Made by a program: the position numbers and the translations under genes. A model generated the notes under the pieces. The model was not told where the DNA came from and did no database searches. It worked only from the letters and a program-made list of their open reading frames with translations. DNA of 64,000 bases from Brachyhypopomus gauderio (taxonomy: Eukaryota; Chordata; Actinopteri; Gymnotiformes; Hypopomidae), in the NCBI RefSeq assembly GCF_052324685.1, contig NW_027506919.1, positions 117,314-181,313 of the forward strand, given 5' to 3'. Positions 1 to 64,000 of the stretch are shown here, piece by piece (the stretch's first letter is position 1; every line of letters starts with the position of its first letter).

Positions 1-15
1 AAAAAGCCATGGCGT

Positions 16-89
16 GGCGCCGTGGCTTAGCTGGTCATAGCGCCTGTCTAGTAAACAGGAAGTCCTGGGTTCAAATCCCAGCGGTGCCT
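16..89 (+). tRNA. tRNA-Thr(AGT)
   Basis: Consensus copy. The cloverleaf is complete: acceptor GGCGCCG with CGGTGCC (six Watson-Crick pairs plus G4-T69), anticodon stem CCTGT (43-47) with ACAGG, loop CTAGTAA with anticodon AGT at 50-52, T arm CTGGG-TTCAAAT-CCCAG, discriminator T. The A34 is expected to be edited to inosine to read ACU, ACC and ACA (known for the family). There is no intron and no encoded CCA. The sequence closely matches vertebrate tRNA-Thr(AGT). The run after the gene is only TTT, so transcription may continue into the linker. Confidence 0.95.
23..34 (+). promoter_or_regulatory. Pol III A box of tRNA-Thr
   Basis: TGGCTTAGCTGG fits the A-box consensus TRGCNNAGYNGG. The matching B box GGTTCAAATCC is at 68-78. 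The same boxes lie at S+7 and S+52 in nearly all Thr copies. Confidence 0.9.
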
Positions 90-169
90 TTCTATTATGT
101 AAGCAGTTGTTAGGTCATGACATTCAGCCTCATGCTGAAGAGCAACTGTCAAAACTTTAACACATACTG
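90..169 (+). other. Thr-Arg linker with nested inverted repeat (first of about 215)
   Basis: An outer stem CAGTTG (104-109) pairs with CAACTG (143-148). An inner stem TTCAGC (123-128) pairs with GCTGAA (134-139) around a CTCAT loop. The 8-bp palindrome GTCATGAC sits at 114-121. Linkers come in two main forms, CTATTATG/TTCAGC and CCTTTATG/TTTAGC; the second keeps the inner stem through a G-T wobble. The same block follows every Thr gene and every chimera. Most copies have no run of four Ts. What the linker does is unknown. Confidence 0.8.
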
Positions 170-280
170 GGCTCTGTGGAGCAATGGATAGCGCATTGGA
201 CTTCTAGACGCAGGTGTGTGTCCATTCAAAGGTTGTTGGTTCGAGGAAGGAAGTCCTGGGTTCAAATCCCAGCGGTGCCT
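170..280 (+). pseudogene. Arg-Thr chimeric tRNA gene
   Basis: The 5' part (170 to about 245) is tRNA-Arg(TCT) through GGTTCGAG, with A11 and a T in the intron (GTGTGTGTCC). From about 248 it switches to the 3' part of tRNA-Thr (AGGAAGTCC onward: T arm, acceptor 3' strand, discriminator T280). The ends could still pair: GGCTCTG with CGGTGCC leaves one T4-T69 mismatch. The leftover Arg sequence would form a variable region of about 26 nt, so the spliced RNA would be about 94 nt with a TCT anticodon. This copy has GTTGTTGG. Whether it is expressed is unknown; A11 weakens the D stem and A box. A normal linker and full Arg gene follow. Confidence 0.85.
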
Positions 281-360
281 TTCTATTATGTAAGCAGTTG
301 TTAGGTCATGACATTCAGCCTCATGCTGAAGAGCAACTGTCAAAACCTTAACACATACTG

Positions 361-450
361 GGCTCTGTGGAGCAATGGATAGCGCATTGGACTTCTAGAC
401 GCAGGTGTGTGGCCATTCAAAGGTTGTGGGTTCGAGTACCACCAGAGTCG
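361..450 (+). tRNA. tRNA-Arg(TCT), intron
   Basis: A11+A61; the commonest defective Arg class, with a broken D-stem pair and a broken B box. Possibly silent. Confidence 0.6.
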
Positions 451-523
451 TTTTTTCTTTGAAAACAACAAAATTCATCGCTCCTCACTAATGACACCAA
501 TGCACAGTAAAAAGCCATGGCGC

Positions 524-597
524 GGCGCCGTGGCTTAGCTGGTCATAGCGCCTGTCTAGTAAACAGGAAGTCCTGGGTTCAAATCCCAGCGGTGCCT
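524..597 (+). tRNA. tRNA-Thr(AGT)
   Basis: Consensus. Confidence 0.94.
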
Positions 598-677
598 TTC
601 CTTTATGTAAGCAGTTGTTAGGTCATGACATTCAGCCTCATGCTGAAGAGCAACTGTCAAAACTTTAACACATACTG

Positions 678-767
678 GGCTCTGTGGCGCAATGGATAGC
701 GCATTGGACTTCTAGACGCAGGTGTGTGGCCATTCAAAGGTTGTGGGTTCGAGTCCCACCAGAGTCG
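678..767 (+). tRNA. tRNA-Arg(TCT), intron
   Basis: Consensus copy. Acceptor GGCTCTG pairs with CAGAGTC (G2-T71 wobble), D stem GCGC with GCGC, anticodon stem TTGGA with TTCAA, T arm GTGGG-TTCGAGT-CCCAC, discriminator G. Anticodon TCT is at 711-713. A 17-nt intron (715-731, GACGCAGGTGTGTGGCC) follows A37, the standard eukaryotic position, giving a 73-nt mature tRNA that reads AGA. It closely matches vertebrate tRNA-Arg(TCT), a family known to have introns. A six-T terminator follows. Confidence 0.95.
746..756 (+). promoter_or_regulatory. Pol III B box of tRNA-Arg
   Basis: GGTTCGAGTCC is a perfect B box. The A box, TGGCGCAATGG, is at 685-695. In the A61 class the first of the two final Cs is lost. 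Confidence 0.9.
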
Positions 768-773
768 TTTTTT
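768..773 (+). terminator. Pol III T-run terminator after tRNA-Arg
   Basis: Six Ts follow the discriminator base directly. Full Arg copies are followed by five Ts (T5-G form), six Ts, or seven Ts; two copies (32829, 34019) have CTTTTT and one (18854) has ATTTTT. The 28 truncated Arg copies have no such run. Confidence 0.85.
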
Positions 774-840
774 CTTTGAAAACAACAAAATTCATCGCTC
801 CTCACTAATGACACCAATCCACAGTAAACAGCCATGGCGT

Positions 841-914
841 GGCGCCGTGGCTTAGCTGGTCATAGCGCCTGTCTAGTAAACAGGAAGTCCTGGGTTCAAA
901 TCCCAGCGGTGCCT
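841..914 (+). tRNA. tRNA-Thr(AGT)
   Basis: Consensus. Confidence 0.94.
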
Positions 915-994
915 TTCTATTATGTAAGCAGTTGTTAGGTCATGACATTCAGCCTCATGCTGAAGAGCAACTGTCAAAACTTTAACACATACTG

Positions 995-1084
995 GGCTCT
1001 GTGGCGCAATGGATAGCGCATTGGACTTCTAGACGCAGGTGTGTGGCCATTCAAAGGTTGTGGGTTCGAGTCCCCCCAGAGTCG
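995..1084 (+). tRNA. tRNA-Arg(TCT), intron
   Basis: C64. Confidence 0.75.
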
Positions 1085-1157
1085 TTTTTTCTTTGAAAAC
1101 AACAAAATTCATCGCTCCTCACTAATGACACCAATCCACAGTAAAAAGCCATGTCGT

Positions 1158-1231
1158 GGCGCCGTGGCTTAGCTGGTCATAGCGCCTGTCTAGTAAACAG
1201 GAAGTCCTGGGTTCAAATCCCAGCGGTGCCT
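1158..1231 (+). tRNA. tRNA-Thr(AGT)
   Basis: Consensus. Confidence 0.94.
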
Positions 1232-1311
1232 TTCTATTATGTAAGCAGTTGTTAGGTCATGACATTCAGCCTCATGCTGAAGAGCAACTGTCAAAACTTT
1301 AACACATACTG

Positions 1312-1401
1312 GGCTCTGTGGTGCAATGGATAGCGCATTGGACTTCTAGACGCAGGTGTGTGGCCATTCAAAGGTTGTGGGTTCGAGTCCCACCAGAGTC
1401 G
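1312..1401 (+). tRNA. tRNA-Arg(TCT), intron
   Basis: T11. Confidence 0.88.
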
Positions 1402-1474
1402 TTTTTTCTTTGAAAACAACAAAATTCATCGCTCCTCACTAATGACACCAATCCACAGTAAAAAGCCATGGCGT

Positions 1475-1548
1475 GGCGCTGTGGCTTAGCTGGTCATAGC
1501 GCCTGTCTAGTAAACAGGAAGTCCTGGGTTCAAATCCCAGCGGTGCCT
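1475..1548 (+). tRNA. tRNA-Thr(AGT)
   Basis: T6, forming a T-G wobble with G67. Confidence 0.9.
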
Positions 1549-1628
1549 TTCTATTATGTAAGCAGTTGTTAGGTCATGACATTCAGCCTCATGCTGAAGA
1601 GCAACTGTCAAAACTTTAACACATACTG

Positions 1629-1718
1629 GGCTCTGTGGCGCAATGGATAGCGCATTGGACTTCTAGACGCAGGTGTGTGGCCATTCAAAGGTTGTGGGTT
1701 TGAGTCCCACCAGAGTCG
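1629..1718 (+). tRNA. tRNA-Arg(TCT), intron
   Basis: T56. Confidence 0.75.
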
Positions 1719-1791
1719 TTTTTGCTTTGAAAACAACAAAATTCATCGCTCCTCACTAATGACACCAATCCACAGTAAAAAGCCATGGTGT

Positions 1792-1865
1792 GGCGCCGTG
1801 GCTTAGCTGGTCATAGCGCCTGTCTAGTAAACAGGAAGTCCTGGGTTCAAATTCCAGCGGTGCCT
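1792..1865 (+). tRNA. tRNA-Thr(AGT)
   Basis: T61. Confidence 0.85.
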
Positions 1866-1945
1866 TTCTATTATGTAAGCAGTTGTTAGGTCATGACATT
1901 CAGCCTCATGCTGAAGAGCAACTGTCAAAACTTTAACACATACTG

Positions 1946-2035
1946 GGCTCTGTGGAGCAATGGATAGCGCATTGGACTTCTAGACGCAGGTGTGTGGCCA
2001 TTCAAAGGTTGTGGGTTCGAGTACCACCAGAGTCG
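1946..2035 (+). tRNA. tRNA-Arg(TCT), intron
   Basis: A11+A61. Confidence 0.6.
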
Positions 2036-2108
2036 TTTTTTCTTTGAAAACAACAAAATTCATCGCTCCTCACTAATGACACCAATGCACAGTAAAAAGC
2101 CATGGCGC

Positions 2109-2182
2109 GGCGCCGTGGCTTAGCTGGTCATAGCGCCTGTCTAGTAAACAGGAAGTCCTGGGTTCAAATCCCAGCGGTGCCT
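2109..2182 (+). tRNA. tRNA-Thr(AGT)
   Basis: Consensus. Confidence 0.94.
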
Positions 2183-2262
2183 TTCCTTTATGTAAGCAGT
2201 TGTTAGGTCATGACATTCAGCCTCATGCTGAAGAGCAACTGTCAAAACTTTAACACAAACTG

Positions 2263-2352
2263 GGCTTTGTGGCGCAATGGATAGCGCATTGGACTTCTAG
2301 ACGCAGGTGTGTGGCCATTCAAAGGTTGTGGGTTCGAGTCCCACCCGAGTCA
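2263..2352 (+). tRNA. tRNA-Arg(TCT), intron
   Basis: T5+C67+A73: T5-G68 wobble, T6-C67 mismatch, discriminator A. Confidence 0.65.
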
Positions 2353-2425
2353 TTTTTTCTTTGAAAACAACAAAATTCATCGCTCCTCACTAATGACACC
2401 AATGCACAGTAAAAAGCCATGGCGC

Positions 2426-2499
2426 GGCGCCGTGGCTTAGCTGGTCATAGCACCTGTCTAGTAAACAGGAAGTCCTGGGTTCAAATCCCAGCGGTGCCT
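2426..2499 (+). tRNA. tRNA-Thr(AGT)
   Basis: A26. Confidence 0.92.
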
Positions 2500-2579
2500 T
2501 TCCTTTATGTAAGCAGTTGTTAGGTCATGACATTTAGCCTCCTGCTGAAGAGCAACTGTCAAAACTTTAACACATACTG

Positions 2580-2660
2580 GGCTCTGTGGCGCAATGGATA
2601 GCGCATTGGACTTCTAGACGCAGGTGTGTGGCCATTCAAAGGTTGTGGGTTCGAGTCCCA
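2580..2660 (+). pseudogene. tRNA-Arg(TCT), 3' end lost
   Basis: The gene is intact through the T-stem CCCA, then joins directly to TGGCGC and the next Thr gene six bases later. Compared with a normal unit, 76 bp are missing: the last T-stem base, the acceptor 3' strand, the discriminator, the T-run and nearly all of the spacer. Both sides of the break share CCA, so a microhomology or slippage deletion is likely. Without a terminator, transcription could run into the next Thr gene. Confidence 0.9.
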
Positions 2661-2666
2661 TGGCGC

Positions 2667-2739
2667 GGCGCTGGGCTTAGCTGGTCATAGCGCCTGTCTA
2701 GTAAACAGGAAGTCCTGGGTTCAAATCCCAGCGGTGCCT
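2667..2739 (+). tRNA. tRNA-Thr(AGT), T8 deleted
   Basis: dT8: 73 nt. The acceptor GGCGCTG still pairs (T6-G67 wobble), but the invariant T8, also the first A-box base, is missing. Probably not functional. Confidence 0.55.
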
Positions 2740-2819
2740 TTCTATTATGTAAGCAGTTGTTAGGTCATGACATTCAGCCTCATGCTGAAGAGCAACTGTC
2801 AAAACTTTAACACATACTG

Positions 2820-2909
2820 GGCTCTGTGGCGCAATGGATAGCGCATTGGACTTCTAGACGCAGGTGTGTGGCCATTCAAAGGTTGTGGGTTCGAGTACCA
2901 CCAGAGTCG
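2820..2909 (+). tRNA. tRNA-Arg(TCT), intron
   Basis: A61. Confidence 0.65.
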
Positions 2910-2982
2910 TTTTTTCTTTGAAAACAACAAAATTCATCGCTCCTCACTAATGACACCAATGCACAGTAAAAAGCCATGGCGC

Positions 2983-3056
2983 GGCGCCGTGGCTTAGCTG
3001 GTCATAGCGCCTGTCTAGTAAACAGGAAGTCCTGGGTTCAAATCCCAGCGGTGCCT
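2983..3056 (+). tRNA. tRNA-Thr(AGT)
   Basis: Consensus. Confidence 0.94.
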
Positions 3057-3136
3057 TTCCTTTATGTAAGCAGTTGTTAGGTCATGACATTTAGCCTCCT
3101 GCTGAAGAGCAACTGTCAAAACTTTAACACATACTG

Positions 3137-3226
3137 GGCTCTGTGGCGCAATGGATAGCGCATTGGACTTCTAGACGCAGGTGTGTGGCCATTCAAAGGT
3201 TGTGGGTTCGAGTACCACCAGAGTTG
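3137..3226 (+). tRNA. tRNA-Arg(TCT), intron
   Basis: A61+T72. Confidence 0.55.
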
Positions 3227-3299
3227 TTTTTTCTTTGAAAACAACAAAATTCATCGCTCCTCACTATTGACACCAATGCACAGTAAAAAGCCATGGCGC

Positions 3300-3373
3300 G
3301 GCGCCGTGGCTTAGCTGGTCATAGCGCCTGTCTAGTAAACAGGAAGTCCTGGGTTCAAATCCCAGCGGTGCCT
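3300..3373 (+). tRNA. tRNA-Thr(AGT)
   Basis: Consensus. Confidence 0.94.
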
Positions 3374-3453
3374 TTCCTTTATGTAAGCAGTTGTTAGGTC
3401 ATGACATTCAGCCTCATGCTGAAGAGCAACTGTCAAAACTTTAACACAAACTG

Positions 3454-3543
3454 GGCTTTGTGGCGCAATGGATAGCGCATTGGACTTCTAGACGCAGGTG
3501 TGTGGCCATTCAAAGGTTGTGGGTTCGAGTCCCACCCGAGTCA
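3454..3543 (+). tRNA. tRNA-Arg(TCT), intron
   Basis: T5+C67+A73; seven-T run follows. Confidence 0.65.
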
Positions 3544-3617
3544 TTTTTTTCTTTGAAAACAACAAAATTCATCGCTCCTCACTAATGACACCAATGCACA
3601 GTAAAAAGCCATGGCGT

Positions 3618-3691
3618 GGCGCCGTGGCTTAGCTGGTCATAGCGCCTGTCTAGTAAACAGGAAGTCCTGGGTTCAAATCCCAGCGGTGCCT
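3618..3691 (+). tRNA. tRNA-Thr(AGT)
   Basis: Consensus. Confidence 0.94.
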
Positions 3692-3771
3692 TTCCTTTAT
3701 GTAAGCAGTTGTTAGGTCATGACATTTAGCCTCCTGCTGAAGAGCAACTGTCAAAACTTTAACACATACTG

Positions 3772-3852
3772 GGCTCTGTGGCGCAATGGATAGCGCATTG
3801 GACTTCTAGACGCAGGTGTGTGGCCATTCAAAGGTTGTGGGTTCGAGTCCCA
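3772..3852 (+). pseudogene. tRNA-Arg(TCT), 3' end lost
   Basis: CCCA-TGG junction to the Thr at 3859. Confidence 0.9.
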
Positions 3853-3858
3853 TGGTGC

Positions 3859-3932
3859 GGCGCCGTGGCTTAGCTGGTCATAGCGCCTGTCTAGTAAACA
3901 GGAAGTCCTGGGTTCAAATCCCAGCGGTGCCT
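3859..3932 (+). tRNA. tRNA-Thr(AGT)
   Basis: Consensus. Confidence 0.94.
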
Positions 3933-4012
3933 TTCTATTATGTAAGCAGTTGTTAGGTCATGACATTCAGCCTCATGCTGAAGAGCAACTGTCAAAACTT
4001 TAACACATACTG

Positions 4013-4102
4013 GGCTCTGTGGCGCAATGGATAGCGCATTGGACTTCTAGACGCAGGTGTGTGGCCATTCAAAGGTTGTGGGTTCGAGTACCACCAAAGT
4101 CG
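4013..4102 (+). tRNA. tRNA-Arg(TCT), intron
   Basis: A61+A68. Confidence 0.55.
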
Positions 4103-4175
4103 TTTTTTCTTTGAAAACAACAAAATTCATCGCTCCTCACTAATGACACCAATCCACAGTAAAAAGCCATGGCGT

Positions 4176-4249
4176 GGCGCCGTGGCTTAGCTGGTCATAG
4201 CGCCTGTCTAGTAAACAGGAAGTCCTGGGTTCAAATCCCAGCGGTGCCT
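4176..4249 (+). tRNA. tRNA-Thr(AGT)
   Basis: Consensus. Confidence 0.94.
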
Positions 4250-4329
4250 TTCTATTATGTAAGCAGTTGTTAGGTCATGACATTCAGCCTCATGCTGAAG
4301 AGCAACTGTCAAAACTTTAACACATACTG

Positions 4330-4440
4330 GGCTCTGTGGAGCAATGGATAGCGCATTGGACTTCTAGACGCAGGTGTGTGTCCATTCAAAGGTTGTGGGT
4401 TCGAGGAAGGAAGTCCTGGGTTCAAATCCCAGCGGTGCCT
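4330..4440 (+). pseudogene. Arg-Thr chimeric tRNA gene
   Basis: Same junction as at 170; GTTGTGGG form. Confidence 0.85.
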
Positions 4441-4520
4441 TTCTATTATGTAAGCAGTTGTTAGGTCATGACATTCAGCCTCATGCTGAAGAGCAACTGT
4501 CAAAACTTTAACACATACTG

Positions 4521-4610
4521 GGCTCTGTGGCGCAATGGATAGCGCATTGGACTTCTAGACGCAGGTGTGTGGCCATTCAAAGGTTGTGGGTTCGAGTCCC
4601 ACCAGAGTCG
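4521..4610 (+). tRNA. tRNA-Arg(TCT), intron
   Basis: Consensus; five-T run. Confidence 0.93.
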
Positions 4611-4683
4611 TTTTTGCTTTGAAAACAACAAAATTCATTGCTCCTCACTAATGACACCAATCCACAGTAAAAAGCCATGGCGT

Positions 4684-4757
4684 GGCGCCGTGGCTTAGCT
4701 GGTCATAGCGCCTGTCTAGTAAACAGGAAGTCCTGGGTTCAAATTCCAGCGGTGCCT
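4684..4757 (+). tRNA. tRNA-Thr(AGT)
   Basis: T61. Confidence 0.85.
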
Positions 4758-4837
4758 TTCTATTATGTAAGCAGTTGTTAGGTCATGACATTCAGCCTCA
4801 TGCTGAAGAGCAACTGTCAAAACTTTAACACATACTG

Positions 4838-4927
4838 GGCTCTGTGGAGCAATGGATAGCGCATTGGACTTCTAGACGCAGGTGTGTGGCCATTCAAAGG
4901 TTGTGGGTTCGAGTACCACCAGAGTCG
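4838..4927 (+). tRNA. tRNA-Arg(TCT), intron
   Basis: A11+A61. Confidence 0.6.
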
Positions 4928-5000
4928 TTTTTTCTTTGAAAACAACAAAATTCATCGCTCCTCACTAATGACACCAATGCACAGTAAAAAGCCATGGCGC

Positions 5001-5074
5001 GGCGCCGTGGCTTAGCTGGTCATAGCGCCTGTCTAGTAAACAGGAAGTCCTGGGTTCAAATCCCAGCGGTGCCT
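5001..5074 (+). tRNA. tRNA-Thr(AGT)
   Basis: Consensus; the linker has TTTTT at 5092-5096. Confidence 0.94.
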
Positions 5075-5154
5075 TTCCTTTATGTAAGCAGTTTTTAGGT
5101 CATGACATTTAGCCTCCTGCTGAAGAGCAACTGTCAAAACTTTAACACATACTG

Positions 5155-5244
5155 GGCTCTGTGGCGCAATGGATAGCGCATTGGACTTCTAGACGCAGGT
5201 GTGTGGCCATTCAAAGGTTGTGGGTTCGAGTCCCACCCGAGTCA
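5155..5244 (+). tRNA. tRNA-Arg(TCT), intron
   Basis: C67+A73. Confidence 0.7.
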
Positions 5245-5317
5245 TTTTTTCTTTGAAAACAACAAAATTCATCGCTCCTCACTAATGACACCAATGCACA
5301 GTAAAAAGCCATGGCGC

Positions 5318-5391
5318 GGCGCCGTGGCTTAGCTGGTCATAGCGCCTGTCTAGTAAACAGGAAGTCCTGGGTTCAAATCCCAGCGGTGCCT
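5318..5391 (+). tRNA. tRNA-Thr(AGT)
   Basis: Consensus. Confidence 0.94.
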
Positions 5392-5471
5392 TTCCTTTAT
5401 GTAAGCAGTTGTTAGGTCATGACATTTAGCCTCCTGCTGAAGAGCAACTGTCAAAACTTTAACACATACTG

Positions 5472-5552
5472 GGCTCTGTGGCGCAATGGATAGCGCATTG
5501 GACTTCTAGACGCAGGTGTGTGGCCATTCAAAGGTTGTGGGTTCGAGTCCCA
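5472..5552 (+). pseudogene. tRNA-Arg(TCT), 3' end lost
   Basis: CCCA-TGG junction to the Thr at 5559. Confidence 0.9.
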
Positions 5553-5558
5553 TGGCGC

Positions 5559-5631
5559 GGCGCTGGGCTTAGCTGGTCATAGCGCCTGTCTAGTAAACAG
5601 GAAGTCCTGGGTTCAAATCCCAGCGGTGCCT
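5559..5631 (+). tRNA. tRNA-Thr(AGT), T8 deleted
   Basis: dT8 with T6. Confidence 0.55.
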
Positions 5632-5711
5632 TTCTATTATGTAAGCAGTTGTTAGGTCATGACATTCAGCCTCATGCTGAAGAGCAACTGTCAAAACTTT
5701 AACACATACTG

Positions 5712-5801
5712 GGCTCTGTGGCGCAATGGATAGCGCATTGGACTTCTAGACGCAGGTGTGTGGCCATTCAAAGGTTGTGGGTTCGAGTACCACCAGAGTC
5801 G
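5712..5801 (+). tRNA. tRNA-Arg(TCT), intron
   Basis: A61. Confidence 0.65.
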
Positions 5802-5874
5802 TTTTTTCTTTGAAAACAACAAAATTCATCGCTCCTCACTAATGACACCAATCCACAGTAAAAAGCCATGGCGT

Positions 5875-5948
5875 GGCGCCGTGGCTTAGCTGGTCATAGC
5901 GCCTGTCTAGTAAACAGGAAGTCCTGGGTTCAAATCCCAGCGGTGCCT
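5875..5948 (+). tRNA. tRNA-Thr(AGT)
   Basis: Consensus. Confidence 0.94.
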
Positions 5949-6028
5949 TTCTATTATGTAAGCAGTTGTTAGGTCATGACATTCAGCCTCATGCTGAAGA
6001 GCAACTGTCAAAACTTTAACACATACTG

Positions 6029-6118
6029 GGCTCTGTGGCGCAATGGATAGCGCATTGGACTTCTAGACGCAGGTGTGTGGCCATTCAAAGGTTGTGGGTT
6101 CGAGTACCACCAGAGTCG
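6029..6118 (+). tRNA. tRNA-Arg(TCT), intron
   Basis: A61. Confidence 0.65.
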
Positions 6119-6191
6119 TTTTTTCTTTGAAAACAACAAAATTCATCGCTCCTCACTAATGACACCAATCCACAGTAAAAAGCCATGTCGT

Positions 6192-6265
6192 GGTGCCGTG
6201 GCTTAGCTGGTCATAGCGCCTGTCTAGTAAACAGGAAGTCCTGGGTTCAAATCCCAGCGGTGCCT
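6192..6265 (+). tRNA. tRNA-Thr(AGT)
   Basis: T3, forming a T-G wobble with G70. Confidence 0.88.
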
Positions 6266-6345
6266 TTCTATTATGTAAGCAGTTGTTAGGTCATGACATT
6301 CAGCCTCATGCTGAAGAGCAACTGTCAAAACTTTAACACATACTG

Positions 6346-6435
6346 GGCTCTGTGGTGCAATGGATAGCGCATTGGACTTCTAGACGCAGGTGTGTGGCCA
6401 TTCAAAGGTTGTGGGTTCGAGTCCCACCAGAGTCG
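6346..6435 (+). tRNA. tRNA-Arg(TCT), intron
   Basis: T11. Confidence 0.88.
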
Positions 6436-6508
6436 TTTTTTCTTTGAAAACAACAAAATTCATCGCTCCTCACTAATGACACCAATCCACAGTAAAAAGC
6501 CATGGCGT

Positions 6509-6582
6509 GGCGCCGTGGCTTAGCTGGTCATAGCGCCTGTCTAGTAAACAGGAAGTCCTGGGTTCAAATCCCAGCGGTGCCT
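6509..6582 (+). tRNA. tRNA-Thr(AGT)
   Basis: Consensus. Confidence 0.94.
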
Positions 6583-6662
6583 TTCTATTATGTAAGCAGT
6601 TGTTAGGTCATGACATTCAGCCTCATGCTGAAGAGCAACTGTCAAAACTTTAACACATACTG

Positions 6663-6752
6663 GGCTCTGTGGCGCAATGGATAGCGCATTGGACTTCTAG
6701 ACGCAGGTGTGTGGCCATTCAAAGGTTGTGGGTTTGAGTCCCACCAGAGTCG
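6663..6752 (+). tRNA. tRNA-Arg(TCT), intron
   Basis: T56. Confidence 0.75.
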
Positions 6753-6825
6753 TTTTTGCTTTGAAAACAACAAAATTCATCGCTCCTCACTAATGACACC
6801 AATCCACAGTAAAAAGCCATGGCGT

Positions 6826-6899
6826 GGCGCCGTGGCTTAGCTGGTCATAGCGCCTGTCTAGTAAACAGGAAGTCCTGGGTTCAAATTCCAGCGGTGCCT
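6826..6899 (+). tRNA. tRNA-Thr(AGT)
   Basis: T61. Confidence 0.85.
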
Positions 6900-6979
6900 T
6901 TCTATTATGTAAGCAGTTGTTAGGTCATGACATTCAGCCTCATGCTGAAGAGCAACTGTCAAAACTTTAACACATACTG

Positions 6980-7069
6980 GGCTCTGTGGAGCAATGGATA
7001 GCGCATTGGACTTCTAGACGCAGGTGTGTGGCCATTCAAAGGTTGTGGGTTCGAGTACCACCAGAGTCG
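6980..7069 (+). tRNA. tRNA-Arg(TCT), intron
   Basis: A11+A61. Confidence 0.6.
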
Positions 7070-7142
7070 TTTTTTCTTTGAAAACAACAAAATTCATCGC
7101 TCCTCACTAATGACACCAATGCACAGTAAAAAGCCATGGCGC

Positions 7143-7216
7143 GGCGCCGTGGCTTAGCTGGTCATAGCGCCTGTCTAGTAAACAGGAAGTCCTGGGTTCA
7201 AATCCCAGCGGTGCCT
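7143..7216 (+). tRNA. tRNA-Thr(AGT)
   Basis: Consensus. Confidence 0.94.
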
Positions 7217-7296
7217 TTCCTTTATGTAAGCAGTTGTTAGGTCATGACATTCAGCCTCATGCTGAAGAGCAACTGTCAAAACTTTAACACAAACTG

Positions 7297-7386
7297 GGCT
7301 TTGTGGCGCAATGGATAGCGCATTGGACTTCTAGACGCAGGTGTGTGGCCATTCAAAGGTTGTGGGTTCGAGTCCCACCCGAGTCA
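7297..7386 (+). tRNA. tRNA-Arg(TCT), intron
   Basis: T5+C67+A73. Confidence 0.65.
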
Positions 7387-7459
7387 TTTTTTCTTTGAAA
7401 ACAACAAAATTCATCGCTCCTCACTAATGACACCAATGCACAGTAAAAAGCCATGGCGC

Positions 7460-7533
7460 GGCGCCGTGGCTTAGCTGGTCATAGCACCTGTCTAGTAAAC
7501 AGGAAGTCCTGGGTTCAAATCCCAGCGGTGCCT
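7460..7533 (+). tRNA. tRNA-Thr(AGT)
   Basis: A26. Confidence 0.92.
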
Positions 7534-7613
7534 TTCCTTTATGTAAGCAGTTGTTAGGTCATGACATTTAGCCTCCTGCTGAAGAGCAACTGTCAAAACT
7601 TTAACACATACTG

Positions 7614-7694
7614 GGCTCTGTGGCGCAATGGATAGCGCATTGGACTTCTAGACGCAGGTGTGTGGCCATTCAAAGGTTGTGGGTTCGAGTCCCA
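7614..7694 (+). pseudogene. tRNA-Arg(TCT), 3' end lost
   Basis: CCCA-TGG junction to the Thr at 7701. Confidence 0.9.
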
Positions 7695-7700
7695 TGGCGC

Positions 7701-7773
7701 GGCGCTGGGCTTAGCTGGTCATAGCGCCTGTCTAGTAAACAGGAAGTCCTGGGTTCAAATCCCAGCGGTGCCT
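7701..7773 (+). tRNA. tRNA-Thr(AGT), T8 deleted
   Basis: dT8 with T6. Confidence 0.55.
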
Positions 7774-7853
7774 TTCTATTATGTAAGCAGTTGTTAGGTC
7801 ATGACATTCAGCCTCATGCTGAAGAGCAACTGTCAAAACTTTAACACATACTG

Positions 7854-7943
7854 GGCTCTGTGGCGCAATGGATAGCGCATTGGACTTCTAGACGCAGGTG
7901 TGTGGCCATTCAAAGGTTGTGGGTTCGAGTACCACCAGAGTCG
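7854..7943 (+). tRNA. tRNA-Arg(TCT), intron
   Basis: A61. Confidence 0.65.
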
Positions 7944-8016
7944 TTTTTTCTTTGAAAACAACAAAATTCATCGCTCCTCACTAATGACACCAATGCACAG
8001 TAAAAAGCCATGGCGC

Positions 8017-8090
8017 GGCGCCGTGGCTTAGCTGGTCATAGCGCCTGTCTAGTAAACAGGAAGTCCTGGGTTCAAATCCCAGCGGTGCCT
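8017..8090 (+). tRNA. tRNA-Thr(AGT)
   Basis: Consensus. Confidence 0.94.
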
Positions 8091-8170
8091 TTCCTTTATG
8101 TAAGCAGTTGTTAGGTCATGACATTTAGCCTCCTGCTGAAGAGCAACTGTCAAAACTTTAACACATACTG

Positions 8171-8260
8171 GGCTCTGTGGCGCAATGGATAGCGCATTGG
8201 ACTTCTAGACGCAGGTGTGTGGCCATTCAAAGGTTGTGGGTTCGAGTACCACCAGAGTTG
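8171..8260 (+). tRNA. tRNA-Arg(TCT), intron
   Basis: A61+T72. Confidence 0.55.
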
Positions 8261-8333
8261 TTTTTTCTTTGAAAACAACAAAATTCATCGCTCCTCACTA
8301 TTGACACCAATGCACAGTAAAAAGCCATGGCGC

Positions 8334-8407
8334 GGCGCCGTGGCTTAGCTGGTCATAGCGCCTGTCTAGTAAACAGGAAGTCCTGGGTTCAAATCCCAGC
8401 GGTGCCT
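8334..8407 (+). tRNA. tRNA-Thr(AGT)
   Basis: Consensus. Confidence 0.94.
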
Positions 8408-8487
8408 TTCCTTTATGTAAGCAGTTGTTAGGTCATGACATTCAGCCTCATGCTGAAGAGCAACTGTCAAAACTTTAACACAAACTG

Positions 8488-8577
8488 GGCTTTGTGGCGC
8501 AATGGATAGCGCATTGGACTTCTAGACGCAGGTGTGTGGCCATTCAAAGGTTGTGGGTTCGAGTCCCACCCGAGTCA
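8488..8577 (+). tRNA. tRNA-Arg(TCT), intron
   Basis: T5+C67+A73; seven-T run. Confidence 0.65.
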
Positions 8578-8651
8578 TTTTTTTCTTTGAAAACAACAAA
8601 ATTCATCGCTCCTCACTAATGACACCAATGCACAGTAAAAAGCCATGGCGT

Positions 8652-8725
8652 GGCGCCGTGGCTTAGCTGGTCATAGCGCCTGTCTAGTAAACAGGAAGTC
8701 CTGGGTTCAAATCCCAGCGGTGCCT
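8652..8725 (+). tRNA. tRNA-Thr(AGT)
   Basis: Consensus. Confidence 0.94.
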
Positions 8726-8805
8726 TTCCTTTATGTAAGCAGTTGTTAGGTCATGACATTTAGCCTCCTGCTGAAGAGCAACTGTCAAAACTTTAACACA
8801 TACTG

Positions 8806-8886
8806 GGCTCTGTGGCGCAATGGATAGCGCATTGGACTTCTAGACGCAGGTGTGTGGCCATTCAAAGGTTGTGGGTTCGAGTCCCA
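8806..8886 (+). pseudogene. tRNA-Arg(TCT), 3' end lost
   Basis: CCCA-TGG junction to the Thr at 8893. Confidence 0.9.
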
Positions 8887-8892
8887 TGGTGC

Positions 8893-8966
8893 GGCGCCGT
8901 GGCTTAGCTGGTCATAGCGCCTGTCTAGTAAACAGGAAGTCCTGGGTTCAAATCCCAGCGGTGCCT
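8893..8966 (+). tRNA. tRNA-Thr(AGT)
   Basis: Consensus. Confidence 0.94.
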
Positions 8967-9046
8967 TTCTATTATGTAAGCAGTTGTTAGGTCATGACAT
9001 TCAGCCTCATGCTGAAGAGCAACTGTCAAAACTTTAACACATACTG

Positions 9047-9136
9047 GGCTCTGTGGCGCAATGGATAGCGCATTGGACTTCTAGACGCAGGTGTGTGGCC
9101 ATTCAAAGGTTGTGGGTTCGAGTACCACCAAAGTCG
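9047..9136 (+). tRNA. tRNA-Arg(TCT), intron
   Basis: A61+A68. Confidence 0.55.
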
Positions 9137-9209
9137 TTTTTTCTTTGAAAACAACAAAATTCATCGCTCCTCACTAATGACACCAATCCACAGTAAAAAG
9201 CCATGGCGT

Positions 9210-9283
9210 GGCGCCGTGGCTTAGCTGGTCATAGCGCCTGTCTAGTAAACAGGAAGTCCTGGGTTCAAATCCCAGCGGTGCCT
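9210..9283 (+). tRNA. tRNA-Thr(AGT)
   Basis: Consensus. Confidence 0.94.
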
Positions 9284-9363
9284 TTCTATTATGTAAGCAG
9301 TTGTTAGGTCATGACATTCAGCCTCATGCTGAAGAGCAACTGTCAAAACTTTAACACATACTG

Positions 9364-9474
9364 GGCTCTGTGGAGCAATGGATAGCGCATTGGACTTCTA
9401 GACGCAGGTGTGTGTCTATTCAAAGGTTGTGGGTTCGAGGAAGGAAGTCCTGGGTTCAAATCCCAGCGGTGCCT
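9364..9474 (+). pseudogene. Arg-Thr chimeric tRNA gene
   Basis: Intron ends in GTGTCT, a mark shared only with the chimera at 14426. Confidence 0.85.
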
Positions 9475-9554
9475 TTCTATTATGTAAGCAGTTGTTAGGT
9501 CATGACATTCAGCCTCATGCTGAAGAGCAACTGTCAAAACTTTAACACATACTG

Positions 9555-9644
9555 GGCTCTGTGGCGCAATGGATAGCGCATTGGACTTCTAGACGCAGGT
9601 GTGTGGCCATTCAAAGGTTGTGGGTTCGAGTCCCACCAGAGTCG
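9555..9644 (+). tRNA. tRNA-Arg(TCT), intron
   Basis: Consensus; five-T run. Confidence 0.93.
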
Positions 9645-9717
9645 TTTTTGCTTTGAAAACAACAAAATTCATTGCTCCTCACTAATGACACCAATCCACA
9701 GTAAAAAGCCATGGCGT

Positions 9718-9791
9718 GGCGCCGTGGCTTAGCTGGTCATAGTGCCTGTCTAGTAAACAGGAAGTCCTGGGTTCAAATTCCAGCGGTGCCT
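9718..9791 (+). tRNA. tRNA-Thr(AGT)
   Basis: T61, plus T25 in the D stem. Confidence 0.8.
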
Positions 9792-9871
9792 TTCTATTAT
9801 GTAAGCAGTTGTTAGGTCATGACATTCAGCCTCATGCTGAAGAGCAACTGTCAAAACTTTAACACATACTG

Positions 9872-9961
9872 GGCTCTGTGGAGCAATGGATAGCGCATTG
9901 GACTTCTAGACGCAGGTGTGTGGCCATTCAAAGGTTGTGGGTTCGAGTACCACCAGAGTCG
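9872..9961 (+). tRNA. tRNA-Arg(TCT), intron
   Basis: A11+A61. Confidence 0.6.
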
Positions 9962-10034
9962 TTTTTTCTTTGAAAACAACAAAATTCATCGCTCCTCACT
10001 AATGACACCAATGCACAGTAAAAAGCCATGGCGC

Positions 10035-10108
10035 GGCGCCGTGGCTTAGCTGGTCATAGCGCCTGTCTAGTAAACAGGAAGTCCTGGGTTCAAATCCCAG
10101 CGGTGCCT
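10035..10108 (+). tRNA. tRNA-Thr(AGT)
   Basis: Consensus; linker TTTTT at 10126-10130. Confidence 0.94.
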
Positions 10109-10188
10109 TTCCTTTATGTAAGCAGTTTTTAGGTCATGACATTTAGCCTCCTGCTGAAGAGCAACTGTCAAAACTTTAACACATACTG

Positions 10189-10278
10189 GGCTCTGTGGCG
10201 CAATGGATAGCGCATTGGACTTCTAGACGCAGGTGTGTGGCCATTCAAAGGTTGTGGGTTCGAGTCCCACCAGAGTCA
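10189..10278 (+). tRNA. tRNA-Arg(TCT), intron
   Basis: A73. Confidence 0.85.
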
Positions 10279-10351
10279 TTTTTTCTTTGAAAACAACAAA
10301 ATTCATCGCTCCTCACTAATGACACCAATCCACAGTAAAAAGCCATGGCGA

Positions 10352-10425
10352 GGCTCCGTGGCTTAGCTGGTCATAGCGCCTGTCTAGTAAACAGGAAGTC
10401 CTGGGTTCAAATCCCAGCGGTGCCT
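10352..10425 (+). tRNA. tRNA-Thr(AGT)
   Basis: T4. Confidence 0.8.
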
Positions 10426-10505
10426 TTCTATTATGTAAGCAGTTGTTAGGTCATGACATTCAGCCTCATGCTGAAGAGCAACTGTCAAAACTTTAACACA
10501 TACTG

Positions 10506-10595
10506 GGCTCTGTGGCGCAATGGATAGCACATTGGACTTCTAGACGCAGGTGTGTGGCCATTCAAAGGTTGTGGGTTCGAGTCCCACCAGAGTCG
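10506..10595 (+). tRNA. tRNA-Arg(TCT), intron
   Basis: A24. Confidence 0.78.
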
Positions 10596-10668
10596 TTTTT
10601 TCTTTGAAAACAACAAAATTCATCGCTCCTCACTAATGACACCAATCCACAGTAAAAAGCCATGGCGT

Positions 10669-10742
10669 GGCGCCGTGGCTTAGCTGGTCATAGCGCCTGT
10701 CTAGTAAACAGGAAGTCCTGGGTTCAAATCCCAGCGGTGCCT
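10669..10742 (+). tRNA. tRNA-Thr(AGT)
   Basis: Consensus. Confidence 0.94.
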
Positions 10743-10822
10743 TTCTATTATGTAAGCAGTTGTTAGGTCATGACATTCAGCCTCATGCTGAAGAGCAACT
10801 GTCAAAACTTTAACACATACTG

Positions 10823-10912
10823 GGCTCTGTGGCGCAATGGATAGCGCATTGGACTTCTAGACGCAGGTGTGTGGCCATTCAAAGGTTGTGGGTTTGAGTC
10901 CCACCAGAGTCG
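10823..10912 (+). tRNA. tRNA-Arg(TCT), intron
   Basis: T56. Confidence 0.75.
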
Positions 10913-10985
10913 TTTTTGCTTTGAAAACAACAAAATTCATCGCTCCTCACTAATGACACCAATCCACAGTAAAAAGCCATGGCGT

Positions 10986-11059
10986 GGCGCCGTGGCTTAG
11001 CTGGTCATAGCGCCTGTCTAGTAAACAGGAAGTCCTGGGTTCAAATTCCAGCGGTGCCT
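10986..11059 (+). tRNA. tRNA-Thr(AGT)
   Basis: T61. Confidence 0.85.
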
Positions 11060-11139
11060 TTCTATTATGTAAGCAGTTGTTAGGTCATGACATTCAGCCT
11101 CATGCTGAAGAGCAACTGTCAAAACTTTAACACATACTG

Positions 11140-11229
11140 GGCTCTGTGGAGCAATGGATAGCGCATTGGACTTCTAGACGCAGGTGTGTGGCCATTCAAA
11201 GGTTGTGGGTTCGAGTACCACCAGAGTCG
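11140..11229 (+). tRNA. tRNA-Arg(TCT), intron
   Basis: A11+A61. Confidence 0.6.
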
Positions 11230-11302
11230 TTTTTTCTTTGAAAACAACAAAATTCATCGCTCCTCACTAATGACACCAATGCACAGTAAAAAGCCATGGC
11301 GC

Positions 11303-11376
11303 GGCGCCGTGGCTTAGCTGGTCATAGCGCCTGTCTAGTAAACAGGAAGTCCTGGGTTCAAATCCCAGCGGTGCCT
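11303..11376 (+). tRNA. tRNA-Thr(AGT)
   Basis: Consensus. Confidence 0.94.
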
Positions 11377-11456
11377 TTCCTTTATGTAAGCAGTTGTTAG
11401 GTCATGACATTTAGCCTCCTGCTGAAGAGCAACTGTCAAAACTTTAACACATACTG

Positions 11457-11546
11457 GGCTCTGTGGCGCAATGGATAGCGCATTGGACTTCTAGACGCAG
11501 GTGTGTGGCCATTCAAAGGTTGTGGGTTCGAGTACCACCAGAGTTG
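11457..11546 (+). tRNA. tRNA-Arg(TCT), intron
   Basis: A61+T72. Confidence 0.55.
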
Positions 11547-11619
11547 TTTTTTCTTTGAAAACAACAAAATTCATCGCTCCTCACTATTGACACCAATGCA
11601 CAGTAAAAAGCCATGGCGC

Positions 11620-11693
11620 GGCGCCGTGGCTTAGCTGGTCATAGCGCCTGTCTAGTAAACAGGAAGTCCTGGGTTCAAATCCCAGCGGTGCCT
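11620..11693 (+). tRNA. tRNA-Thr(AGT)
   Basis: Consensus. Confidence 0.94.
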
Positions 11694-11773
11694 TTCCTTT
11701 ATGTAAGCAGTTGTTAGGTCATGACATTCAGCCTCATGCTGAAGAGCAACTGTCAAAACTTTAACACAAACTG

Positions 11774-11863
11774 GGCTTTGTGGCGCAATGGATAGCGCAT
11801 TGGACTTCTAGACGCAGGTGTGTGGCCATTCAAAGGTTGTGGGTTCGAGTCCCACCCGAGTCA
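11774..11863 (+). tRNA. tRNA-Arg(TCT), intron
   Basis: T5+C67+A73; seven-T run. Confidence 0.65.
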
Positions 11864-11937
11864 TTTTTTTCTTTGAAAACAACAAAATTCATCGCTCCTC
11901 ACTAATGACACCAATGCACAGTAAAAAGCCATGGCGT

Positions 11938-12011
11938 GGCGCCGTGGCTTAGCTGGTCATAGCGCCTGTCTAGTAAACAGGAAGTCCTGGGTTCAAATCC
12001 CAGCGGTGCCT
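11938..12011 (+). tRNA. tRNA-Thr(AGT)
   Basis: Consensus. Confidence 0.94.
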
Positions 12012-12091
12012 TTCCTTTATGTAAGCAGTTGTTAGGTCATGACATTTAGCCTCCTGCTGAAGAGCAACTGTCAAAACTTTAACACATACTG

Positions 12092-12172
12092 GGCTCTGTG
12101 GCGCAATGGATAGCGCATTGGACTTCTAGACGCAGGTGTGTGGCCATTCAAAGGTTGTGGGTTCGAGTCCCA
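12092..12172 (+). pseudogene. tRNA-Arg(TCT), 3' end lost
   Basis: CCCA-TGG junction to the Thr at 12179. Confidence 0.9.
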
Positions 12173-12178
12173 TGGTGC

Positions 12179-12252
12179 GGCGCCGTGGCTTAGCTGGTCA
12201 TAGCGCCTGTCTAGTAAACAGGAAGTCCTGGGTTCAAATCCCAGCGGTGCCT
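12179..12252 (+). tRNA. tRNA-Thr(AGT)
   Basis: Consensus. Confidence 0.94.
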
Positions 12253-12332
12253 TTCTATTATGTAAGCAGTTGTTAGGTCATGACATTCAGCCTCATGCTG
12301 AAGAGCAACTGTCAAAACTTTAACACATACTG

Positions 12333-12422
12333 GGCTCTGTGGCGCAATGGATAGCGCATTGGACTTCTAGACGCAGGTGTGTGGCCATTCAAAGGTTGTG
12401 GGTTCGAGTACCACCAAAGTCG
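12333..12422 (+). tRNA. tRNA-Arg(TCT), intron
   Basis: A61+A68. Confidence 0.55.
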
Positions 12423-12495
12423 TTTTTTCTTTGAAAACAACAAAATTCATCGCTCCTCACTAATGACACCAATCCACAGTAAAAAGCCATGGCGT

Positions 12496-12569
12496 GGCGC
12501 CGTGGCTTAGCTGGTCATAGCGCCTGTCTAGTAAACAGGAAGTCCTGGGTTCAAATCCCAGCGGTGCCT
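12496..12569 (+). tRNA. tRNA-Thr(AGT)
   Basis: Consensus. Confidence 0.94.
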
Positions 12570-12649
12570 TTCTATTATGTAAGCAGTTGTTAGGTCATGA
12601 CATTCAGCCTCATGCTGAAGAGCAACTGTCAAAACTTTAACACATACTG

Positions 12650-12760
12650 GGCTCTGTGGAGCAATGGATAGCGCATTGGACTTCTAGACGCAGGTGTGTG
12701 TCCATTCAAAGGTTGTGGGTTCGAGGAAGGAAGTCCTGGGTTCAAATCCCAGCGGTGCCT
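12650..12760 (+). pseudogene. Arg-Thr chimeric tRNA gene
   Basis: GTTGTGGG form. Confidence 0.85.
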
Positions 12761-12840
12761 TTCTATTATGTAAGCAGTTGTTAGGTCATGACATTCAGCC
12801 TCATGCTGAAGAGCAACTGTCAAAACTTTAACACATACTG

Positions 12841-12930
12841 GGCTCTGTGGCGCAATGGATAGCGCATTGGACTTCTAGACGCAGGTGTGTGGCCATTCAA
12901 AGGTTGTGGGTTCGAGTCCCACCAGAGTCG
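12841..12930 (+). tRNA. tRNA-Arg(TCT), intron
   Basis: Consensus; five-T run. Confidence 0.93.
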
Positions 12931-13003
12931 TTTTTGCTTTGAAAACAACAAAATTCATTGCTCCTCACTAATGACACCAATCCACAGTAAAAAGCCATGG
13001 CGT

Positions 13004-13077
13004 GGCGCCGTGGCTTAGCTGGTCATAGCGCCTGTCTAGTAAACAGGAAGTCCTGGGTTCAAATTCCAGCGGTGCCT
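13004..13077 (+). tRNA. tRNA-Thr(AGT)
   Basis: T61. Confidence 0.85.
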
Positions 13078-13157
13078 TTCTATTATGTAAGCAGTTGTTA
13101 GGTCATGACATTCAGCCTCATGCTGAAGAGCAACTGTCAAAACTTTAACACATACTG

Positions 13158-13247
13158 GGCTCTGTGGAGCAATGGATAGCGCATTGGACTTCTAGACGCA
13201 GGTGTGTGGCCATTCAAAGGTTGTGGGTTCGAGTACCACCAGAGTCG
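13158..13247 (+). tRNA. tRNA-Arg(TCT), intron
   Basis: A11+A61. Confidence 0.6.
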
Positions 13248-13320
13248 TTTTTTCTTTGAAAACAACAAAATTCATCGCTCCTCACTAATGACACCAATGC
13301 ACAGTAAAAAGCCATGGCGC

Positions 13321-13394
13321 GGCGCCGTGGCTTAGCTGGTCATAGCGCCTGTCTAGTAAACAGGAAGTCCTGGGTTCAAATCCCAGCGGTGCCT
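13321..13394 (+). tRNA. tRNA-Thr(AGT)
   Basis: Consensus; linker TTTTT at 13412-13416. Confidence 0.94.
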
Positions 13395-13474
13395 TTCCTT
13401 TATGTAAGCAGTTTTTAGGTCATGACATTTAGCCTCCTGCTGAAGAGCAACTGTCAAAACTTTAACACATACTG

Positions 13475-13564
13475 GGCTCTGTGGCGCAATGGATAGCGCA
13501 TTGGACTTCTAGACGCAGGTGTGTGGCCATTCAAAGGTTGTGGGTTCGAGTCCCACCAGAGTCA
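13475..13564 (+). tRNA. tRNA-Arg(TCT), intron
   Basis: A73. Confidence 0.85.
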
Positions 13565-13637
13565 TTTTTTCTTTGAAAACAACAAAATTCATCGCTCCTC
13601 ACTAATGACACCAATCCACAGTAAAAAGCCATGGCGA

Positions 13638-13711
13638 GGCTCCGTGGCTTAGCTGGTCATAGCGCCTGTCTAGTAAACAGGAAGTCCTGGGTTCAAATCC
13701 CAGCGGTGCCT
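13638..13711 (+). tRNA. tRNA-Thr(AGT)
   Basis: T4. Confidence 0.8.
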
Positions 13712-13791
13712 TTCTATTATGTAAGCAGTTGTTAGGTCATGACATTCAGCCTCATGCTGAAGAGCAACTGTCAAAACTTTAACACATACTG

Positions 13792-13881
13792 GGCTCTGTG
13801 GCGCAATGGATAGCACATTGGACTTCTAGACGCAGGTGTGTGGCCATTCAAAGGTTGTGGGTTCGAGTCCCACCAGAGTCG
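13792..13881 (+). tRNA. tRNA-Arg(TCT), intron
   Basis: A24. Confidence 0.78.
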
Positions 13882-13954
13882 TTTTTTCTTTGAAAACAAC
13901 AAAATTCATCGCTCCTCACTAATGACACCAATCCACAGTAAAAAGCCATGGCGT

Positions 13955-14028
13955 GGCGCCGTGGCTTAGCTGGTCATAGCGCCTGTCTAGTAAACAGGAA
14001 GTCCTGGGTTCAAATCCCAGCGGTGCCT
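13955..14028 (+). tRNA. tRNA-Thr(AGT)
   Basis: Consensus. Confidence 0.94.
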
Positions 14029-14108
14029 TTCTATTATGTAAGCAGTTGTTAGGTCATGACATTCAGCCTCATGCTGAAGAGCAACTGTCAAAACTTTAAC
14101 ACATACTG

Positions 14109-14198
14109 GGCTCTGTGGCGCAATGGATAGCGCATTGGACTTCTAGACGCAGGTGTGTGGCCATTCAAAGGTTGTGGGTTTGAGTCCCACCAGAGTCG
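14109..14198 (+). tRNA. tRNA-Arg(TCT), intron
   Basis: T56. Confidence 0.75.
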
Positions 14199-14271
14199 TT
14201 TTTGCTTTGAAAACAACAAAATTCATCGCTCCTCACTAATGACACCAATCCACAGTAAAAAGCCATGGCGT

Positions 14272-14345
14272 GGCGCCGTGGCTTAGCTGGTCATAGCGCC
14301 TGTCTAGTAAACAGGAAGTCCTGGGTTCAAATTCCAGCGGTGCCT
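14272..14345 (+). tRNA. tRNA-Thr(AGT)
   Basis: T61; the only T61 Thr that is followed by a chimera. Confidence 0.85.
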
Positions 14346-14425
14346 TTCTATTATGTAAGCAGTTGTTAGGTCATGACATTCAGCCTCATGCTGAAGAGCA
14401 ACTGTCAAAACTTTAACACATACTG

Positions 14426-14536
14426 GGCTCTGTGGAGCAATGGATAGCGCATTGGACTTCTAGACGCAGGTGTGTGTCTATTCAAAGGTTGTGGGTTCGA
14501 GGAAGGAAGTCCTGGGTTCAAATCCCAGCGGTGCCT
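14426..14536 (+). pseudogene. Arg-Thr chimeric tRNA gene
   Basis: GTGTCT intron end, as at 9364. Confidence 0.85.
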
Positions 14537-14616
14537 TTCTATTATGTAAGCAGTTGTTAGGTCATGACATTCAGCCTCATGCTGAAGAGCAACTGTCAAA
14601 ACTTTAACACATACTG

Positions 14617-14706
14617 GGCTCTGTGGCGCAATGGATAGCGCATTGGACTTCTAGACGCAGGTGTGTGGCCATTCAAAGGTTGTGGGTTCGAGTCCCACCA
14701 GAGTCG
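14617..14706 (+). tRNA. tRNA-Arg(TCT), intron
   Basis: Consensus; five-T run. Confidence 0.93.
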
Positions 14707-14779
14707 TTTTTGCTTTGAAAACAACAAAATTCATTGCTCCTCACTAATGACACCAATCCACAGTAAAAAGCCATGGCGT

Positions 14780-14853
14780 GGCGCCGTGGCTTAGCTGGTC
14801 ATAGCGCCTGTCTAGTAAACAGGAAGTCCTGGGTTCAAATTCCAGCGGTGCCT
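14780..14853 (+). tRNA. tRNA-Thr(AGT)
   Basis: T61. Confidence 0.85.
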
Positions 14854-14933
14854 TTCTATTATGTAAGCAGTTGTTAGGTCATGACATTCAGCCTCATGCT
14901 GAAGAGCAACTGTCAAAACTTTAACACATACTG

Positions 14934-15023
14934 GGCTCTGTGGAGCAATGGATAGCGCATTGGACTTCTAGACGCAGGTGTGTGGCCATTCAAAGGTTGT
15001 GGGTTCGAGTACCACCAGAGTCG
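14934..15023 (+). tRNA. tRNA-Arg(TCT), intron
   Basis: A11+A61. Confidence 0.6.
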
Positions 15024-15096
15024 TTTTTTCTTTGAAAACAACAAAATTCATCGCTCCTCACTAATGACACCAATGCACAGTAAAAAGCCATGGCGC

Positions 15097-15170
15097 GGCG
15101 CCGTGGCTTAGCTGGTCATAGCGCCTGTCTAGTAAACAGGAAGTCCTGGGTTCAAATCCCAGCGGTGCCT
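15097..15170 (+). tRNA. tRNA-Thr(AGT)
   Basis: Consensus; linker TTTTT at 15188-15192. Confidence 0.94.
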
Positions 15171-15250
15171 TTCCTTTATGTAAGCAGTTTTTAGGTCATG
15201 ACATTTAGCCTCCTGCTGAAGAGCAACTGTCAAAACTTTAACACATACTG

Positions 15251-15340
15251 GGCTCTGTGGCGCAATGGATAGCGCATTGGACTTCTAGACGCAGGTGTGT
15301 GGCCATTCAAAGGTTGTGGGTTCGAGTCCCACCAGAGTCA
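15251..15340 (+). tRNA. tRNA-Arg(TCT), intron
   Basis: A73. Confidence 0.85.
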
Positions 15341-15413
15341 TTTTTTCTTTGAAAACAACAAAATTCATCGCTCCTCACTAATGACACCAATCCACAGTAA
15401 AAAGCCATGGCGA

Positions 15414-15487
15414 GGCTCCGTGGCTTAGCTGGTCATAGCGCCTGTCTAGTAAACAGGAAGTCCTGGGTTCAAATCCCAGCGGTGCCT
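15414..15487 (+). tRNA. tRNA-Thr(AGT)
   Basis: T4. Confidence 0.8.
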
Positions 15488-15567
15488 TTCTATTATGTAA
15501 GCAGTTGTTAGGTCATGACATTCAGCCTCATGCTGAAGAGCAACTGTCAAAACTTTAACACATACTG

Positions 15568-15657
15568 GGCTCTGTGGCGCAATGGATAGCACATTGGACT
15601 TCTAGACGCAGGTGTGTGGCCATTCAAAGGTTGTGGGTTCGAGTCCCACCAGAGTCG
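15568..15657 (+). tRNA. tRNA-Arg(TCT), intron
   Basis: A24. Confidence 0.78.
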
Positions 15658-15730
15658 TTTTTTCTTTGAAAACAACAAAATTCATCGCTCCTCACTAATG
15701 ACACCAATCCACAGTAAAAAGCCATGGCGT

Positions 15731-15804
15731 GGCGCCGTGGCTTAGCTGGTCATAGCGCCTGTCTAGTAAACAGGAAGTCCTGGGTTCAAATCCCAGCGGT
15801 GCCT
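15731..15804 (+). tRNA. tRNA-Thr(AGT)
   Basis: Consensus. Confidence 0.94.
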
Positions 15805-15884
15805 TTCTATTATGTAAGCAGTTGTTAGGTCATGACATTCAGCCTCATGCTGAAGAGCAACTGTCAAAACTTTAACACATACTG

Positions 15885-15974
15885 GGCTCTGTGGCGCAAT
15901 GGATAGCGCATTGGACTTCTAGACGCAGGTGTGTGGCCATTCAAAGGTTGTGGGTTTGAGTCCCACCAGAGTCG
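15885..15974 (+). tRNA. tRNA-Arg(TCT), intron
   Basis: T56. Confidence 0.75.
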
Positions 15975-16047
15975 TTTTTGCTTTGAAAACAACAAAATTC
16001 ATCGCTCCTCACTAATGACACCAATCCACAGTAAAAAGCCATGGCGT

Positions 16048-16121
16048 GGCGCCGTGGCTTAGCTGGTCATAGCGCCTGTCTAGTAAACAGGAAGTCCTGG
16101 GTTCAAATTCCAGCGGTGCCT
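16048..16121 (+). tRNA. tRNA-Thr(AGT)
   Basis: T61. Confidence 0.85.
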
Positions 16122-16201
16122 TTCTATTATGTAAGCAGTTGTTAGGTCATGACATTCAGCCTCATGCTGAAGAGCAACTGTCAAAACTTTAACACATACT
16201 G

Positions 16202-16291
16202 GGCTCTGTGGAGCAATGGATAGCGCATTGGACTTCTAGACGCAGGTGTGTGGCCATTCAAAGGTTGTGGGTTCGAGTACCACCAGAGTCG
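16202..16291 (+). tRNA. tRNA-Arg(TCT), intron
   Basis: A11+A61. Confidence 0.6.
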
Positions 16292-16364
16292 TTTTTTCTT
16301 TGAAAACAACAAAATTCATCGCTCCTCACTAATGACACCAATGCACAGTAAAAAGCCATGGCGC

Positions 16365-16438
16365 GGCGCCGTGGCTTAGCTGGTCATAGCGCCTGTCTAG
16401 TAAACAGGAAGTCCTGGGTTCAAATCCCAGCGGTGCCT
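16365..16438 (+). tRNA. tRNA-Thr(AGT)
   Basis: Consensus. Confidence 0.94.
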
Positions 16439-16518
16439 TTCCTTTATGTAAGCAGTTGTTAGGTCATGACATTTAGCCTCCTGCTGAAGAGCAACTGTCA
16501 AAACTTTAACACATACTG

Positions 16519-16608
16519 GGCTCTGTGGCGCAATGGATAGCGCATTGGACTTCTAGACGCAGGTGTGTGGCCATTCAAAGGTTGTGGGTTCGAGTACCAC
16601 CAGAGTTG
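16519..16608 (+). tRNA. tRNA-Arg(TCT), intron
   Basis: A61+T72. Confidence 0.55.
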
Positions 16609-16681
16609 TTTTTTCTTTGAAAACAACAAAATTCATCGCTCCTCACTATTGACACCAATGCACAGTAAAAAGCCATGGCGC

Positions 16682-16755
16682 GGCGCCGTGGCTTAGCTGG
16701 TCATAGCGCCTGTCTAGTAAACAGGAAGTCCTGGGTTCAAATCCCAGCGGTGCCT
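16682..16755 (+). tRNA. tRNA-Thr(AGT)
   Basis: Consensus. Confidence 0.94.
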
Positions 16756-16835
16756 TTCCTTTATGTAAGCAGTTGTTAGGTCATGACATTCAGCCTCATG
16801 CTGAAGAGCAACTGTCAAAACTTTAACACAAACTG

Positions 16836-16925
16836 GGCTTTGTGGCGCAATGGATAGCGCATTGGACTTCTAGACGCAGGTGTGTGGCCATTCAAAGGTT
16901 GTGGGTTCGAGTCCCACCCGAGTCA
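16836..16925 (+). tRNA. tRNA-Arg(TCT), intron
   Basis: T5+C67+A73; seven-T run. Confidence 0.65.
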
Positions 16926-16999
16926 TTTTTTTCTTTGAAAACAACAAAATTCATCGCTCCTCACTAATGACACCAATGCACAGTAAAAAGCCATGGCGT

Positions 17000-17073
17000 G
17001 GCGCCGTGGCTTAGCTGGTCATAGCGCCTGTCTAGTAAACAGGAAGTCCTGGGTTCAAATCCCAGCGGTGCCT
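17000..17073 (+). tRNA. tRNA-Thr(AGT)
   Basis: Consensus. Confidence 0.94.
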
Positions 17074-17153
17074 TTCCTTTATGTAAGCAGTTGTTAGGTC
17101 ATGACATTTAGCCTCCTGCTGAAGAGCAACTGTCAAAACTTTAACACATACTG

Positions 17154-17234
17154 GGCTCTGTGGCGCAATGGATAGCGCATTGGACTTCTAGACGCAGGTG
17201 TGTGGCCATTCAAAGGTTGTGGGTTCGAGTCCCA
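17154..17234 (+). pseudogene. tRNA-Arg(TCT), 3' end lost
   Basis: CCCA-TGG junction to the Thr at 17241. Confidence 0.9.
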
Positions 17235-17240
17235 TGGTGC

Positions 17241-17314
17241 GGCGCCGTGGCTTAGCTGGTCATAGCGCCTGTCTAGTAAACAGGAAGTCCTGGGTTCAAA
17301 TCCCAGCGGTGCCT
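17241..17314 (+). tRNA. tRNA-Thr(AGT)
   Basis: Consensus. Confidence 0.94.
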
Positions 17315-17394
17315 TTCTATTATGTAAGCAGTTGTTAGGTCATGACATTCAGCCTCATGCTGAAGAGCAACTGTCAAAACTTTAACACATACTG

Positions 17395-17484
17395 GGCTCT
17401 GTGGCGCAATGGATAGCGCATTGGACTTCTAGACGCAGGTGTGTGGCCATTCAAAGGTTGTGGGTTCGAGTACCACCAAAGTCG
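17395..17484 (+). tRNA. tRNA-Arg(TCT), intron
   Basis: A61+A68. Confidence 0.55.
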
Positions 17485-17557
17485 TTTTTTCTTTGAAAAC
17501 AACAAAATTCATCGCTCCTCACTAATGACACCAATCCACAGTAAAAAGCCATGGCGT

Positions 17558-17631
17558 GGCGCAGTGGCTTAGCTGGTCATAGCGCCTGTCTAGTAAACAG
17601 GAAGTCCTGGGTTCAAATCCCAGCGGTGCCT
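17558..17631 (+). tRNA. tRNA-Thr(AGT)
   Basis: A6, mismatched with G67; unique to this copy. Confidence 0.8.
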
Positions 17632-17711
17632 TTCTATTATGTAAGCAGTTGTTAGGTCATGACATTCAGCCTCATGCTGAAGAGCAACTGTCAAAACTTT
17701 AACACATACTG

Positions 17712-17822
17712 GGCTCTGTGGAGCAATGGATAGCGCATTGGACTTCTAGACGCAGGTGTGTGTCCATTCAAAGGTTGTGGGTTCGAGGAAGGAAGTCCTG
17801 GGTTCAAATCCCAGCGGTGCCT
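17712..17822 (+). pseudogene. Arg-Thr chimeric tRNA gene
   Basis: GTTGTGGG form. Confidence 0.85.
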
Positions 17823-17902
17823 TTCTATTATGTAAGCAGTTGTTAGGTCATGACATTCAGCCTCATGCTGAAGAGCAACTGTCAAAACTTTAACACATAC
17901 TG

Positions 17903-17992
17903 GGCTCTGTGGCGCAATGGATAGCGCATTGGACTTCTAGACGCAGGTGTGTGGCCATTCAAAGGTTGTGGGTTCGAGTCCCACCAGAGTCG
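17903..17992 (+). tRNA. tRNA-Arg(TCT), intron
   Basis: Consensus; five-T run. Confidence 0.93.
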
Positions 17993-18065
17993 TTTTTGCT
18001 TTGAAAACAACAAAATTCATTGCTCCTCACTAATGACACCAATCCACAGTAAAAAGCCATGGCGT

Positions 18066-18139
18066 GGCGCCGTGGCTTAGCTGGTCATAGCGCCTGTCTA
18101 GTAAACAGGAAGTCCTGGGTTCAAATTCCAGCGGTGCCT
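18066..18139 (+). tRNA. tRNA-Thr(AGT)
   Basis: T61. Confidence 0.85.
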
Positions 18140-18219
18140 TTCTATTATGTAAGCAGTTGTTAGGTCATGACATTCAGCCTCATGCTGAAGAGCAACTGTC
18201 AAAACTTTAACACATACTG

Positions 18220-18309
18220 GGCTCTGTGGAGCAATGGATAGCGCATTGGACTTCTAGACGCAGGTGTGTGGCCATTCAAAGGTTGTGGGTTCGAGTACCA
18301 CCAGAGTCG
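18220..18309 (+). tRNA. tRNA-Arg(TCT), intron
   Basis: A11+A61. Confidence 0.6.
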
Positions 18310-18382
18310 TTTTTTCTTTGAAAACAACAAAATTCATCGCTCCTCACTAATGACACCAATGCACAGTAAAAAGCCATGGCGC

Positions 18383-18456
18383 GGCGCCGTGGCTTAGCTG
18401 GTCATAGCGCCTGTCTAGTAAACAGGAAGTCCTGGGTTCAAATCCCAGCGGTGCCT
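18383..18456 (+). tRNA. tRNA-Thr(AGT)
   Basis: Consensus; linker TTTTT at 18474-18478. Confidence 0.94.
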
Positions 18457-18536
18457 TTCCTTTATGTAAGCAGTTTTTAGGTCATGACATTTAGCCTCCT
18501 GCTGAAGAGCAACTGTCAAAACTTTAACACATACTG

Positions 18537-18626
18537 GGCTCTGTGGCGCAATGGATAGCGCATTGGACTTCTAGACGCAGGTGTGTGGCCATTCAAAGGT
18601 TGTGGGTTCGAGTCCCACCAGAGTCA
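18537..18626 (+). tRNA. tRNA-Arg(TCT), intron
   Basis: A73. Confidence 0.85.
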
Positions 18627-18699
18627 TTTTTTCTTTGAAAACAACAAAATTCATCGCTCCTCACTAATGACACCAATCCACAGTAAAAAGCCATGGCGA

Positions 18700-18773
18700 G
18701 GCTCCGTGGCTTAGCTGGTCATAGCGCCTGTCTAGTAAACAGGAAGTCCTGGGTTCAAATCCCAGCGGTGCCT
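18700..18773 (+). tRNA. tRNA-Thr(AGT)
   Basis: T4. Confidence 0.8.
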
Positions 18774-18853
18774 TTCTATTATGTAAGCAGTTGTTAGGTC
18801 ATGACATTCAGCCTCATGCTGAAGAGCAACTGTCAAAACTTTAACACATACTG

Positions 18854-18943
18854 GGCTCTGTGGCGCAATGGATAGCACATTGGACTTCTAGACGCAGGTG
18901 TGTGGCCATTCAAAGGTTGTGGGTTCGAGTCCCACCAGAGTCG
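18854..18943 (+). tRNA. tRNA-Arg(TCT), intron
   Basis: A24; the run after it is ATTTTT. Confidence 0.78.
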
Positions 18944-19016
18944 ATTTTTCTTTGAAAACAACAAAATTCATCGCTCCTCACTAATGACACCAATCCACAG
19001 TAAAAAGCCATGGCGT

Positions 19017-19090
19017 GGCGCCGTGGCTTAGCTGGTCATAGCGCCTGTCTAGTAAACAGGAAGTCCTGGGTTCAAATCCCAGCGGTGCCT
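19017..19090 (+). tRNA. tRNA-Thr(AGT)
   Basis: Consensus. Confidence 0.94.
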
Positions 19091-19170
19091 TTCTATTATG
19101 TAAGCAGTTGTTAGGTCATGACATTCAGCCTCATGCTGAAGAGCAACTGTCAAAACTTTAACACATACTG

Positions 19171-19260
19171 GGCTCTGTGGCGCAATGGATAGCGCATTGG
19201 ACTTCTAGACGCAGGTGTGTGGCCATTCAAAGGTTGTGGGTTTGAGTCCCACCAGAGTCG
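19171..19260 (+). tRNA. tRNA-Arg(TCT), intron
   Basis: T56. Confidence 0.75.
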
Positions 19261-19333
19261 TTTTTGCTTTGAAAACAACAAAATTCATCGCTCCTCACTA
19301 ATGACACCAATCCACAGTAAAAAGCCATGGCGT

Positions 19334-19407
19334 GGCGCCGTGGCTTAGCTGGTCATAGCGCCTGTCTAGTAAACAGGAAGTCCTGGGTTCAAATTCCAGC
19401 GGTGCCT
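19334..19407 (+). tRNA. tRNA-Thr(AGT)
   Basis: T61. Confidence 0.85.
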
Positions 19408-19487
19408 TTCTATTATGTAAGCAGTTGTTAGGTCATGACATTCAGCCTCATGCTGAAGAGCAACTGTCAAAACTTTAACACATACTG

Positions 19488-19577
19488 GGCTCTGTGGAGC
19501 AATGGATAGCGCATTGGACTTCTAGACGCAGGTGTGTGGCCATTCAAAGGTTGTGGGTTCGAGTACCACCAGAGTCG
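19488..19577 (+). tRNA. tRNA-Arg(TCT), intron
   Basis: A11+A61. Confidence 0.6.
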
Positions 19578-19650
19578 TTTTTTCTTTGAAAACAACAAAA
19601 TTCATCGCTCCTCACTAATGACACCAATGCACAGTAAAAAGCCATGGCGC

Positions 19651-19724
19651 GGCGCCGTGGCTTAGCTGGTCATAGCGCCTGTCTAGTAAACAGGAAGTCC
19701 TGGGTTCAAATCCCAGCGGTGCCT
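19651..19724 (+). tRNA. tRNA-Thr(AGT)
   Basis: Consensus. Confidence 0.94.
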
Positions 19725-19804
19725 TTCCTTTATGTAAGCAGTTGTTAGGTCATGACATTCAGCCTCATGCTGAAGAGCAACTGTCAAAACTTTAACACAA
19801 ACTG

Positions 19805-19894
19805 GGCTTTGTGGCGCAATGGATAGCGCATTGGACTTCTAGACGCAGGTGTGTGGCCATTCAAAGGTTGTGGGTTCGAGTCCCACCCGAGTCA
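19805..19894 (+). tRNA. tRNA-Arg(TCT), intron
   Basis: T5+C67+A73. Confidence 0.65.
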
Positions 19895-19967
19895 TTTTTT
19901 CTTTGAAAACAACAAAATTCATCGCTCCTCACTAATGACACCAATGCACAGTAAAAAGCCATGGCGC

Positions 19968-20041
19968 GGCGCCGTGGCTTAGCTGGTCATAGCGCCTGTC
20001 TAGTAAACAGGAAGTCCTGGGTTCAAATCCCAGCGGTGCCT
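19968..20041 (+). tRNA. tRNA-Thr(AGT)
   Basis: Consensus. Confidence 0.94.
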
Positions 20042-20121
20042 TTCCTTTATGTAAGCAGTTGTTAGGTCATGACATTTAGCCTCCTGCTGAAGAGCAACTG
20101 TCAAAACTTTAACACATACTG

Positions 20122-20202
20122 GGCTCTGTGGCGCAATGGATAGCGCATTGGACTTCTAGACGCAGGTGTGTGGCCATTCAAAGGTTGTGGGTTCGAGTCC
20201 CA
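20122..20202 (+). pseudogene. tRNA-Arg(TCT), 3' end lost
   Basis: CCCA-TGG junction to the Thr at 20209. Confidence 0.9.
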
Positions 20203-20208
20203 TGGCGC

Positions 20209-20281
20209 GGCGCTGGGCTTAGCTGGTCATAGCGCCTGTCTAGTAAACAGGAAGTCCTGGGTTCAAATCCCAGCGGTGCCT
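20209..20281 (+). tRNA. tRNA-Thr(AGT), T8 deleted
   Basis: dT8 with T6. Confidence 0.55.
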
Positions 20282-20361
20282 TTCTATTATGTAAGCAGTT
20301 GTTAGGTCATGACATTCAGCCTCATGCTGAAGAGCAACTGTCAAAACTTTAACACATACTG

Positions 20362-20451
20362 GGCTCTGTGGCGCAATGGATAGCGCATTGGACTTCTAGA
20401 CGCAGGTGTGTGGCCATTCAAAGGTTGTGGGTTCGAGTACCACCAGAGTCG
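20362..20451 (+). tRNA. tRNA-Arg(TCT), intron
   Basis: A61. Confidence 0.65.
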
Positions 20452-20524
20452 TTTTTTCTTTGAAAACAACAAAATTCATCGCTCCTCACTAATGACACCA
20501 ATCCACAGTAAAAAGCCATGGCGT

Positions 20525-20598
20525 GGCGCCGTGGCTTAGCTGGTCATAGCGCCTGTCTAGTAAACAGGAAGTCCTGGGTTCAAATCCCAGCGGTGCCT
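20525..20598 (+). tRNA. tRNA-Thr(AGT)
   Basis: Consensus. Confidence 0.94.
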
Positions 20599-20678
20599 TT
20601 CTATTATGTAAGCAGTTGTTAGGTCATGACATTCAGCCTCATGCTGAAGAGCAACTGTCAAAACTTTAACACATACTG

Positions 20679-20768
20679 GGCTCTGTGGCGCAATGGATAG
20701 CGCATTGGACTTCTAGACGCAGGTGTGTGGCCATTCAAAGGTTGTGGGTTCGAGTACCACCAGAGTCG
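20679..20768 (+). tRNA. tRNA-Arg(TCT), intron
   Basis: A61. Confidence 0.65.
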
Positions 20769-20841
20769 TTTTTTCTTTGAAAACAACAAAATTCATCGCT
20801 CCTCACTAATGACACCAATGCACAGTAAAAAGCCATGTCGT

Positions 20842-20915
20842 GGCGCCGTGGCTTAGCTGGTCATAGCGCCTGTCTAGTAAACAGGAAGTCCTGGGTTCAA
20901 ATCCCAGCGGTGCCT
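20842..20915 (+). tRNA. tRNA-Thr(AGT)
   Basis: Consensus. Confidence 0.94.
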
Positions 20916-20995
20916 TTCCTTTATGTAAGCAGTTGTTAGGTCATGACATTTAGCCTCCTGCTGAAGAGCAACTGTCAAAACTTTAACACATACTG

Positions 20996-21085
20996 GGCTC
21001 TGTGGCGCAATGGATAGCGCATTGGACTTCTAGACGCAGGTGTGTGGCCATTCAAAGGTTGTGGGTTCGAGTACCACCAGAGTTG
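20996..21085 (+). tRNA. tRNA-Arg(TCT), intron
   Basis: A61+T72. Confidence 0.55.
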
Positions 21086-21158
21086 TTTTTTCTTTGAAAA
21101 CAACAAAATTCATCGCTCCTCACTATTGACACCAATGCACAGTAAAAAGCCATGGCGC

Positions 21159-21232
21159 GGCGCCGTGGCTTAGCTGGTCATAGCGCCTGTCTAGTAAACA
21201 GGAAGTCCTGGGTTCAAATCCCAGCGGTGCCT
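21159..21232 (+). tRNA. tRNA-Thr(AGT)
   Basis: Consensus. Confidence 0.94.
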
Positions 21233-21312
21233 TTCTATTATGTAAGCAGTTGTTAGGTCATGACATTCAGCCTCATGCTGAAGAGCAACTGTCAAAACTT
21301 TAACACATACTG

Positions 21313-21402
21313 GGCTCTGTGGCGCAATGGATAGCGCATTGGACTTCTAGACGCAGGTGTGTGGCCATTCAAAGGTTGTGGGTTTGAGTCCCACCAGAGT
21401 CG
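21313..21402 (+). tRNA. tRNA-Arg(TCT), intron
   Basis: T56. Confidence 0.75.
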
Positions 21403-21475
21403 TTTTTGCTTTGAAAACAACAAAATTCATCGCTCCTCACTAATGACACCAATCCACAGTAAAAAGCCATGGCGT

Positions 21476-21549
21476 GGCGCCGTGGCTTAGCTGGTCATAG
21501 CGCCTGTCTAGTAAACAGGAAGTCCTGGGTTCAAATTCCAGCGGTGCCT
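21476..21549 (+). tRNA. tRNA-Thr(AGT)
   Basis: T61. Confidence 0.85.
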
Positions 21550-21629
21550 TTCTATTATGTAAGCAGTTGTTAGGTCATGACATTCAGCCTCATGCTGAAG
21601 AGCAACTGTCAAAACTTTAACACATACTG

Positions 21630-21719
21630 GGCTCTGTGGAGCAATGGATAGCGCATTGGACTTCTAGACGCAGGTGTGTGGCCATTCAAAGGTTGTGGGT
21701 TCGAGTACCACCAGAGTCG
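21630..21719 (+). tRNA. tRNA-Arg(TCT), intron
   Basis: A11+A61. Confidence 0.6.
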
Positions 21720-21792
21720 TTTTTTCTTTGAAAACAACAAAATTCATCGCTCCTCACTAATGACACCAATGCACAGTAAAAAGCCATGGCGC

Positions 21793-21866
21793 GGCGCCGT
21801 GGCTTAGCTGGTCATAGCGCCTGTCTAGTAAACAGGAAGTCCTGGGTTCAAATCCCAGCGGTGCCT
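21793..21866 (+). tRNA. tRNA-Thr(AGT)
   Basis: Consensus. Confidence 0.94.
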
Positions 21867-21946
21867 TTCTATTATGTAAGCAGTTGTTAGGTCATGACAT
21901 TCAGCCTCATGCTGAAGAGCAACTGTCAAAACTTTAACACATACTG

Positions 21947-22036
21947 GGCTCTGTGGAGCAATGGATAGCGCATTGGACTTCTAGACGCAGGTGTGTGGCC
22001 ATTCAAAGGTTGTGGGTTCGAGTACCACCAGAGTCG
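21947..22036 (+). tRNA. tRNA-Arg(TCT), intron
   Basis: A11+A61. Confidence 0.6.
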
Positions 22037-22109
22037 TTTTTTCTTTGAAAACAACAAAATTCATCGCTCCTCACTAATGACACCAATGCACAGTAAAAAG
22101 CCATGGCGC

Positions 22110-22183
22110 GGCGCCGTGGCTTAGCTGGTCATAGCGCCTGTCTAGTAAACAGGAAGTCCTGGCTTCAAATCCCAGCGGTGCCT
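22110..22183 (+). tRNA. tRNA-Thr(AGT)
   Basis: C53; unique, breaks the T stem and B box. Confidence 0.75.
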
Positions 22184-22263
22184 TTCTATTATGTAAGCAG
22201 TTGTTAGGTCATGACATTCAGCCTCATGCTGAAGAGCAACTGTCAAAACTTTAACACATACTG

Positions 22264-22353
22264 GGCTCTGTGGCGCAATGGATAGCGCATTGGACTTCTA
22301 GACGCAGGTGTGTGGCCATTCAAAGGTTGTGGGTTCGAGTACCACCAGAGTCG
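22264..22353 (+). tRNA. tRNA-Arg(TCT), intron
   Basis: A61. Confidence 0.65.
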
Positions 22354-22426
22354 TTTTTTCTTTGAAAACAACAAAATTCATCGCTCCTCACTAATGACAC
22401 CAATGCACAGTAAAAAGCCATGGCGC

Positions 22427-22500
22427 GGCGCCGTGGCTTAGCTGGTCATAGCGCCTGTCTAGTAAACAGGAAGTCCTGGGTTCAAATCCCAGCGGTGCCT
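22427..22500 (+). tRNA. tRNA-Thr(AGT)
   Basis: Consensus. Confidence 0.94.
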
Positions 22501-22580
22501 TTCCTTTATGTAAGCAGTTGTTAGGTCATGACATTTAGCCTCCTGCTGAAGAGCAACTGTCAAAACTTTAACACATACTG

Positions 22581-22670
22581 GGCTCTGTGGCGCAATGGAT
22601 AGCGCATTGGACTTCTAGACGCAGGTGTGTGGCCATTCAAAGGTTGTGGGTTCGAGTACCACCAGAGTTG
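22581..22670 (+). tRNA. tRNA-Arg(TCT), intron
   Basis: A61+T72. Confidence 0.55.
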
Positions 22671-22743
22671 TTTTTTCTTTGAAAACAACAAAATTCATCG
22701 CTCCTCACTATTGACACCAATGCACAGTAAAAAGCCATGGCGC

Positions 22744-22817
22744 GGCGCCGTGGCTTAGCTGGTCATAGCGCCTGTCTAGTAAACAGGAAGTCCTGGGTTC
22801 AAATCCCAGCGGTGCCT
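22744..22817 (+). tRNA. tRNA-Thr(AGT)
   Basis: Consensus. Confidence 0.94.
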
Positions 22818-22897
22818 TTCCTTTATGTAAGCAGTTGTTAGGTCATGACATTCAGCCTCATGCTGAAGAGCAACTGTCAAAACTTTAACACAAACTG

Positions 22898-22987
22898 GGC
22901 TTTGTGGCGCAATGGATAGCGCATTGGACTTCTAGACGCAGGTGTGTGGCCATTCAAAGGTTGTGGGTTCGAGTCCCACCCGAGTCA
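22898..22987 (+). tRNA. tRNA-Arg(TCT), intron
   Basis: T5+C67+A73. Confidence 0.65.
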
Positions 22988-23060
22988 TTTTTTCTTTGAA
23001 AACAACAAAATTCATCGCTCCTCACTAATGACACCAATGCACAGTAAAAAGCCATGGCGT

Positions 23061-23134
23061 GGCACCGTGGCTTAGCTGGTCATAGCGCCTGTCTAGTAAA
23101 CAGGAAGTCCTGGGTTCAAATCCCAGCGGTGCCT
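23061..23134 (+). tRNA. tRNA-Thr(AGT)
   Basis: A4; makes the acceptor stem fully Watson-Crick. Confidence 0.93.
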
Positions 23135-23214
23135 TTCCTTTATGTAAGCAGTTGTTAGGTCATGACATTTAGCCTCCTGCTGAAGAGCAACTGTCAAAAC
23201 TTTAACACATACTG

Positions 23215-23295
23215 GGCTCTGTGGCGCAATGGATAGCGCATTGGACTTCTAGACGCAGGTGTGTGGCCATTCAAAGGTTGTGGGTTCGAGTCCCA
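23215..23295 (+). pseudogene. tRNA-Arg(TCT), 3' end lost
   Basis: CCCA-TGG junction to the Thr at 23302. Confidence 0.9.
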
Positions 23296-23301
23296 TGGCG
23301 C

Positions 23302-23375
23302 GGCGCCGTGGCTTAGCTGGTCATAGCGCCTGTCTAGTAAACAGGAAGTCCTGGGTTCAAATCCCAGCGGTGCCT
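23302..23375 (+). tRNA. tRNA-Thr(AGT)
   Basis: Consensus. Confidence 0.94.
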
Positions 23376-23455
23376 TTCTATTATGTAAGCAGTTGTTAGG
23401 TCATGACATTCAGCCTCATGCTGAAGAGCAACTGTCAAAACTTTAACACATACTG

Positions 23456-23545
23456 GGCTCTGTGGCGCAATGGATAGCGCATTGGACTTCTAGACGCAGG
23501 TGTGTGGCCATTCAAAGGTTGTGGGTTCAAGTCCCACCAGAGTAG
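23456..23545 (+). tRNA. tRNA-Arg(TCT), intron
   Basis: A57 (tolerated purine) and A72, which breaks the G1-C72 pair. Confidence 0.7.
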
Positions 23546-23618
23546 TTTTTTCTTTGAAAACAACAAAATTCATCGCTACTCACTAATGACACCAATCCAC
23601 AGTAAAAAGCCATGGCGT

Positions 23619-23692
23619 GGCGCCGTGGCTTAGCTGGTCATAGCGCCTGTCTAGTAAACAGGAAGTCCTGGGTTCAAATCCCAGCGGTGCCT
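23619..23692 (+). tRNA. tRNA-Thr(AGT)
   Basis: Consensus. Confidence 0.94.
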
Positions 23693-23772
23693 TTCTATTA
23701 TGTAAGCAGTTGTTAGGTCATGACATTCAGCCTCATGCTGAAGAGCAACTGTCAAAACTTTAACACATACTG

Positions 23773-23883
23773 GGCTCTGTGGAGCAATGGATAGCGCATT
23801 GGACTTCTAGACGCAGGTGTGTGTCCATTCAAAGGTTGTGGGTTCGAGGAAGGAAGTCCTGGGTTCAAATCCCAGTGGTGCCT
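23773..23883 (+). pseudogene. Arg-Thr chimeric tRNA gene
   Basis: Thr part has T66 (CAGTGG). Confidence 0.85.
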
Positions 23884-23963
23884 TTCTATTATGTAAGCAG
23901 TTGTTAGGTCATGACATTCAGCCTCATGCTGAAGAGCAACTGTCAAAACTTTAACACATACTG

Positions 23964-24053
23964 GGCTCTGTGGCGCAATGGATAGCGCATTGGACTTCTA
24001 GACGCAGGTGTGTGGCCATTCAAAGGTTGTGGGTTCGAGTCCCCCCAGAGTCG
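23964..24053 (+). tRNA. tRNA-Arg(TCT), intron
   Basis: C64. Confidence 0.75.
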
Positions 24054-24126
24054 TTTTTTCTTTGAAAACAACAAAATTCATCGCTCCTCACTAATGACAC
24101 CAATCCACAGTAAAAAGCCATGTCGT

Positions 24127-24200
24127 GGCGCCGTGGCTTAGCTGGTCATAGCGCCTGTCTAGTAAACAGGAAGTCCTGGGTTCAAATCCCAGCGGTGCCT
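24127..24200 (+). tRNA. tRNA-Thr(AGT)
   Basis: Consensus. Confidence 0.94.
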
Positions 24201-24280
24201 TTCTATTATGTAAGCAGTTGTTAGGTCATGACATTCAGCCTCATGCTGAAGAGCAACTGTCAAAACTTTAACACATACTG

Positions 24281-24370
24281 GGCTCTGTGGTGCAATGGAT
24301 AGCGCATTGGACTTCTAGACGCAGGTGTGTGGCCATTCAAAGGTTGTGGGTTCGAGTCCCACCAGAGTCG
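24281..24370 (+). tRNA. tRNA-Arg(TCT), intron
   Basis: T11. Confidence 0.88.
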
Positions 24371-24443
24371 TTTTTTCTTTGAAAACAACAAAATTCATCG
24401 CTCCTCACTAATGACACCAATCCACAGTAAAAATCCATGGCGT

Positions 24444-24517
24444 GGCGCCGTGGCTTAGCTGGTCATAGCGCCTGTCTAGTAAACAGGAAGTCCTGGGTTC
24501 AAATCCCAGCGGTGCCT
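24444..24517 (+). tRNA. tRNA-Thr(AGT)
   Basis: Consensus. Confidence 0.94.
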
Positions 24518-24597
24518 TTCTATTATGTAAGCAGTTGTTAGGTCATGACATTCAGCCTCATGCTGAAGAGCAACTGTCAAAACTTTAACACATACTG

Positions 24598-24687
24598 GGC
24601 TCTGTGGCGCAATGGATAGCGCATTGGACTTCTAGACGCAGGTGTGTGGCCATTCAAAGGTTGTGGGTTTGAGTCCCACCAGAGTCG
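24598..24687 (+). tRNA. tRNA-Arg(TCT), intron
   Basis: T56. Confidence 0.75.
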
Positions 24688-24760
24688 TTTTTGCTTTGAA
24701 AACAACAAAATTCATCGCTCCTCACTAATGACACCAATCCACAGTAAAAAGCCATGGCGT

Positions 24761-24834
24761 GGCGCCGTGGCTTAGCTGGTCATAGCGCCTGTCTAGTAAA
24801 CAGGAAGTCCTGGGTTCAAATTCCAGCGGTGCCT
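24761..24834 (+). tRNA. tRNA-Thr(AGT)
   Basis: T61. Confidence 0.85.
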
Positions 24835-24914
24835 TTCTATTATGTAAGCAGTTGTTAGGTCATGACATTCAGCCTCATGCTGAAGAGCAACTGTCAAAAC
24901 TTTAACACATACTG

Positions 24915-25004
24915 GGCTCTGTGGAGCAATGGATAGCGCATTGGACTTCTAGACGCAGGTGTGTGGCCATTCAAAGGTTGTGGGTTCGAGTACCACCAGA
25001 GTCG
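24915..25004 (+). tRNA. tRNA-Arg(TCT), intron
   Basis: A11+A61. Confidence 0.6.
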
Positions 25005-25077
25005 TTTTTTCTTTGAAAACAACAAAATTCATCGCTCCTCACTAATGACACCAATGCACAGTAAAAAGCCATGGCGC

Positions 25078-25151
25078 GGCGCCGTGGCTTAGCTGGTCAT
25101 AGCGCCTGTCTAGTAAACAGGAAGTCCTGGGTTCAAATCCCAGCGGTGCCT
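25078..25151 (+). tRNA. tRNA-Thr(AGT)
   Basis: Consensus. Confidence 0.94.
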
Positions 25152-25231
25152 TTCTATTATGTAAGCAGTTGTTAGGTCATGACATTCAGCCTCATGCTGA
25201 AGAGCAACTGTCAAAACTTTAACACATACTG

Positions 25232-25321
25232 GGCTCTGTGGAGCAATGGATAGCGCATTGGACTTCTAGACGCAGGTGTGTGGCCATTCAAAGGTTGTGG
25301 GTTCGAGTACCACCAGAGTCG
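25232..25321 (+). tRNA. tRNA-Arg(TCT), intron
   Basis: A11+A61. Confidence 0.6.
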
Positions 25322-25394
25322 TTTTTTCTTTGAAAACAACAAAATTCATCGCTCCTCACTAATGACACCAATGCACAGTAAAAAGCCATGGCGC

Positions 25395-25468
25395 GGCGCC
25401 GTGGCTTAGCTGGTCATAGCGCCTGTCTAGTAAACAGGAAGTCCTGGGTTCAAATCCCAGCGGTGCCT
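25395..25468 (+). tRNA. tRNA-Thr(AGT)
   Basis: Consensus. Confidence 0.94.
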
Positions 25469-25548
25469 TTCTATTATGTAAGCAGTTGTTAGGTCATGAC
25501 ATTCAGCCTCATGCTGAAGAGCAACTGTCAAAACTTTAACACATACTG

Positions 25549-25638
25549 GGCTCTGTGGCGCAATGGATAGCGCATTGGACTTCTAGACGCAGGTGTGTGG
25601 CCATTCAAAGGTTGTGGGTTCAAGTCCCACCAGAGTAG
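25549..25638 (+). tRNA. tRNA-Arg(TCT), intron
   Basis: A57+A72, as at 23456. Confidence 0.7.
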
Positions 25639-25711
25639 TTTTTTCTTTGAAAACAACAAAATTCATCGCTACTCACTAATGACACCAATCCACAGTAAAA
25701 AGCCATGGCGT

Positions 25712-25785
25712 GGCGCCGTGGCTTAGCTGGTCATAGCGCCTGTCTAGTAAACAGGAAGTCCTGGGTTCAAATCCCAGCGGTGCCT
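25712..25785 (+). tRNA. tRNA-Thr(AGT)
   Basis: Consensus. Confidence 0.94.
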
Positions 25786-25865
25786 TTCTATTATGTAAGC
25801 AGTTGTTAGGTCATGACATTCAGCCTCATGCTGAAGAGCAACTGTCAAAACTTTAACACATACTG

Positions 25866-25955
25866 GGCTCTGTGGCGCAATGGATAGCGCATTGGACTTC
25901 TAGACGACGGTGTGTGGCCATTCAAAGGTTGTGGGTTCGAGTCCCACCAGAGTCG
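25866..25955 (+). tRNA. tRNA-Arg(TCT), intron
   Basis: Consensus exons; intron starts GACGACGG. Confidence 0.93.
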
Positions 25956-26028
25956 TTTTTGCTTTGAAAACAACAAAATTCATCGCTCCTCACTAATGAC
26001 ACCAATCCACAGTAAAAAGCCATGGCGT

Positions 26029-26102
26029 GGCGCCGTGGCTTAGCTGGTCATAGCGCCTGTCTAGTAAACAGGAAGTCCTGGGTTCAAATTCCAGCGGTGC
26101 CT
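26029..26102 (+). tRNA. tRNA-Thr(AGT)
   Basis: T61. Confidence 0.85.
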
Positions 26103-26182
26103 TTCTATTATGTAAGCAGTTGTTAGGTCATGACATTCAGCCTCATGCTGAAGAGCAACTGTCAAAACTTTAACACATACTG

Positions 26183-26272
26183 GGCTCTGTGGAGCAATGG
26201 ATAGCGCATTGGACTTCTAGACGCAGGTGTGTGGCCATTCAAAGGTTGTGGGTTCGAGTACCACCAGAGTCA
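26183..26272 (+). tRNA. tRNA-Arg(TCT), intron
   Basis: A11+A61+A73. Confidence 0.55.
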
Positions 26273-26345
26273 TTTTTTCTTTGAAAACAACAAAATTCAT
26301 CGCTCCTCACTAATGACACCAATGCACAGTAAAAAGCCATGGCGC

Positions 26346-26419
26346 GGCGCCGTGGCTTAGCTGGTCATAGCGCCTGTCTAGTAAACAGGAAGTCCTGGGT
26401 TCAAATCCCAGCGGTGCCT
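26346..26419 (+). tRNA. tRNA-Thr(AGT)
   Basis: Consensus. Confidence 0.94.
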
Positions 26420-26499
26420 TTCCTTTATGTAAGCAGTTGTTAGGTCATGACATTCAGCCTCATGCTGAAGAGCAACTGTCAAAACTTTAACACAAACTG

Positions 26500-26589
26500 G
26501 GCTTTGTGGCGCAATGGATAGCGCATTGGACTTCTAGACGCAGGTGTGTGGCCATTCAAAGGTTGTGGGTTCGAGTACCACCAGAGTCG
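26500..26589 (+). tRNA. tRNA-Arg(TCT), intron
   Basis: T5+A61; looks like a recombinant of the T5+C67+A73 class (5' half) and the A61 class (3' half). Confidence 0.6.
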
Positions 26590-26662
26590 TTTTTTCTTTG
26601 AAAACAACAAAATTCATCGCTCCTCACTAATGACACCAATGCACAGTAAAAAGCCATGGCGC

Positions 26663-26736
26663 GGCGCCGTGGCTTAGCTGGTCATAGCGCCTGTCTAGTA
26701 AACAGGAAGTCCTGGGTTCAAATCCCAGCGGTGCCT
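26663..26736 (+). tRNA. tRNA-Thr(AGT)
   Basis: Consensus. Confidence 0.94.
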
Positions 26737-26816
26737 TTCCTTTATGTAAGCAGTTGTTAGGTCATGACATTTAGCCTCCTGCTGAAGAGCAACTGTCAAA
26801 ACTTTAACACATACTG

Positions 26817-26906
26817 GGCTCTGTGGCGCAATGGATAGCGCATTGGACTTCTAGACGCAGGTGTGTGGCCATTCAAAGGTTGTGGGTTCGAGTCCCACCC
26901 GAGTCA
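26817..26906 (+). tRNA. tRNA-Arg(TCT), intron
   Basis: C67+A73. Confidence 0.7.
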
Positions 26907-26979
26907 TTTTTTCTTTGAAAACAACAAAATTCATCACTCCTCACTAATGACACCAATGCACAGTAAAAAGCCATGGCGC

Positions 26980-27053
26980 GGCGCCGTGGCTTAGCTGGTC
27001 ATAGCGCCTGTCTAGTAAACAGGAAGTCCTGGGTTCAAATCCCAGCGGTGCCT
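26980..27053 (+). tRNA. tRNA-Thr(AGT)
   Basis: Consensus. Confidence 0.94.
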
Positions 27054-27133
27054 TTCCTTTATGTAAGCAGTTGTTAGGTCATGACATTTAGCCTCCTGCT
27101 GAAGAGCAACTGTCAAAACTTTAACACATACTG

Positions 27134-27214
27134 GGCTCCGTGGCGCAATGGATAGCGCATTGGACTTCTAGACGCAGGTGTGTGGCCATTCAAAGGTTGT
27201 GGGTTCGAGTCCCA
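27134..27214 (+). pseudogene. tRNA-Arg(TCT), 3' end lost
   Basis: Also has C6 (GGCTCCG). Junction to the Thr at 27221. Confidence 0.9.
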
Positions 27215-27220
27215 TGGCGC

Positions 27221-27294
27221 GGCGCCATGGCTTAGCTGGTTATAGCGCCTGTCTAGTAAACAGGAAGTCCTGGGTTCAAATCCCAGCTGTGCCT
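27221..27294 (+). tRNA. tRNA-Thr(AGT)
   Basis: A7 plus T67, two acceptor mismatches; D loop GGTTATA. Confidence 0.65.
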
Positions 27295-27374
27295 TTCTAT
27301 TATGTAAGCAGTTGTTAGGTCATGACATTCAGCCTCATGCTGAAGAGCAACTGTCAAAACTTTAACACATACTG

Positions 27375-27464
27375 GGCTCTGTGGCGCAATGGATAGCGCA
27401 TTGGACTTCTAGACGCAGGTGTGTGGCCATTCAAAGGTTGTGGGTTCGAGTACCACCAGAGTCG
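27375..27464 (+). tRNA. tRNA-Arg(TCT), intron
   Basis: A61. Confidence 0.65.
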
Positions 27465-27537
27465 TTTTTTCTTTGAAAACAACAAAATTCATCGCTCCTC
27501 ACTAATGACACCAATCCACAGTAAAAAGCCATGGCGT

Positions 27538-27611
27538 GGCGCCGTGGCTTAGCTGGTCATAGCGCATGTCTAGTAAACAGGAAGTCCTGGGTTCAAATCC
27601 CAGCGGTGCCT
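27538..27611 (+). tRNA. tRNA-Thr(AGT)
   Basis: A28, mismatched in the anticodon stem. Confidence 0.78.
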
Positions 27612-27691
27612 TTCTATTATGTAAGCAGTTGTTAGGTCATGACATTCAGCCTCATGCTGAAGAGCAACTGTCAAAACTTTAACACATACTG

Positions 27692-27781
27692 GGCTCTGTG
27701 GCGCAATGGATAGCGCATTGGACTTCTAGACGACGGTGTGTGGCCATTCAAAGGTTGTGGGTTCGAGTCCCACCAGAGTCG
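27692..27781 (+). tRNA. tRNA-Arg(TCT), intron
   Basis: Consensus exons; GACGACGG intron. Confidence 0.93.
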
Positions 27782-27854
27782 TTTTTGCTTTGAAAACAAC
27801 AAAATTCATCGCTCCTCACTAATGACACCAATCCACAGTAAAAAGCCATGGCGT

Positions 27855-27928
27855 GGCGCCGTGGCTTAGCTGGTCATAGCGCCTGTCTAGTAAACAGGAA
27901 GTCCTGGGTTCAAATTCCAGCGGTGCCT
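27855..27928 (+). tRNA. tRNA-Thr(AGT)
   Basis: T61. Confidence 0.85.
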
Positions 27929-28008
27929 TTCTATTATGTAAGCAGTTGTTAGGTCATGACATTCAGCCTCATGCTGAAGAGCAACTGTCAAAACTTTAAC
28001 ACATACTG

Positions 28009-28098
28009 GGCTCTGTGGAGCAATGGATAGCGCATTGGACTTCTAGACGCAGGTGTGTGGCCATTCAAAGGTTGTGGGTTCGAGTACCACCAGAGTCA
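28009..28098 (+). tRNA. tRNA-Arg(TCT), intron
   Basis: A11+A61+A73. Confidence 0.55.
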
Positions 28099-28171
28099 TT
28101 TTTTCTTTGAAAACAACAAAATTCATCGCTCCTCACTAATGACACCAATGCACAGTAAAAAGCCATGGCGC

Positions 28172-28245
28172 GGCGCCGTGGCTTAGCTGGTCATAGCGCC
28201 TGTCTAGTAAACAGGAAGTCCTGGGTTCAAATCCCAGCGGTGCCT
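28172..28245 (+). tRNA. tRNA-Thr(AGT)
   Basis: Consensus. Confidence 0.94.
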
Positions 28246-28325
28246 TTCCTTTATGTAAGCAGTTGTTAGGTCATGACATTCAGCCTCATGCTGAAGAGCA
28301 ACTGTCAAAACTTTAACACAAACTG

Positions 28326-28415
28326 GGCTTTGTGGCGCAATGGATAGCGCATTGGACTTCTAGACGCAGGTGTGTGGCCATTCAAAGGTTGTGGGTTCGA
28401 GTCCCACCCGAGTCA
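28326..28415 (+). tRNA. tRNA-Arg(TCT), intron
   Basis: T5+C67+A73. Confidence 0.65.
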
Positions 28416-28488
28416 TTTTTTCTTTGAAAACAACAAAATTCATCGCTCCTCACTAATGACACCAATGCACAGTAAAAAGCCATGGCGC

Positions 28489-28562
28489 GGCGCCGTGGCT
28501 TAGCTGGTCATAGCGCCTGTCTAGTAAACAGGAAGTCCTGGTTTCAAATCCCAGCGGTGCCT
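28489..28562 (+). tRNA. tRNA-Thr(AGT)
   Basis: T53. Confidence 0.78.
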
Positions 28563-28642
28563 TTCCTTTATGTAAGCAGTTGTTAGGTCATGACATTTAG
28601 CCTCCTGCTGAAGAGCAACTGTCAAAACTTTAACACATACTG

Positions 28643-28732
28643 GGCTCTGTGGCGCAATGGATAGCGCATTGGACTTCTAGACGCAGGTGTGTGGCCGTTC
28701 AAAGGTTGTGGGTTCGAGTCCCACCCGAGTCA
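28643..28732 (+). tRNA. tRNA-Arg(TCT), intron
   Basis: C67+A73, plus G38 in the anticodon loop next to the 3' splice site. Confidence 0.65.
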
Positions 28733-28805
28733 TTTTTTCTTTGAAAACAACAAAATTCATCGCTCCTCACTAATGACACCAATGCACAGTAAAAAGCCAT
28801 GGCGC

Positions 28806-28879
28806 GGCGCCGTGGCTTAGCTGGTCATAGCGCCTGTCTAGTAAACAGGAAGTCCTGGTTTCAAATCCCAGCGGTGCCT
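28806..28879 (+). tRNA. tRNA-Thr(AGT)
   Basis: T53. Confidence 0.78.
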
Positions 28880-28959
28880 TTCCTTTATGTAAGCAGTTGT
28901 TAGGTCATGACATTTAGCCTCCTGCTGAAGAGCAACTGTCAAAACTTTAACACATACTG

Positions 28960-29049
28960 GGCTCTGTGGCGCAATGGATAGCGCATTGGACTTCTAGACG
29001 CAGGTGTGTGGCCATTCAAAGGTTGTGGGTTCGAGTACCACCAGAGTCG
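28960..29049 (+). tRNA. tRNA-Arg(TCT), intron
   Basis: A61. Confidence 0.65.
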
Positions 29050-29122
29050 TTTTTTCTTTGAAAACAACAAAATTCATCGCTCCTCACTAATGACACCAAT
29101 CCACAGTAAAAAGCCATGGCGT

Positions 29123-29196
29123 GGCGCCGTGGCTTAGCTGGTCATAGCGCCTGTCTAGTAAACAGGAAGTCCTGGGTTCAAATCCCAGCGGTGCCT
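29123..29196 (+). tRNA. tRNA-Thr(AGT)
   Basis: Consensus. Confidence 0.94.
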
Positions 29197-29276
29197 TTCT
29201 ATTATGTAAGCAGTTGTTAGGTCATGACATTCAGCCTCATGCTGAAGAGCAACTGTCAAAACTTTAACACATACTG

Positions 29277-29366
29277 GGCTCTGTGGAGCAATGGATAGCG
29301 CATTGGACTTCTAGACGCAGGTGTGTGGCCATTCAAAGGTTGTGGGTTCGAGTACCACCAGAGTCG
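29277..29366 (+). tRNA. tRNA-Arg(TCT), intron
   Basis: A11+A61. Confidence 0.6.
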
Positions 29367-29439
29367 TTTTTTCTTTGAAAACAACAAAATTCATCGCTCC
29401 TCACTAATGACACCAATCCACAGTAAAAAGCCATGGCGT

Positions 29440-29513
29440 GGCGCCGTGGCTTAGCTGGTCATAGCGCATGTCTAGTAAACAGGAAGTCCTGGGTTCAAAT
29501 CCCAGCGGTGCCT
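29440..29513 (+). tRNA. tRNA-Thr(AGT)
   Basis: A28. Confidence 0.78.
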
Positions 29514-29593
29514 TTCTATTATGTAAGCAGTTGTTAGGTCATGACATTCAGCCTCATGCTGAAGAGCAACTGTCAAAACTTTAACACATACTG

Positions 29594-29683
29594 GGCTCTG
29601 TGGCGCAATGGATAGCGCATTGGACTTCTAGACGACGGTGTGTGGCCATTCAAAGGTTGTGGGTTCGAGTCCCACCAGAGTCG
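29594..29683 (+). tRNA. tRNA-Arg(TCT), intron
   Basis: Consensus exons; GACGACGG intron. Confidence 0.93.
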
Positions 29684-29756
29684 TTTTTGCTTTGAAAACA
29701 ACAAAATTCATCGCTCCTCACTAATGACACCAATCCACAGTAAAAAGCCATGGCGT

Positions 29757-29830
29757 GGCGCCGTGGCTTAGCTGGTCATAGCGCCTGTCTAGTAAACAGG
29801 AAGTCCTGGGTTCAAATTCCAGCGGTGCCT
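29757..29830 (+). tRNA. tRNA-Thr(AGT)
   Basis: T61. Confidence 0.85.
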
Positions 29831-29910
29831 TTCTATTATGTAAGCAGTTGTTAGGTCATGACATTCAGCCTCATGCTGAAGAGCAACTGTCAAAACTTTA
29901 ACACATACTG

Positions 29911-30000
29911 GGCTCTGTGGAGCAATGGATAGCGCATTGGACTTCTAGACGCAGGTGTGTGGCCATTCAAAGGTTGTGGGTTCGAGTACCACCAGAGTCA
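29911..30000 (+). tRNA. tRNA-Arg(TCT), intron
   Basis: A11+A61+A73. Confidence 0.55.
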
Positions 30001-30073
30001 TTTTTTCTTTGAAAACAACAAAATTCATCGCTCCTCACTAATGACACCAATGCACAGTAAAAAGCCATGGCGC

Positions 30074-30147
30074 GGCGCCGTGGCTTAGCTGGTCATAGCG
30101 CCTGTCTAGTAAACAGGAAGTCCTGGGTTCAAATCCCAGCGGTGCCT
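30074..30147 (+). tRNA. tRNA-Thr(AGT)
   Basis: Consensus. Confidence 0.94.
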
Positions 30148-30227
30148 TTCCTTTATGTAAGCAGTTGTTAGGTCATGACATTCAGCCTCATGCTGAAGAG
30201 CAACTGTCAAAACTTTAACACAAACTG

Positions 30228-30317
30228 GGCTTTGTGGCGCAATGGATAGCGCATTGGACTTCTAGACGCAGGTGTGTGGCCATTCAAAGGTTGTGGGTTC
30301 GAGTCCCACCCGAGTCA
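30228..30317 (+). tRNA. tRNA-Arg(TCT), intron
   Basis: T5+C67+A73. Confidence 0.65.
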
Positions 30318-30390
30318 TTTTTTCTTTGAAAACAACAAAATTCATCGCTCCTCACTAATGACACCAATGCACAGTAAAAAGCCATGGCGC

Positions 30391-30464
30391 GGCGCCGTGG
30401 CTTAGCTGGTCATAGCGCCTGTCTAGTAAACAGGAAGTCCTGGTTTCAAATCCCAGCGGTGCCT
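30391..30464 (+). tRNA. tRNA-Thr(AGT)
   Basis: T53. Confidence 0.78.
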
Positions 30465-30544
30465 TTCCTTTATGTAAGCAGTTGTTAGGTCATGACATTT
30501 AGCCTCCTGCTGAAGAGCAACTGTCAAAACTTTAACACATACTG

Positions 30545-30634
30545 GGCTCTGTGGCGCAATGGATAGCGCATTGGACTTCTAGACGCAGGTGTGTGGCCGT
30601 TCAAAGGTTGTGGGTTCGAGTCCCACCCGAGTCA
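30545..30634 (+). tRNA. tRNA-Arg(TCT), intron
   Basis: C67+A73+G38. Confidence 0.65.
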
Positions 30635-30707
30635 TTTTTTCTTTGAAAACAACAAAATTCATCGCTCCTCACTAATGACACCAATGCACAGTAAAAAGCC
30701 ATGGCGC

Positions 30708-30781
30708 GGCGCCGTGGCTTAGCTGGTCATAGCGCCTGTCTAGTAAACAGGAAGTCCTGGTTTCAAATCCCAGCGGTGCCT
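30708..30781 (+). tRNA. tRNA-Thr(AGT)
   Basis: T53. Confidence 0.78.
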
Positions 30782-30861
30782 TTCCTTTATGTAAGCAGTT
30801 GTTAGGTCATGACATTTAGCCTCCTGCTGAAGAGCAACTGTCAAAACTTTAACACATACTG

Positions 30862-30951
30862 GGCTCTGTGGCGCAATGGATAGCGCATTGGACTTCTAGA
30901 CGCAGGTGTGTGGCCATTCAAAGGTTGTGGGTTCGAGTACCACCAGAGTCG
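30862..30951 (+). tRNA. tRNA-Arg(TCT), intron
   Basis: A61. Confidence 0.65.
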
Positions 30952-31024
30952 TTTTTTCTTTGAAAACAACAAAATTCATCGCTCCTCACTAATGACACCA
31001 ATCCACAGTAAAAAGCCATGGCGT

Positions 31025-31098
31025 GGCGCCGTGGCTTAGCTGGTCATAGCGCCTGTCTAGTAAACAGGAAGTCCTGGGTTCAAATCCCAGCGGTGCCT
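31025..31098 (+). tRNA. tRNA-Thr(AGT)
   Basis: Consensus. Confidence 0.94.
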
Positions 31099-31178
31099 TT
31101 CTATTATGTAAGCAGTTGTTAGGTCATGACATTCAGCCTCATGCTGAAGAGCAACTGTCAAAACTTTAACACATACTG

Positions 31179-31289
31179 GGCTCTGTGGAGCAATGGATAG
31201 CGCATTGGACTTCTAGACGCAGGTGTGTGTCCATTCAAAGGTTGTTGGTTCGAGGAAGGAAGTCCTGGGTTCAAATCCCAGCGGTGCCT
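31179..31289 (+). pseudogene. Arg-Thr chimeric tRNA gene
   Basis: GTTGTTGG form, as at 170. Confidence 0.85.
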
Positions 31290-31369
31290 TTCTATTATGT
31301 AAGCAGTTGTTAGGTCATGACATTCAGCCTCATGCTGAAGAGCAACTGTCAAAACCTTAACACATACTG

Positions 31370-31459
31370 GGCTCTGTGGAGCAATGGATAGCGCATTGGA
31401 CTTCTAGACGCAGGTGTGTGGCCATTCAAAGGTTGTGGGTTCGAGTACCACCAGAGTCA
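31370..31459 (+). tRNA. tRNA-Arg(TCT), intron
   Basis: A11+A61+A73. Confidence 0.55.
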
Positions 31460-31532
31460 TTTTTTCTTTGAAAACAACAAAATTCATCGCTCCTCACTAA
31501 TGACACCAATGCACAGTAAAAAGCCATGGCGC

Positions 31533-31606
31533 GGCGCCGTGGCTTAGCTGGTCATAGCGCCTGTCTAGTAAACAGGAAGTCCTGGGTTCAAATCCCAGCG
31601 GTGCCT
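31533..31606 (+). tRNA. tRNA-Thr(AGT)
   Basis: Consensus. Confidence 0.94.
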
Positions 31607-31686
31607 TTCCTTTATGTAAGCAGTTGTTAGGTCATGACATTCAGCCTCATGCTGAAGAGCAACTGTCAAAACTTTAACACAAACTG

Positions 31687-31776
31687 GGCTTTGTGGCGCA
31701 ATGGATAGCGCATTGGACTTCTAGACGCAGGTGTGTGGCCATTCAAAGGTTGTGGGTTCGAGTCCCACCCGAGTCA
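31687..31776 (+). tRNA. tRNA-Arg(TCT), intron
   Basis: T5+C67+A73. Confidence 0.65.
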
Positions 31777-31849
31777 TTTTTTCTTTGAAAACAACAAAAT
31801 TCATCGCTCCTCACTAATGACACCAATGCACAGTAAAAAGCCATGGCGC

Positions 31850-31923
31850 GGCGCCGTGGCTTAGCTGGTCATAGCGCCTGTCTAGTAAACAGGAAGTCCT
31901 GGTTTCAAATCCCAGCGGTGCCT
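31850..31923 (+). tRNA. tRNA-Thr(AGT)
   Basis: T53. Confidence 0.78.
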
Positions 31924-32003
31924 TTCCTTTATGTAAGCAGTTGTTAGGTCATGACATTTAGCCTCCTGCTGAAGAGCAACTGTCAAAACTTTAACACATA
32001 CTG

Positions 32004-32093
32004 GGCTCTGTGGCGCAATGGATAGCGCATTGGACTTCTAGACGCAGGTGTGTGGCCGTTCAAAGGTTGTGGGTTCGAGTCCCACCCGAGTCA
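32004..32093 (+). tRNA. tRNA-Arg(TCT), intron
   Basis: C67+A73+G38. Confidence 0.65.
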
Positions 32094-32166
32094 TTTTTTC
32101 TTTGAAAACAACAAAATTCATCGCTCCTCACTAATGACACCAATGCACAGTAAAAAGCCATGGCGC

Positions 32167-32240
32167 GGCGCCGTGGCTTAGCTGGTCATAGCGCCTGTCT
32201 AGTAAACAGGAAGTCCTGGTTTCAAATCCCAGCGGTGCCT
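32167..32240 (+). tRNA. tRNA-Thr(AGT)
   Basis: T53. Confidence 0.78.
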
Positions 32241-32320
32241 TTCCTTTATGTAAGCAGTTGTTAGGTCATGACATTTAGCCTCCTGCTGAAGAGCAACTGT
32301 CAAAACTTTAACACATACTG

Positions 32321-32410
32321 GGCTCTGTGGCGCAATGGATAGCGCATTGGACTTCTAGACGCAGGTGTGTGGCCATTCAAAGGTTGTGGGTTCGAGTACC
32401 ACCAGAGTCG
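32321..32410 (+). tRNA. tRNA-Arg(TCT), intron
   Basis: A61. Confidence 0.65.
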
Positions 32411-32483
32411 TTTTTTCTTTGAAAACAACAAAATTCATCGCTCCTCACTAATGACACCAATCCACAGTAAAAAGCCATGGCGT

Positions 32484-32557
32484 GGCGCCGTGGCTTAGCT
32501 GGTCATAGCGCCTGTCTAGTAAACAGGAAGTCCTGGGTTCAAATCCCAGCGGTGCCT
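32484..32557 (+). tRNA. tRNA-Thr(AGT)
   Basis: Consensus. Confidence 0.94.
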
Positions 32558-32637
32558 TTCTATTATGTAAGCAGTTGTTAGGTCATGACATTCAGCCTCA
32601 TGCTGAAGAGCAACTGTCAAAACTTTAACACATACTG

Positions 32638-32748
32638 GGCTCTGTGGAGCAATGGATAGCGCATTGGACTTCTAGACGCAGGTGTGTGTCCATTCAAAGG
32701 TTGTTGGTTCGAGGAAGGAAGTCCTGGGTTCAAATCCCAGCGGTGCCT
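32638..32748 (+). pseudogene. Arg-Thr chimeric tRNA gene
   Basis: GTTGTTGG form. Confidence 0.85.
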
Positions 32749-32828
32749 TTCTATTATGTAAGCAGTTGTTAGGTCATGACATTCAGCCTCATGCTGAAGA
32801 GCAACTGTCAAAACCTTAACACATACTG

Positions 32829-32918
32829 GGCTCTGTGGAGCAATGGATAGCGCATTGGACTTCTAGACGCAGGTGTGTGGCCATTCAAAGGTTGTGGGTT
32901 CGAGTACCACCAGAGTCG
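32829..32918 (+). tRNA. tRNA-Arg(TCT), intron
   Basis: A11+A61; followed by CTTTTT. Confidence 0.6.
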
Positions 32919-32991
32919 CTTTTTCTTTGAAAACAACAAAATTCATCGCTCCTCACTAATGACACCAATGCACAGTAAAAAGCCATGGCGC

Positions 32992-33065
32992 GGCGCCGTG
33001 GCTTAGCTGGTCATAGCGCCTGTCTAGTAAACAGGAAGTCCTGGGTTCAAATCCCAGCGGTGCCT
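32992..33065 (+). tRNA. tRNA-Thr(AGT)
   Basis: Consensus; linker TTTTT at 33083-33087. Confidence 0.94.
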
Positions 33066-33145
33066 TTCCTTTATGTAAGCAGTTTTTAGGTCATGACATT
33101 TAGCCTCCTGCTGAAGAGCAACTGTCAAAACTTTAACACATACTG

Positions 33146-33235
33146 GGCTCTGTGGCGCAATGGATAGCGCATTGGACTTCTAGACGCAGGTGTGTGGCCA
33201 TTCAAAGGTTGTGGGTTCGAGTCCCACCAGAGTCA
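33146..33235 (+). tRNA. tRNA-Arg(TCT), intron
   Basis: A73. Confidence 0.85.
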
Positions 33236-33308
33236 TTTTTTCTTTGAAAACAACAAAATTCATCGCTCCTCACTAATGACACCAATCCACAGTAAAAAGC
33301 CATGGCGA

Positions 33309-33382
33309 GGCTCCGTGGCTTAGCTGGTCATAGCGCCTGTCTAGTAAACAGGAAGTCCTGGGTTCAAATCCCAGCGGTGCCT
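33309..33382 (+). tRNA. tRNA-Thr(AGT)
   Basis: T4. Confidence 0.8.
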
Positions 33383-33462
33383 TTCTATTATGTAAGCAGT
33401 TGTTAGGTCATGACATTCAGCCTCATGCTGAAGAGCAACTGTCAAAATTTTAACACATACTG

Positions 33463-33541
33463 GGCTCTGTGGCGCAATGGATAGCACATTGGACTTCTAG
33501 ACGCAGGTGTGGCCATTCAAAGGTTGTGGGTTCGAGTCCCA
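33463..33541 (+). pseudogene. tRNA-Arg(TCT), 3' end lost
   Basis: A24; the intron is 15 nt because one GT is missing. Junction to the Thr at 33548. Confidence 0.9.
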
Positions 33542-33547
33542 TGGCGC

Positions 33548-33621
33548 GGCGCCATGGCTTAGCTGGTCATAGCGCCTGTCTAGTAAACAGGAAGTCCTGG
33601 GTTCAAATCCCAGCGGTGCCT
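33548..33621 (+). tRNA. tRNA-Thr(AGT)
   Basis: A7. Confidence 0.82.
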
Positions 33622-33701
33622 TTCTATTATGTAAGCAGTTGTTAGGTCATGACATTCAGCCTCATGCTGAAGAGCAACTGTCAAAACTTTAACACATACT
33701 G

Positions 33702-33791
33702 GGCTCTGTGGCGCAATGGATAGCGCATTGGACTTCTAGACGCAGGTGTGTGGCCATTCAAAGGTTGTGGGTTCGAGTCCCACCAGAGTCG
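33702..33791 (+). tRNA. tRNA-Arg(TCT), intron
   Basis: Consensus. Confidence 0.93.
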
Positions 33792-33864
33792 TTTTTTCTT
33801 TGAAAACAACAAAATTCATCGCTCCTCACTAATGACACCAATCCACAGTAAACAGCCATGGCGT

Positions 33865-33938
33865 GGCGCCGTGGCTTAGCTGGTCATAGCGCCTGTCTAG
33901 TAAACAGGAAGTCCTGGGTTCAAATCCCAGCGGTGCCT
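33865..33938 (+). tRNA. tRNA-Thr(AGT)
   Basis: Consensus. Confidence 0.94.
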
Positions 33939-34018
33939 TTCTATTATGTAAGCAGTTGTTAGGTCATGACATTCAGCCTCCTGCTGAAGAGCAACTGTCA
34001 AAACTTTAACACATACTG

Positions 34019-34108
34019 GGCTCTGTGGCGCAATGGATAGCGCATTAGACTTCTAGACGCAGGTGTGTGGCCATTCAAAGGTTGTGGGTTCGAGTACCAC
34101 CAGAGTCG
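34019..34108 (+). tRNA. tRNA-Arg(TCT), intron
   Basis: A29 (anticodon-stem mismatch with C41) and A61; followed by CTTTTT. Confidence 0.55.
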
Positions 34109-34181
34109 CTTTTTCTTTGAAAACAACAAAATTCATCGCTCCTCACTAATGACACCAATGCACAGTAAAAAGCCATGGCGC

Positions 34182-34255
34182 GGCGCCGTGGCTTAGCTGG
34201 TCATAGCGCCTGTCTAGTAAACAGGAAGTCCTGGGTTCAAATCCCAGCGGTGCCT
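34182..34255 (+). tRNA. tRNA-Thr(AGT)
   Basis: Consensus; linker TTTTT at 34273-34277. Confidence 0.94.
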
Positions 34256-34335
34256 TTCCTTTATGTAAGCAGTTTTTAGGTCATGACATTTAGCCTCCTG
34301 CTGAAGAGCAACTGTCAAAACTTTAACACATACTG

Positions 34336-34425
34336 GGCTCTGTGGCGCAATGGATAGCGCATTGGACTTCTAGACGCAGGTGTGTGGCCATTCAAAGGTT
34401 GTGGGTTCGAGTCCCACCAGAGTCA
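34336..34425 (+). tRNA. tRNA-Arg(TCT), intron
   Basis: A73. Confidence 0.85.
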
Positions 34426-34498
34426 TTTTTTCTTTGAAAACAACAAAATTCATCGCTCCTCACTAATGACACCAATCCACAGTAAAAAGCCATGGCGA

Positions 34499-34572
34499 GG
34501 CTCCGTGGCTTAGCTGGTCATAGCGCCTGTCTAGTAAACAGGAAGTCCTGGGTTCAAATCCCAGCGGTGCCT
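34499..34572 (+). tRNA. tRNA-Thr(AGT)
   Basis: T4. Confidence 0.8.
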
Positions 34573-34652
34573 TTCTATTATGTAAGCAGTTGTTAGGTCA
34601 TGACATTCAGCCTCATGCTGAAGAGCAACTGTCAAAATTTTAACACATACTG

Positions 34653-34731
34653 GGCTCTGTGGCGCAATGGATAGCACATTGGACTTCTAGACGCAGGTGT
34701 GGCCATTCAAAGGTTGTGGGTTCGAGTCCCA
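34653..34731 (+). pseudogene. tRNA-Arg(TCT), 3' end lost
   Basis: A24, 15-nt intron; twin of the copy at 33463. Confidence 0.9.
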
Positions 34732-34737
34732 TGGCGC

Positions 34738-34811
34738 GGCGCCATGGCTTAGCTGGTCATAGCGCCTGTCTAGTAAACAGGAAGTCCTGGGTTCAAATCC
34801 CAGCGGTGCCT
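34738..34811 (+). tRNA. tRNA-Thr(AGT)
   Basis: A7. Confidence 0.82.
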
Positions 34812-34891
34812 TTCTATTATGTAAGCAGTTGTTAGGTCATGACATTCAGCCTCATGCTGAAGAGCAACTGTCAAAACTTTAACACATACTG

Positions 34892-34981
34892 GGCTCTGTG
34901 GCGCAATGGATAGCGCATTGGACTTCTAGACGCAGGTGTGTGGCCATTCAAAGGTTGTGGGTTCGAGTCCCACCAGAGTCG
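34892..34981 (+). tRNA. tRNA-Arg(TCT), intron
   Basis: Consensus. Confidence 0.93.
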
Positions 34982-35054
34982 TTTTTTCTTTGAAAACAAC
35001 AAAATTCATCGCTCCTCACTAATGACACCAATCCACAGTAAACAGCCATGGCGT

Positions 35055-35128
35055 GGCGCCGTGGCTTAGCTGGTCATAGCGCCTGTCTAGTAAACAGGAA
35101 GTCCTGGGTTCAAATCCCAGCGGTGCCT
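35055..35128 (+). tRNA. tRNA-Thr(AGT)
   Basis: Consensus. Confidence 0.94.
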
Positions 35129-35208
35129 TTCTATTATGTAAGCAGTTGTTAGGTCATGACATTCAGCCTCCTGCTGAAGAGCAACTGTCAAAACTTTAAC
35201 ACATACTG

Positions 35209-35289
35209 GGCTCTGTGGCGCAATGGATAGCGCATTAGACTTCTAGACGCAGGTGTGTGGCCATTCAAAGGTTGTGGGTTCGAGTCCCA
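35209..35289 (+). pseudogene. tRNA-Arg(TCT), 3' end lost
   Basis: A29. Junction to the Thr at 35296. Confidence 0.9.
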
Positions 35290-35295
35290 TGGCGC

Positions 35296-35369
35296 GGCGC
35301 CATGGCTTAGCTGGTCATAGCGCCTGTCTAGTAAACAGGAAGTCCTGGGTTCAAAACCCAGCGGTGCCT
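35296..35369 (+). tRNA. tRNA-Thr(AGT)
   Basis: A7, plus A60 in the T loop. Confidence 0.78.
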
Positions 35370-35449
35370 TTCTATTATGTAAGCAGTTGTTAGGTCATGA
35401 CATTCAGCCTCATGCTGAAGAGCAACTGTCAAAACTTTAACACATACTG

Positions 35450-35539
35450 GGCTCTGTGGCGCAATGGATAGCACATTGGACTTCTAGACGCAGGTGTGTG
35501 GCCATTCAAAGGTTGTGGGTTCGAGTCCCCCCAGAGTCG
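35450..35539 (+). tRNA. tRNA-Arg(TCT), intron
   Basis: A24+C64; the following spacer is one base short (AAGCATGG). Confidence 0.65.
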
Positions 35540-35611
35540 TTTTTTCTTTGAAAACAACAAAATTCATCGCTCCTCACTAATGACACCAATCCACAGTAAA
35601 AAGCATGGCGT

Positions 35612-35685
35612 GGCGCCATGGCTTAGCTGGTCATAGCGCCTGTCTAGTAAACAGGAAGTCCTGGGTTCAAATCCCAGCGGTGCCT
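35612..35685 (+). tRNA. tRNA-Thr(AGT)
   Basis: A7. Confidence 0.82.
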
Positions 35686-35765
35686 TTCTATTATGTAAGC
35701 AGTTGTTAGGTCATGACATTCAGCCTCCTGCTGAAGAGCAACTGTCAAAACTTTAACACATACTG

Positions 35766-35846
35766 GGCTCTGTGGCGCAATGGATAGCGCATTAGACTTC
35801 TAGACGCAGGTGTGTGGCCATTCAAAGGTTGTGGGTTCGAGTCCCA
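35766..35846 (+). pseudogene. tRNA-Arg(TCT), 3' end lost
   Basis: A29. Junction to the Thr at 35853. Confidence 0.9.
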
Positions 35847-35852
35847 TGGCGC

Positions 35853-35926
35853 GGCGCCATGGCTTAGCTGGTCATAGCGCCTGTCTAGTAAACAGGAAGT
35901 CCTGGGTTCAAATCCCAGCGGTGCCT
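35853..35926 (+). tRNA. tRNA-Thr(AGT)
   Basis: A7. Confidence 0.82.
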
Positions 35927-36006
35927 TTCTATTATGTAAGCAGTTGTTAGGTCATGACATTCAGCCTCATGCTGAAGAGCAACTGTCAAAACTTTAACAC
36001 ATACTG

Positions 36007-36096
36007 GGCTCTGTGGCGCAATGGATAGCGCATTGGACTTCTAGACGCAGGTGTGTGGCCATTCAAAGGTTGTGGGTTCGAGTCCCACCAGAGTCG
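36007..36096 (+). tRNA. tRNA-Arg(TCT), intron
   Basis: Consensus. Confidence 0.93.
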
Positions 36097-36169
36097 TTTT
36101 TTCTTTGAAAACAACAAAATTCATCGCTCCTCACTAATGACACCAATCCACAGTAAACAGCCATGGCGT

Positions 36170-36243
36170 GGCGCCGTGGCTTAGCTGGTCATAGCGCCTG
36201 TCTAGTAAACAGGAAGTCCTGGGTTCAAATCCCAGCGGTGCCT
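36170..36243 (+). tRNA. tRNA-Thr(AGT)
   Basis: Consensus. Confidence 0.94.
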
Positions 36244-36323
36244 TTCTATTATGTAAGCAGTTGTTAGGTCATGACATTCAGCCTCATGCTGAAGAGCAAC
36301 TGTCAAAACTTTAACACATACTG

Positions 36324-36413
36324 GGCTCTGTGGCGCAATGGATAGCGCATTGGACTTCTAGACGCAGGTGTGTGGCCATTCAAAGGTTGTGGGTTCGAGT
36401 CCCCCCAGAGTCG
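36324..36413 (+). tRNA. tRNA-Arg(TCT), intron
   Basis: C64. Confidence 0.75.
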
Positions 36414-36486
36414 TTTTTTCTTTGAAAACAACAAAATTCATCGCTCCTCACTAATGACACCAATCCACAGTAAAAAGCCATGTCGT

Positions 36487-36560
36487 GGCGCCGTGGCTTA
36501 GCTGGTCATAGCGCCTGTCTAGTAAACAGGAAGTCCTGGGTTCAAATCCCAGCGGTGCCT
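36487..36560 (+). tRNA. tRNA-Thr(AGT)
   Basis: Consensus. Confidence 0.94.
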
Positions 36561-36640
36561 TTCTATTATGTAAGCAGTTGTTAGGTCATGACATTCAGCC
36601 TCATGCTGAAGAGCAACTGTCAAAACTTTAACACATACTG

Positions 36641-36730
36641 GGCTCTGTGGTGCAATGGATAGCGCATTGGACTTCTAGACGCAGGTGTGTGGCCATTCAA
36701 AGGTTGTGGGTTCGAGTCCCACCAGAGTCG
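36641..36730 (+). tRNA. tRNA-Arg(TCT), intron
   Basis: T11. Confidence 0.88.
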
Positions 36731-36803
36731 TTTTTTCTTTGAAAACAACAAAATTCATCGCTCCTCACTAATGACACCAATCCACAGTAAAAAGCCATGG
36801 CGT

Positions 36804-36877
36804 GGCGCCGTGGCTTAGCTGGTCATAGCGCCTGTCTAGTAAACAGGAAGTCCTGGGTTCAAATTCCAGCGGTGCCT
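36804..36877 (+). tRNA. tRNA-Thr(AGT)
   Basis: T61. Confidence 0.85.
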
Positions 36878-36957
36878 TTCTATTATGTAAGCAGTTGTTA
36901 GGTCATGACATTCAGCCTCATGCTGAAGAGCAACTGTCAAAACTTTAACACATACTG

Positions 36958-37047
36958 GGCTCTGTGGAGCAATGGATAGCGCATTGGACTTCTAGACGCA
37001 GGTGTGTGGCCATTCAAAGGTTGTGGGTTCGAGTACCACCAGAGTCG
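36958..37047 (+). tRNA. tRNA-Arg(TCT), intron
   Basis: A11+A61. Confidence 0.6.
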
Positions 37048-37120
37048 TTTTTTCTTTGAAAACAACAAAATTCATCGCTCCTCACTAATGACACCAATGC
37101 ACAGTAAAAAGCCATGGCGC

Positions 37121-37194
37121 GGCGCCGTGGCTTAGCTGGTCATAGCGCCTGTCTAGTAAACAGGAAGTCCTGGGTTCAAATCCCAGCGGTGCCT
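37121..37194 (+). tRNA. tRNA-Thr(AGT)
   Basis: Consensus. Confidence 0.94.
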
Positions 37195-37274
37195 TTCCTT
37201 TATGTAAGCAGTTGTTAGGTCATGACATTCAGCCTCATGCTGAAGAGCAACTGTCAAAACTTTAACACAAACTG

Positions 37275-37364
37275 GGCTTTGTGGCGCAATGGATAGCGCA
37301 TTGGACTTCTAGACGCAGGTGTGTGGCCATTCAAAGGTTGTGGGTTCGAGTCACACCCGAGTCA
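37275..37364 (+). tRNA. tRNA-Arg(TCT), intron
   Basis: T5+C67+A73, plus A62 in the T stem. Confidence 0.55.
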
Positions 37365-37437
37365 TTTTTTCTTTGAAAACAACAAAATTCATCGCTCCTC
37401 ACTAATGACACCAATGCACAGTAAAAAGCCATGGCGC

Positions 37438-37511
37438 GGCGCCGTGGCTTAGCTGGTCATAGCGCCTGTCTAGTAAACAGGAAGTCCTGGGTTCAAATCC
37501 CAGCGGTGCCT
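37438..37511 (+). tRNA. tRNA-Thr(AGT)
   Basis: Consensus. Confidence 0.94.
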
Positions 37512-37591
37512 TTCCTTTATGTAAGCAGTTGTTAGGTCATGACATTTAGCCTCCTGCTGAAGAGCAACTGTCAAAACTTTAACACATACTG

Positions 37592-37672
37592 GGCTCTGTG
37601 GCGCAATGGATAGCGCATTGGACTTCTAGACGCAGGTGTGTGGCCATTCAAAGGTTGTGGGTTCGAGTCCCA
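37592..37672 (+). pseudogene. tRNA-Arg(TCT), 3' end lost
   Basis: CCCA-TGG junction to the Thr at 37679. Confidence 0.9.
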
Positions 37673-37678
37673 TGGCGC

Positions 37679-37751
37679 GGCGCTGGGCTTAGCTGGTCAT
37701 AGCGCCTGTCTAGTAAACAGGAAGTCCTGGGTTCAAATCCCAGCGGTGCCT
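37679..37751 (+). tRNA. tRNA-Thr(AGT), T8 deleted
   Basis: dT8 with T6. Confidence 0.55.
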
Positions 37752-37831
37752 TTCTATTATGTAAGCAGTTGTTAGGTCATGACATTCAGCCTCATGCTGA
37801 AGAGCAACTGTCAAAACTTTAACACATACTG

Positions 37832-37921
37832 GGCTCTGTGGCGCAATGGATAGCGCATTGGACTTCTAGACGCAGGTGTGTGGCCATTCAAAGGTTGTGG
37901 GTTCGAGTACCACCAGAGTCG
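37832..37921 (+). tRNA. tRNA-Arg(TCT), intron
   Basis: A61. Confidence 0.65.
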
Positions 37922-37994
37922 TTTTTTCTTTGAAAACAACAAAATTCATCGCTCCTCACTAATGACACCAATCCACAGTAAAAAGCCATGGCGT

Positions 37995-38068
37995 GGCGCC
38001 GTGGCTTAGCTGGTCATAGCGCCTGTCTAGTAAACAGGAAGTCCTGGGTTCAAATCCCAGCAGTGCCT
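37995..38068 (+). tRNA. tRNA-Thr(AGT)
   Basis: A67, mismatched with C6. Confidence 0.8.
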
Positions 38069-38148
38069 TTCTATTATGTAAGCAGTTGTTAGGTCATGAC
38101 ATTCAGCCTCATGCTGAAGAGCAACTGTCAAAACTTTAAAACATACTG

Positions 38149-38238
38149 GGCTCTGTGGCGCAATGGATAGCGCATTGGACTTCTAGACGCAGGTGTGTGG
38201 CCATTCAAAGGTTGTGGGTTCGAGTACCACCAGAGTCG
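38149..38238 (+). tRNA. tRNA-Arg(TCT), intron
   Basis: A61. Confidence 0.65.
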
Positions 38239-38311
38239 TTTTTTCTTTGAAAACAACAAAATTCATCGCTCCTCACTAATGACACCAATGCACAGTAAAA
38301 AGCCATGGCGC

Positions 38312-38385
38312 GGCGCCGTGGCTTAGCTGGTCATAGCGCCTGTCTAGTAAACAGGAAGTCCTGGGTTCAAATCCCAGCGGTGCCT
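38312..38385 (+). tRNA. tRNA-Thr(AGT)
   Basis: Consensus. Confidence 0.94.
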
Positions 38386-38465
38386 TTCCTTTATGTAAGC
38401 AGTTGTTAGGTCATGACATTTAGCCTCCTGCTGAAGAGCAACTGTCAAAACTTTAACACATACTG

Positions 38466-38555
38466 GGCTCTGTGGCGCAATGGATAGCGCATTGGACTTC
38501 TAGACGCAGGTGTGTGGCCATTCAAAGGTTGTGGGTTCGAGTACCACCAGAGTTG
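38466..38555 (+). tRNA. tRNA-Arg(TCT), intron
   Basis: A61+T72. Confidence 0.55.
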
Positions 38556-38628
38556 TTTTTTCTTTGAAAACAACAAAATTCATCGCTCCTCACTATTGAC
38601 ACCAATGCACAGTAAAAAGCCATGGCGC

Positions 38629-38702
38629 GGCGCCGTGGCTTAGCTGGTCATAGCGCCTGTCTAGTAAACAGGAAGTCCTGGGTTCAAATCCCAGCGGTGC
38701 CT
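38629..38702 (+). tRNA. tRNA-Thr(AGT)
   Basis: Consensus. Confidence 0.94.
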
Positions 38703-38782
38703 TTCCTTTATGTAAGCAGTTGTTAGGTCATGACATTCAGCCTCATGCTGAAGAGCAACTGTCAAAACTTTAACACAAACTG

Positions 38783-38872
38783 GGCTTTGTGGCGCAATGG
38801 ATAGCGCATTGGACTTCTAGACGCAGGTGTGTGGCCATTCAAAGGTTGTGGGTTCGAGTCCCACCCGAGTCA
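38783..38872 (+). tRNA. tRNA-Arg(TCT), intron
   Basis: T5+C67+A73; seven-T run. Confidence 0.65.
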
Positions 38873-38946
38873 TTTTTTTCTTTGAAAACAACAAAATTCA
38901 TCGCTCCTCACTAATGACACCAATGCACAGTAAAAAGCCATGGCGT

Positions 38947-39020
38947 GGCACCGTGGCTTAGCTGGTCATAGCGCCTGTCTAGTAAACAGGAAGTCCTGGG
39001 TTCAAATCCCAGCGGTGCCT
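38947..39020 (+). tRNA. tRNA-Thr(AGT)
   Basis: A4. Confidence 0.93.
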
Positions 39021-39100
39021 TTCCTTTATGTAAGCAGTTGTTAGGTCATGACATTTAGCCTCCTGCTGAAGAGCAACTGTCAAAACTTTAACACATACTG

Positions 39101-39181
39101 GGCTCTGTGGCGCAATGGATAGCGCATTGGACTTCTAGACGCAGGTGTGTGGCCATTCAAAGGTTGTGGGTTCGAGTCCCA
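39101..39181 (+). pseudogene. tRNA-Arg(TCT), 3' end lost
   Basis: CCCA-TGG junction to the Thr at 39188. Confidence 0.9.
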
Positions 39182-39187
39182 TGGCGC

Positions 39188-39261
39188 GGCGCCGTGGCTT
39201 AGCTGGTCATAGCGCCTGTCTAGTAAACAGGAAGTCCTGGGTTCAAATCCCAGCGGTGCCT
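39188..39261 (+). tRNA. tRNA-Thr(AGT)
   Basis: Consensus. Confidence 0.94.
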
Positions 39262-39341
39262 TTCTATTATGTAAGCAGTTGTTAGGTCATGACATTCAGC
39301 CTCATGCTGAAGAGCAACTGTCAAAACTTTAACACATACTG

Positions 39342-39431
39342 GGCTCTGTGGTGCAATGGATAGCGCATTGGACTTCTAGACGCAGGTGTGTGGCCATTCA
39401 AAGGTTGTGGGTTCGAGTACCACCAAAGTCG
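39342..39431 (+). tRNA. tRNA-Arg(TCT), intron
   Basis: T11+A61+A68. Confidence 0.55.
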
Positions 39432-39504
39432 TTTTTTCTTTGAAAACAACAAAATTCATCGCTCCTCACTAATGACACCAATCCACAGTAAAAAGCCATG
39501 GCGT

Positions 39505-39578
39505 GGCGCCGTGGCTTAGCTGGTCATAGCGCCTGTCTAGTAAACAGGAAGTCCTGGGTTCAAATCCCAGCGGTGCCT
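39505..39578 (+). tRNA. tRNA-Thr(AGT)
   Basis: Consensus. Confidence 0.94.
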
Positions 39579-39658
39579 TTCTATTATGTAAGCAGTTGTT
39601 AGGTCATGACATTCAGCCTCATGCTGAAGAGCAACTGTCAAAACTTTAACACATACTG

Positions 39659-39769
39659 GGCTCTGTGGAGCAATGGATAGCGCATTGGACTTCTAGACGC
39701 AGGTGTGTGTCCATTCAAAGGTTGTGGGTTCGAGGAAGGAAGTCCTGGGTTCAAATCCCAGCGGTGCCT
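39659..39769 (+). pseudogene. Arg-Thr chimeric tRNA gene
   Basis: GTTGTGGG form. Confidence 0.85.
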
Positions 39770-39849
39770 TTCTATTATGTAAGCAGTTGTTAGGTCATGA
39801 CATTCAGCCTCATGCTGAAGAGCAACTGTCAAAACTTTAACACATACTG

Positions 39850-39939
39850 GGCTCTGTGGCGCAATGGATAGCGCATTGGACTTCTAGACGCAGGTGTGTG
39901 GCCATTCAAAGGTTGTGGGTTCGAGTCCCCCCAGAGTCG
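39850..39939 (+). tRNA. tRNA-Arg(TCT), intron
   Basis: C64. Confidence 0.75.
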
Positions 39940-40012
39940 TTTTTTCTTTGAAAACAACAAAATTCATCGCTCCTCACTAATGACACCAATCCACAGTAAA
40001 AAGCCATGTCGT

Positions 40013-40086
40013 GGCGCCGTGGCTTAGCTGGTCATAGCGCCTGTCTAGTAAACAGGAAGTCCTGGGTTCAAATCCCAGCGGTGCCT
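40013..40086 (+). tRNA. tRNA-Thr(AGT)
   Basis: Consensus. Confidence 0.94.
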
Positions 40087-40166
40087 TTCTATTATGTAAG
40101 CAGTTGTTAGGTCATGACATTCAGCCTCATGCTGAAGAGCAACTGTCAAAACTTTAACACATACTG

Positions 40167-40247
40167 GGCTCTGTGGTGCAATGGATAGCGCATTGGACTT
40201 CTAGACGCAGGTGTGTGGCCATTCAAAGGTTGTGGGTTCGAGTCCCA
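40167..40247 (+). pseudogene. tRNA-Arg(TCT), 3' end lost
   Basis: T11. Junction to the Thr at 40254; it lies at the seam of the 1,066-bp duplication, and its full-length twin is at 41233. Confidence 0.9.
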
Positions 40248-40253
40248 TGGCGC

Positions 40254-40327
40254 GGCGCCGTGGCTTAGCTGGTCATAGCGCCTGTCTAGTAAACAGGAAG
40301 TCCTGGGTTCAAATCCCAGCGGTGCCT
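40254..40327 (+). tRNA. tRNA-Thr(AGT)
   Basis: Consensus. Confidence 0.94.
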
Positions 40328-40407
40328 TTCTATTATGTAAGCAGTTGTTAGGTCATGACATTCAGCCTCATGCTGAAGAGCAACTGTCAAAACTTTAACA
40401 CATACTG

Positions 40408-40497
40408 GGCTCTGTGGTGCAATGGATAGCGCATTGGACTTCTAGACGCAGGTGTGTGGCCATTCAAAGGTTGTGGGTTCGAGTACCACCAAAGTCG
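40408..40497 (+). tRNA. tRNA-Arg(TCT), intron
   Basis: T11+A61+A68. Confidence 0.55.
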
Positions 40498-40570
40498 TTT
40501 TTTCTTTGAAAACAACAAAATTCATCGCTCCTCACTAATGACACCAATCCACAGTAAAAAGCCATGGCGT

Positions 40571-40644
40571 GGCGCCGTGGCTTAGCTGGTCATAGCGCCT
40601 GTCTAGTAAACAGGAAGTCCTGGGTTCAAATCCCAGCGGTGCCT
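40571..40644 (+). tRNA. tRNA-Thr(AGT)
   Basis: Consensus. Confidence 0.94.
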
Positions 40645-40724
40645 TTCTATTATGTAAGCAGTTGTTAGGTCATGACATTCAGCCTCATGCTGAAGAGCAA
40701 CTGTCAAAACTTTAACACATACTG

Positions 40725-40835
40725 GGCTCTGTGGAGCAATGGATAGCGCATTGGACTTCTAGACGCAGGTGTGTGTCCATTCAAAGGTTGTGGGTTCGAG
40801 GAAGGAAGTCCTGGGTTCAAATCCCAGCGGTGCCT
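40725..40835 (+). pseudogene. Arg-Thr chimeric tRNA gene
   Basis: GTTGTGGG form. Confidence 0.85.
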
Positions 40836-40915
40836 TTCTATTATGTAAGCAGTTGTTAGGTCATGACATTCAGCCTCATGCTGAAGAGCAACTGTCAAAA
40901 CTTTAACACATACTG

Positions 40916-41005
40916 GGCTCTGTGGCGCAATGGATAGCGCATTGGACTTCTAGATGCAGGTGTGTGGCCATTCAAAGGTTGTGGGTTCGAGTCCCCCCAG
41001 AGTCG
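40916..41005 (+). tRNA. tRNA-Arg(TCT), intron
   Basis: C64; intron starts GATGCAGG. Confidence 0.75.
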
Positions 41006-41078
41006 TTTTTTCTTTGAAAACAACAAAATTCATCGCTCCTCACTAATGACACCAATCCACAGTAAAAAGCCATGTCGT

Positions 41079-41152
41079 GGCGCCGTGGCTTAGCTGGTCA
41101 TAGCGCCTGTCTAGTAAACAGGAAGTCCTGGGTTCAAATCCCAGCGGTGCCT
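41079..41152 (+). tRNA. tRNA-Thr(AGT)
   Basis: Consensus. Confidence 0.94.
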
Positions 41153-41232
41153 TTCTATTATGTAAGCAGTTGTTAGGTCATGACATTCAGCCTCATGCTG
41201 AAGAGCAACTGTCAAAACTTTAACACATACTG

Positions 41233-41322
41233 GGCTCTGTGGTGCAATGGATAGCGCATTGGACTTCTAGACGCAGGTGTGTGGCCATTCAAAGGTTGTG
41301 GGTTCGAGTCCCACCAGAGTCG
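41233..41322 (+). tRNA. tRNA-Arg(TCT), intron
   Basis: T11. Confidence 0.88.
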
Positions 41323-41395
41323 TTTTTTCTTTGAAAACAACAAAATTCATCGCTCCTCACTAATGACACCAATCCACAGTAAAAAGCCATGGCGT

Positions 41396-41469
41396 GGCGC
41401 CGTGGCTTAGCTGGTCATAGCGCCTGTCTAGTAAACAGGAAGTCCTGGGTTCAAATCCCAGCGGTGCCT
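41396..41469 (+). tRNA. tRNA-Thr(AGT)
   Basis: Consensus. Confidence 0.94.
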
Positions 41470-41549
41470 TTCTATTATGTAAGCAGTTGTTAGGTCATGA
41501 CATTCAGCCTCATGCTGAAGAGCAACTGTCAAAACTTTAACACATACTG

Positions 41550-41639
41550 GGCTCTGTGGCGCAATGGATAGCGCATTGGACTTCTAGACGCAGGTGTGTG
41601 GCCATTCAAAGGTTGTGGGTTTGAGTCCCACCAGAGTCG
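41550..41639 (+). tRNA. tRNA-Arg(TCT), intron
   Basis: T56. Confidence 0.75.
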
Positions 41640-41712
41640 TTTTTGCTTTGAAAACAACAAAATTCATCGCTCCTCACTAATGACACCAATCCACAGTAAA
41701 AAGCCATGGCGT

Positions 41713-41786
41713 GGCGCCGTGGCTTAGCTGGTCATAGCGCCTGTCTAGTAAACAGGAAGTCCTGGGTTCAAATTCCAGCGGTGCCT
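41713..41786 (+). tRNA. tRNA-Thr(AGT)
   Basis: T61. Confidence 0.85.
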
Positions 41787-41866
41787 TTCTATTATGTAAG
41801 CAGTTGTTAGGTCATGACATTCAGCCTCATGCTGAAGAGCAACTGTCAAAACTTTAACACATACTG

Positions 41867-41956
41867 GGCTCTGTGGAGCAATGGATATCGCATTGGACTT
41901 CTAGACGCAGGTGTGTGGCCATTCAAAGGTTGTGGGTTCGAGTACCACCAGAGTCG
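41867..41956 (+). tRNA. tRNA-Arg(TCT), intron
   Basis: A11+A61, plus T22 in the D stem (GGATATCGC), unique to this copy. T22 removes a TAG and so opens a chance 76-codon frame. Confidence 0.5.
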
Positions 41957-42029
41957 TTTTTTCTTTGAAAACAACAAAATTCATCGCTCCTCACTAATGA
42001 CACCAATGCACAGTAAAAAGCCATGGCGC

Positions 42030-42103
42030 GGCGCCGTGGCTTAGCTGGTCATAGCGCCTGTCTAGTAAACAGGAAGTCCTGGGTTCAAATCCCAGCGGTG
42101 CCT
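42030..42103 (+). tRNA. tRNA-Thr(AGT)
   Basis: Consensus. Confidence 0.94.
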
Positions 42104-42183
42104 TTCCTTTATGTAAGCAGTTGTTAGGTCATGACATTCAGCCTCATGCTGAAGAGCAACTGTCAAAACTTTAACACAAACTG

Positions 42184-42273
42184 GGCTTTGTGGCGCAATG
42201 GATAGCGCATTGGACTTCTAGACGCAGGTGTGTGGCCATTCAAAGGTTGTGGGTTCGAGTCCCACCCGAGTCA
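42184..42273 (+). tRNA. tRNA-Arg(TCT), intron
   Basis: T5+C67+A73; seven-T run. Confidence 0.65.
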
Positions 42274-42347
42274 TTTTTTTCTTTGAAAACAACAAAATTC
42301 ATCGCTCCTCACTAATGACACCAATGCACAGTAAAAAGCCATGGCGT

Positions 42348-42421
42348 GGCACCGTGGCTTAGCTGGTCATAGCGCCTGTCTAGTAAACAGGAAGTCCTGG
42401 GTTCAAATCCCAGCGGTGCCT
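42348..42421 (+). tRNA. tRNA-Thr(AGT)
   Basis: A4. Confidence 0.93.
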
Positions 42422-42501
42422 TTCCTTTATGTAAGCAGTTGTTAGGTCATGACATTTAGCCTCCTGCTGAAGAGCAACTGTCAAAACTTTAACACATACT
42501 G

Positions 42502-42582
42502 GGCTCTGTGGTGCAATGGATAGCGCATTGGACTTCTAGACGCAGGTGTGTGGCCATTCAAAGGTTGTGGGTTCGAGTCCCA
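42502..42582 (+). pseudogene. tRNA-Arg(TCT), 3' end lost
   Basis: T11. Junction to the Thr at 42589. Confidence 0.9.
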
Positions 42583-42588
42583 TGGCGC

Positions 42589-42661
42589 GGCGCTGGGCTT
42601 AGCTGGTCATAGCGCCTGTCTAGTAAACAGGAAGTCCTGGGTTCAAATCCCAGCGGTGCCT
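42589..42661 (+). tRNA. tRNA-Thr(AGT), T8 deleted
   Basis: dT8 with T6. Confidence 0.55.
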
Positions 42662-42741
42662 TTCTATTATGTAAGCAGTTGTTAGGTCATGACATTCAGC
42701 CTCATGCTGAAGAGCAACTGTCAAAACTTTAACACATACTG

Positions 42742-42831
42742 GGCTCTGTGGCGCAATGGATAGCGCATTGGACTTCTAGACGCAGGTGTGTGGCCATTCA
42801 AAGGTTGTGGGTTCGAGTACCACCAGAGTCG
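42742..42831 (+). tRNA. tRNA-Arg(TCT), intron
   Basis: A61. Confidence 0.65.
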
Positions 42832-42904
42832 TTTTTTCTTTGAAAACAACAAAATTCATCGCTCCTCACTAATGACACCAATCCACAGTAAAAAGCCATG
42901 GCGT

Positions 42905-42978
42905 GGCGCCGTGGCTTAGCTGGTCATAGCGCCTGTCTAGTAAACAGGAAGTCCTGGGTTCAAATCCCAGCGGTGCCT
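42905..42978 (+). tRNA. tRNA-Thr(AGT)
   Basis: Consensus. Confidence 0.94.
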
Positions 42979-43058
42979 TTCTATTATGTAAGCAGTTGTT
43001 AGGTCATGACATTCAGCCTCATGCTGAAGAGCAACTGTCAAAACTTTAACACATACTG

Positions 43059-43148
43059 GGCTCTGTGGCGCAATGGATAGCGCATTGGACTTCTAGACGC
43101 AGGTGTGTGGCCATTCAAAGGTTGTGGGTTCGAGTACCACCAGAGTCG
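43059..43148 (+). tRNA. tRNA-Arg(TCT), intron
   Basis: A61. Confidence 0.65.
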
Positions 43149-43221
43149 TTTTTTCTTTGAAAACAACAAAATTCATCGCTCCTCACTAATGACACCAATG
43201 CACAGTAAAAAGCCATGGCGC

Positions 43222-43295
43222 GGCGCCGTGGCTTAGCTGGTCATAGCGCCTGTCTAGTAAACAGGAAGTCCTGGGTTCAAATCCCAGCGGTGCCT
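43222..43295 (+). tRNA. tRNA-Thr(AGT)
   Basis: Consensus. Confidence 0.94.
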
Positions 43296-43375
43296 TTCCT
43301 TTATGTAAGCAGTTGTTAGGTCATGACATTTAGCCTCCTGCTGAAGAGCAACTGTCAAAACTTTAACACATACTG

Positions 43376-43465
43376 GGCTCTGTGGCGCAATGGATAGCGC
43401 ATTGGACTTCTAGACGCAGGTGTGTGGCCATTCAAAGGTTGTGGGTTCGAGTACCACCAGAGTTG
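43376..43465 (+). tRNA. tRNA-Arg(TCT), intron
   Basis: A61+T72. Confidence 0.55.
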
Positions 43466-43538
43466 TTTTTTCTTTGAAAACAACAAAATTCATCGCTCCT
43501 CACTATTGACACCAATGCACAGTAAAAAGCCATGGCGC

Positions 43539-43612
43539 GGGGCCGTGGCTTAGCTGGTCATAGCGCCTGTCTAGTAAACAGGAAGTCCTGGGTTCAAATC
43601 CCAGCGGTGCCT
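43539..43612 (+). tRNA. tRNA-Thr(AGT)
   Basis: G3, mismatched with G70; unique. Confidence 0.78.
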
Positions 43613-43692
43613 TTCCTTTATGTAAGCAGTTGTTAGGTCATGACATTTAGCCTCATGCTGAAGAGCAACTGTCAAAACTTTAACACAAACTG

Positions 43693-43782
43693 GGCTCTGT
43701 GGCGCAATGGATAGCGCATTGGACTTCTAGACGCAGGTGTGTGGCCATTCAAAGGTTGTGGGTTCGAGTACCACCAGAGTTG
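43693..43782 (+). tRNA. tRNA-Arg(TCT), intron
   Basis: A61+T72, but with the CACAAACT flank of the T5 class, so probably recombinant. Confidence 0.55.
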
Positions 43783-43855
43783 TTTTTTCTTTGAAAACAA
43801 CAAAATTCATCGCTCCTCACTATTGACACCAATGCACAGTAAAAAGCCATGGCGC

Positions 43856-43929
43856 GGCGCCGTGGCTTAGCTGGTCATAGCGCCTGTCTAGTAAACAGGA
43901 AGTCCTGGGTTCAAATCCCAGCGGTGCCT
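43856..43929 (+). tRNA. tRNA-Thr(AGT)
   Basis: Consensus. Confidence 0.94.
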
Positions 43930-44009
43930 TTCCTTTATGTAAGCAGTTGTTAGGTCATGACATTCAGCCTCATGCTGAAGAGCAACTGTCAAAACTTTAA
44001 CACAAACTG

Positions 44010-44099
44010 GGCTTTGTGGCGCAATGGATAGCGCATTGGACTTCTAGACGCAGGTGTGTGGCCATTCAAAGGTTGTGGGTTCGAGTCCCACCCGAGTCA
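44010..44099 (+). tRNA. tRNA-Arg(TCT), intron
   Basis: T5+C67+A73; seven-T run. Confidence 0.65.
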
Positions 44100-44173
44100 T
44101 TTTTTTCTTTGAAAACAACAAAATTCATCGCTCCTCACTAATGACACCAATGCACAGTAAAAAGCCATGGCGT

Positions 44174-44247
44174 GGCACCGTGGCTTAGCTGGTCATAGCG
44201 CCTGTCTAGTAAACAGGAAGTCCTGGGTTCAAATCCCAGCGGTGCCT
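44174..44247 (+). tRNA. tRNA-Thr(AGT)
   Basis: A4. Confidence 0.93.
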
Positions 44248-44327
44248 TTCCTTTATGTAAGCAGTTGTTAGGTCATGATATTTAGCCTCCTGCTGAAGAG
44301 CAACTGTCAAAACTTTAACACATACTG

Positions 44328-44408
44328 GGCTCTGTGGCGCAATGGATAGCGCATTGGACTTCTAGACGCAGGTGTGTGGCCATTCAAAGGTTGTGGGTTC
44401 GAGTCCCA
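44328..44408 (+). pseudogene. tRNA-Arg(TCT), 3' end lost
   Basis: CCCA-TGG junction to the Thr at 44415. Confidence 0.9.
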
Positions 44409-44414
44409 TGGCGC

Positions 44415-44488
44415 GGCGCCGTGGCTTAGCTGGTCATAGCGCCTGTCTAGTAAACAGGAAGTCCTGGGTTCAAATCCCAGCGGTGCCT
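44415..44488 (+). tRNA. tRNA-Thr(AGT)
   Basis: Consensus. Confidence 0.94.
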
Positions 44489-44568
44489 TTCTATTATGTA
44501 AGCAGTTGTTAGGTCATGACATTCAGCCTCATGCTGAAGAGCAACTGTCAAAACTTTAACACATACTG

Positions 44569-44658
44569 GGCTCTGTGGCGCAATGGATAGCGCATTGGAC
44601 TTCTAGACGCAGGTGTGTGGCCATTCAAAGGTTGTGGGTTCGAGTACCACCAAAGTCG
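44569..44658 (+). tRNA. tRNA-Arg(TCT), intron
   Basis: A61+A68. Confidence 0.55.
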
Positions 44659-44731
44659 TTTTTTCTTTGAAAACAACAAAATTCATCGCTCCTCACTAAT
44701 GACACCAATCCACAGTAAAAAGCCATGGCGT

Positions 44732-44805
44732 GGCGCCGTGGCTTAGCTGGTCATAGCGCCTGTCTAGTAAACAGGAAGTCCTGGGTTCAAATCCCAGCGG
44801 TGCCT
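44732..44805 (+). tRNA. tRNA-Thr(AGT)
   Basis: Consensus. Confidence 0.94.
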
Positions 44806-44885
44806 TTCTATTATGTAAGCAGTTGTTAGGTCATGACATTCAGCCTCATGCTGAAGAGCAACTGTCAAAACTTTAACACATACTG

Positions 44886-44996
44886 GGCTCTGTGGAGCAA
44901 TGGATAGCGCATTGGACTTCTAGACGCAGGTGTGTGTCCATTCAAAGGTTGTGGGTTCGAGGAAGGAAGTCCTGGGTTCAAATCCCAGCGGTGCCT
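44886..44996 (+). pseudogene. Arg-Thr chimeric tRNA gene
   Basis: GTTGTGGG form. Confidence 0.85.
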
Positions 44997-45076
44997 TTCT
45001 ATTATGTAAGCAGTTGTTAGGTCATGACATTCAGCCTCATGCTGAAGAGCAACTGTCAAAACTTTAACACATACTG

Positions 45077-45166
45077 GGCTCTGTGGCGCAATGGATAGCG
45101 CATTGGACTTCTAGACGCAGGTGTGTGGCCATTCAAAGGTTGTGGGTTCGAGTCCCCCCAGAGTCG
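45077..45166 (+). tRNA. tRNA-Arg(TCT), intron
   Basis: C64. Confidence 0.75.
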
Positions 45167-45239
45167 TTTTTTCTTTGAAAACAACAAAATTCATCGCTCC
45201 TCACTAATGACACCAATCCACAGTAAAAAGCCATGGCGT

Positions 45240-45313
45240 GGCGCCGTGGCTTAGCTGGTCATAGCGCCTGTCTAGTAAACAGGAAGTCCTGGGTTCAAAT
45301 CCCAGCGGTGCCT
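45240..45313 (+). tRNA. tRNA-Thr(AGT)
   Basis: Consensus. Confidence 0.94.
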
Positions 45314-45393
45314 TTCTATTATGTAAGCAGTTGTTAGGTCATGACATTCAGCCTCATGCTGAAGAGCAACTGTCAAAACTTTAACACATACTG

Positions 45394-45483
45394 GGCTCTG
45401 TGGCGCAATGGATAGCGCATTGGACTTCTAGACGCAGGTGTGTGGCCATTCAAAGGTTGTGGGTTCGAGTCCCACCAGAGTCG
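45394..45483 (+). tRNA. tRNA-Arg(TCT), intron
   Basis: Consensus. Confidence 0.93.
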
Positions 45484-45556
45484 TTTTTTCTTTGAAAACA
45501 ACAAAATTCATCGCTCCTCACTAATGACACCAATCCACAGTAAAAAGCCATGGCGT

Positions 45557-45630
45557 GGCGCCGTGGCTTAGCTGGTCATAGCGCCTGTCTAGTAAACAGG
45601 AAGTCCTGGGTTCAAATCCCAGCGGTGCCT
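45557..45630 (+). tRNA. tRNA-Thr(AGT)
   Basis: Consensus. Confidence 0.94.
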
Positions 45631-45710
45631 TTCTATTATGTAAGCAGTTGTTAGGTCATGACATTCAGCCTCATGCTGAAGAGCAACTGTCAAAACTTTA
45701 ACACATACTG

Positions 45711-45821
45711 GGCTCTGTGGAGCAATGGATAGCGCATTGGACTTCTAGACGCAGGTGTGTGTCCATTCAAAGGTTGTGGGTTCGAGGAAGGAAGTCCTGG
45801 GTTCAAATCCCAGCGGTGCCT
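45711..45821 (+). pseudogene. Arg-Thr chimeric tRNA gene
   Basis: GTTGTGGG form. Confidence 0.85.
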
Positions 45822-45901
45822 TTCTATTATGTAAGCAGTTGTTAGGTCATGACATTCAGCCTCATGCTGAAGAGCAACTGTCAAAACTTTAACACATACT
45901 G

Positions 45902-45991
45902 GGCTCTGTGGCGCAATGGATAGCGCATTGGACTTCTAGACGCAGGTGTGTGGCCATTCAAAGGTTGTGGGTTCGAGTCCCCCCAGAGTCG
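45902..45991 (+). tRNA. tRNA-Arg(TCT), intron
   Basis: C64. Confidence 0.75.
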
Positions 45992-46064
45992 TTTTTTCTT
46001 TGAAAACAACAAAATTCATCGCTCCTCACTAATGACACCAATCCACAGTAAAAAGCCATGGCGT

Positions 46065-46138
46065 GGCGCCGTGGCTTAGCTGGTCATAGCGCCTGTCTAG
46101 TAAACAGGAAGTCCTGGGTTCAAATCCCAGCGGTGCCT
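46065..46138 (+). tRNA. tRNA-Thr(AGT)
   Basis: Consensus. Confidence 0.94.
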
Positions 46139-46218
46139 TTCTATTATGTAAGCAGTTGTTAGGTCATGACATTCAGCCTCATGCTGAAGAGCAACTGTCA
46201 AAACTTTAACACATACTG

Positions 46219-46308
46219 GGCTCTGTGGTGCAATGGATAGCGCATTGGACTTCTAGACGCAGGTGTGTGGCCATTCAAAGGTTGTGGGTTCGAGTCCCAC
46301 CAGAGTCA
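46219..46308 (+). tRNA. tRNA-Arg(TCT), intron
   Basis: T11+A73. Confidence 0.82.
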
Positions 46309-46381
46309 TTTTTTCTTTGAAAACAACAAAATTCATCGCTCCTCACTAATGACACCAATCCACAGTAAAAAGCCATGGCGT

Positions 46382-46455
46382 GGCGCCGTGGCTTAGCTGG
46401 TCATAGCGCCTGTCTAGTAAACAGGAAGTCCTGGGTTCAAATCCCAGCGGTGCCT
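46382..46455 (+). tRNA. tRNA-Thr(AGT)
   Basis: Consensus. Confidence 0.94.
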
Positions 46456-46535
46456 TTCTATTATGTAAGCAGTTGTTAGGTCATGACATTCAGCCTCATG
46501 CTGAAGAGCAACTGTCAAAACTTTAACACATACTG

Positions 46536-46625
46536 GGCTCTGTGGCGCAATGGATAGCGCATTGGACTTCTAGACGCAGGTGTGTGGCCATTCAAAGGTT
46601 GTGGGTTTGAGTCCCACCAGAGTCG
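46536..46625 (+). tRNA. tRNA-Arg(TCT), intron
   Basis: T56. Confidence 0.75.
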
Positions 46626-46698
46626 TTTTTGCTTTGAAAACAACAAAATTCATCGCTCCTCACTAATGACACCAATCCACAGTAAAAAGCCATGGCGT

Positions 46699-46772
46699 GG
46701 CGCCGTGGCTTAGCTGGTCATAGCGCCTGTCTAGTAAACAGGAAGTCCTGGGTTCAAATTCCAGCGGTGCCT
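46699..46772 (+). tRNA. tRNA-Thr(AGT)
   Basis: T61. Confidence 0.85.
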
Positions 46773-46852
46773 TTCTATTATGTAAGCAGTTGTTAGGTCA
46801 TGACATTCAGCCTCATGCTGAAGAGCAACTGTCAAAACTTTAACACATACTG

Positions 46853-46942
46853 GGCTCTGTGGAGCAATGGATAGCGCATTGGACTTCTAGACGCAGGTGT
46901 GTGGCCATTCAAAGGTTGTGGGTTCGAGTACCACCAGAGTCG
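46853..46942 (+). tRNA. tRNA-Arg(TCT), intron
   Basis: A11+A61. Confidence 0.6.
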
Positions 46943-47015
46943 TTTTTTCTTTGAAAACAACAAAATTCATCGCTCCTCACTAATGACACCAATGCACAGT
47001 AAAAAGCCATGGCGC

Positions 47016-47089
47016 GGCGCCGTGGCTTAGCTGGTCATAGCGCCTGTCTAGTAAACAGGAAGTCCTGGGTTCAAATCCCAGCGGTGCCT
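47016..47089 (+). tRNA. tRNA-Thr(AGT)
   Basis: Consensus. Confidence 0.94.
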
Positions 47090-47169
47090 TTCCTTTATGT
47101 AAGCAGTTGTTAGGTCATGACATTCAGCCTCATGCTGAAGAGCAACTGTCAAAACTTTAACACAAACTG

Positions 47170-47259
47170 GGCTTTGTGGCGCAATGGATAGCGCATTGGA
47201 CTTCTAGACGCAGGTGTGTGGCCATTCAAAGGTTGTGGGTTCGAGTCCCACCCGAGTCA
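47170..47259 (+). tRNA. tRNA-Arg(TCT), intron
   Basis: T5+C67+A73; seven-T run. Confidence 0.65.
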
Positions 47260-47333
47260 TTTTTTTCTTTGAAAACAACAAAATTCATCGCTCCTCACTA
47301 ATGACACCAATGCACAGTAAAAAGCCATGGCGT

Positions 47334-47407
47334 GGCACCGTGGCTTAGCTGGTCATAGCGCCTGTCTAGTAAACAGGAAGTCCTGGGTTCAAATCCCAGC
47401 GGTGCCT
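47334..47407 (+). tRNA. tRNA-Thr(AGT)
   Basis: A4. Confidence 0.93.
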
Positions 47408-47487
47408 TTCCTTTATGTAAGCAGTTGTTAGGTCATGACATTTAGCCTCCTGCTGAAGAGCAACTGTCAAAACTTTAACACATACTG

Positions 47488-47568
47488 GGCTCTGTGGCGC
47501 AATGGATAGCGCATTGGACTTCTAGACGCAGGTGTGTGGCCATTCAAAGGTTGTGGGTTCGAGTCCCA
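47488..47568 (+). pseudogene. tRNA-Arg(TCT), 3' end lost
   Basis: CCCA-TGG junction to the Thr at 47575. Confidence 0.9.
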
Positions 47569-47574
47569 TGGCGC

Positions 47575-47648
47575 GGCGCCGTGGCTTAGCTGGTCATAGC
47601 GCCTGTCTAGTAAACAGGAAGTCCTGGGTTCAAATCCCAGCGGTGCCT
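47575..47648 (+). tRNA. tRNA-Thr(AGT)
   Basis: Consensus. Confidence 0.94.
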
Positions 47649-47728
47649 TTCTATTATGTAAGCAGTTGTTAGGTCATGACATTCAGCCTCATGCTGAAGA
47701 GCAACTGTCAAAACTTTAACACATACTG

Positions 47729-47818
47729 GGCTCTGTGGCGCAATGGATAGCGCATTGGACTTCTAGATGCAGGTGTGTGGCCATTCAAAGGTTGTGGGTT
47801 CGAGTACCACCAAAGTCG
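47729..47818 (+). tRNA. tRNA-Arg(TCT), intron
   Basis: A61+A68; intron starts GATGCAGG. Confidence 0.55.
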
Positions 47819-47891
47819 TTTTTTCTTTGAAAACAACAAAATTCATCGCTCCTCACTAATGACACCAATCCACAGTAAAAAGCCATGGCGT

Positions 47892-47965
47892 GGCGCCGTG
47901 GCTTAGCTGGTCATAGCGCCTGTCTAGTAAACAGGAAGTCCTGGGTTCAAATCCCAGCGGTGCCT
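47892..47965 (+). tRNA. tRNA-Thr(AGT)
   Basis: Consensus. Confidence 0.94.
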
Positions 47966-48045
47966 TTCTATTATGTAAGCAGTTGTTAGGTCATGACATT
48001 CAGCCTCATGCTGAAGAGCAACTGTCAAAACTTTAACACATACTG

Positions 48046-48156
48046 GGCTCTGTGGAGCAATGGATAGCGCATTGGACTTCTAGACGCAGGTGTGTGTCCA
48101 TTCAAAGGTTGTGGGTTCGAGGAAGGAAGTCCTGGGTTCAAATCCCAGCGGTGCCT
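48046..48156 (+). pseudogene. Arg-Thr chimeric tRNA gene
   Basis: GTTGTGGG form. Confidence 0.85.
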
Positions 48157-48236
48157 TTCTATTATGTAAGCAGTTGTTAGGTCATGACATTCAGCCTCAT
48201 GCTGAAGAGCAACTGTCAAAACTTTAACACATACTG

Positions 48237-48326
48237 GGCTCTGTGGCGCAATGGATAGCGCATTGGACTTCTAGACGCAGGTGTGTGGCCATTCAAAGGT
48301 TGTGGGTTCGAGTCCCACCAGAGTCG
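48237..48326 (+). tRNA. tRNA-Arg(TCT), intron
   Basis: Consensus; five-T run. Confidence 0.93.
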
Positions 48327-48399
48327 TTTTTGCTTTGAAAACAACAAAATTCATTGCTCCTCACTAATGACACCAATCCACAGTAAAAAGCCATGGCGT

Positions 48400-48473
48400 G
48401 GCGCCGTGGCTTAGCTGGTCATAGCGCCTGTCTAGTAAACAGGAAGTCCTGGGTTCAAATCCCAGCGGTGATT
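48400..48473 (+). tRNA. tRNA-Thr(AGT)
   Basis: The acceptor 3' strand ends GGTGAT, so the pairs at 1-72 and 2-71 are weakened or lost. The run after it becomes TTTT. Confidence 0.6.
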
Positions 48474-48553
48474 TTCTATTATGTAAGCAGTTGTTAGGTC
48501 ATGACATTCAGCCTCCTGCTGAAGAGCAACTGTCAAAACTTTAACACATACTG

Positions 48554-48634
48554 GGCTCTGTGGCGCAATGGATAGCGCATTAGACTTCTAGACGCAGGTG
48601 TGTGGCCATTCAAAGGTTGTGGGTTCGAGTCCCA
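48554..48634 (+). pseudogene. tRNA-Arg(TCT), 3' end lost
   Basis: A29. Junction to the Thr at 48641. Confidence 0.9.
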
Positions 48635-48640
48635 TGGCGC

Positions 48641-48714
48641 GGCGCCATGGCTTAGCTGGTCATAGCGCCTGTCTAGTAAACAGGAAGTCCTGGGTTCAAA
48701 TCCCAGCGGTGCCT
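48641..48714 (+). tRNA. tRNA-Thr(AGT)
   Basis: A7. Confidence 0.82.
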
Positions 48715-48794
48715 TTCTATTATGTAAGCAGTTGTTAGGTCATGACATTCAGCCTCATGCTGAAGAGCAACTGTCAAAACTTTAACACATACTG

Positions 48795-48884
48795 GGCTCT
48801 GTGGCGCAATGGATAGCGCATTGGACTTCTAGACGCAGGTGTGTGGCCATTCAAAGGTTGTGGGTTCGAGTCCCACCAGAGTCG
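48795..48884 (+). tRNA. tRNA-Arg(TCT), intron
   Basis: Consensus. Confidence 0.93.
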
Positions 48885-48957
48885 TTTTTTCTTTGAAAAC
48901 AACAAAATTCATCGCTCCTCACTAATGACACCAATCCACAGTAAACAGCCATGGCGT

Positions 48958-49031
48958 GGCGCCGTGGCTTAGCTGGTCATAGCGCCTGTCTAGTAAACAG
49001 GAAGTCCTGGGTTCAAATCCCAGCGGTGCCT
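48958..49031 (+). tRNA. tRNA-Thr(AGT)
   Basis: Consensus. Confidence 0.94.
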
Positions 49032-49111
49032 TTCTATTATGTAAGCAGTTGTTAGGTCATGACATTCAGCCTCATGCTGAAGAGCAACTGTCAAAACTTT
49101 AACACATACTG

Positions 49112-49201
49112 GGCTCTGTGGCGCAATGGATAGCGCATTGGACTTCTAGACGCAGGTGTGTGGCCATTCAAAGGTTGTGGGTTCGAGTCCCCCCAGAGTC
49201 G
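49112..49201 (+). tRNA. tRNA-Arg(TCT), intron
   Basis: C64. Confidence 0.75.
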
Positions 49202-49274
49202 TTTTTTCTTTGAAAACAACAAAATTCATCGCTCCTCACTAATGACACCAATCCACAGTAAAAAGCCATGGCGT

Positions 49275-49348
49275 GGCGCCGTGGCTTAGCTGGTCATATC
49301 GCCTGTCTAGTAAAGAGGAAGTCCTGGGTTCAAATCCCAGCGGTGCCT
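49275..49348 (+). tRNA. tRNA-Thr(AGT)
   Basis: G to T in the D stem (CATATCG) and G40, mismatched in the anticodon stem. Confidence 0.6.
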
Positions 49349-49428
49349 TTCTATTATGTAAGCAGTTGTTAGGTCATGACATTCAGCCTCCTGCTGAAGA
49401 GCAACTGTCAAAACTTTAACACATACTG

Positions 49429-49518
49429 GGCTCTGTGGCGCAATGGATAGCGCATTAGACTTCTAGACGCAGGTGTGTGGCCGTTCAAAGGTTGTGGGTT
49501 TGAGTCCCACCAGAGTCG
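49429..49518 (+). tRNA. tRNA-Arg(TCT), intron
   Basis: A29+G38+T56. Confidence 0.5.
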
Positions 49519-49591
49519 TTTTTGCTTTGAAAACAACAAAATTCATCGCTCCTCACTAATGACACCAATCCACAGTAAAAAGCCATGGCGT

Positions 49592-49665
49592 GGCGCCGTG
49601 GCTTAGCTGGTCATAGCGCCTGTCTAGTAAACAGGAAGTCCTGGGTTCAAATTCCAGCGGTGCCT
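49592..49665 (+). tRNA. tRNA-Thr(AGT)
   Basis: T61. Confidence 0.85.
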
Positions 49666-49745
49666 TTCTATTATGTAAGCAGTTGTTAGGTCATGACATT
49701 CAGCCTCATGCTGAAGAGCAACTGTCAAAACTTTAACACATACTG

Positions 49746-49835
49746 GGCTCTGTGGAGCAATGGATAGCGCATTGGACTTCTAGAAGCAGGTGTGTGGCCA
49801 TTCAAAGGTTGTGGGTTCGAGTACCACCAGAGTCG
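49746..49835 (+). tRNA. tRNA-Arg(TCT), intron
   Basis: A11+A61; intron starts GAAGCAGG. Confidence 0.6.
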
Positions 49836-49908
49836 TTTTTTCTTTGAAAACAACAAAATTCATCGCTCCTCACTAATGACACCAATGCACAGTAAAAAGC
49901 CATGGCGC

Positions 49909-49982
49909 GGCGCCGTGGCTTAGCTGGTCATAGCGCCTGTCTAGTAAACAGGAAGTCCTGGGTTCAAATCCCAGCGGTGCCT
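49909..49982 (+). tRNA. tRNA-Thr(AGT)
   Basis: Consensus. Confidence 0.94.
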
Positions 49983-50062
49983 TTCCTTTATGTAAGCAGT
50001 TGTTAGGTCATGACATTCAGCCTCATGCTGAAGAGCAACTGTCAAAACTTTAACACAAACTG

Positions 50063-50152
50063 GGCTTTGTGGCGCAATGGATAGCGCATTGGACTTCTAG
50101 ACGCAGGTGTGTGGCCATTCAAAGGTTGTGGGTTCGAGTCCCACCCGAGTCA
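50063..50152 (+). tRNA. tRNA-Arg(TCT), intron
   Basis: T5+C67+A73. Confidence 0.65.
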
Positions 50153-50225
50153 TTTTTTCTTTGAAAACAACAAAATTCATCGCTCCTCACTAATGACACC
50201 AATGCACAGTAAAAAGCCATGGCGC

Positions 50226-50299
50226 GGCGCCGTGGCTTAGCTGGTCATAGCGCCTGTCTAGTAAACAGGAAGTCCTGGGTTCAAATCCCAGCGGTGCCT
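50226..50299 (+). tRNA. tRNA-Thr(AGT)
   Basis: Consensus. Confidence 0.94.
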
Positions 50300-50379
50300 T
50301 TCCTTTATGTAAGCAGTTGTTAGGTCATGACATTTAGCCTCCTGCTGAAGAGCAACTGTCAAAACTTTAACAAATACTG

Positions 50380-50460
50380 GGCTCTGTGGCGCAATGGATA
50401 GCGCATTGGACTTCTAGACGCAGGTGTGTGGCCATTCAAAGGTTGTGGGTTCGAGTCCCA
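50380..50460 (+). pseudogene. tRNA-Arg(TCT), 3' end lost
   Basis: CCCA-TGG junction to the Thr at 50467. Confidence 0.9.
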
Positions 50461-50466
50461 TGGCGC

Positions 50467-50539
50467 GGCGCTGGGCTTAGCTGGTCATAGCGCCTGTCTA
50501 GTAAACAGGAAGTCCTGGGTTCAAATCCCAGCGGTGCCT
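50467..50539 (+). tRNA. tRNA-Thr(AGT), T8 deleted
   Basis: dT8 with T6. Confidence 0.55.
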
Positions 50540-50619
50540 TTCTATTATGTAAGCAGTTGTTAGGTCATGACATTCAGCCTCATGCTGAAGAGCAACTGTC
50601 AAAACTTTAACACATACTG

Positions 50620-50709
50620 GGCTCTGTGGCGCAATGGATAGCGCATTGGACTTCTAGACGCAGGTGTGTGGCCATTCAAAGGTTGTGGGTTCGAGTACCA
50701 CCAGAGTCG
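50620..50709 (+). tRNA. tRNA-Arg(TCT), intron
   Basis: A61. Confidence 0.65.
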
Positions 50710-50782
50710 TTTTTTCTTTGAAAACAACAAAATTCATCGCTCCTCACTAATGACACCAATGCACAGTAAAAAGCCATGGCGC

Positions 50783-50856
50783 GGCGCCGTGGCTTAGCTG
50801 GTCATAGCGCCTGTCTAGTAAACAGGAAGTCCTGGGTTCAAATCCCAGCGGTGCCT
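50783..50856 (+). tRNA. tRNA-Thr(AGT)
   Basis: Consensus. Confidence 0.94.
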
Positions 50857-50936
50857 TTCCTTTATGTAAGCAGTTGTTAGGTCATGACATTTAGCCTCCT
50901 GCTGAAGAGCAACTGTCAAAACTTTAACACATACTG

Positions 50937-51026
50937 GGCTCTGTGGCGCAATGGATAGCGCATTGGACTTCTAGACGCAGGTGTGTGGCCATTCAAAGGT
51001 TGTGGGTTCGAGTCCCACCCGAGTCA
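50937..51026 (+). tRNA. tRNA-Arg(TCT), intron
   Basis: C67+A73; seven-T run. Confidence 0.7.
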
Positions 51027-51100
51027 TTTTTTTCTTTGAAAACAACAAAATTCATCGCTCCTCACTAATGACACCAATGCACAGTAAAAAGCCATGGCGT

Positions 51101-51174
51101 GGCGCCGTGGCTTAGCTGGTCATAGCGCCTGTCTAGTAAACAGGAAGTCCTGGGTTCAAATCCCAGCGGTGCCT
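51101..51174 (+). tRNA. tRNA-Thr(AGT)
   Basis: Consensus. Confidence 0.94.
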
Positions 51175-51254
51175 TTCCTTTATGTAAGCAGTTGTTAGGT
51201 CATGACATTTAGCCTCCTGCTGAAGAGCAACTGTCAAAACTTTAACACATACTG

Positions 51255-51335
51255 GGCTCTGTGGCGCAATGGATAGCGCATTGGACTTCTAGACGCAGGT
51301 GTGTGGCCATTCAAAGGTTGTGGGTTCGAGTCCCA
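51255..51335 (+). pseudogene. tRNA-Arg(TCT), 3' end lost
   Basis: CCCA-TGG junction to the Thr at 51342. Confidence 0.9.
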
Positions 51336-51341
51336 TGGCGC

Positions 51342-51415
51342 GGCGCCGTGGCTTAGCTGGTCATAGCGCCTGTCTAGTAAACAGGAAGTCCTGGGTTCAA
51401 ATCCCAGCGGTGCCT
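51342..51415 (+). tRNA. tRNA-Thr(AGT)
   Basis: Consensus. Confidence 0.94.
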
Positions 51416-51495
51416 TTCTATTATGTAAGCAGTTGTTAGGTCATGACATTCAGCCTCATGCTGAAGAGCAACTGTCAAAACTTTAACACATACTG

Positions 51496-51585
51496 GGCTC
51501 TGTGGCGCAATGGATAGCGCATTGGACTTCTAGACGCAGGTGTGTGGCCATTCAAAGGTTGTGGGTTCGAGTACCACCAAAGTCG
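51496..51585 (+). tRNA. tRNA-Arg(TCT), intron
   Basis: A61+A68. Confidence 0.55.
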
Positions 51586-51658
51586 TTTTTTCTTTGAAAA
51601 CAACAAAATTCATCGCTCCTCACTAATGACACCAATCCACAGTAAAAAGCCATGGCGT

Positions 51659-51732
51659 GGCGCCGTGGCTTAGCTGGTCATAGCGCCTGTCTAGTAAACA
51701 GGAAGTCCTGGGTTCAAATCCCAGCGGTGCCT
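51659..51732 (+). tRNA. tRNA-Thr(AGT)
   Basis: Consensus. Confidence 0.94.
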
Positions 51733-51812
51733 TTCTATTATGTAAGCAGTTGTTAGGTCATGACATTCAGCCTCATGCTGAAGAGCAACTGTCAAAACTT
51801 TAACACATACTG

Positions 51813-51923
51813 GGCTCTGTGGAGCAATGGATAGCGCATTGGACTTCTAGACGCAGGTGTGTGTCCATTCAAAGGTTGTGGGTTCGAGGAAGGAAGTCCT
51901 GGGTTCAAATCCCAGCGGTGCCT
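51813..51923 (+). pseudogene. Arg-Thr chimeric tRNA gene
   Basis: GTTGTGGG form; the last chimera in the window. Confidence 0.85.
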
Positions 51924-52003
51924 TTCTATTATGTAAGCAGTTGTTAGGTCATGACATTCAGCCTCATGCTGAAGAGCAACTGTCAAAACTTTAACACATA
52001 CTG

Positions 52004-52093
52004 GGCTCTGTGGCGCAATGGATAGCGCATTGGACTTCTAGACGCCGGTGTGTGGCCATTCAAAGGTTGTGGGTTCGAGTCCCACCAGAGTCG
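52004..52093 (+). tRNA. tRNA-Arg(TCT), intron
   Basis: Consensus exons; intron starts GACGCCGG; five-T run. Confidence 0.93.
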
Positions 52094-52166
52094 TTTTTGC
52101 TTTGAAAACATCAAAATTCATTGCTCCTCACTAATGACACCAATCCACAGTAAAAAGCCATGGCGT

Positions 52167-52240
52167 GGCGCCGTGGCTTAGCTGGTCATAGCGCCTGTCT
52201 AGTAAACAGGAAGTCCTGGGTTCAAATTCCAGCGGTGCCT
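52167..52240 (+). tRNA. tRNA-Thr(AGT)
   Basis: T61. Confidence 0.85.
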
Positions 52241-52320
52241 TTCTATTATGTAAGCATTTGTTAGGTCATGACATTCAGCCTCATGCTGAAGAGCAACTGT
52301 CAAAACTTTAACACATACTG

Positions 52321-52410
52321 GGCTCTGTGGAGCAATGGATAGCGCATTGGACTTCTAGACGCAGGTGTGTGGCCATTCAAAGGTTGTGGGTTCGAGTACC
52401 ACCAGAGTCG
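52321..52410 (+). tRNA. tRNA-Arg(TCT), intron
   Basis: A11+A61. Confidence 0.6.
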
Positions 52411-52478
52411 TTTTTTCTTTGAAAACAACAAAATTCATCGCTCCTCACTAATGACACCAATGCACAGTAAAAAGCCAT

Positions 52479-52552
52479 GGCGCCGTGGCTTAGCTGGTCA
52501 TAGCGCCTGTCTAGTAAACAGGAAGTCCTGGGTTCAAATCCCAGCGGTGCCT
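52479..52552 (+). tRNA. tRNA-Thr(AGT)
   Basis: Consensus gene; the spacer before it lost 5 bp at the GGCGCGGCGC direct repeat. Linker TTTTT at 52570-52574. Confidence 0.94.
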
Positions 52553-52632
52553 TTCCTTTATGTAAGCAGTTTTTAGGTCATGACATTTAGCCTCCTGCTG
52601 AAGAGCAACTGTCAAAACTTTAACACATACTG

Positions 52633-52722
52633 GGCTCTGTGGCGCAATGGATAGCGCATTGGACTTCTAGACGCAGGTGTGTGGCCATTCAAAGGTTGTG
52701 GGTTCGAGTCCCACCAGAGTCA
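52633..52722 (+). tRNA. tRNA-Arg(TCT), intron
   Basis: A73. Confidence 0.85.
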
Positions 52723-52795
52723 TTTTTTCTTTGAAAACAACAAAATTCATCGCTCCTCACTAATGACACCAATCCACAGTAAAAAGCCATGGCGA

Positions 52796-52869
52796 GGCTC
52801 CGTGGCTTAGCTGGTCATAGCGCCTGTCTAGTAAACAGGAAGTCCTGGGTTCAAATCCCAGCGGTGCCT
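52796..52869 (+). tRNA. tRNA-Thr(AGT)
   Basis: T4. Confidence 0.8.
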
Positions 52870-52949
52870 TTCTATTATGTAAGCAGTTGTTAGGTCATGA
52901 CATTCAGCCTCATGCTGAAGAGCAACTGTCAAAACTTTAACACATACTG

Positions 52950-53039
52950 GGCTCTGTGGCGCAATGGATAGCACATTGGGCTTCTAGACGCAGGTGTGTG
53001 GCCATTCAAAGGTTGTGGGTTCGAGTCCCCCCAGAGTCG
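52950..53039 (+). tRNA. tRNA-Arg(TCT), intron
   Basis: A24+C64, plus G31 (wobble with T39). Confidence 0.6.
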
Positions 53040-53112
53040 TTTTTTCTTTGAAAACAACAAAATTCATCGCTCCTCACTAATGACACCAATCCACAGTAAA
53101 AAGCCATGGCGT

Positions 53113-53186
53113 GGCGCCATGGCTTAGCTGGTCATAGCGCCTATCTAGTAAACAGGAAGTCCTGGGTTCAAATCCCAGCGGTGCCT
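53113..53186 (+). tRNA. tRNA-Thr(AGT)
   Basis: A7, plus A30 (mismatch with C40). Confidence 0.65.
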
Positions 53187-53266
53187 TTCTATTATGTAAG
53201 CAGTTGTTAGGTCATGACATTCAGCCTCCTGCTGAAGAGCAACTGTCAAAACTTAAACACATACTG

Positions 53267-53347
53267 GGCTCTGTGGCGCAATGGATAGCGCATTAGACTT
53301 CTAGACGCAGGCGTGTGGCCATTCAAAGGTTGTGGGTTCGAGTCCCA
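53267..53347 (+). pseudogene. tRNA-Arg(TCT), 3' end lost
   Basis: A29; intron has GGCGTG. Junction to the Thr at 53354. Confidence 0.9.
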
Positions 53348-53353
53348 TGGCGC

Positions 53354-53427
53354 GGCGCCATGGCTTAGCTGGTCATAGCGCCTGTCTAGTAAACAGGAAG
53401 TCCTGGGTTCAAATCCCAGCGGTGCCT
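53354..53427 (+). tRNA. tRNA-Thr(AGT)
   Basis: A7. Confidence 0.82.
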
Positions 53428-53507
53428 TTCTATTATGTAAGCAGTTGTTAGGTCATGACATTCAGCCTCATGCTGAAGAGCAACTGTCAAAACTTTAACA
53501 CATACTG

Positions 53508-53597
53508 GGCTCTGTGGCGCAATGGATAGCGCATTGGACTTCTAGACGCAGGTGTGTGGCCATTCAAAGGTTGTGGGTTCGAGTCCCCCCAGAGTCG
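53508..53597 (+). tRNA. tRNA-Arg(TCT), intron
   Basis: C64. Confidence 0.75.
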
Positions 53598-53670
53598 TTT
53601 TTTCTTTGAAAACAACAAAATTCATCGCTCCTCACTAATGACACCAATCCACAGTAAAAAGCCATGTCGT

Positions 53671-53744
53671 GGCGCCGTGGCTTAGCTGGTCATAGCGCCT
53701 GTCTAGTAAACAGGAAGTCCTGGGTTCAAATCCCAGCGGTGCCT
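53671..53744 (+). tRNA. tRNA-Thr(AGT)
   Basis: Consensus. Confidence 0.94.
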
Positions 53745-53824
53745 TTCTATTATGTAAGCAGTTGTTAGGTCATGACATTCAGCCTCATGCTGAAGAGCAA
53801 CTGTCAAAACTTTAACACATACTG

Positions 53825-53914
53825 GGCTCTGTGGCGCAATGGATAGCGCATTGGACTTCTAGACGCAGGTGAGTGGCCATTCAAAGGTTGTGGGTTCGAG
53901 TCCCACCAGAGTCG
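53825..53914 (+). tRNA. tRNA-Arg(TCT), intron
   Basis: Consensus exons; intron has GTGAGTGG. Confidence 0.93.
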
Positions 53915-53987
53915 TTTTTTCTTTGAAAACAACCAAATTCATCGCTCCTCACTAATGACACCAATCCACAGTAAAAAGCCATTGCGT

Positions 53988-54061
53988 GGCGCCGTGGCTT
54001 AGCTGGTCATAGCGCCTGTCTAGTAAACAGGAAGTCCTGGGTTCAAATCCCAGCGGTGCCT
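53988..54061 (+). tRNA. tRNA-Thr(AGT)
   Basis: Consensus. Confidence 0.94.
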
Positions 54062-54141
54062 TTCCATTATGTAAGCAGTTGTTGGGTCATGACATTCAGC
54101 CTCATGCTGAAGAGCAACTGTCAAAACTTTAACACATTCTG

Positions 54142-54231
54142 GGCTCTGTGGCGCAATGGATAGCGCATTGGACTTCTAGACGCAGGTGTGTGGCCATTCA
54201 AAGGTTGTGGGTTCGAGTCCCACCAGAGTCG
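54142..54231 (+). tRNA. tRNA-Arg(TCT), intron
   Basis: Consensus; five-T run. Confidence 0.93.
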
Positions 54232-54304
54232 TTTTTGCTTTGAAAACAACAAAATTCATCGCTCCTCACTAATGACACCAATCCACAGTAAAAAGCCATT
54301 GCGT

Positions 54305-54378
54305 GGCGCCGTGGCTTAGCTGGTCATAGCGCCTGTCTAGTAAACAGGAAGTCCTGGGTTCAAATCCCAGCGGTGCCT
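54305..54378 (+). tRNA. tRNA-Thr(AGT)
   Basis: Consensus. Confidence 0.94.
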
Positions 54379-54458
54379 TTCCATTATGTAAGCAGTTGTT
54401 AGGTCATGACATTCAGCCTCATGCTGAAGAGCAACTGTCAAAACTTTAACACATACTG

Positions 54459-54548
54459 GGCTCTGTGGCGCAATGGATAGCGCATTGGACTTCTAGACGC
54501 AGGTGTGTGGCCATTCAAAGGTTGTGGGCTTAAGTCCCACCAGAGTCA
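54459..54548 (+). tRNA. tRNA-Arg(TCT), intron
   Basis: C54+T56+A57+A73: the T loop starts CTTA, so the B box is damaged. Confidence 0.55.
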
Positions 54549-54622
54549 TTTTTTTCTTTGAAAACAACAAAATTCATCGCTCCTCACTAATGACACCAAT
54601 GCACAGTCAAAAGCCATGGCGC

Positions 54623-54696
54623 GGCGCCGTGGCTTAGCTGGTCATAGCGCCTGTCTAGTAAACAGGAAGTCCTGGGTTCAAATCCCAGCGGTGCCT
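54623..54696 (+). tRNA. tRNA-Thr(AGT)
   Basis: Consensus; linker TTTTT at 54714-54718. Confidence 0.94.
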
Positions 54697-54776
54697 TTCC
54701 TTTATGTAAGCAGTTTTTAGGTCATGACATTTAGCCTCCTGCTGAAGAGCAACTGTCAAAACTTTAACACATACTG

Positions 54777-54866
54777 GGCTCTGTGGCGCAATGGATAGCG
54801 CATTGGACTTCTAGACGCAGGTGTGTGGCCATTCAAAGGTTGTGGGTTCGAGTCCCACCAGAGTCG
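54777..54866 (+). tRNA. tRNA-Arg(TCT), intron
   Basis: Consensus. Confidence 0.93.
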
Positions 54867-54939
54867 TTTTTTCTTTGAAAACAACAAAATTCATCGCTCC
54901 TCACTAATGACACCAATCCACAGTAAAAAGCCATTGCGT

Positions 54940-55013
54940 GGCGCCGTGGCTTAGCTGGTCATAGCGCCTGTCTAGTAAACAGGAAGTCCTGGGTTCAAAT
55001 CCCAGCGGTGCCT
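54940..55013 (+). tRNA. tRNA-Thr(AGT)
   Basis: Consensus. Confidence 0.94.
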
Positions 55014-55093
55014 TTCCATTATGTAAGCAGTTGTTAGGTCATGACATTCAGCCTCATGCTGAAGAGCAACTGTCAAAACTTTAACACATACTG

Positions 55094-55183
55094 GGCTCTG
55101 TGGCGCAATGGATAGCGCATTGGACTTCTAGACGCAGGTGTGTGGCCATTCAAAGGTTGTGGGCTTAAGTCCCACCAGAGTCA
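55094..55183 (+). tRNA. tRNA-Arg(TCT), intron
   Basis: C54+T56+A57+A73, as at 54459. Confidence 0.55.
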
Positions 55184-55257
55184 TTTTTTTCTTTGAAAAC
55201 AACAAAATTCATCGCTCCTCACTAATGACACCAATGCACAGTCAAAAGCCATGGCGC

Positions 55258-55331
55258 GGCGCCGTGGCTTAGCTGGTCATAGCGCCTGTCTAGTAAACAG
55301 GAAGTCCTGGGTTCAAATCCCAGCGGTGCCT
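55258..55331 (+). tRNA. tRNA-Thr(AGT)
   Basis: Consensus; linker TTTTT at 55349-55353. Confidence 0.94.
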
Positions 55332-55411
55332 TTCCTTTATGTAAGCAGTTTTTAGGTCATGACATTTAGCCTCCTGCTGAAGAGCAACTGTCAAAACTTT
55401 AACACATACTG

Positions 55412-55501
55412 GGCTCTGTGGCGCAATGGATAGCGCATTGGACTTCTAGACGCAGGTGTGTGGCCATTCAAAGGTTGTGGGTTCGAGTCCCACCAGAGTC
55501 G
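55412..55501 (+). tRNA. tRNA-Arg(TCT), intron
   Basis: Consensus. Confidence 0.93.
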
Positions 55502-55574
55502 TTTTTTCTTTGAAAACAACAAAATTCATCGCTCCTCACTAATGACACCAATGCACAGTCAAAAGCCATGGCAC

Positions 55575-55648
55575 GGCGCCGTGGCTTAGCTGGTCATAGC
55601 GCCTGTCTAGTAAACAGGAAGTCCTGGGTTCAAATCCCAGCGGTGCCT
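55575..55648 (+). tRNA. tRNA-Thr(AGT)
   Basis: Consensus. Confidence 0.94.
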
Positions 55649-55728
55649 TTCTATTATGTAAGCAGTTGTTAGGTTATGACATTCAGCCTCATGCTGAAGA
55701 GCAACTGTCAAAACTTTAACACATACTG

Positions 55729-55818
55729 GGCTCTGTGGCGCAATGGATAGCGCATTGGACTTCTAGACGCAGGTGTGTGGCCATTCAAAGGTTGTGGGTT
55801 CGAGTCCCACCAGAGTCG
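55729..55818 (+). tRNA. tRNA-Arg(TCT), intron
   Basis: Consensus. Confidence 0.93.
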
Positions 55819-55891
55819 TTTTTTCTTTGAAAACAACAAAATTCATCGCTCCTCACTAATGACACCAATCCACAGTAAAAAGCCATTGCGT

Positions 55892-55965
55892 GGCGCCGTG
55901 GCTTAGCTGGTCATAGCGCCTGTCTAGTAAACAGGAAGTCCTGGGTTCAAATCCCAGCGGTGCCT
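55892..55965 (+). tRNA. tRNA-Thr(AGT)
   Basis: Consensus. Confidence 0.94.
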
Positions 55966-56045
55966 TTCTATTATGTAAGCAGTTGTTAGGTCATGACATT
56001 CAGCCTCATGCTGAAGAGCAACTGTCAAAACTTTAACACATACTG

Positions 56046-56135
56046 GGCTCTGTGGTGCAATGGATAGCACATTGGACTTCTAGACGCAGGTGTGTGGCCA
56101 TTCAAAGGTTGTGGGTTCGAGTCCCACCAGAGTCG
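56046..56135 (+). tRNA. tRNA-Arg(TCT), intron
   Basis: T11+A24, which together form a T-A pair in place of C-G. Confidence 0.9.
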
Positions 56136-56208
56136 TTTTTTCTTTGAAAACAACAAAATTCATCGCTCCTCACTAATGACACCAATCCACAGTAAAAAGC
56201 CATGGCGT

Positions 56209-56282
56209 GGCGCCGTGGCTTAGCTGGTCATAGCGCCTGTCTAGTAAACAGGAAGTCCTGGGTTCAAATCCCAGCGGTGCCT
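56209..56282 (+). tRNA. tRNA-Thr(AGT)
   Basis: Consensus. Confidence 0.94.
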
Positions 56283-56362
56283 TTCTATTATGTAAGCAGT
56301 TGTTAGGTCATGACATTCAGCCTCATGCTGAAGAGCAACTGTCAAAACTTTAACACATACTG

Positions 56363-56452
56363 GGCTCTGTGGCGCAATGGATAGCGCATTGGACTTCTAG
56401 ACGCAGGTGTGTGGCCATTCAAAGGTTGTGGGTTCGAGTCCCACCAGAGTCG
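56363..56452 (+). tRNA. tRNA-Arg(TCT), intron
   Basis: Consensus. Confidence 0.93.
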
Positions 56453-56525
56453 TTTTTTCTTTGAAAACAACAAAATTCATCGCTCCTCACTAATGACACC
56501 AATCCACAGTAAAAAGCCATTGCGT

Positions 56526-56599
56526 GGCGCCGTGGCTTAGCTGGTCATAGCGCCTGTCTAGTAAACAGGAAGTCCTGGGTTCAAATCCCAGCGGTGCCT
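56526..56599 (+). tRNA. tRNA-Thr(AGT)
   Basis: Consensus. Confidence 0.94.
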
Positions 56600-56679
56600 T
56601 TCCATTATGTAAGCAGTTGTTGGGTCATGACATTCAGCCTCATGCTGAAGAGCAACTGTCAAAACTTTAACACATTCTG

Positions 56680-56769
56680 GGCTCTGTGGCGCAATGGATA
56701 GCGCATTGGACTTCTAGACGCAGGTGTGTGGCCATTCAAAGGTTGTGGGTTCGAGTCCCACCAGAGTCG
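56680..56769 (+). tRNA. tRNA-Arg(TCT), intron
   Basis: Consensus; five-T run. Confidence 0.93.
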
Positions 56770-56842
56770 TTTTTGCTTTGAAAACAACAAAATTCATCGC
56801 TCCTCACTAATGACACCAATCCACAGTAAAAAGCCATTGCGT

Positions 56843-56916
56843 GGCGCCGTGGCTTAGCTGGTCATAGCGCCTGTCTAGTAAACAGGAAGTCCTGGGTTCA
56901 AATCCCAGCGGTGCCT
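56843..56916 (+). tRNA. tRNA-Thr(AGT)
   Basis: Consensus. Confidence 0.94.
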
Positions 56917-56996
56917 TTCCTTTATGTAGGCAGTTGTTAGGTCATGACATTCAGCCTCATGCTGAAGAGCAACTGTCAAAACTTTAACACATACTG

Positions 56997-57086
56997 GGCT
57001 CTGTGGCGCAATGGATAGCGCATTGGACTTCTAGACGCAGGTGTGTGGCCATTCAAAGGTTGTGGGTTCGAGTCCCACCAGAGTCG
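56997..57086 (+). tRNA. tRNA-Arg(TCT), intron
   Basis: Consensus. Confidence 0.93.
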
Positions 57087-57159
57087 TTTTTTCTTTGAAA
57101 ACAACAAAATTCATCGCTCCTCACTAATTACACCAATCCACAGTAAAAAGCCATGGCGT

Positions 57160-57233
57160 GGCGCCGTGGCTTAGCTGGTCATAGCGCCTGTCTAGTAAAC
57201 AGGAAGTCCTGGGTTCAAATTCCAGCGGTGCCT
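57160..57233 (+). tRNA. tRNA-Thr(AGT)
   Basis: T61. Confidence 0.85.
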
Positions 57234-57313
57234 TTCTATTATGTAAGCAGTTGTTAGGTCATGACATTCAGCCTCATGCTGAAGAGCAACTGTCAAAACT
57301 TTAACACATACTG

Positions 57314-57403
57314 GGCTCTGTGGCGCAATGGATAGCGCATTGGACTTCTAGACGCAGGTGTGTGGCCATTCAAAGGTTGTGGGTTCGAGTCCCACCAGAG
57401 TCG
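57314..57403 (+). tRNA. tRNA-Arg(TCT), intron
   Basis: Consensus. Confidence 0.93.
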
Positions 57404-57476
57404 TTTTTTCTTTGAAAACAACAAAATTCATCGCTCCTCACTAATGACACCAATGCACAGTAAAAAGCCATGGCGC

Positions 57477-57550
57477 GGCGCCGTGGCTTAGCTGGTCATA
57501 GCGCCTGTCTAGTAAACAGGAAGTCCTGGGTTCAAATCCCAGCGGTGCCT
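57477..57550 (+). tRNA. tRNA-Thr(AGT)
   Basis: Consensus. Confidence 0.94.
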
Positions 57551-57630
57551 TTCCTTTATGTAAGCAGTTGTTAGGTCATGACATTTAGCCTCCTGCTGAA
57601 GAGCAACTGTCAAAACTTTAACACATACTG

Positions 57631-57720
57631 GGCTCTGTGGCGCAATGGATAGCGCATTGGACTTCTAGATGCAGGTGTGTGGCCATTCAAAGGTTGTGGG
57701 TTCGAGTCCCACCCGAGTCA
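57631..57720 (+). tRNA. tRNA-Arg(TCT), intron
   Basis: C67+A73; intron starts GATGCAGG. Confidence 0.7.
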
Positions 57721-57793
57721 TTTTTTCTTTGAAAACAACAAAATTCATCACTCCTCACTAATGACACCAATGCACAGTAAAAAGCCATGGCGC

Positions 57794-57867
57794 GGCGCCG
57801 TGGCTTAGCTGGTCATAGCGCCTGTCTAGTAAACAGGAAGTCCTGGGTTCAAATCCCAGCGGTGCCT
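57794..57867 (+). tRNA. tRNA-Thr(AGT)
   Basis: Consensus. Confidence 0.94.
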
Positions 57868-57947
57868 TTCCTTTATGTAAGCAGTTGTTAGGTCATGACA
57901 TTTAGCCTCCTGCTGAAGAGCAACTGTCAAAACTTTAACACATACTG

Positions 57948-58028
57948 GGCTCCGTGGCGCAATGGATAGCGCATTGGACTTCTAGACGCAGGTGTGTGGC
58001 TATTCAAAGGTTGTGGGTTCGAGTCCCA
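57948..58028 (+). pseudogene. tRNA-Arg(TCT), 3' end lost
   Basis: C6. Junction to the Thr at 58035. Confidence 0.9.
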
Positions 58029-58034
58029 TGGCGC

Positions 58035-58108
58035 GGCGCCGTGGCTTAGCTGGTCATAGCGCCTGTCTAGTAAACAGGAAGTCCTGGGTTCAAATCCCAG
58101 CGGTGCCT
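58035..58108 (+). tRNA. tRNA-Thr(AGT)
   Basis: Consensus. Confidence 0.94.
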
Positions 58109-58188
58109 TTCTATTATGTAAGCAGTTGTTAGGTCATGACATTCAGCCTCATGCTGAAGAGCAACTGTCAAAACTTTAACACATACTG

Positions 58189-58278
58189 GGCTCTGTGGCG
58201 CAATGGATAGCGCATTGGACTTCTAGACGCAGGTGTGTGGCCATTCAAAGGTTGTGGGTTCGAGTACCACCAGAGTCG
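58189..58278 (+). tRNA. tRNA-Arg(TCT), intron
   Basis: A61. Confidence 0.65.
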
Positions 58279-58351
58279 TTTTTTCTTTGAAAACAACAAA
58301 ATTCATCGCTCCTCACTAATGACACCAATCCACAGTAAAAAGCCATGGCGT

Positions 58352-58425
58352 GGCGCCGTGGCTTAGCTGGTCATAGCGCCTGTCTAGTAAACAGGAAGTC
58401 CTGGGTTCAAATCCCAGCGGTGCCT
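58352..58425 (+). tRNA. tRNA-Thr(AGT)
   Basis: Consensus. Confidence 0.94.
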
Positions 58426-58505
58426 TTCTATTATGTAAGCAGTTGTTAGGTCATGACATTCAGCCTCATGCTGAAGAGCAACTGTCAAAACATTAACACA
58501 TACTG

Positions 58506-58595
58506 GGCTCTGTGGAGCAATGGATAGCGCATTGGACTTCTAGACGCAGGTGTGTGGCCATTCAAAGGTTGTGGGTTCGAGTACCACCAGAGTCA
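58506..58595 (+). tRNA. tRNA-Arg(TCT), intron
   Basis: A11+A61+A73. Confidence 0.55.
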
Positions 58596-58668
58596 TTTTT
58601 TCTTTGAAAACAACAAAATTCATCGCTCCTCACTAATGACACCAATGCACAGTAAAAAGCCATGGCGC

Positions 58669-58742
58669 GGCGCCGTGGCTTAGCTGGTCATAGCGCCTGT
58701 CTAGTAAACAGGAAGTCCTGGGTTCAAATCCCAGCGGTGCCT
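58669..58742 (+). tRNA. tRNA-Thr(AGT)
   Basis: Consensus. Confidence 0.94.
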
Positions 58743-58822
58743 TTCCTTTATGTAGGCAGTTGTTAGGTCATGACATTCAGCCTCATGCTGAAGAGCAACT
58801 GTCAAAACTTTAACACATACTG

Positions 58823-58912
58823 GGCTCTGTGGCGCAATGGATAGCGCATTGGACTTCTAGACGCAGGTGTGTGGCCATTCAAAGGTTGTGGGTTCGAGTC
58901 CCACCAGAGTCG
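58823..58912 (+). tRNA. tRNA-Arg(TCT), intron
   Basis: Consensus. Confidence 0.93.
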
Positions 58913-58985
58913 TTTTTTCTTTGAAAACAACAAAATTCATCGCTCCTCACTAATTACACCAATCCACAGTAAAAAGCCATGGCGT

Positions 58986-59059
58986 GGCGCCGTGGCTTAG
59001 CTGGTCATAGCGCCTGTCTAGTAAACAGGAAGTCCTGGGTTCAAATTCCAGCGGTGCCT
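58986..59059 (+). tRNA. tRNA-Thr(AGT)
   Basis: T61. Confidence 0.85.
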
Positions 59060-59139
59060 TTCTATTATGTAAGCAGTTGTTAGGTCATGACATTCAGCCT
59101 CATGCTGAAGAGCAACTGTCAAAACTTTAACACATACTG

Positions 59140-59229
59140 GGCTCTGTGGAGCAATGGATAGCGCATTGGACTTCTAGACGCAGGTGTGTGGCCATTCAAA
59201 GGTTGTGGGTTCGAGTACCACCAGAGTCG
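59140..59229 (+). tRNA. tRNA-Arg(TCT), intron
   Basis: A11+A61. Confidence 0.6.
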
Positions 59230-59302
59230 TTTTTTCTTTGAAAACAACAAAATTCATCGCTCCTCACTAATGACACCAATGCACAGTAAAAAGCCATGGC
59301 GC

Positions 59303-59376
59303 GGCGCCGTGGCTTAGCTGGTCATAGCGCCTGTCTAGTAAACAGGAAGTCCTGGGTTCAAATCCCAGCGGTGCCT
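59303..59376 (+). tRNA. tRNA-Thr(AGT)
   Basis: Consensus. Confidence 0.94.
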
Positions 59377-59456
59377 TTCCTTTATGTAAGCAGTTGTTAG
59401 GTCATGACATTTAGCCTCCTGCTGAAGAGCAACTGTCAAAACTTTAACACATACTG

Positions 59457-59546
59457 GGCTCTGTGGCGCAATGGATAGCGCATTGGACTTCTAGATGCAG
59501 GTGTGTGGCCATTCAAAGGTTGTGGGTTCGAATCCCACCCGAGTCA
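59457..59546 (+). tRNA. tRNA-Arg(TCT), intron
   Basis: C67+A73, plus A59 in the T loop. Confidence 0.68.
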
Positions 59547-59619
59547 TTTTTTCTTTGAAAACAACAAAATTCATCACTCCTCACTAATGACACCAATGCA
59601 CAGTAAAAAGCCATGGCGC

Positions 59620-59693
59620 GGCACTGTGGCTTAGCTGGTCATAGCGCCTGTCTAGTAAACAGGAAGTCCTGGGTTCAAATCCCAGCGGTGCCT
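59620..59693 (+). tRNA. tRNA-Thr(AGT)
   Basis: A4+T6; all acceptor positions still pair. Confidence 0.88.
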
Positions 59694-59773
59694 TTCCTTT
59701 ATGTAAGCAGTTGTTAGGTCATGACATTTAGCCTCCTGCTGAAGAGCAACTGTCAAAACTTTAACACATACTG

Positions 59774-59854
59774 GGCTCCGTGGCGCAATGGATAGCGCAT
59801 TGGACTTCTAGACGCAGGTGTGTGGCCATTCAAAGGTTGTGGGTTCGAGTCCCA
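59774..59854 (+). pseudogene. tRNA-Arg(TCT), 3' end lost
   Basis: C6. Junction to the Thr at 59861. Confidence 0.9.
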
Positions 59855-59860
59855 TGGCGC

Positions 59861-59934
59861 CGCGCCGTGGCTTAGCTGGTTATAGCGCCTGTCTAGTAAA
59901 CAGGAAGTCCTGGGTTCAAATCCCAGCGGTGCCT
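59861..59934 (+). tRNA. tRNA-Thr(AGT)
   Basis: C1, mismatched with C72; D loop GGTTATA. Confidence 0.78.
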
Positions 59935-60014
59935 TTCTATTATGTAAGCAGTTGTTAGGTCATGACATTCAGCCTCATGCTGAAGAGCAACTGTCAAAAC
60001 TTTAACACATACTG

Positions 60015-60104
60015 GGCTCTGTGGAGCAATGGATAGCGCATTGGACTTCTAGACGCAGGTGTGTGGCCATTCAAAGGTTGTGGGTTCGAGTACCACCAGA
60101 GTCG
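60015..60104 (+). tRNA. tRNA-Arg(TCT), intron
   Basis: A11+A61. Confidence 0.6.
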
Positions 60105-60177
60105 TTTTTTCTTTGAAAACAACAAAATTCATCGCTCCTCACTAATGACACCAATGCACAGTAAAAAGCCATGGCGC

Positions 60178-60251
60178 GGCGCCGTGGCTTAGCTGGTCAT
60201 AGCGCCTGTCTAGTAAACAGGAAGTCCTGGGTTCAAATCCCAGCGGTGCCT
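60178..60251 (+). tRNA. tRNA-Thr(AGT)
   Basis: Consensus. Confidence 0.94.
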
Positions 60252-60331
60252 TTCCTTTATGTAGGCAGTTGTTAGGTCATGACATTCAGCCTCATGCTGA
60301 AGAGCAACTGTCAAAACTTTAACACATACTG

Positions 60332-60421
60332 GGCTCTGTGGCGCAATGGATAGCGCATTGGACTTCTAGACGCAGGTGTGTGGCCATTCAAAGGTTGTGG
60401 GTTCGAGTCCCACCAGAGTCG
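60332..60421 (+). tRNA. tRNA-Arg(TCT), intron
   Basis: Consensus. Confidence 0.93.
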
Positions 60422-60494
60422 TTTTTTCTTTGAAAACAACAAAATTCATCGCTCCTCACTAATGACACCAATCCACAGTAAAAAGCCATGGCGT

Positions 60495-60568
60495 GGCGCC
60501 GTGGCTTAGCTGGTCATAGCGCCTGTCTAGTAAACAGGAAGTCCTGGGTTCAAATTCCAGCGGTGCCT
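60495..60568 (+). tRNA. tRNA-Thr(AGT)
   Basis: T61. Confidence 0.85.
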
Positions 60569-60648
60569 TTCTATTATGTAAGCAGTTGTTAGGTCATGAC
60601 ATTCAGCCTCATGCTGAAGAGCAACTGTCAAAACTTTAACACATACTG

Positions 60649-60738
60649 GGCTCTGTGGAGCAATGGATAGCGCATTGGACTTCTAGACGCAGGTGTGTGG
60701 CCATTCAAAGGTTGTGGGTTCGAGTACCACCAGAGTCG
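60649..60738 (+). tRNA. tRNA-Arg(TCT), intron
   Basis: A11+A61. Confidence 0.6.
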
Positions 60739-60811
60739 TTTTTTCTTTGAAAACAACAAAATTCATCGCTCCTCACTAATGACACCAATGCACAGTAAAA
60801 AGCCATGGCGC

Positions 60812-60885
60812 GGCGCCGTGGCTTAGCTGGTCATAGCGCCAGTCTAGTAAACAGGAAGTCCTGGGTTCAAATCCCAGCGGTGCCT
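60812..60885 (+). tRNA. tRNA-Thr(AGT)
   Basis: A29, mismatched in the anticodon stem. Confidence 0.78.
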
Positions 60886-60965
60886 TTCCTTTATGTAAGC
60901 AGTTGTTAGGTCATGACATTTAGCCTCCTGCTGAAGAGCAACTGTCAAAACTTTAACACATACTG

Positions 60966-61055
60966 GGCTCTGTGGCGCAATGGATAGCGCATTGGACTTC
61001 TAGACGCAGGTGTGTGGCCATTCAAAGGTTGTGGGTTCGAGTCCCACCAGAGTCG
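60966..61055 (+). tRNA. tRNA-Arg(TCT), intron
   Basis: Consensus; five-T run. Confidence 0.93.
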
Positions 61056-61128
61056 TTTTTGCTTTGAAAACAACAAAATTCATCGCTCCTCACTAATGAC
61101 ACCAATCCACAGTAAAAAGCCATGGCGT

Positions 61129-61202
61129 GGCGCCGTGGCTTAGCTGGTCATAGCGCCTGTCTAGTAAACAGGAAGTCCTGGGTTCAAATTCCAGCGGTGC
61201 CT
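61129..61202 (+). tRNA. tRNA-Thr(AGT)
   Basis: T61. Confidence 0.85.
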
Positions 61203-61282
61203 TTCTATTATGTAAGCAGTTGTTAGGTCATGACATTCAGCCTCATGCTGAAGAGCAACTGTCAAAACTTTAACACATACTG

Positions 61283-61363
61283 GGCTCTGTGGCGCAATGG
61301 ATAGCGCATTGGACTTCTAGACGCAGGTGTGTGGCCATTCAAAGGTTGTGGGTTCGAGTCCCA
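61283..61363 (+). pseudogene. tRNA-Arg(TCT), 3' end lost
   Basis: CCCA-TGG junction to the Thr at 61370. Confidence 0.9.
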
Positions 61364-61369
61364 TGGCGC

Positions 61370-61443
61370 GGCGCCGTGGCTTAGCTGGTTATAGCGCCTG
61401 TCTAGTAAACAGGAAGTCCTGGGTTCAAATCCCAGCTGTGCCT
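61370..61443 (+). tRNA. tRNA-Thr(AGT)
   Basis: T67, mismatched with C6; D loop GGTTATA. Confidence 0.78.
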
Positions 61444-61523
61444 TTCTATTATGTAAGCAGTTGTTAGGTCATGACATTCAGCCTCATGCTGAAGAGCAAC
61501 TGTCAAAACTTTAACACATTCTG

Positions 61524-61613
61524 GGCTCTGTGGCGCAATGGATAGCGCATTGGACTTCTAGACGCAGGTGTGTGGCCATTCAAAGGTTGTGGGTTCGAGT
61601 ACCACCAGAGTCG
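61524..61613 (+). tRNA. tRNA-Arg(TCT), intron
   Basis: A61. Confidence 0.65.
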
Positions 61614-61686
61614 TTTTTTCTTTGAAAACAACAAAATTCATCGCTCCTCACTAATGACACCAATCCACAGTAAAAAGCCATGGCGT

Positions 61687-61760
61687 GGTGCCGTGGCTTA
61701 GCTGGTCATAGCGCCTGTCTAGTAAACAGGAAGTCCTGGGTTCAAATCCCAGTGGTGCCT
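61687..61760 (+). tRNA. tRNA-Thr(AGT)
   Basis: T3 and T66, both wobble pairs. Confidence 0.82.
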
Positions 61761-61840
61761 TTCTATTATGTAAGCAGTTGTTAGGTCATGACATTCAGCC
61801 TCATGCTGAAGAGCAACTGTCAAAACTTTAACACATACTG

Positions 61841-61929
61841 GGCTCTGTGGCGCAATGGATAGCGCATTGGACTTCTAGACGCAGGTGTGTGGCCATTCAA
61901 AGGTTGTGGGTTGAGTCCCACCAGAGTCG
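61841..61929 (+). tRNA. tRNA-Arg(TCT), intron
   Basis: 89 nt: one T-loop base (C56) is missing, so the B box is broken. Likely a pseudogene. Confidence 0.5.
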
Positions 61930-62002
61930 TTTTTGCTTTGAAAACAACAAAATTCATCGCTCCTCACTAATGACACCAATCCACAGTAAAAAGCCATGGC
62001 GT

Positions 62003-62076
62003 GGCGCCGTGGCTTAGCTGGTCATAGCGCCTGTCTAGTAAACAGGAAGTCCTGGGTTCAAATTCCAGCAGTGCCT
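62003..62076 (+). tRNA. tRNA-Thr(AGT)
   Basis: T61+A67. Confidence 0.72.
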
Positions 62077-62156
62077 TTCTATTATGTAAGCAGTTGTTAG
62101 GTCATGACATTCAGCCTCATGCTGAAGAGCAACTGTCAAAACTTTAACACATACTG

Positions 62157-62246
62157 GGCTCTGTGGAGCAATGGATAGCGCATTGGACTTCTAGACGCAG
62201 GTGTGTGGCCATTCAAAGGTTGTGGGTTCGAGTACCACCAGAGTCG
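62157..62246 (+). tRNA. tRNA-Arg(TCT), intron
   Basis: A11+A61. Confidence 0.6.
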
Positions 62247-62319
62247 TTTTTTCTTTGAAAACAACAAAATTCATCGCTCCTCACTAATGACACCAATGCA
62301 CAGTAAAAAGCCATGGCGC

Positions 62320-62393
62320 GGCGCCGTGGCTTAGCTGGTCATAGCGCCTGTCTAGTAAACAGGAAGTCCTGGGTTCAAATCCCAGCGGTGCCT
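62320..62393 (+). tRNA. tRNA-Thr(AGT)
   Basis: Consensus. Confidence 0.94.
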
Positions 62394-62473
62394 TTCCTTT
62401 ATGTAGGCAGTTGTTAGGTCATGACATTCAGCCTCATGCTGAAGAGCAACTGTCAAAACTTTAACACATACTG

Positions 62474-62563
62474 GGCTCTGTGGCGCAATGGATAGCGCAT
62501 TGGACTTCTAGACGCAGGTGTGTGGCCATTCAAAGGTTGTGGGTTCGAGTCCCACCAGAGTCG
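62474..62563 (+). tRNA. tRNA-Arg(TCT), intron
   Basis: Consensus. Confidence 0.93.
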
Positions 62564-62636
62564 TTTTTTCTTTGAAAACAACAAAATTCATCGCTCCTCA
62601 CTAATTACACCAATCCACAGTAAAAAGCCATGGCGT

Positions 62637-62710
62637 GGCGCCGTGGCTTAGCTGGTCATAGCGCCTGTCTAGTAAACAGGAAGTCCTGGGTTCAAATCCC
62701 AGCGGTGCCT
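62637..62710 (+). tRNA. tRNA-Thr(AGT)
   Basis: Consensus. Confidence 0.94.
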
Positions 62711-62790
62711 TTCTATTATGTAAGCAGTTGTTAGGTCATGACATTCAGCCTCATGCTGAAGAGCAACTGTCAAAACTTTAACACATACTG

Positions 62791-62880
62791 GGCTCTGTGG
62801 AGCAATGGATAGCGCATTGGACTTCTAGACGCAGGTGTGTGGCCATTCAAAGGTTGTGGGTTCGAGTACCACCAGAGTCG
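62791..62880 (+). tRNA. tRNA-Arg(TCT), intron
   Basis: A11+A61. Confidence 0.6.
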
Positions 62881-62953
62881 TTTTTTCTTTGAAAACAACA
62901 AAATTCATCGCTCCTCACTAATGACACCAATGCACAGTAAAAAGCCATGGCGC

Positions 62954-63027
62954 GGCGCCGTGGCTTAGCTGGTCATAGCGCCTGTCTAGTAAACAGGAAG
63001 TCCTGGGTTCAAATCCCAGCGGTGCCT
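62954..63027 (+). tRNA. tRNA-Thr(AGT)
   Basis: Consensus. Confidence 0.94.
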
Positions 63028-63107
63028 TTCCTTTATGTAAGCAGTTGTTAGGTCATGACATTTAGCCTCCTGCTGAAGAGCAACTGTCAAAACTTTAACA
63101 CATACTG

Positions 63108-63197
63108 GGCTCTGTGGCGCAATGGATAGCGCATTGGACTTCTAGACGCAGGTGTGTGGCCATTCAAAGGTTGTGGGTTCGAGTACCACCAGAGTCG
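63108..63197 (+). tRNA. tRNA-Arg(TCT), intron
   Basis: A61. Confidence 0.65.
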
Positions 63198-63270
63198 TTT
63201 TTTCTTTGAAAACAACAAAATTCATCGCTCCTCACTATTGACACCAATGCACAGTAAAAAGCCATGGCGC

Positions 63271-63344
63271 GGCGCCGTGGCTTAGCTTGTCATAGCGCCT
63301 GTCTAGTAAACAGGAAGTCCTGGGTTCAAATCCCAGCGGTGCCT
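63271..63344 (+). tRNA. tRNA-Thr(AGT)
   Basis: T18: the invariant D-loop GG is GCTTG here, which also changes the A box. Confidence 0.7.
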
Positions 63345-63424
63345 TTCCTTTATGTAAGCAGTTGTTAGGTCATGACATTCAGCCTCATGCTGAAGAGCAA
63401 CTGTCAAAACTTTAACACAAACTG

Positions 63425-63514
63425 GGCTTTGTGGCGCAATGGATAGCGCATTGGACTTCTAGACGCAGGTGTGTGGCCATTCAAAGGTTGTGGGTTCGAG
63501 TCCCACCCGAGTCA
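63425..63514 (+). tRNA. tRNA-Arg(TCT), intron
   Basis: T5+C67+A73. Confidence 0.65.
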
Positions 63515-63587
63515 TTTTTTCTTTGAAAACAACAAAATTCATCGCTCCTCACTAATGACACCAATGCACAGTAAAAAGCCATGGCGT

Positions 63588-63661
63588 GGCGCCGTGGCTT
63601 AGCTGGTCATAGCGCCTGTCTAGTAAACAGGAAGTCCTGGGTTCAAATCCCAGCGGTGCCT
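63588..63661 (+). tRNA. tRNA-Thr(AGT)
   Basis: Consensus. Confidence 0.94.
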
Positions 63662-63741
63662 TTCCTTTATGTAAGCAGTTGTTAGGTCATGACATTTAGC
63701 CTCCTGCTGAAGAGCAACTGTCAAAACTTTAACACATACTG

Positions 63742-63822
63742 GGCTCTGTGGCGCAATGGATAGCGCATTGGACTTCTAGACGCAGGTGTGTGGCCATTCA
63801 AAGGTTGTGGGTTCGAGTCCCA
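63742..63822 (+). pseudogene. tRNA-Arg(TCT), 3' end lost
   Basis: CCCA-TGG junction to the Thr at 63829. Confidence 0.9.
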
Positions 63823-63828
63823 TGGCGC

Positions 63829-63902
63829 GGCTCCGTGGCTTAGCTGGTCATAGCGCCTGTCTAGTAAACAGGAAGTCCTGGGTTCAAATCCCAGCGGTGC
63901 CT
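63829..63902 (+). tRNA. tRNA-Thr(AGT)
   Basis: T4. Confidence 0.8.
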
Positions 63903-63982
63903 TTCTATTATGTAAGCAGTTGTTAGGTCATGACATTCAGCCTCATGCTGAAGAGCAACTGTCAAAACTTTAACACATACTG

Positions 63983-64000
63983 GGCTCTGTGGCGCAATGG
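63983..64000 (+). tRNA. tRNA-Arg(TCT), cut by window end
   Basis: Only the first 18 bases are present, matching the consensus. Confidence 0.8.

Follow-up and report, generated by a model that had tools for sequence, protein, structure and literature searches.

A 317-bp tRNA-Thr(AGT)-tRNA-Arg(TCT) unit forms a long satellite-like gene array in Brachyhypopomus gauderio

Heterogeneous tRNA gene (tDNA) clusters that combine Arg(TCT) with Thr(AGT or TGT) have been reported for Danio, in a survey where nearly all Danio tDNA pairs are parallel and from which the definitions of tDNA cluster and pair are taken here (Bermudez-Santana et al. 2010, PMC2888827). The large tRNA clusters of zebrafish are described as showing near-complete CpG methylation in embryos at 3 and 5.7 hpf, most tRNA genes of the embryo as being without accessible chromatin, and tRNA levels as not tracked by tRNA gene copy number (PMC11574265). 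Early isodecoders in zebrafish were reported to come from repetitive regions and late isodecoders from dispersed genes, with the Thr-AGT share increasing late, at 10 and 24 hpf (PMC11417395), and a maternal role has been proposed for the tRNA genes of chromosome 4 (PMC11075544). Further afield, the Ser-Tyr-Tyr (SYY) cluster of Arabidopsis is reported to be methylated and silent in most tissues, and its Tyr genes have introns (PMC12308677); the tRNA gene arrays of Entamoeba are reported to contain almost all of that organism's tRNA genes (PMC2652664).

We analysed a stretch of 64,000 nucleotides from B. gauderio (the window), which proved to be a Thr-Arg tDNA array. The array fills all 64 kb in a single orientation (1..64000, + strand), inside a + block of ~151.6 kb on contig C75 (89.6-241.2 kb), and the statement of the first-pass annotation that the window holds no other sequence was confirmed. 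ARAGORN with introns allowed made 368 calls, every one of them on the + strand. They comprise 200 Thr(AGT), 165 Arg(TCT) with introns of 17-18 nt, and three labelled Pyl, which are taken as misread Arg genes. When a unit is defined from one Thr start to the following Thr start, the window contains 200 units. Of these, 157 measure 312-322 bp and 28 measure ~241 bp; the other 15, at ~508 bp, each consist of a full unit to which a 191-bp Arg-Thr fusion repeat is added. A BLAST search recovered 200 near-full and 15 partial Thr copies together with 215 Arg starts, including truncated and fused ones. The annotated figure of 200 Thr-Arg units is thus right for Thr, with 200 starts, but for Arg only 168 of the 215 starts receive an ARAGORN call (3 as Pyl), and 43 of the 47 uncalled starts would be explained by the 28 deletions together with the 15 fusions. 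Chance can be excluded as the cause of this arrangement, because the copies in register number hundreds and their mean pairwise identity is 0.975 in the + block. The description of a tRNA-gene satellite of ~317-bp units is borne out. That the Thr(AGT)-Arg(TCT) pair itself is undescribed is not supported; the pairing is not new, for the same pair was already reported for Danio (PMC2888827).

In a representative full unit of 317 bp (524..840, +), tRNA-Thr(AGT) (524..597, +; Rfam tRNA, 66.4 bits) is followed by an 80-bp spacer (598..677, +), an intron-bearing tRNA-Arg(TCT) (678..767, +; Rfam tRNA, 58.7 bits) and a T6 run (768..773, +). This is the sole run of at least four Ts in the unit consensus, where none stands ahead of the Arg gene, and such a run is present 3' of Arg in 157/157 full units of the window. 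The Arg intron of 17 nt is presumed, by the 37/38 rule, to lie at 715..731 (+), whereas ARAGORN places it one base later. Units of 241 bp (for example 2426..2666, +) carry a 76-bp deletion that, among the 58 units of this kind in the + block, spans unit positions 233-308 in 56; lost with it are the 3' end of Arg, the terminator and the greater part of the second spacer; an Arg 5'/Thr 3' fusion of the 508-bp class is found at 170..280 (+). No structure is claimed for the 80-nt Thr-Arg spacer, because shuffles fold comparably (z = -0.98 and -0.55 for its two main forms, with 31/200 and 57/200 shuffles as good). The spacers between 500 and 1500 of the window gave no Rfam match at E ≤ 10. A candidate tRNA-Met relic in the spacer, picked post hoc after the sequence had been seen, was rejected, as 26 of 1000 shuffles reach its local score.

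Across the 614 units compared, the Thr-Arg spacer is free of a T≥4 run, the canonical Pol III terminator, in 579, and such a run is retained 3' of Arg in 610. This is the layout of a dicistronic tRNA gene, with no terminator between the two tRNAs and one after the second. The T4-free spacer therefore predicts Thr-Arg co-transcripts; 1173 of 2000 spacer shuffles are also free of T4, so that its absence by itself is unremarkable.

The array extends past the window, from 76.1 kb of C75 to an end between 354.3 and 360 kb (~270-280 kb), and head-to-tail homogenised repeats thus span more than 100 kb. Two strand flips divide it into three orientation blocks with mean pairwise unit identities of 0.930, 0.975 (the + block of the window) and 0.971, and from the array length we estimate ~900 units per version. 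The beginning of contig C7 carries an apparent second version of the locus: flank samples of the two contigs match in 3/5 cases (99.4-100% identity), and both versions have three orientation blocks in the same order, with different block lengths. Two independent loci were considered and dropped, given the matching flank samples; duplication is the alternative to alleles. In the genome, 942 exact spacer matches were found, 437 of them within 1-310 kb of C75, and the 100 matches listed are all on C7; a fusion-junction pattern, representing one variant of the unit, occurs at 30/30 places on C7 and C75 only. These positions bear on a possible tRNA-derived SINE, whose copies would be scattered over the genome by retrotransposition.

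It could be argued that an assembler inflated a few real units, since the C7 version sits close to where its contig ends, and both versions contain strand flips. However, 285 distinct sequences occur among the 614 units, C75 is 958,944 bp long with non-array sequence on either side of the array, and the second version differs in block lengths while sharing flank samples. The array is therefore not an obvious assembly artefact, because its units differ and a second version is apparent, and we consider inflation by the assembler very improbable.

In the + block, identical unit pairs number 0 at lag 1, 25/311 at lag 6 and 20/307 at lag 21, and in the third block 16/179 at lag 6 and 21/140 at lag 45. 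These counts point to blockwise amplification. Identity at lag 6 lies only slightly above the all-lag mean (0.9771 vs. 0.9751), and a simple higher-order repeat was ruled out, as no lag dominates. With regard to neighbouring genes, a search for FISNA in the style of zebrafish chromosome 4 gave 150 genome matches (150 of 182 candidates scored), 0 of which are on C75 or C7. The non-array sequence examined on C75 contains 117 stop-to-stop open reading frames of at least 110 aa; four were scanned against Pfam, of which one matched (zf-BED) and three had no match.

Many array copies are decaying. At CpG sites, 22 of 22 possible transitions are observed, compared with 53 of 129 for C/G sites outside CpG (P = 3×10−8), and the sequence favours a satellite-like, germline-methylated array. 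Distinct variants per non-CpG C/G site are more numerous in the genes (1.23) than in the spacers (0.76; P = 0.001) and are equal at A/T sites (0.57 vs. 0.55). Because the genes hold no fewer distinct variants than the spacers, selection for tRNA output is not clearly indicated. In 184/614 units the stem test is passed for both tRNAs, and in 276/614 the acceptor and T stems of Arg show full pairing. The CpG decay, the number of gene variants and the frequent stem defects together suggest that most copies are individually dispensable.

The variant counts and stem defects, and the commonness of deletion and fusion units, are what one would expect of a pure satellite, shaped by unequal exchange and drift, silent at every stage and making no meaningful tRNA. 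In contrast, non-CpG sites show minor variants at a lower mean frequency in Thr (0.0081) and in exon 1 of Arg (0.0079) than in either spacer (0.0255 in spacer 1 and 0.0172 in spacer 2), with 0.0207 in Arg exon 2 and 0.0054 in the intron; the Thr stems are fully paired in 417/614 units, the Thr consensus is exact in 285/614, and the run of Ts after Arg is nearly always kept. Selection on each of hundreds of copies would moreover be weak even in an array that is used. A pure satellite is a serious possibility, though not the explanation we favor. Alternatively, dense TFIIIC sites could serve as a boundary or in nuclear organisation regardless of tRNA output, and a boundary role has been proposed for a human tRNA tandem repeat (PMC4041453). 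The B box is exact in 505/614 Thr genes but in only 358/614 Arg genes, and boundary action would seem to require far fewer copies, so that we regard a chromatin role as unlikely.

Exact-pattern searches outside the array found five Arg-TCT genes and one Thr gene of dispersed type. The array Thr consensus differs from this single dispersed Thr at 6/74 positions, a difference that a maternal-type model would predict for Thr. The mature array Arg consensus is identical to dispersed Arg genes on C6, C19 and C20 (3/5 found), and array Arg is therefore no distinct isodecoder; its intron is unlike those of all five dispersed Arg genes.

Taken together, we put at about 50% the probability that this is a clustered tDNA array like those described for zebrafish, amplified blockwise and methylated in the germline, with any function lying in egg-stage supply. 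The Thr(AGT)-Arg(TCT) pair would have grown at one locus to an array of ~270-280 kb, and unequal exchange of several-unit blocks is its most likely cause; observed are the array, its strand blocks, the deletion and fusion units and two assembled versions, whereas the exchange is inferred. Methylation in the germline is suggested by the CpG decay and, by analogy with zebrafish, the array is probably packed as heterochromatin and inactive in the majority of somatic cells, where the few dispersed genes may serve. If the array is functional, its likeliest role would be to provide in bulk, during egg formation, Arg-TCT and a maternal-type isodecoder of Thr, both from the minority of units that are intact, Thr and Arg often being made as one precursor that ends at the T run 3' of Arg. 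Counted against this explanation are the array Arg, which is not distinct, the late rise of Thr-AGT in zebrafish, the failure of copy number to track tRNA levels there and the inaccessible chromatin of most tRNA genes in its embryos, as well as the number of distinct gene variants and the slight identity excess at lag 6. A stronger proposal, an egg-specific tRNA factory in which intact units yield dicistronic Pol III precursors and an array-only Thr isodecoder for the embryo, from a methylated and structurally fluid locus whose block order persists while block lengths vary between haplotypes, seems to us unlikely.

Long tRNA clusters make assembly and read assignment difficult, which complicates any judgement of whether they are used. 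Because the array Thr and the Arg intron differ from the dispersed genes found, use of a satellite array, including in the egg, can be tested here by ordinary tRNA sequencing. Should most of it prove silent, the array would caution against reading tRNA supply from tRNA gene counts.

Multi-tRNA units in tandem, with another tRNA set, also make up the Xenopus tandem tRNA repeat, and the Arabidopsis SYY cluster is far smaller than the present array. The latter shares the tandem multi-tRNA unit but belongs to a plant, involves other tRNAs and is reported to be reactivated in root cap cells (PMC12308677); the Entamoeba arrays are likewise tandem multi-tRNA units with different tRNA sets (PMC2652664). 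Among the matches listed from the fish tRNA array literature, mostly titles and the beginnings of abstracts, none describes a uniform 317-bp Thr-Arg array. The closest counterparts are in zebrafish. As in the reported Arg-Thr clusters (PMC2888827), both isoacceptors occur in one cluster with interspersed pseudogenes, and Arg(TCT) and Thr(AGT) are adjacent and parallel, less than 1 kb apart and present in many copies, whereas here one uniform unit extends over ~270-280 kb with strand flips and in two assembled versions. Compared with the maternal-type clusters as reported, Arg here is no distinct isodecoder and the zebrafish Thr-AGT share rises late; CpG methylation, described directly for the zebrafish clusters, is represented here by its mutational trace. 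Like those clusters, and above all like chromosome 4, this locus places a large repetitive cluster beside few dispersed genes, and its Thr consensus differs from the one dispersed Thr found.

Contig C75, which carries the window at 117,314-181,313, is 958,944 bp long and belongs to an assembly of 840 contigs with 796.5 Mb in all. The first-pass annotation held that tRNA units fill the 64-kb window, and the tandem array indeed extends over its entire length. With introns allowed, ARAGORN made 368 calls in the window, all on the + strand, comprising 200 Thr(AGT), 165 Arg(TCT) and 3 Pyl. The figure of 200 Thr-Arg units stands for the Thr genes. Cutting the window from Thr to Thr gives 200 units, of which 157 are full, 28 bear a 76-bp deletion and 15 bear an extra 191-bp fusion repeat. 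In Rfam searches of window positions 500-1500, three Thr genes score 66.4 bits each and three Arg genes 52.6-58.7 bits.

C75 was scanned from 1 to 310 kb, where 8,067 positions are N, all but the base at 310,000 in four runs that lie between 37 and 63 kb, and was covered by samples past 310 kb. The tRNA calls fall into three orientation blocks: 76.1 to ~89.6 kb on the - strand, ~89.6 to 241.2 kb on the + strand, and from 241.2 kb on the - strand again, with an interruption at 276.96-281.13 kb. This interruption (C75:276,963-281,128, ~4.2 kb) bears no tRNA calls, and a Pfam scan of one ORF from it gave no match. The unit is present in the samples at 320, 330, 340 and 354 kb (97-98% identity) and at 350 kb (83.8%), and is absent from those at 360, 370, 390, 400, 410, 420, 430, 440, 460 and 480 kb; the 380-kb sample holds a 20-bp match to the unit and nothing more. 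A second type of Arg-Thr fusion, joined at a shared B box, is seen at positions 761-852 of the sample C75:350,000-350,900. Outside the array, C75:10,694-11,713 is an ORF with a BED zinc finger, which we take to come probably from a hAT-like transposon.

The unit consensus consists of a 74-bp Thr gene, an 80-bp spacer, a 90-bp Arg gene with a 17-nt intron, and 73 bp that open with T6, the sole run of T≥4 in the consensus. The three blocks supplied 614 full-length units (32, 389 and 193); T≥4 lies between Thr and Arg in 0/32, 20/389 and 15/193 (35/614 in total) and directly after Arg in 32/32, 385/389 and 193/193 (610/614); for the full units of the window the counts are 10/157 and 157/157. The scarcity of T≥4 in the spacer, together with its presence after Arg, predicts that transcription would read through from Thr to Arg, and a dicistronic Thr-Arg transcript would be expected. 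The missing spacer T4 is no evidence of selection, because T4 is also absent from 1173 of 2000 shuffled spacer sequences. In part, the spacer (window 598-677, and other units too) looks like tRNA-Met(CAT) over the D and anticodon arms, with a score matched by 26 of 1000 shuffles in a comparison chosen post hoc.

Identical unit pairs in the + block number 0 at lag 1, 25/311 at lag 6 and 20/307 at lag 21, and those in the third block 16/179 at lag 6 and 21/140 at lag 45. The raised counts at lags 6, 21 and 45 suggest that the array probably grew by the copying of whole multi-unit blocks. No dominant higher-order period was found among the unit lags, and the identity gain at the raised lags is small.

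What appears to be a second version of the array lies on contig C7. Exact spacer-pattern matches in the whole genome number 942 (608 forward and 334 reverse), of which 437 fall in C75 1-310 kb, and the 100 matches listed are all on C7; the fusion pattern occurs 25 times on C75, 5 times on C7 and on no other contig. The C7 copy begins near 14.46 kb and is found in samples at 150, 175, 187, 193, 200, 250, 258, 266, 274, 278 and 282 kb, but not in those at 13, 181, 290 and 300 kb. Its units run + as far as 175 kb, - between 187 and 274 kb, and + at 278 and 282 kb, which read in reverse is the three-block order of C75, with different lengths. As judged from sample positions, the + part at the C7 start spans at least ~160 kb, where the corresponding C75 block measures ~115 kb; for the middle part the estimate is 87-103 kb on C7 against ~152 kb on C75. 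Three flank samples also pair up, with their order inverted: the one at C7 13.0 kb goes with C75 360.3 kb (100% across 278 of the 350 bp; these are its only two places in the genome), C7 290 kb with C75 70.4 kb (99.4% of 350), and C7 300 kb with C75 60.4 kb (99.7% of 347). It is likeliest that the two arrays are haplotypes of one locus. Counting against this correspondence, the C7 samples at 330 and 350 kb have no match within C75 1-310 kb, and the C7 start matches C75 372.6 kb at 94.7% over 95 bp; a segmental duplication is a possible alternative.

Constraint and stem pairing were examined in units of 300-330 bp, deletion and fusion units being left out. At CpG sites all 22 possible transitions are seen, versus 53/129 at other C/G sites (p=3e-8), a trace that germline methylation would leave, and we infer that the array is methylated in the germline. 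Distinct variants per non-CpG C/G site are higher in the genes (1.23) than in the spacers and intron (0.76; p=0.001), and are equal at A/T sites (0.57 versus 0.55). Mean minor-variant frequencies at non-CpG sites rank the regions differently: 0.0081 in Thr, 0.0079 in Arg exon 1, 0.0054 in the intron, 0.0207 in Arg exon 2, 0.0255 in spacer 1 (Thr-Arg) and 0.0172 in spacer 2 (after Arg), the spacer means being driven in part by a few common variants, with spacer medians no higher than gene medians. Taken together, these measures give no clear sign of constraint on the tRNA genes, with a hint of it in Thr and Arg exon 1. Many units are decayed. Stems are fully paired in 417/614 Thr genes (acceptor, D, anticodon and T) and 276/614 Arg genes (acceptor and T only), and both tRNAs pass in 184/614 units; the window counts are 128/157, 55/157 and 42/157. 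Of the 349 units in the + block that are exactly 317 bp long, 145 have a T-stem change at unit position 232.

A search for exact Arg-TCT exons with a second intron base other than the A of the array gave eight matches, three in the C7 array and five elsewhere (two on C1 and one each on C6, C19 and C20), and a dispersed-type Thr pattern gave a single match, on C19; such exact patterns pass over genes with changes inside them or with A at the second intron base. The array Thr consensus differs from the C19 Thr gene at 6/74 positions, which lie in the D arm, the variable loop and the T loop. Alignment shows the mature array Arg consensus to be the same as the C6 and C20 genes, and inspection by eye shows this for the C19 gene, which ARAGORN labels Gly. 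The two C1 genes differ from that consensus by one changed acceptor pair; the array intron differs from those of all five. In four of the five dispersed Arg genes a T4 run lies no more than about 5 nt from where the gene is predicted to end, the C19 gene having none in the 40 nt examined, and the first T4 of the dispersed Thr gene is about 20 nt downstream.

Two other long tRNA gene series appear among the best 63 of 74,024 candidates, at C71:47,835-514,296 with many steps of ~8.7-9.7 kb and at C7:24.15-24.29 Mb with many steps of ~1,219 bp or multiples. The best 47 of 24,554 candidates for 5S rRNA include an array at C14:8.569-8.626 Mb (step ~1,087 bp) and three lower-scoring genes on C28 and C469, a split possibly resembling that of maternal and somatic 5S. 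The FISNA domain is typical of fish, and at least 150 matches to it are present in the genome. Compared with human genes, the tRNA genes mark the host as a vertebrate, and the FISNA matches together with the genome size make a teleost probable.

In zebrafish, repetitive regions are reported to encode the early isodecoders and scattered genes the late ones, with the rise in the Thr-AGT share coming late (PMC11417395), and tRNA genes of chr4 are proposed to be maternal (PMC11075544). Near-complete CpG methylation of large zebrafish tRNA clusters is described, along with tRNA levels that do not correlate with gene copy number (PMC11574265), and a methylated tRNA array in a plant is reactivated in one tissue (PMC12308677). 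Use of the present array in the egg is a prediction. The pairing of Thr and Arg tRNA genes is already described: R-T is reported among the commonest adjacent tRNA gene pairs of Danio, and in the same source the legend of Figure 4, which gives no species, describes a cluster that contains Arg(TCT) and Thr(AGT or TGT) genes in multiple copies (PMC2888827). The C75 array, which shares both isoacceptors, Arg(TCT) and Thr(AGT), with that cluster, is a real and large example of an already known kind of tDNA array.
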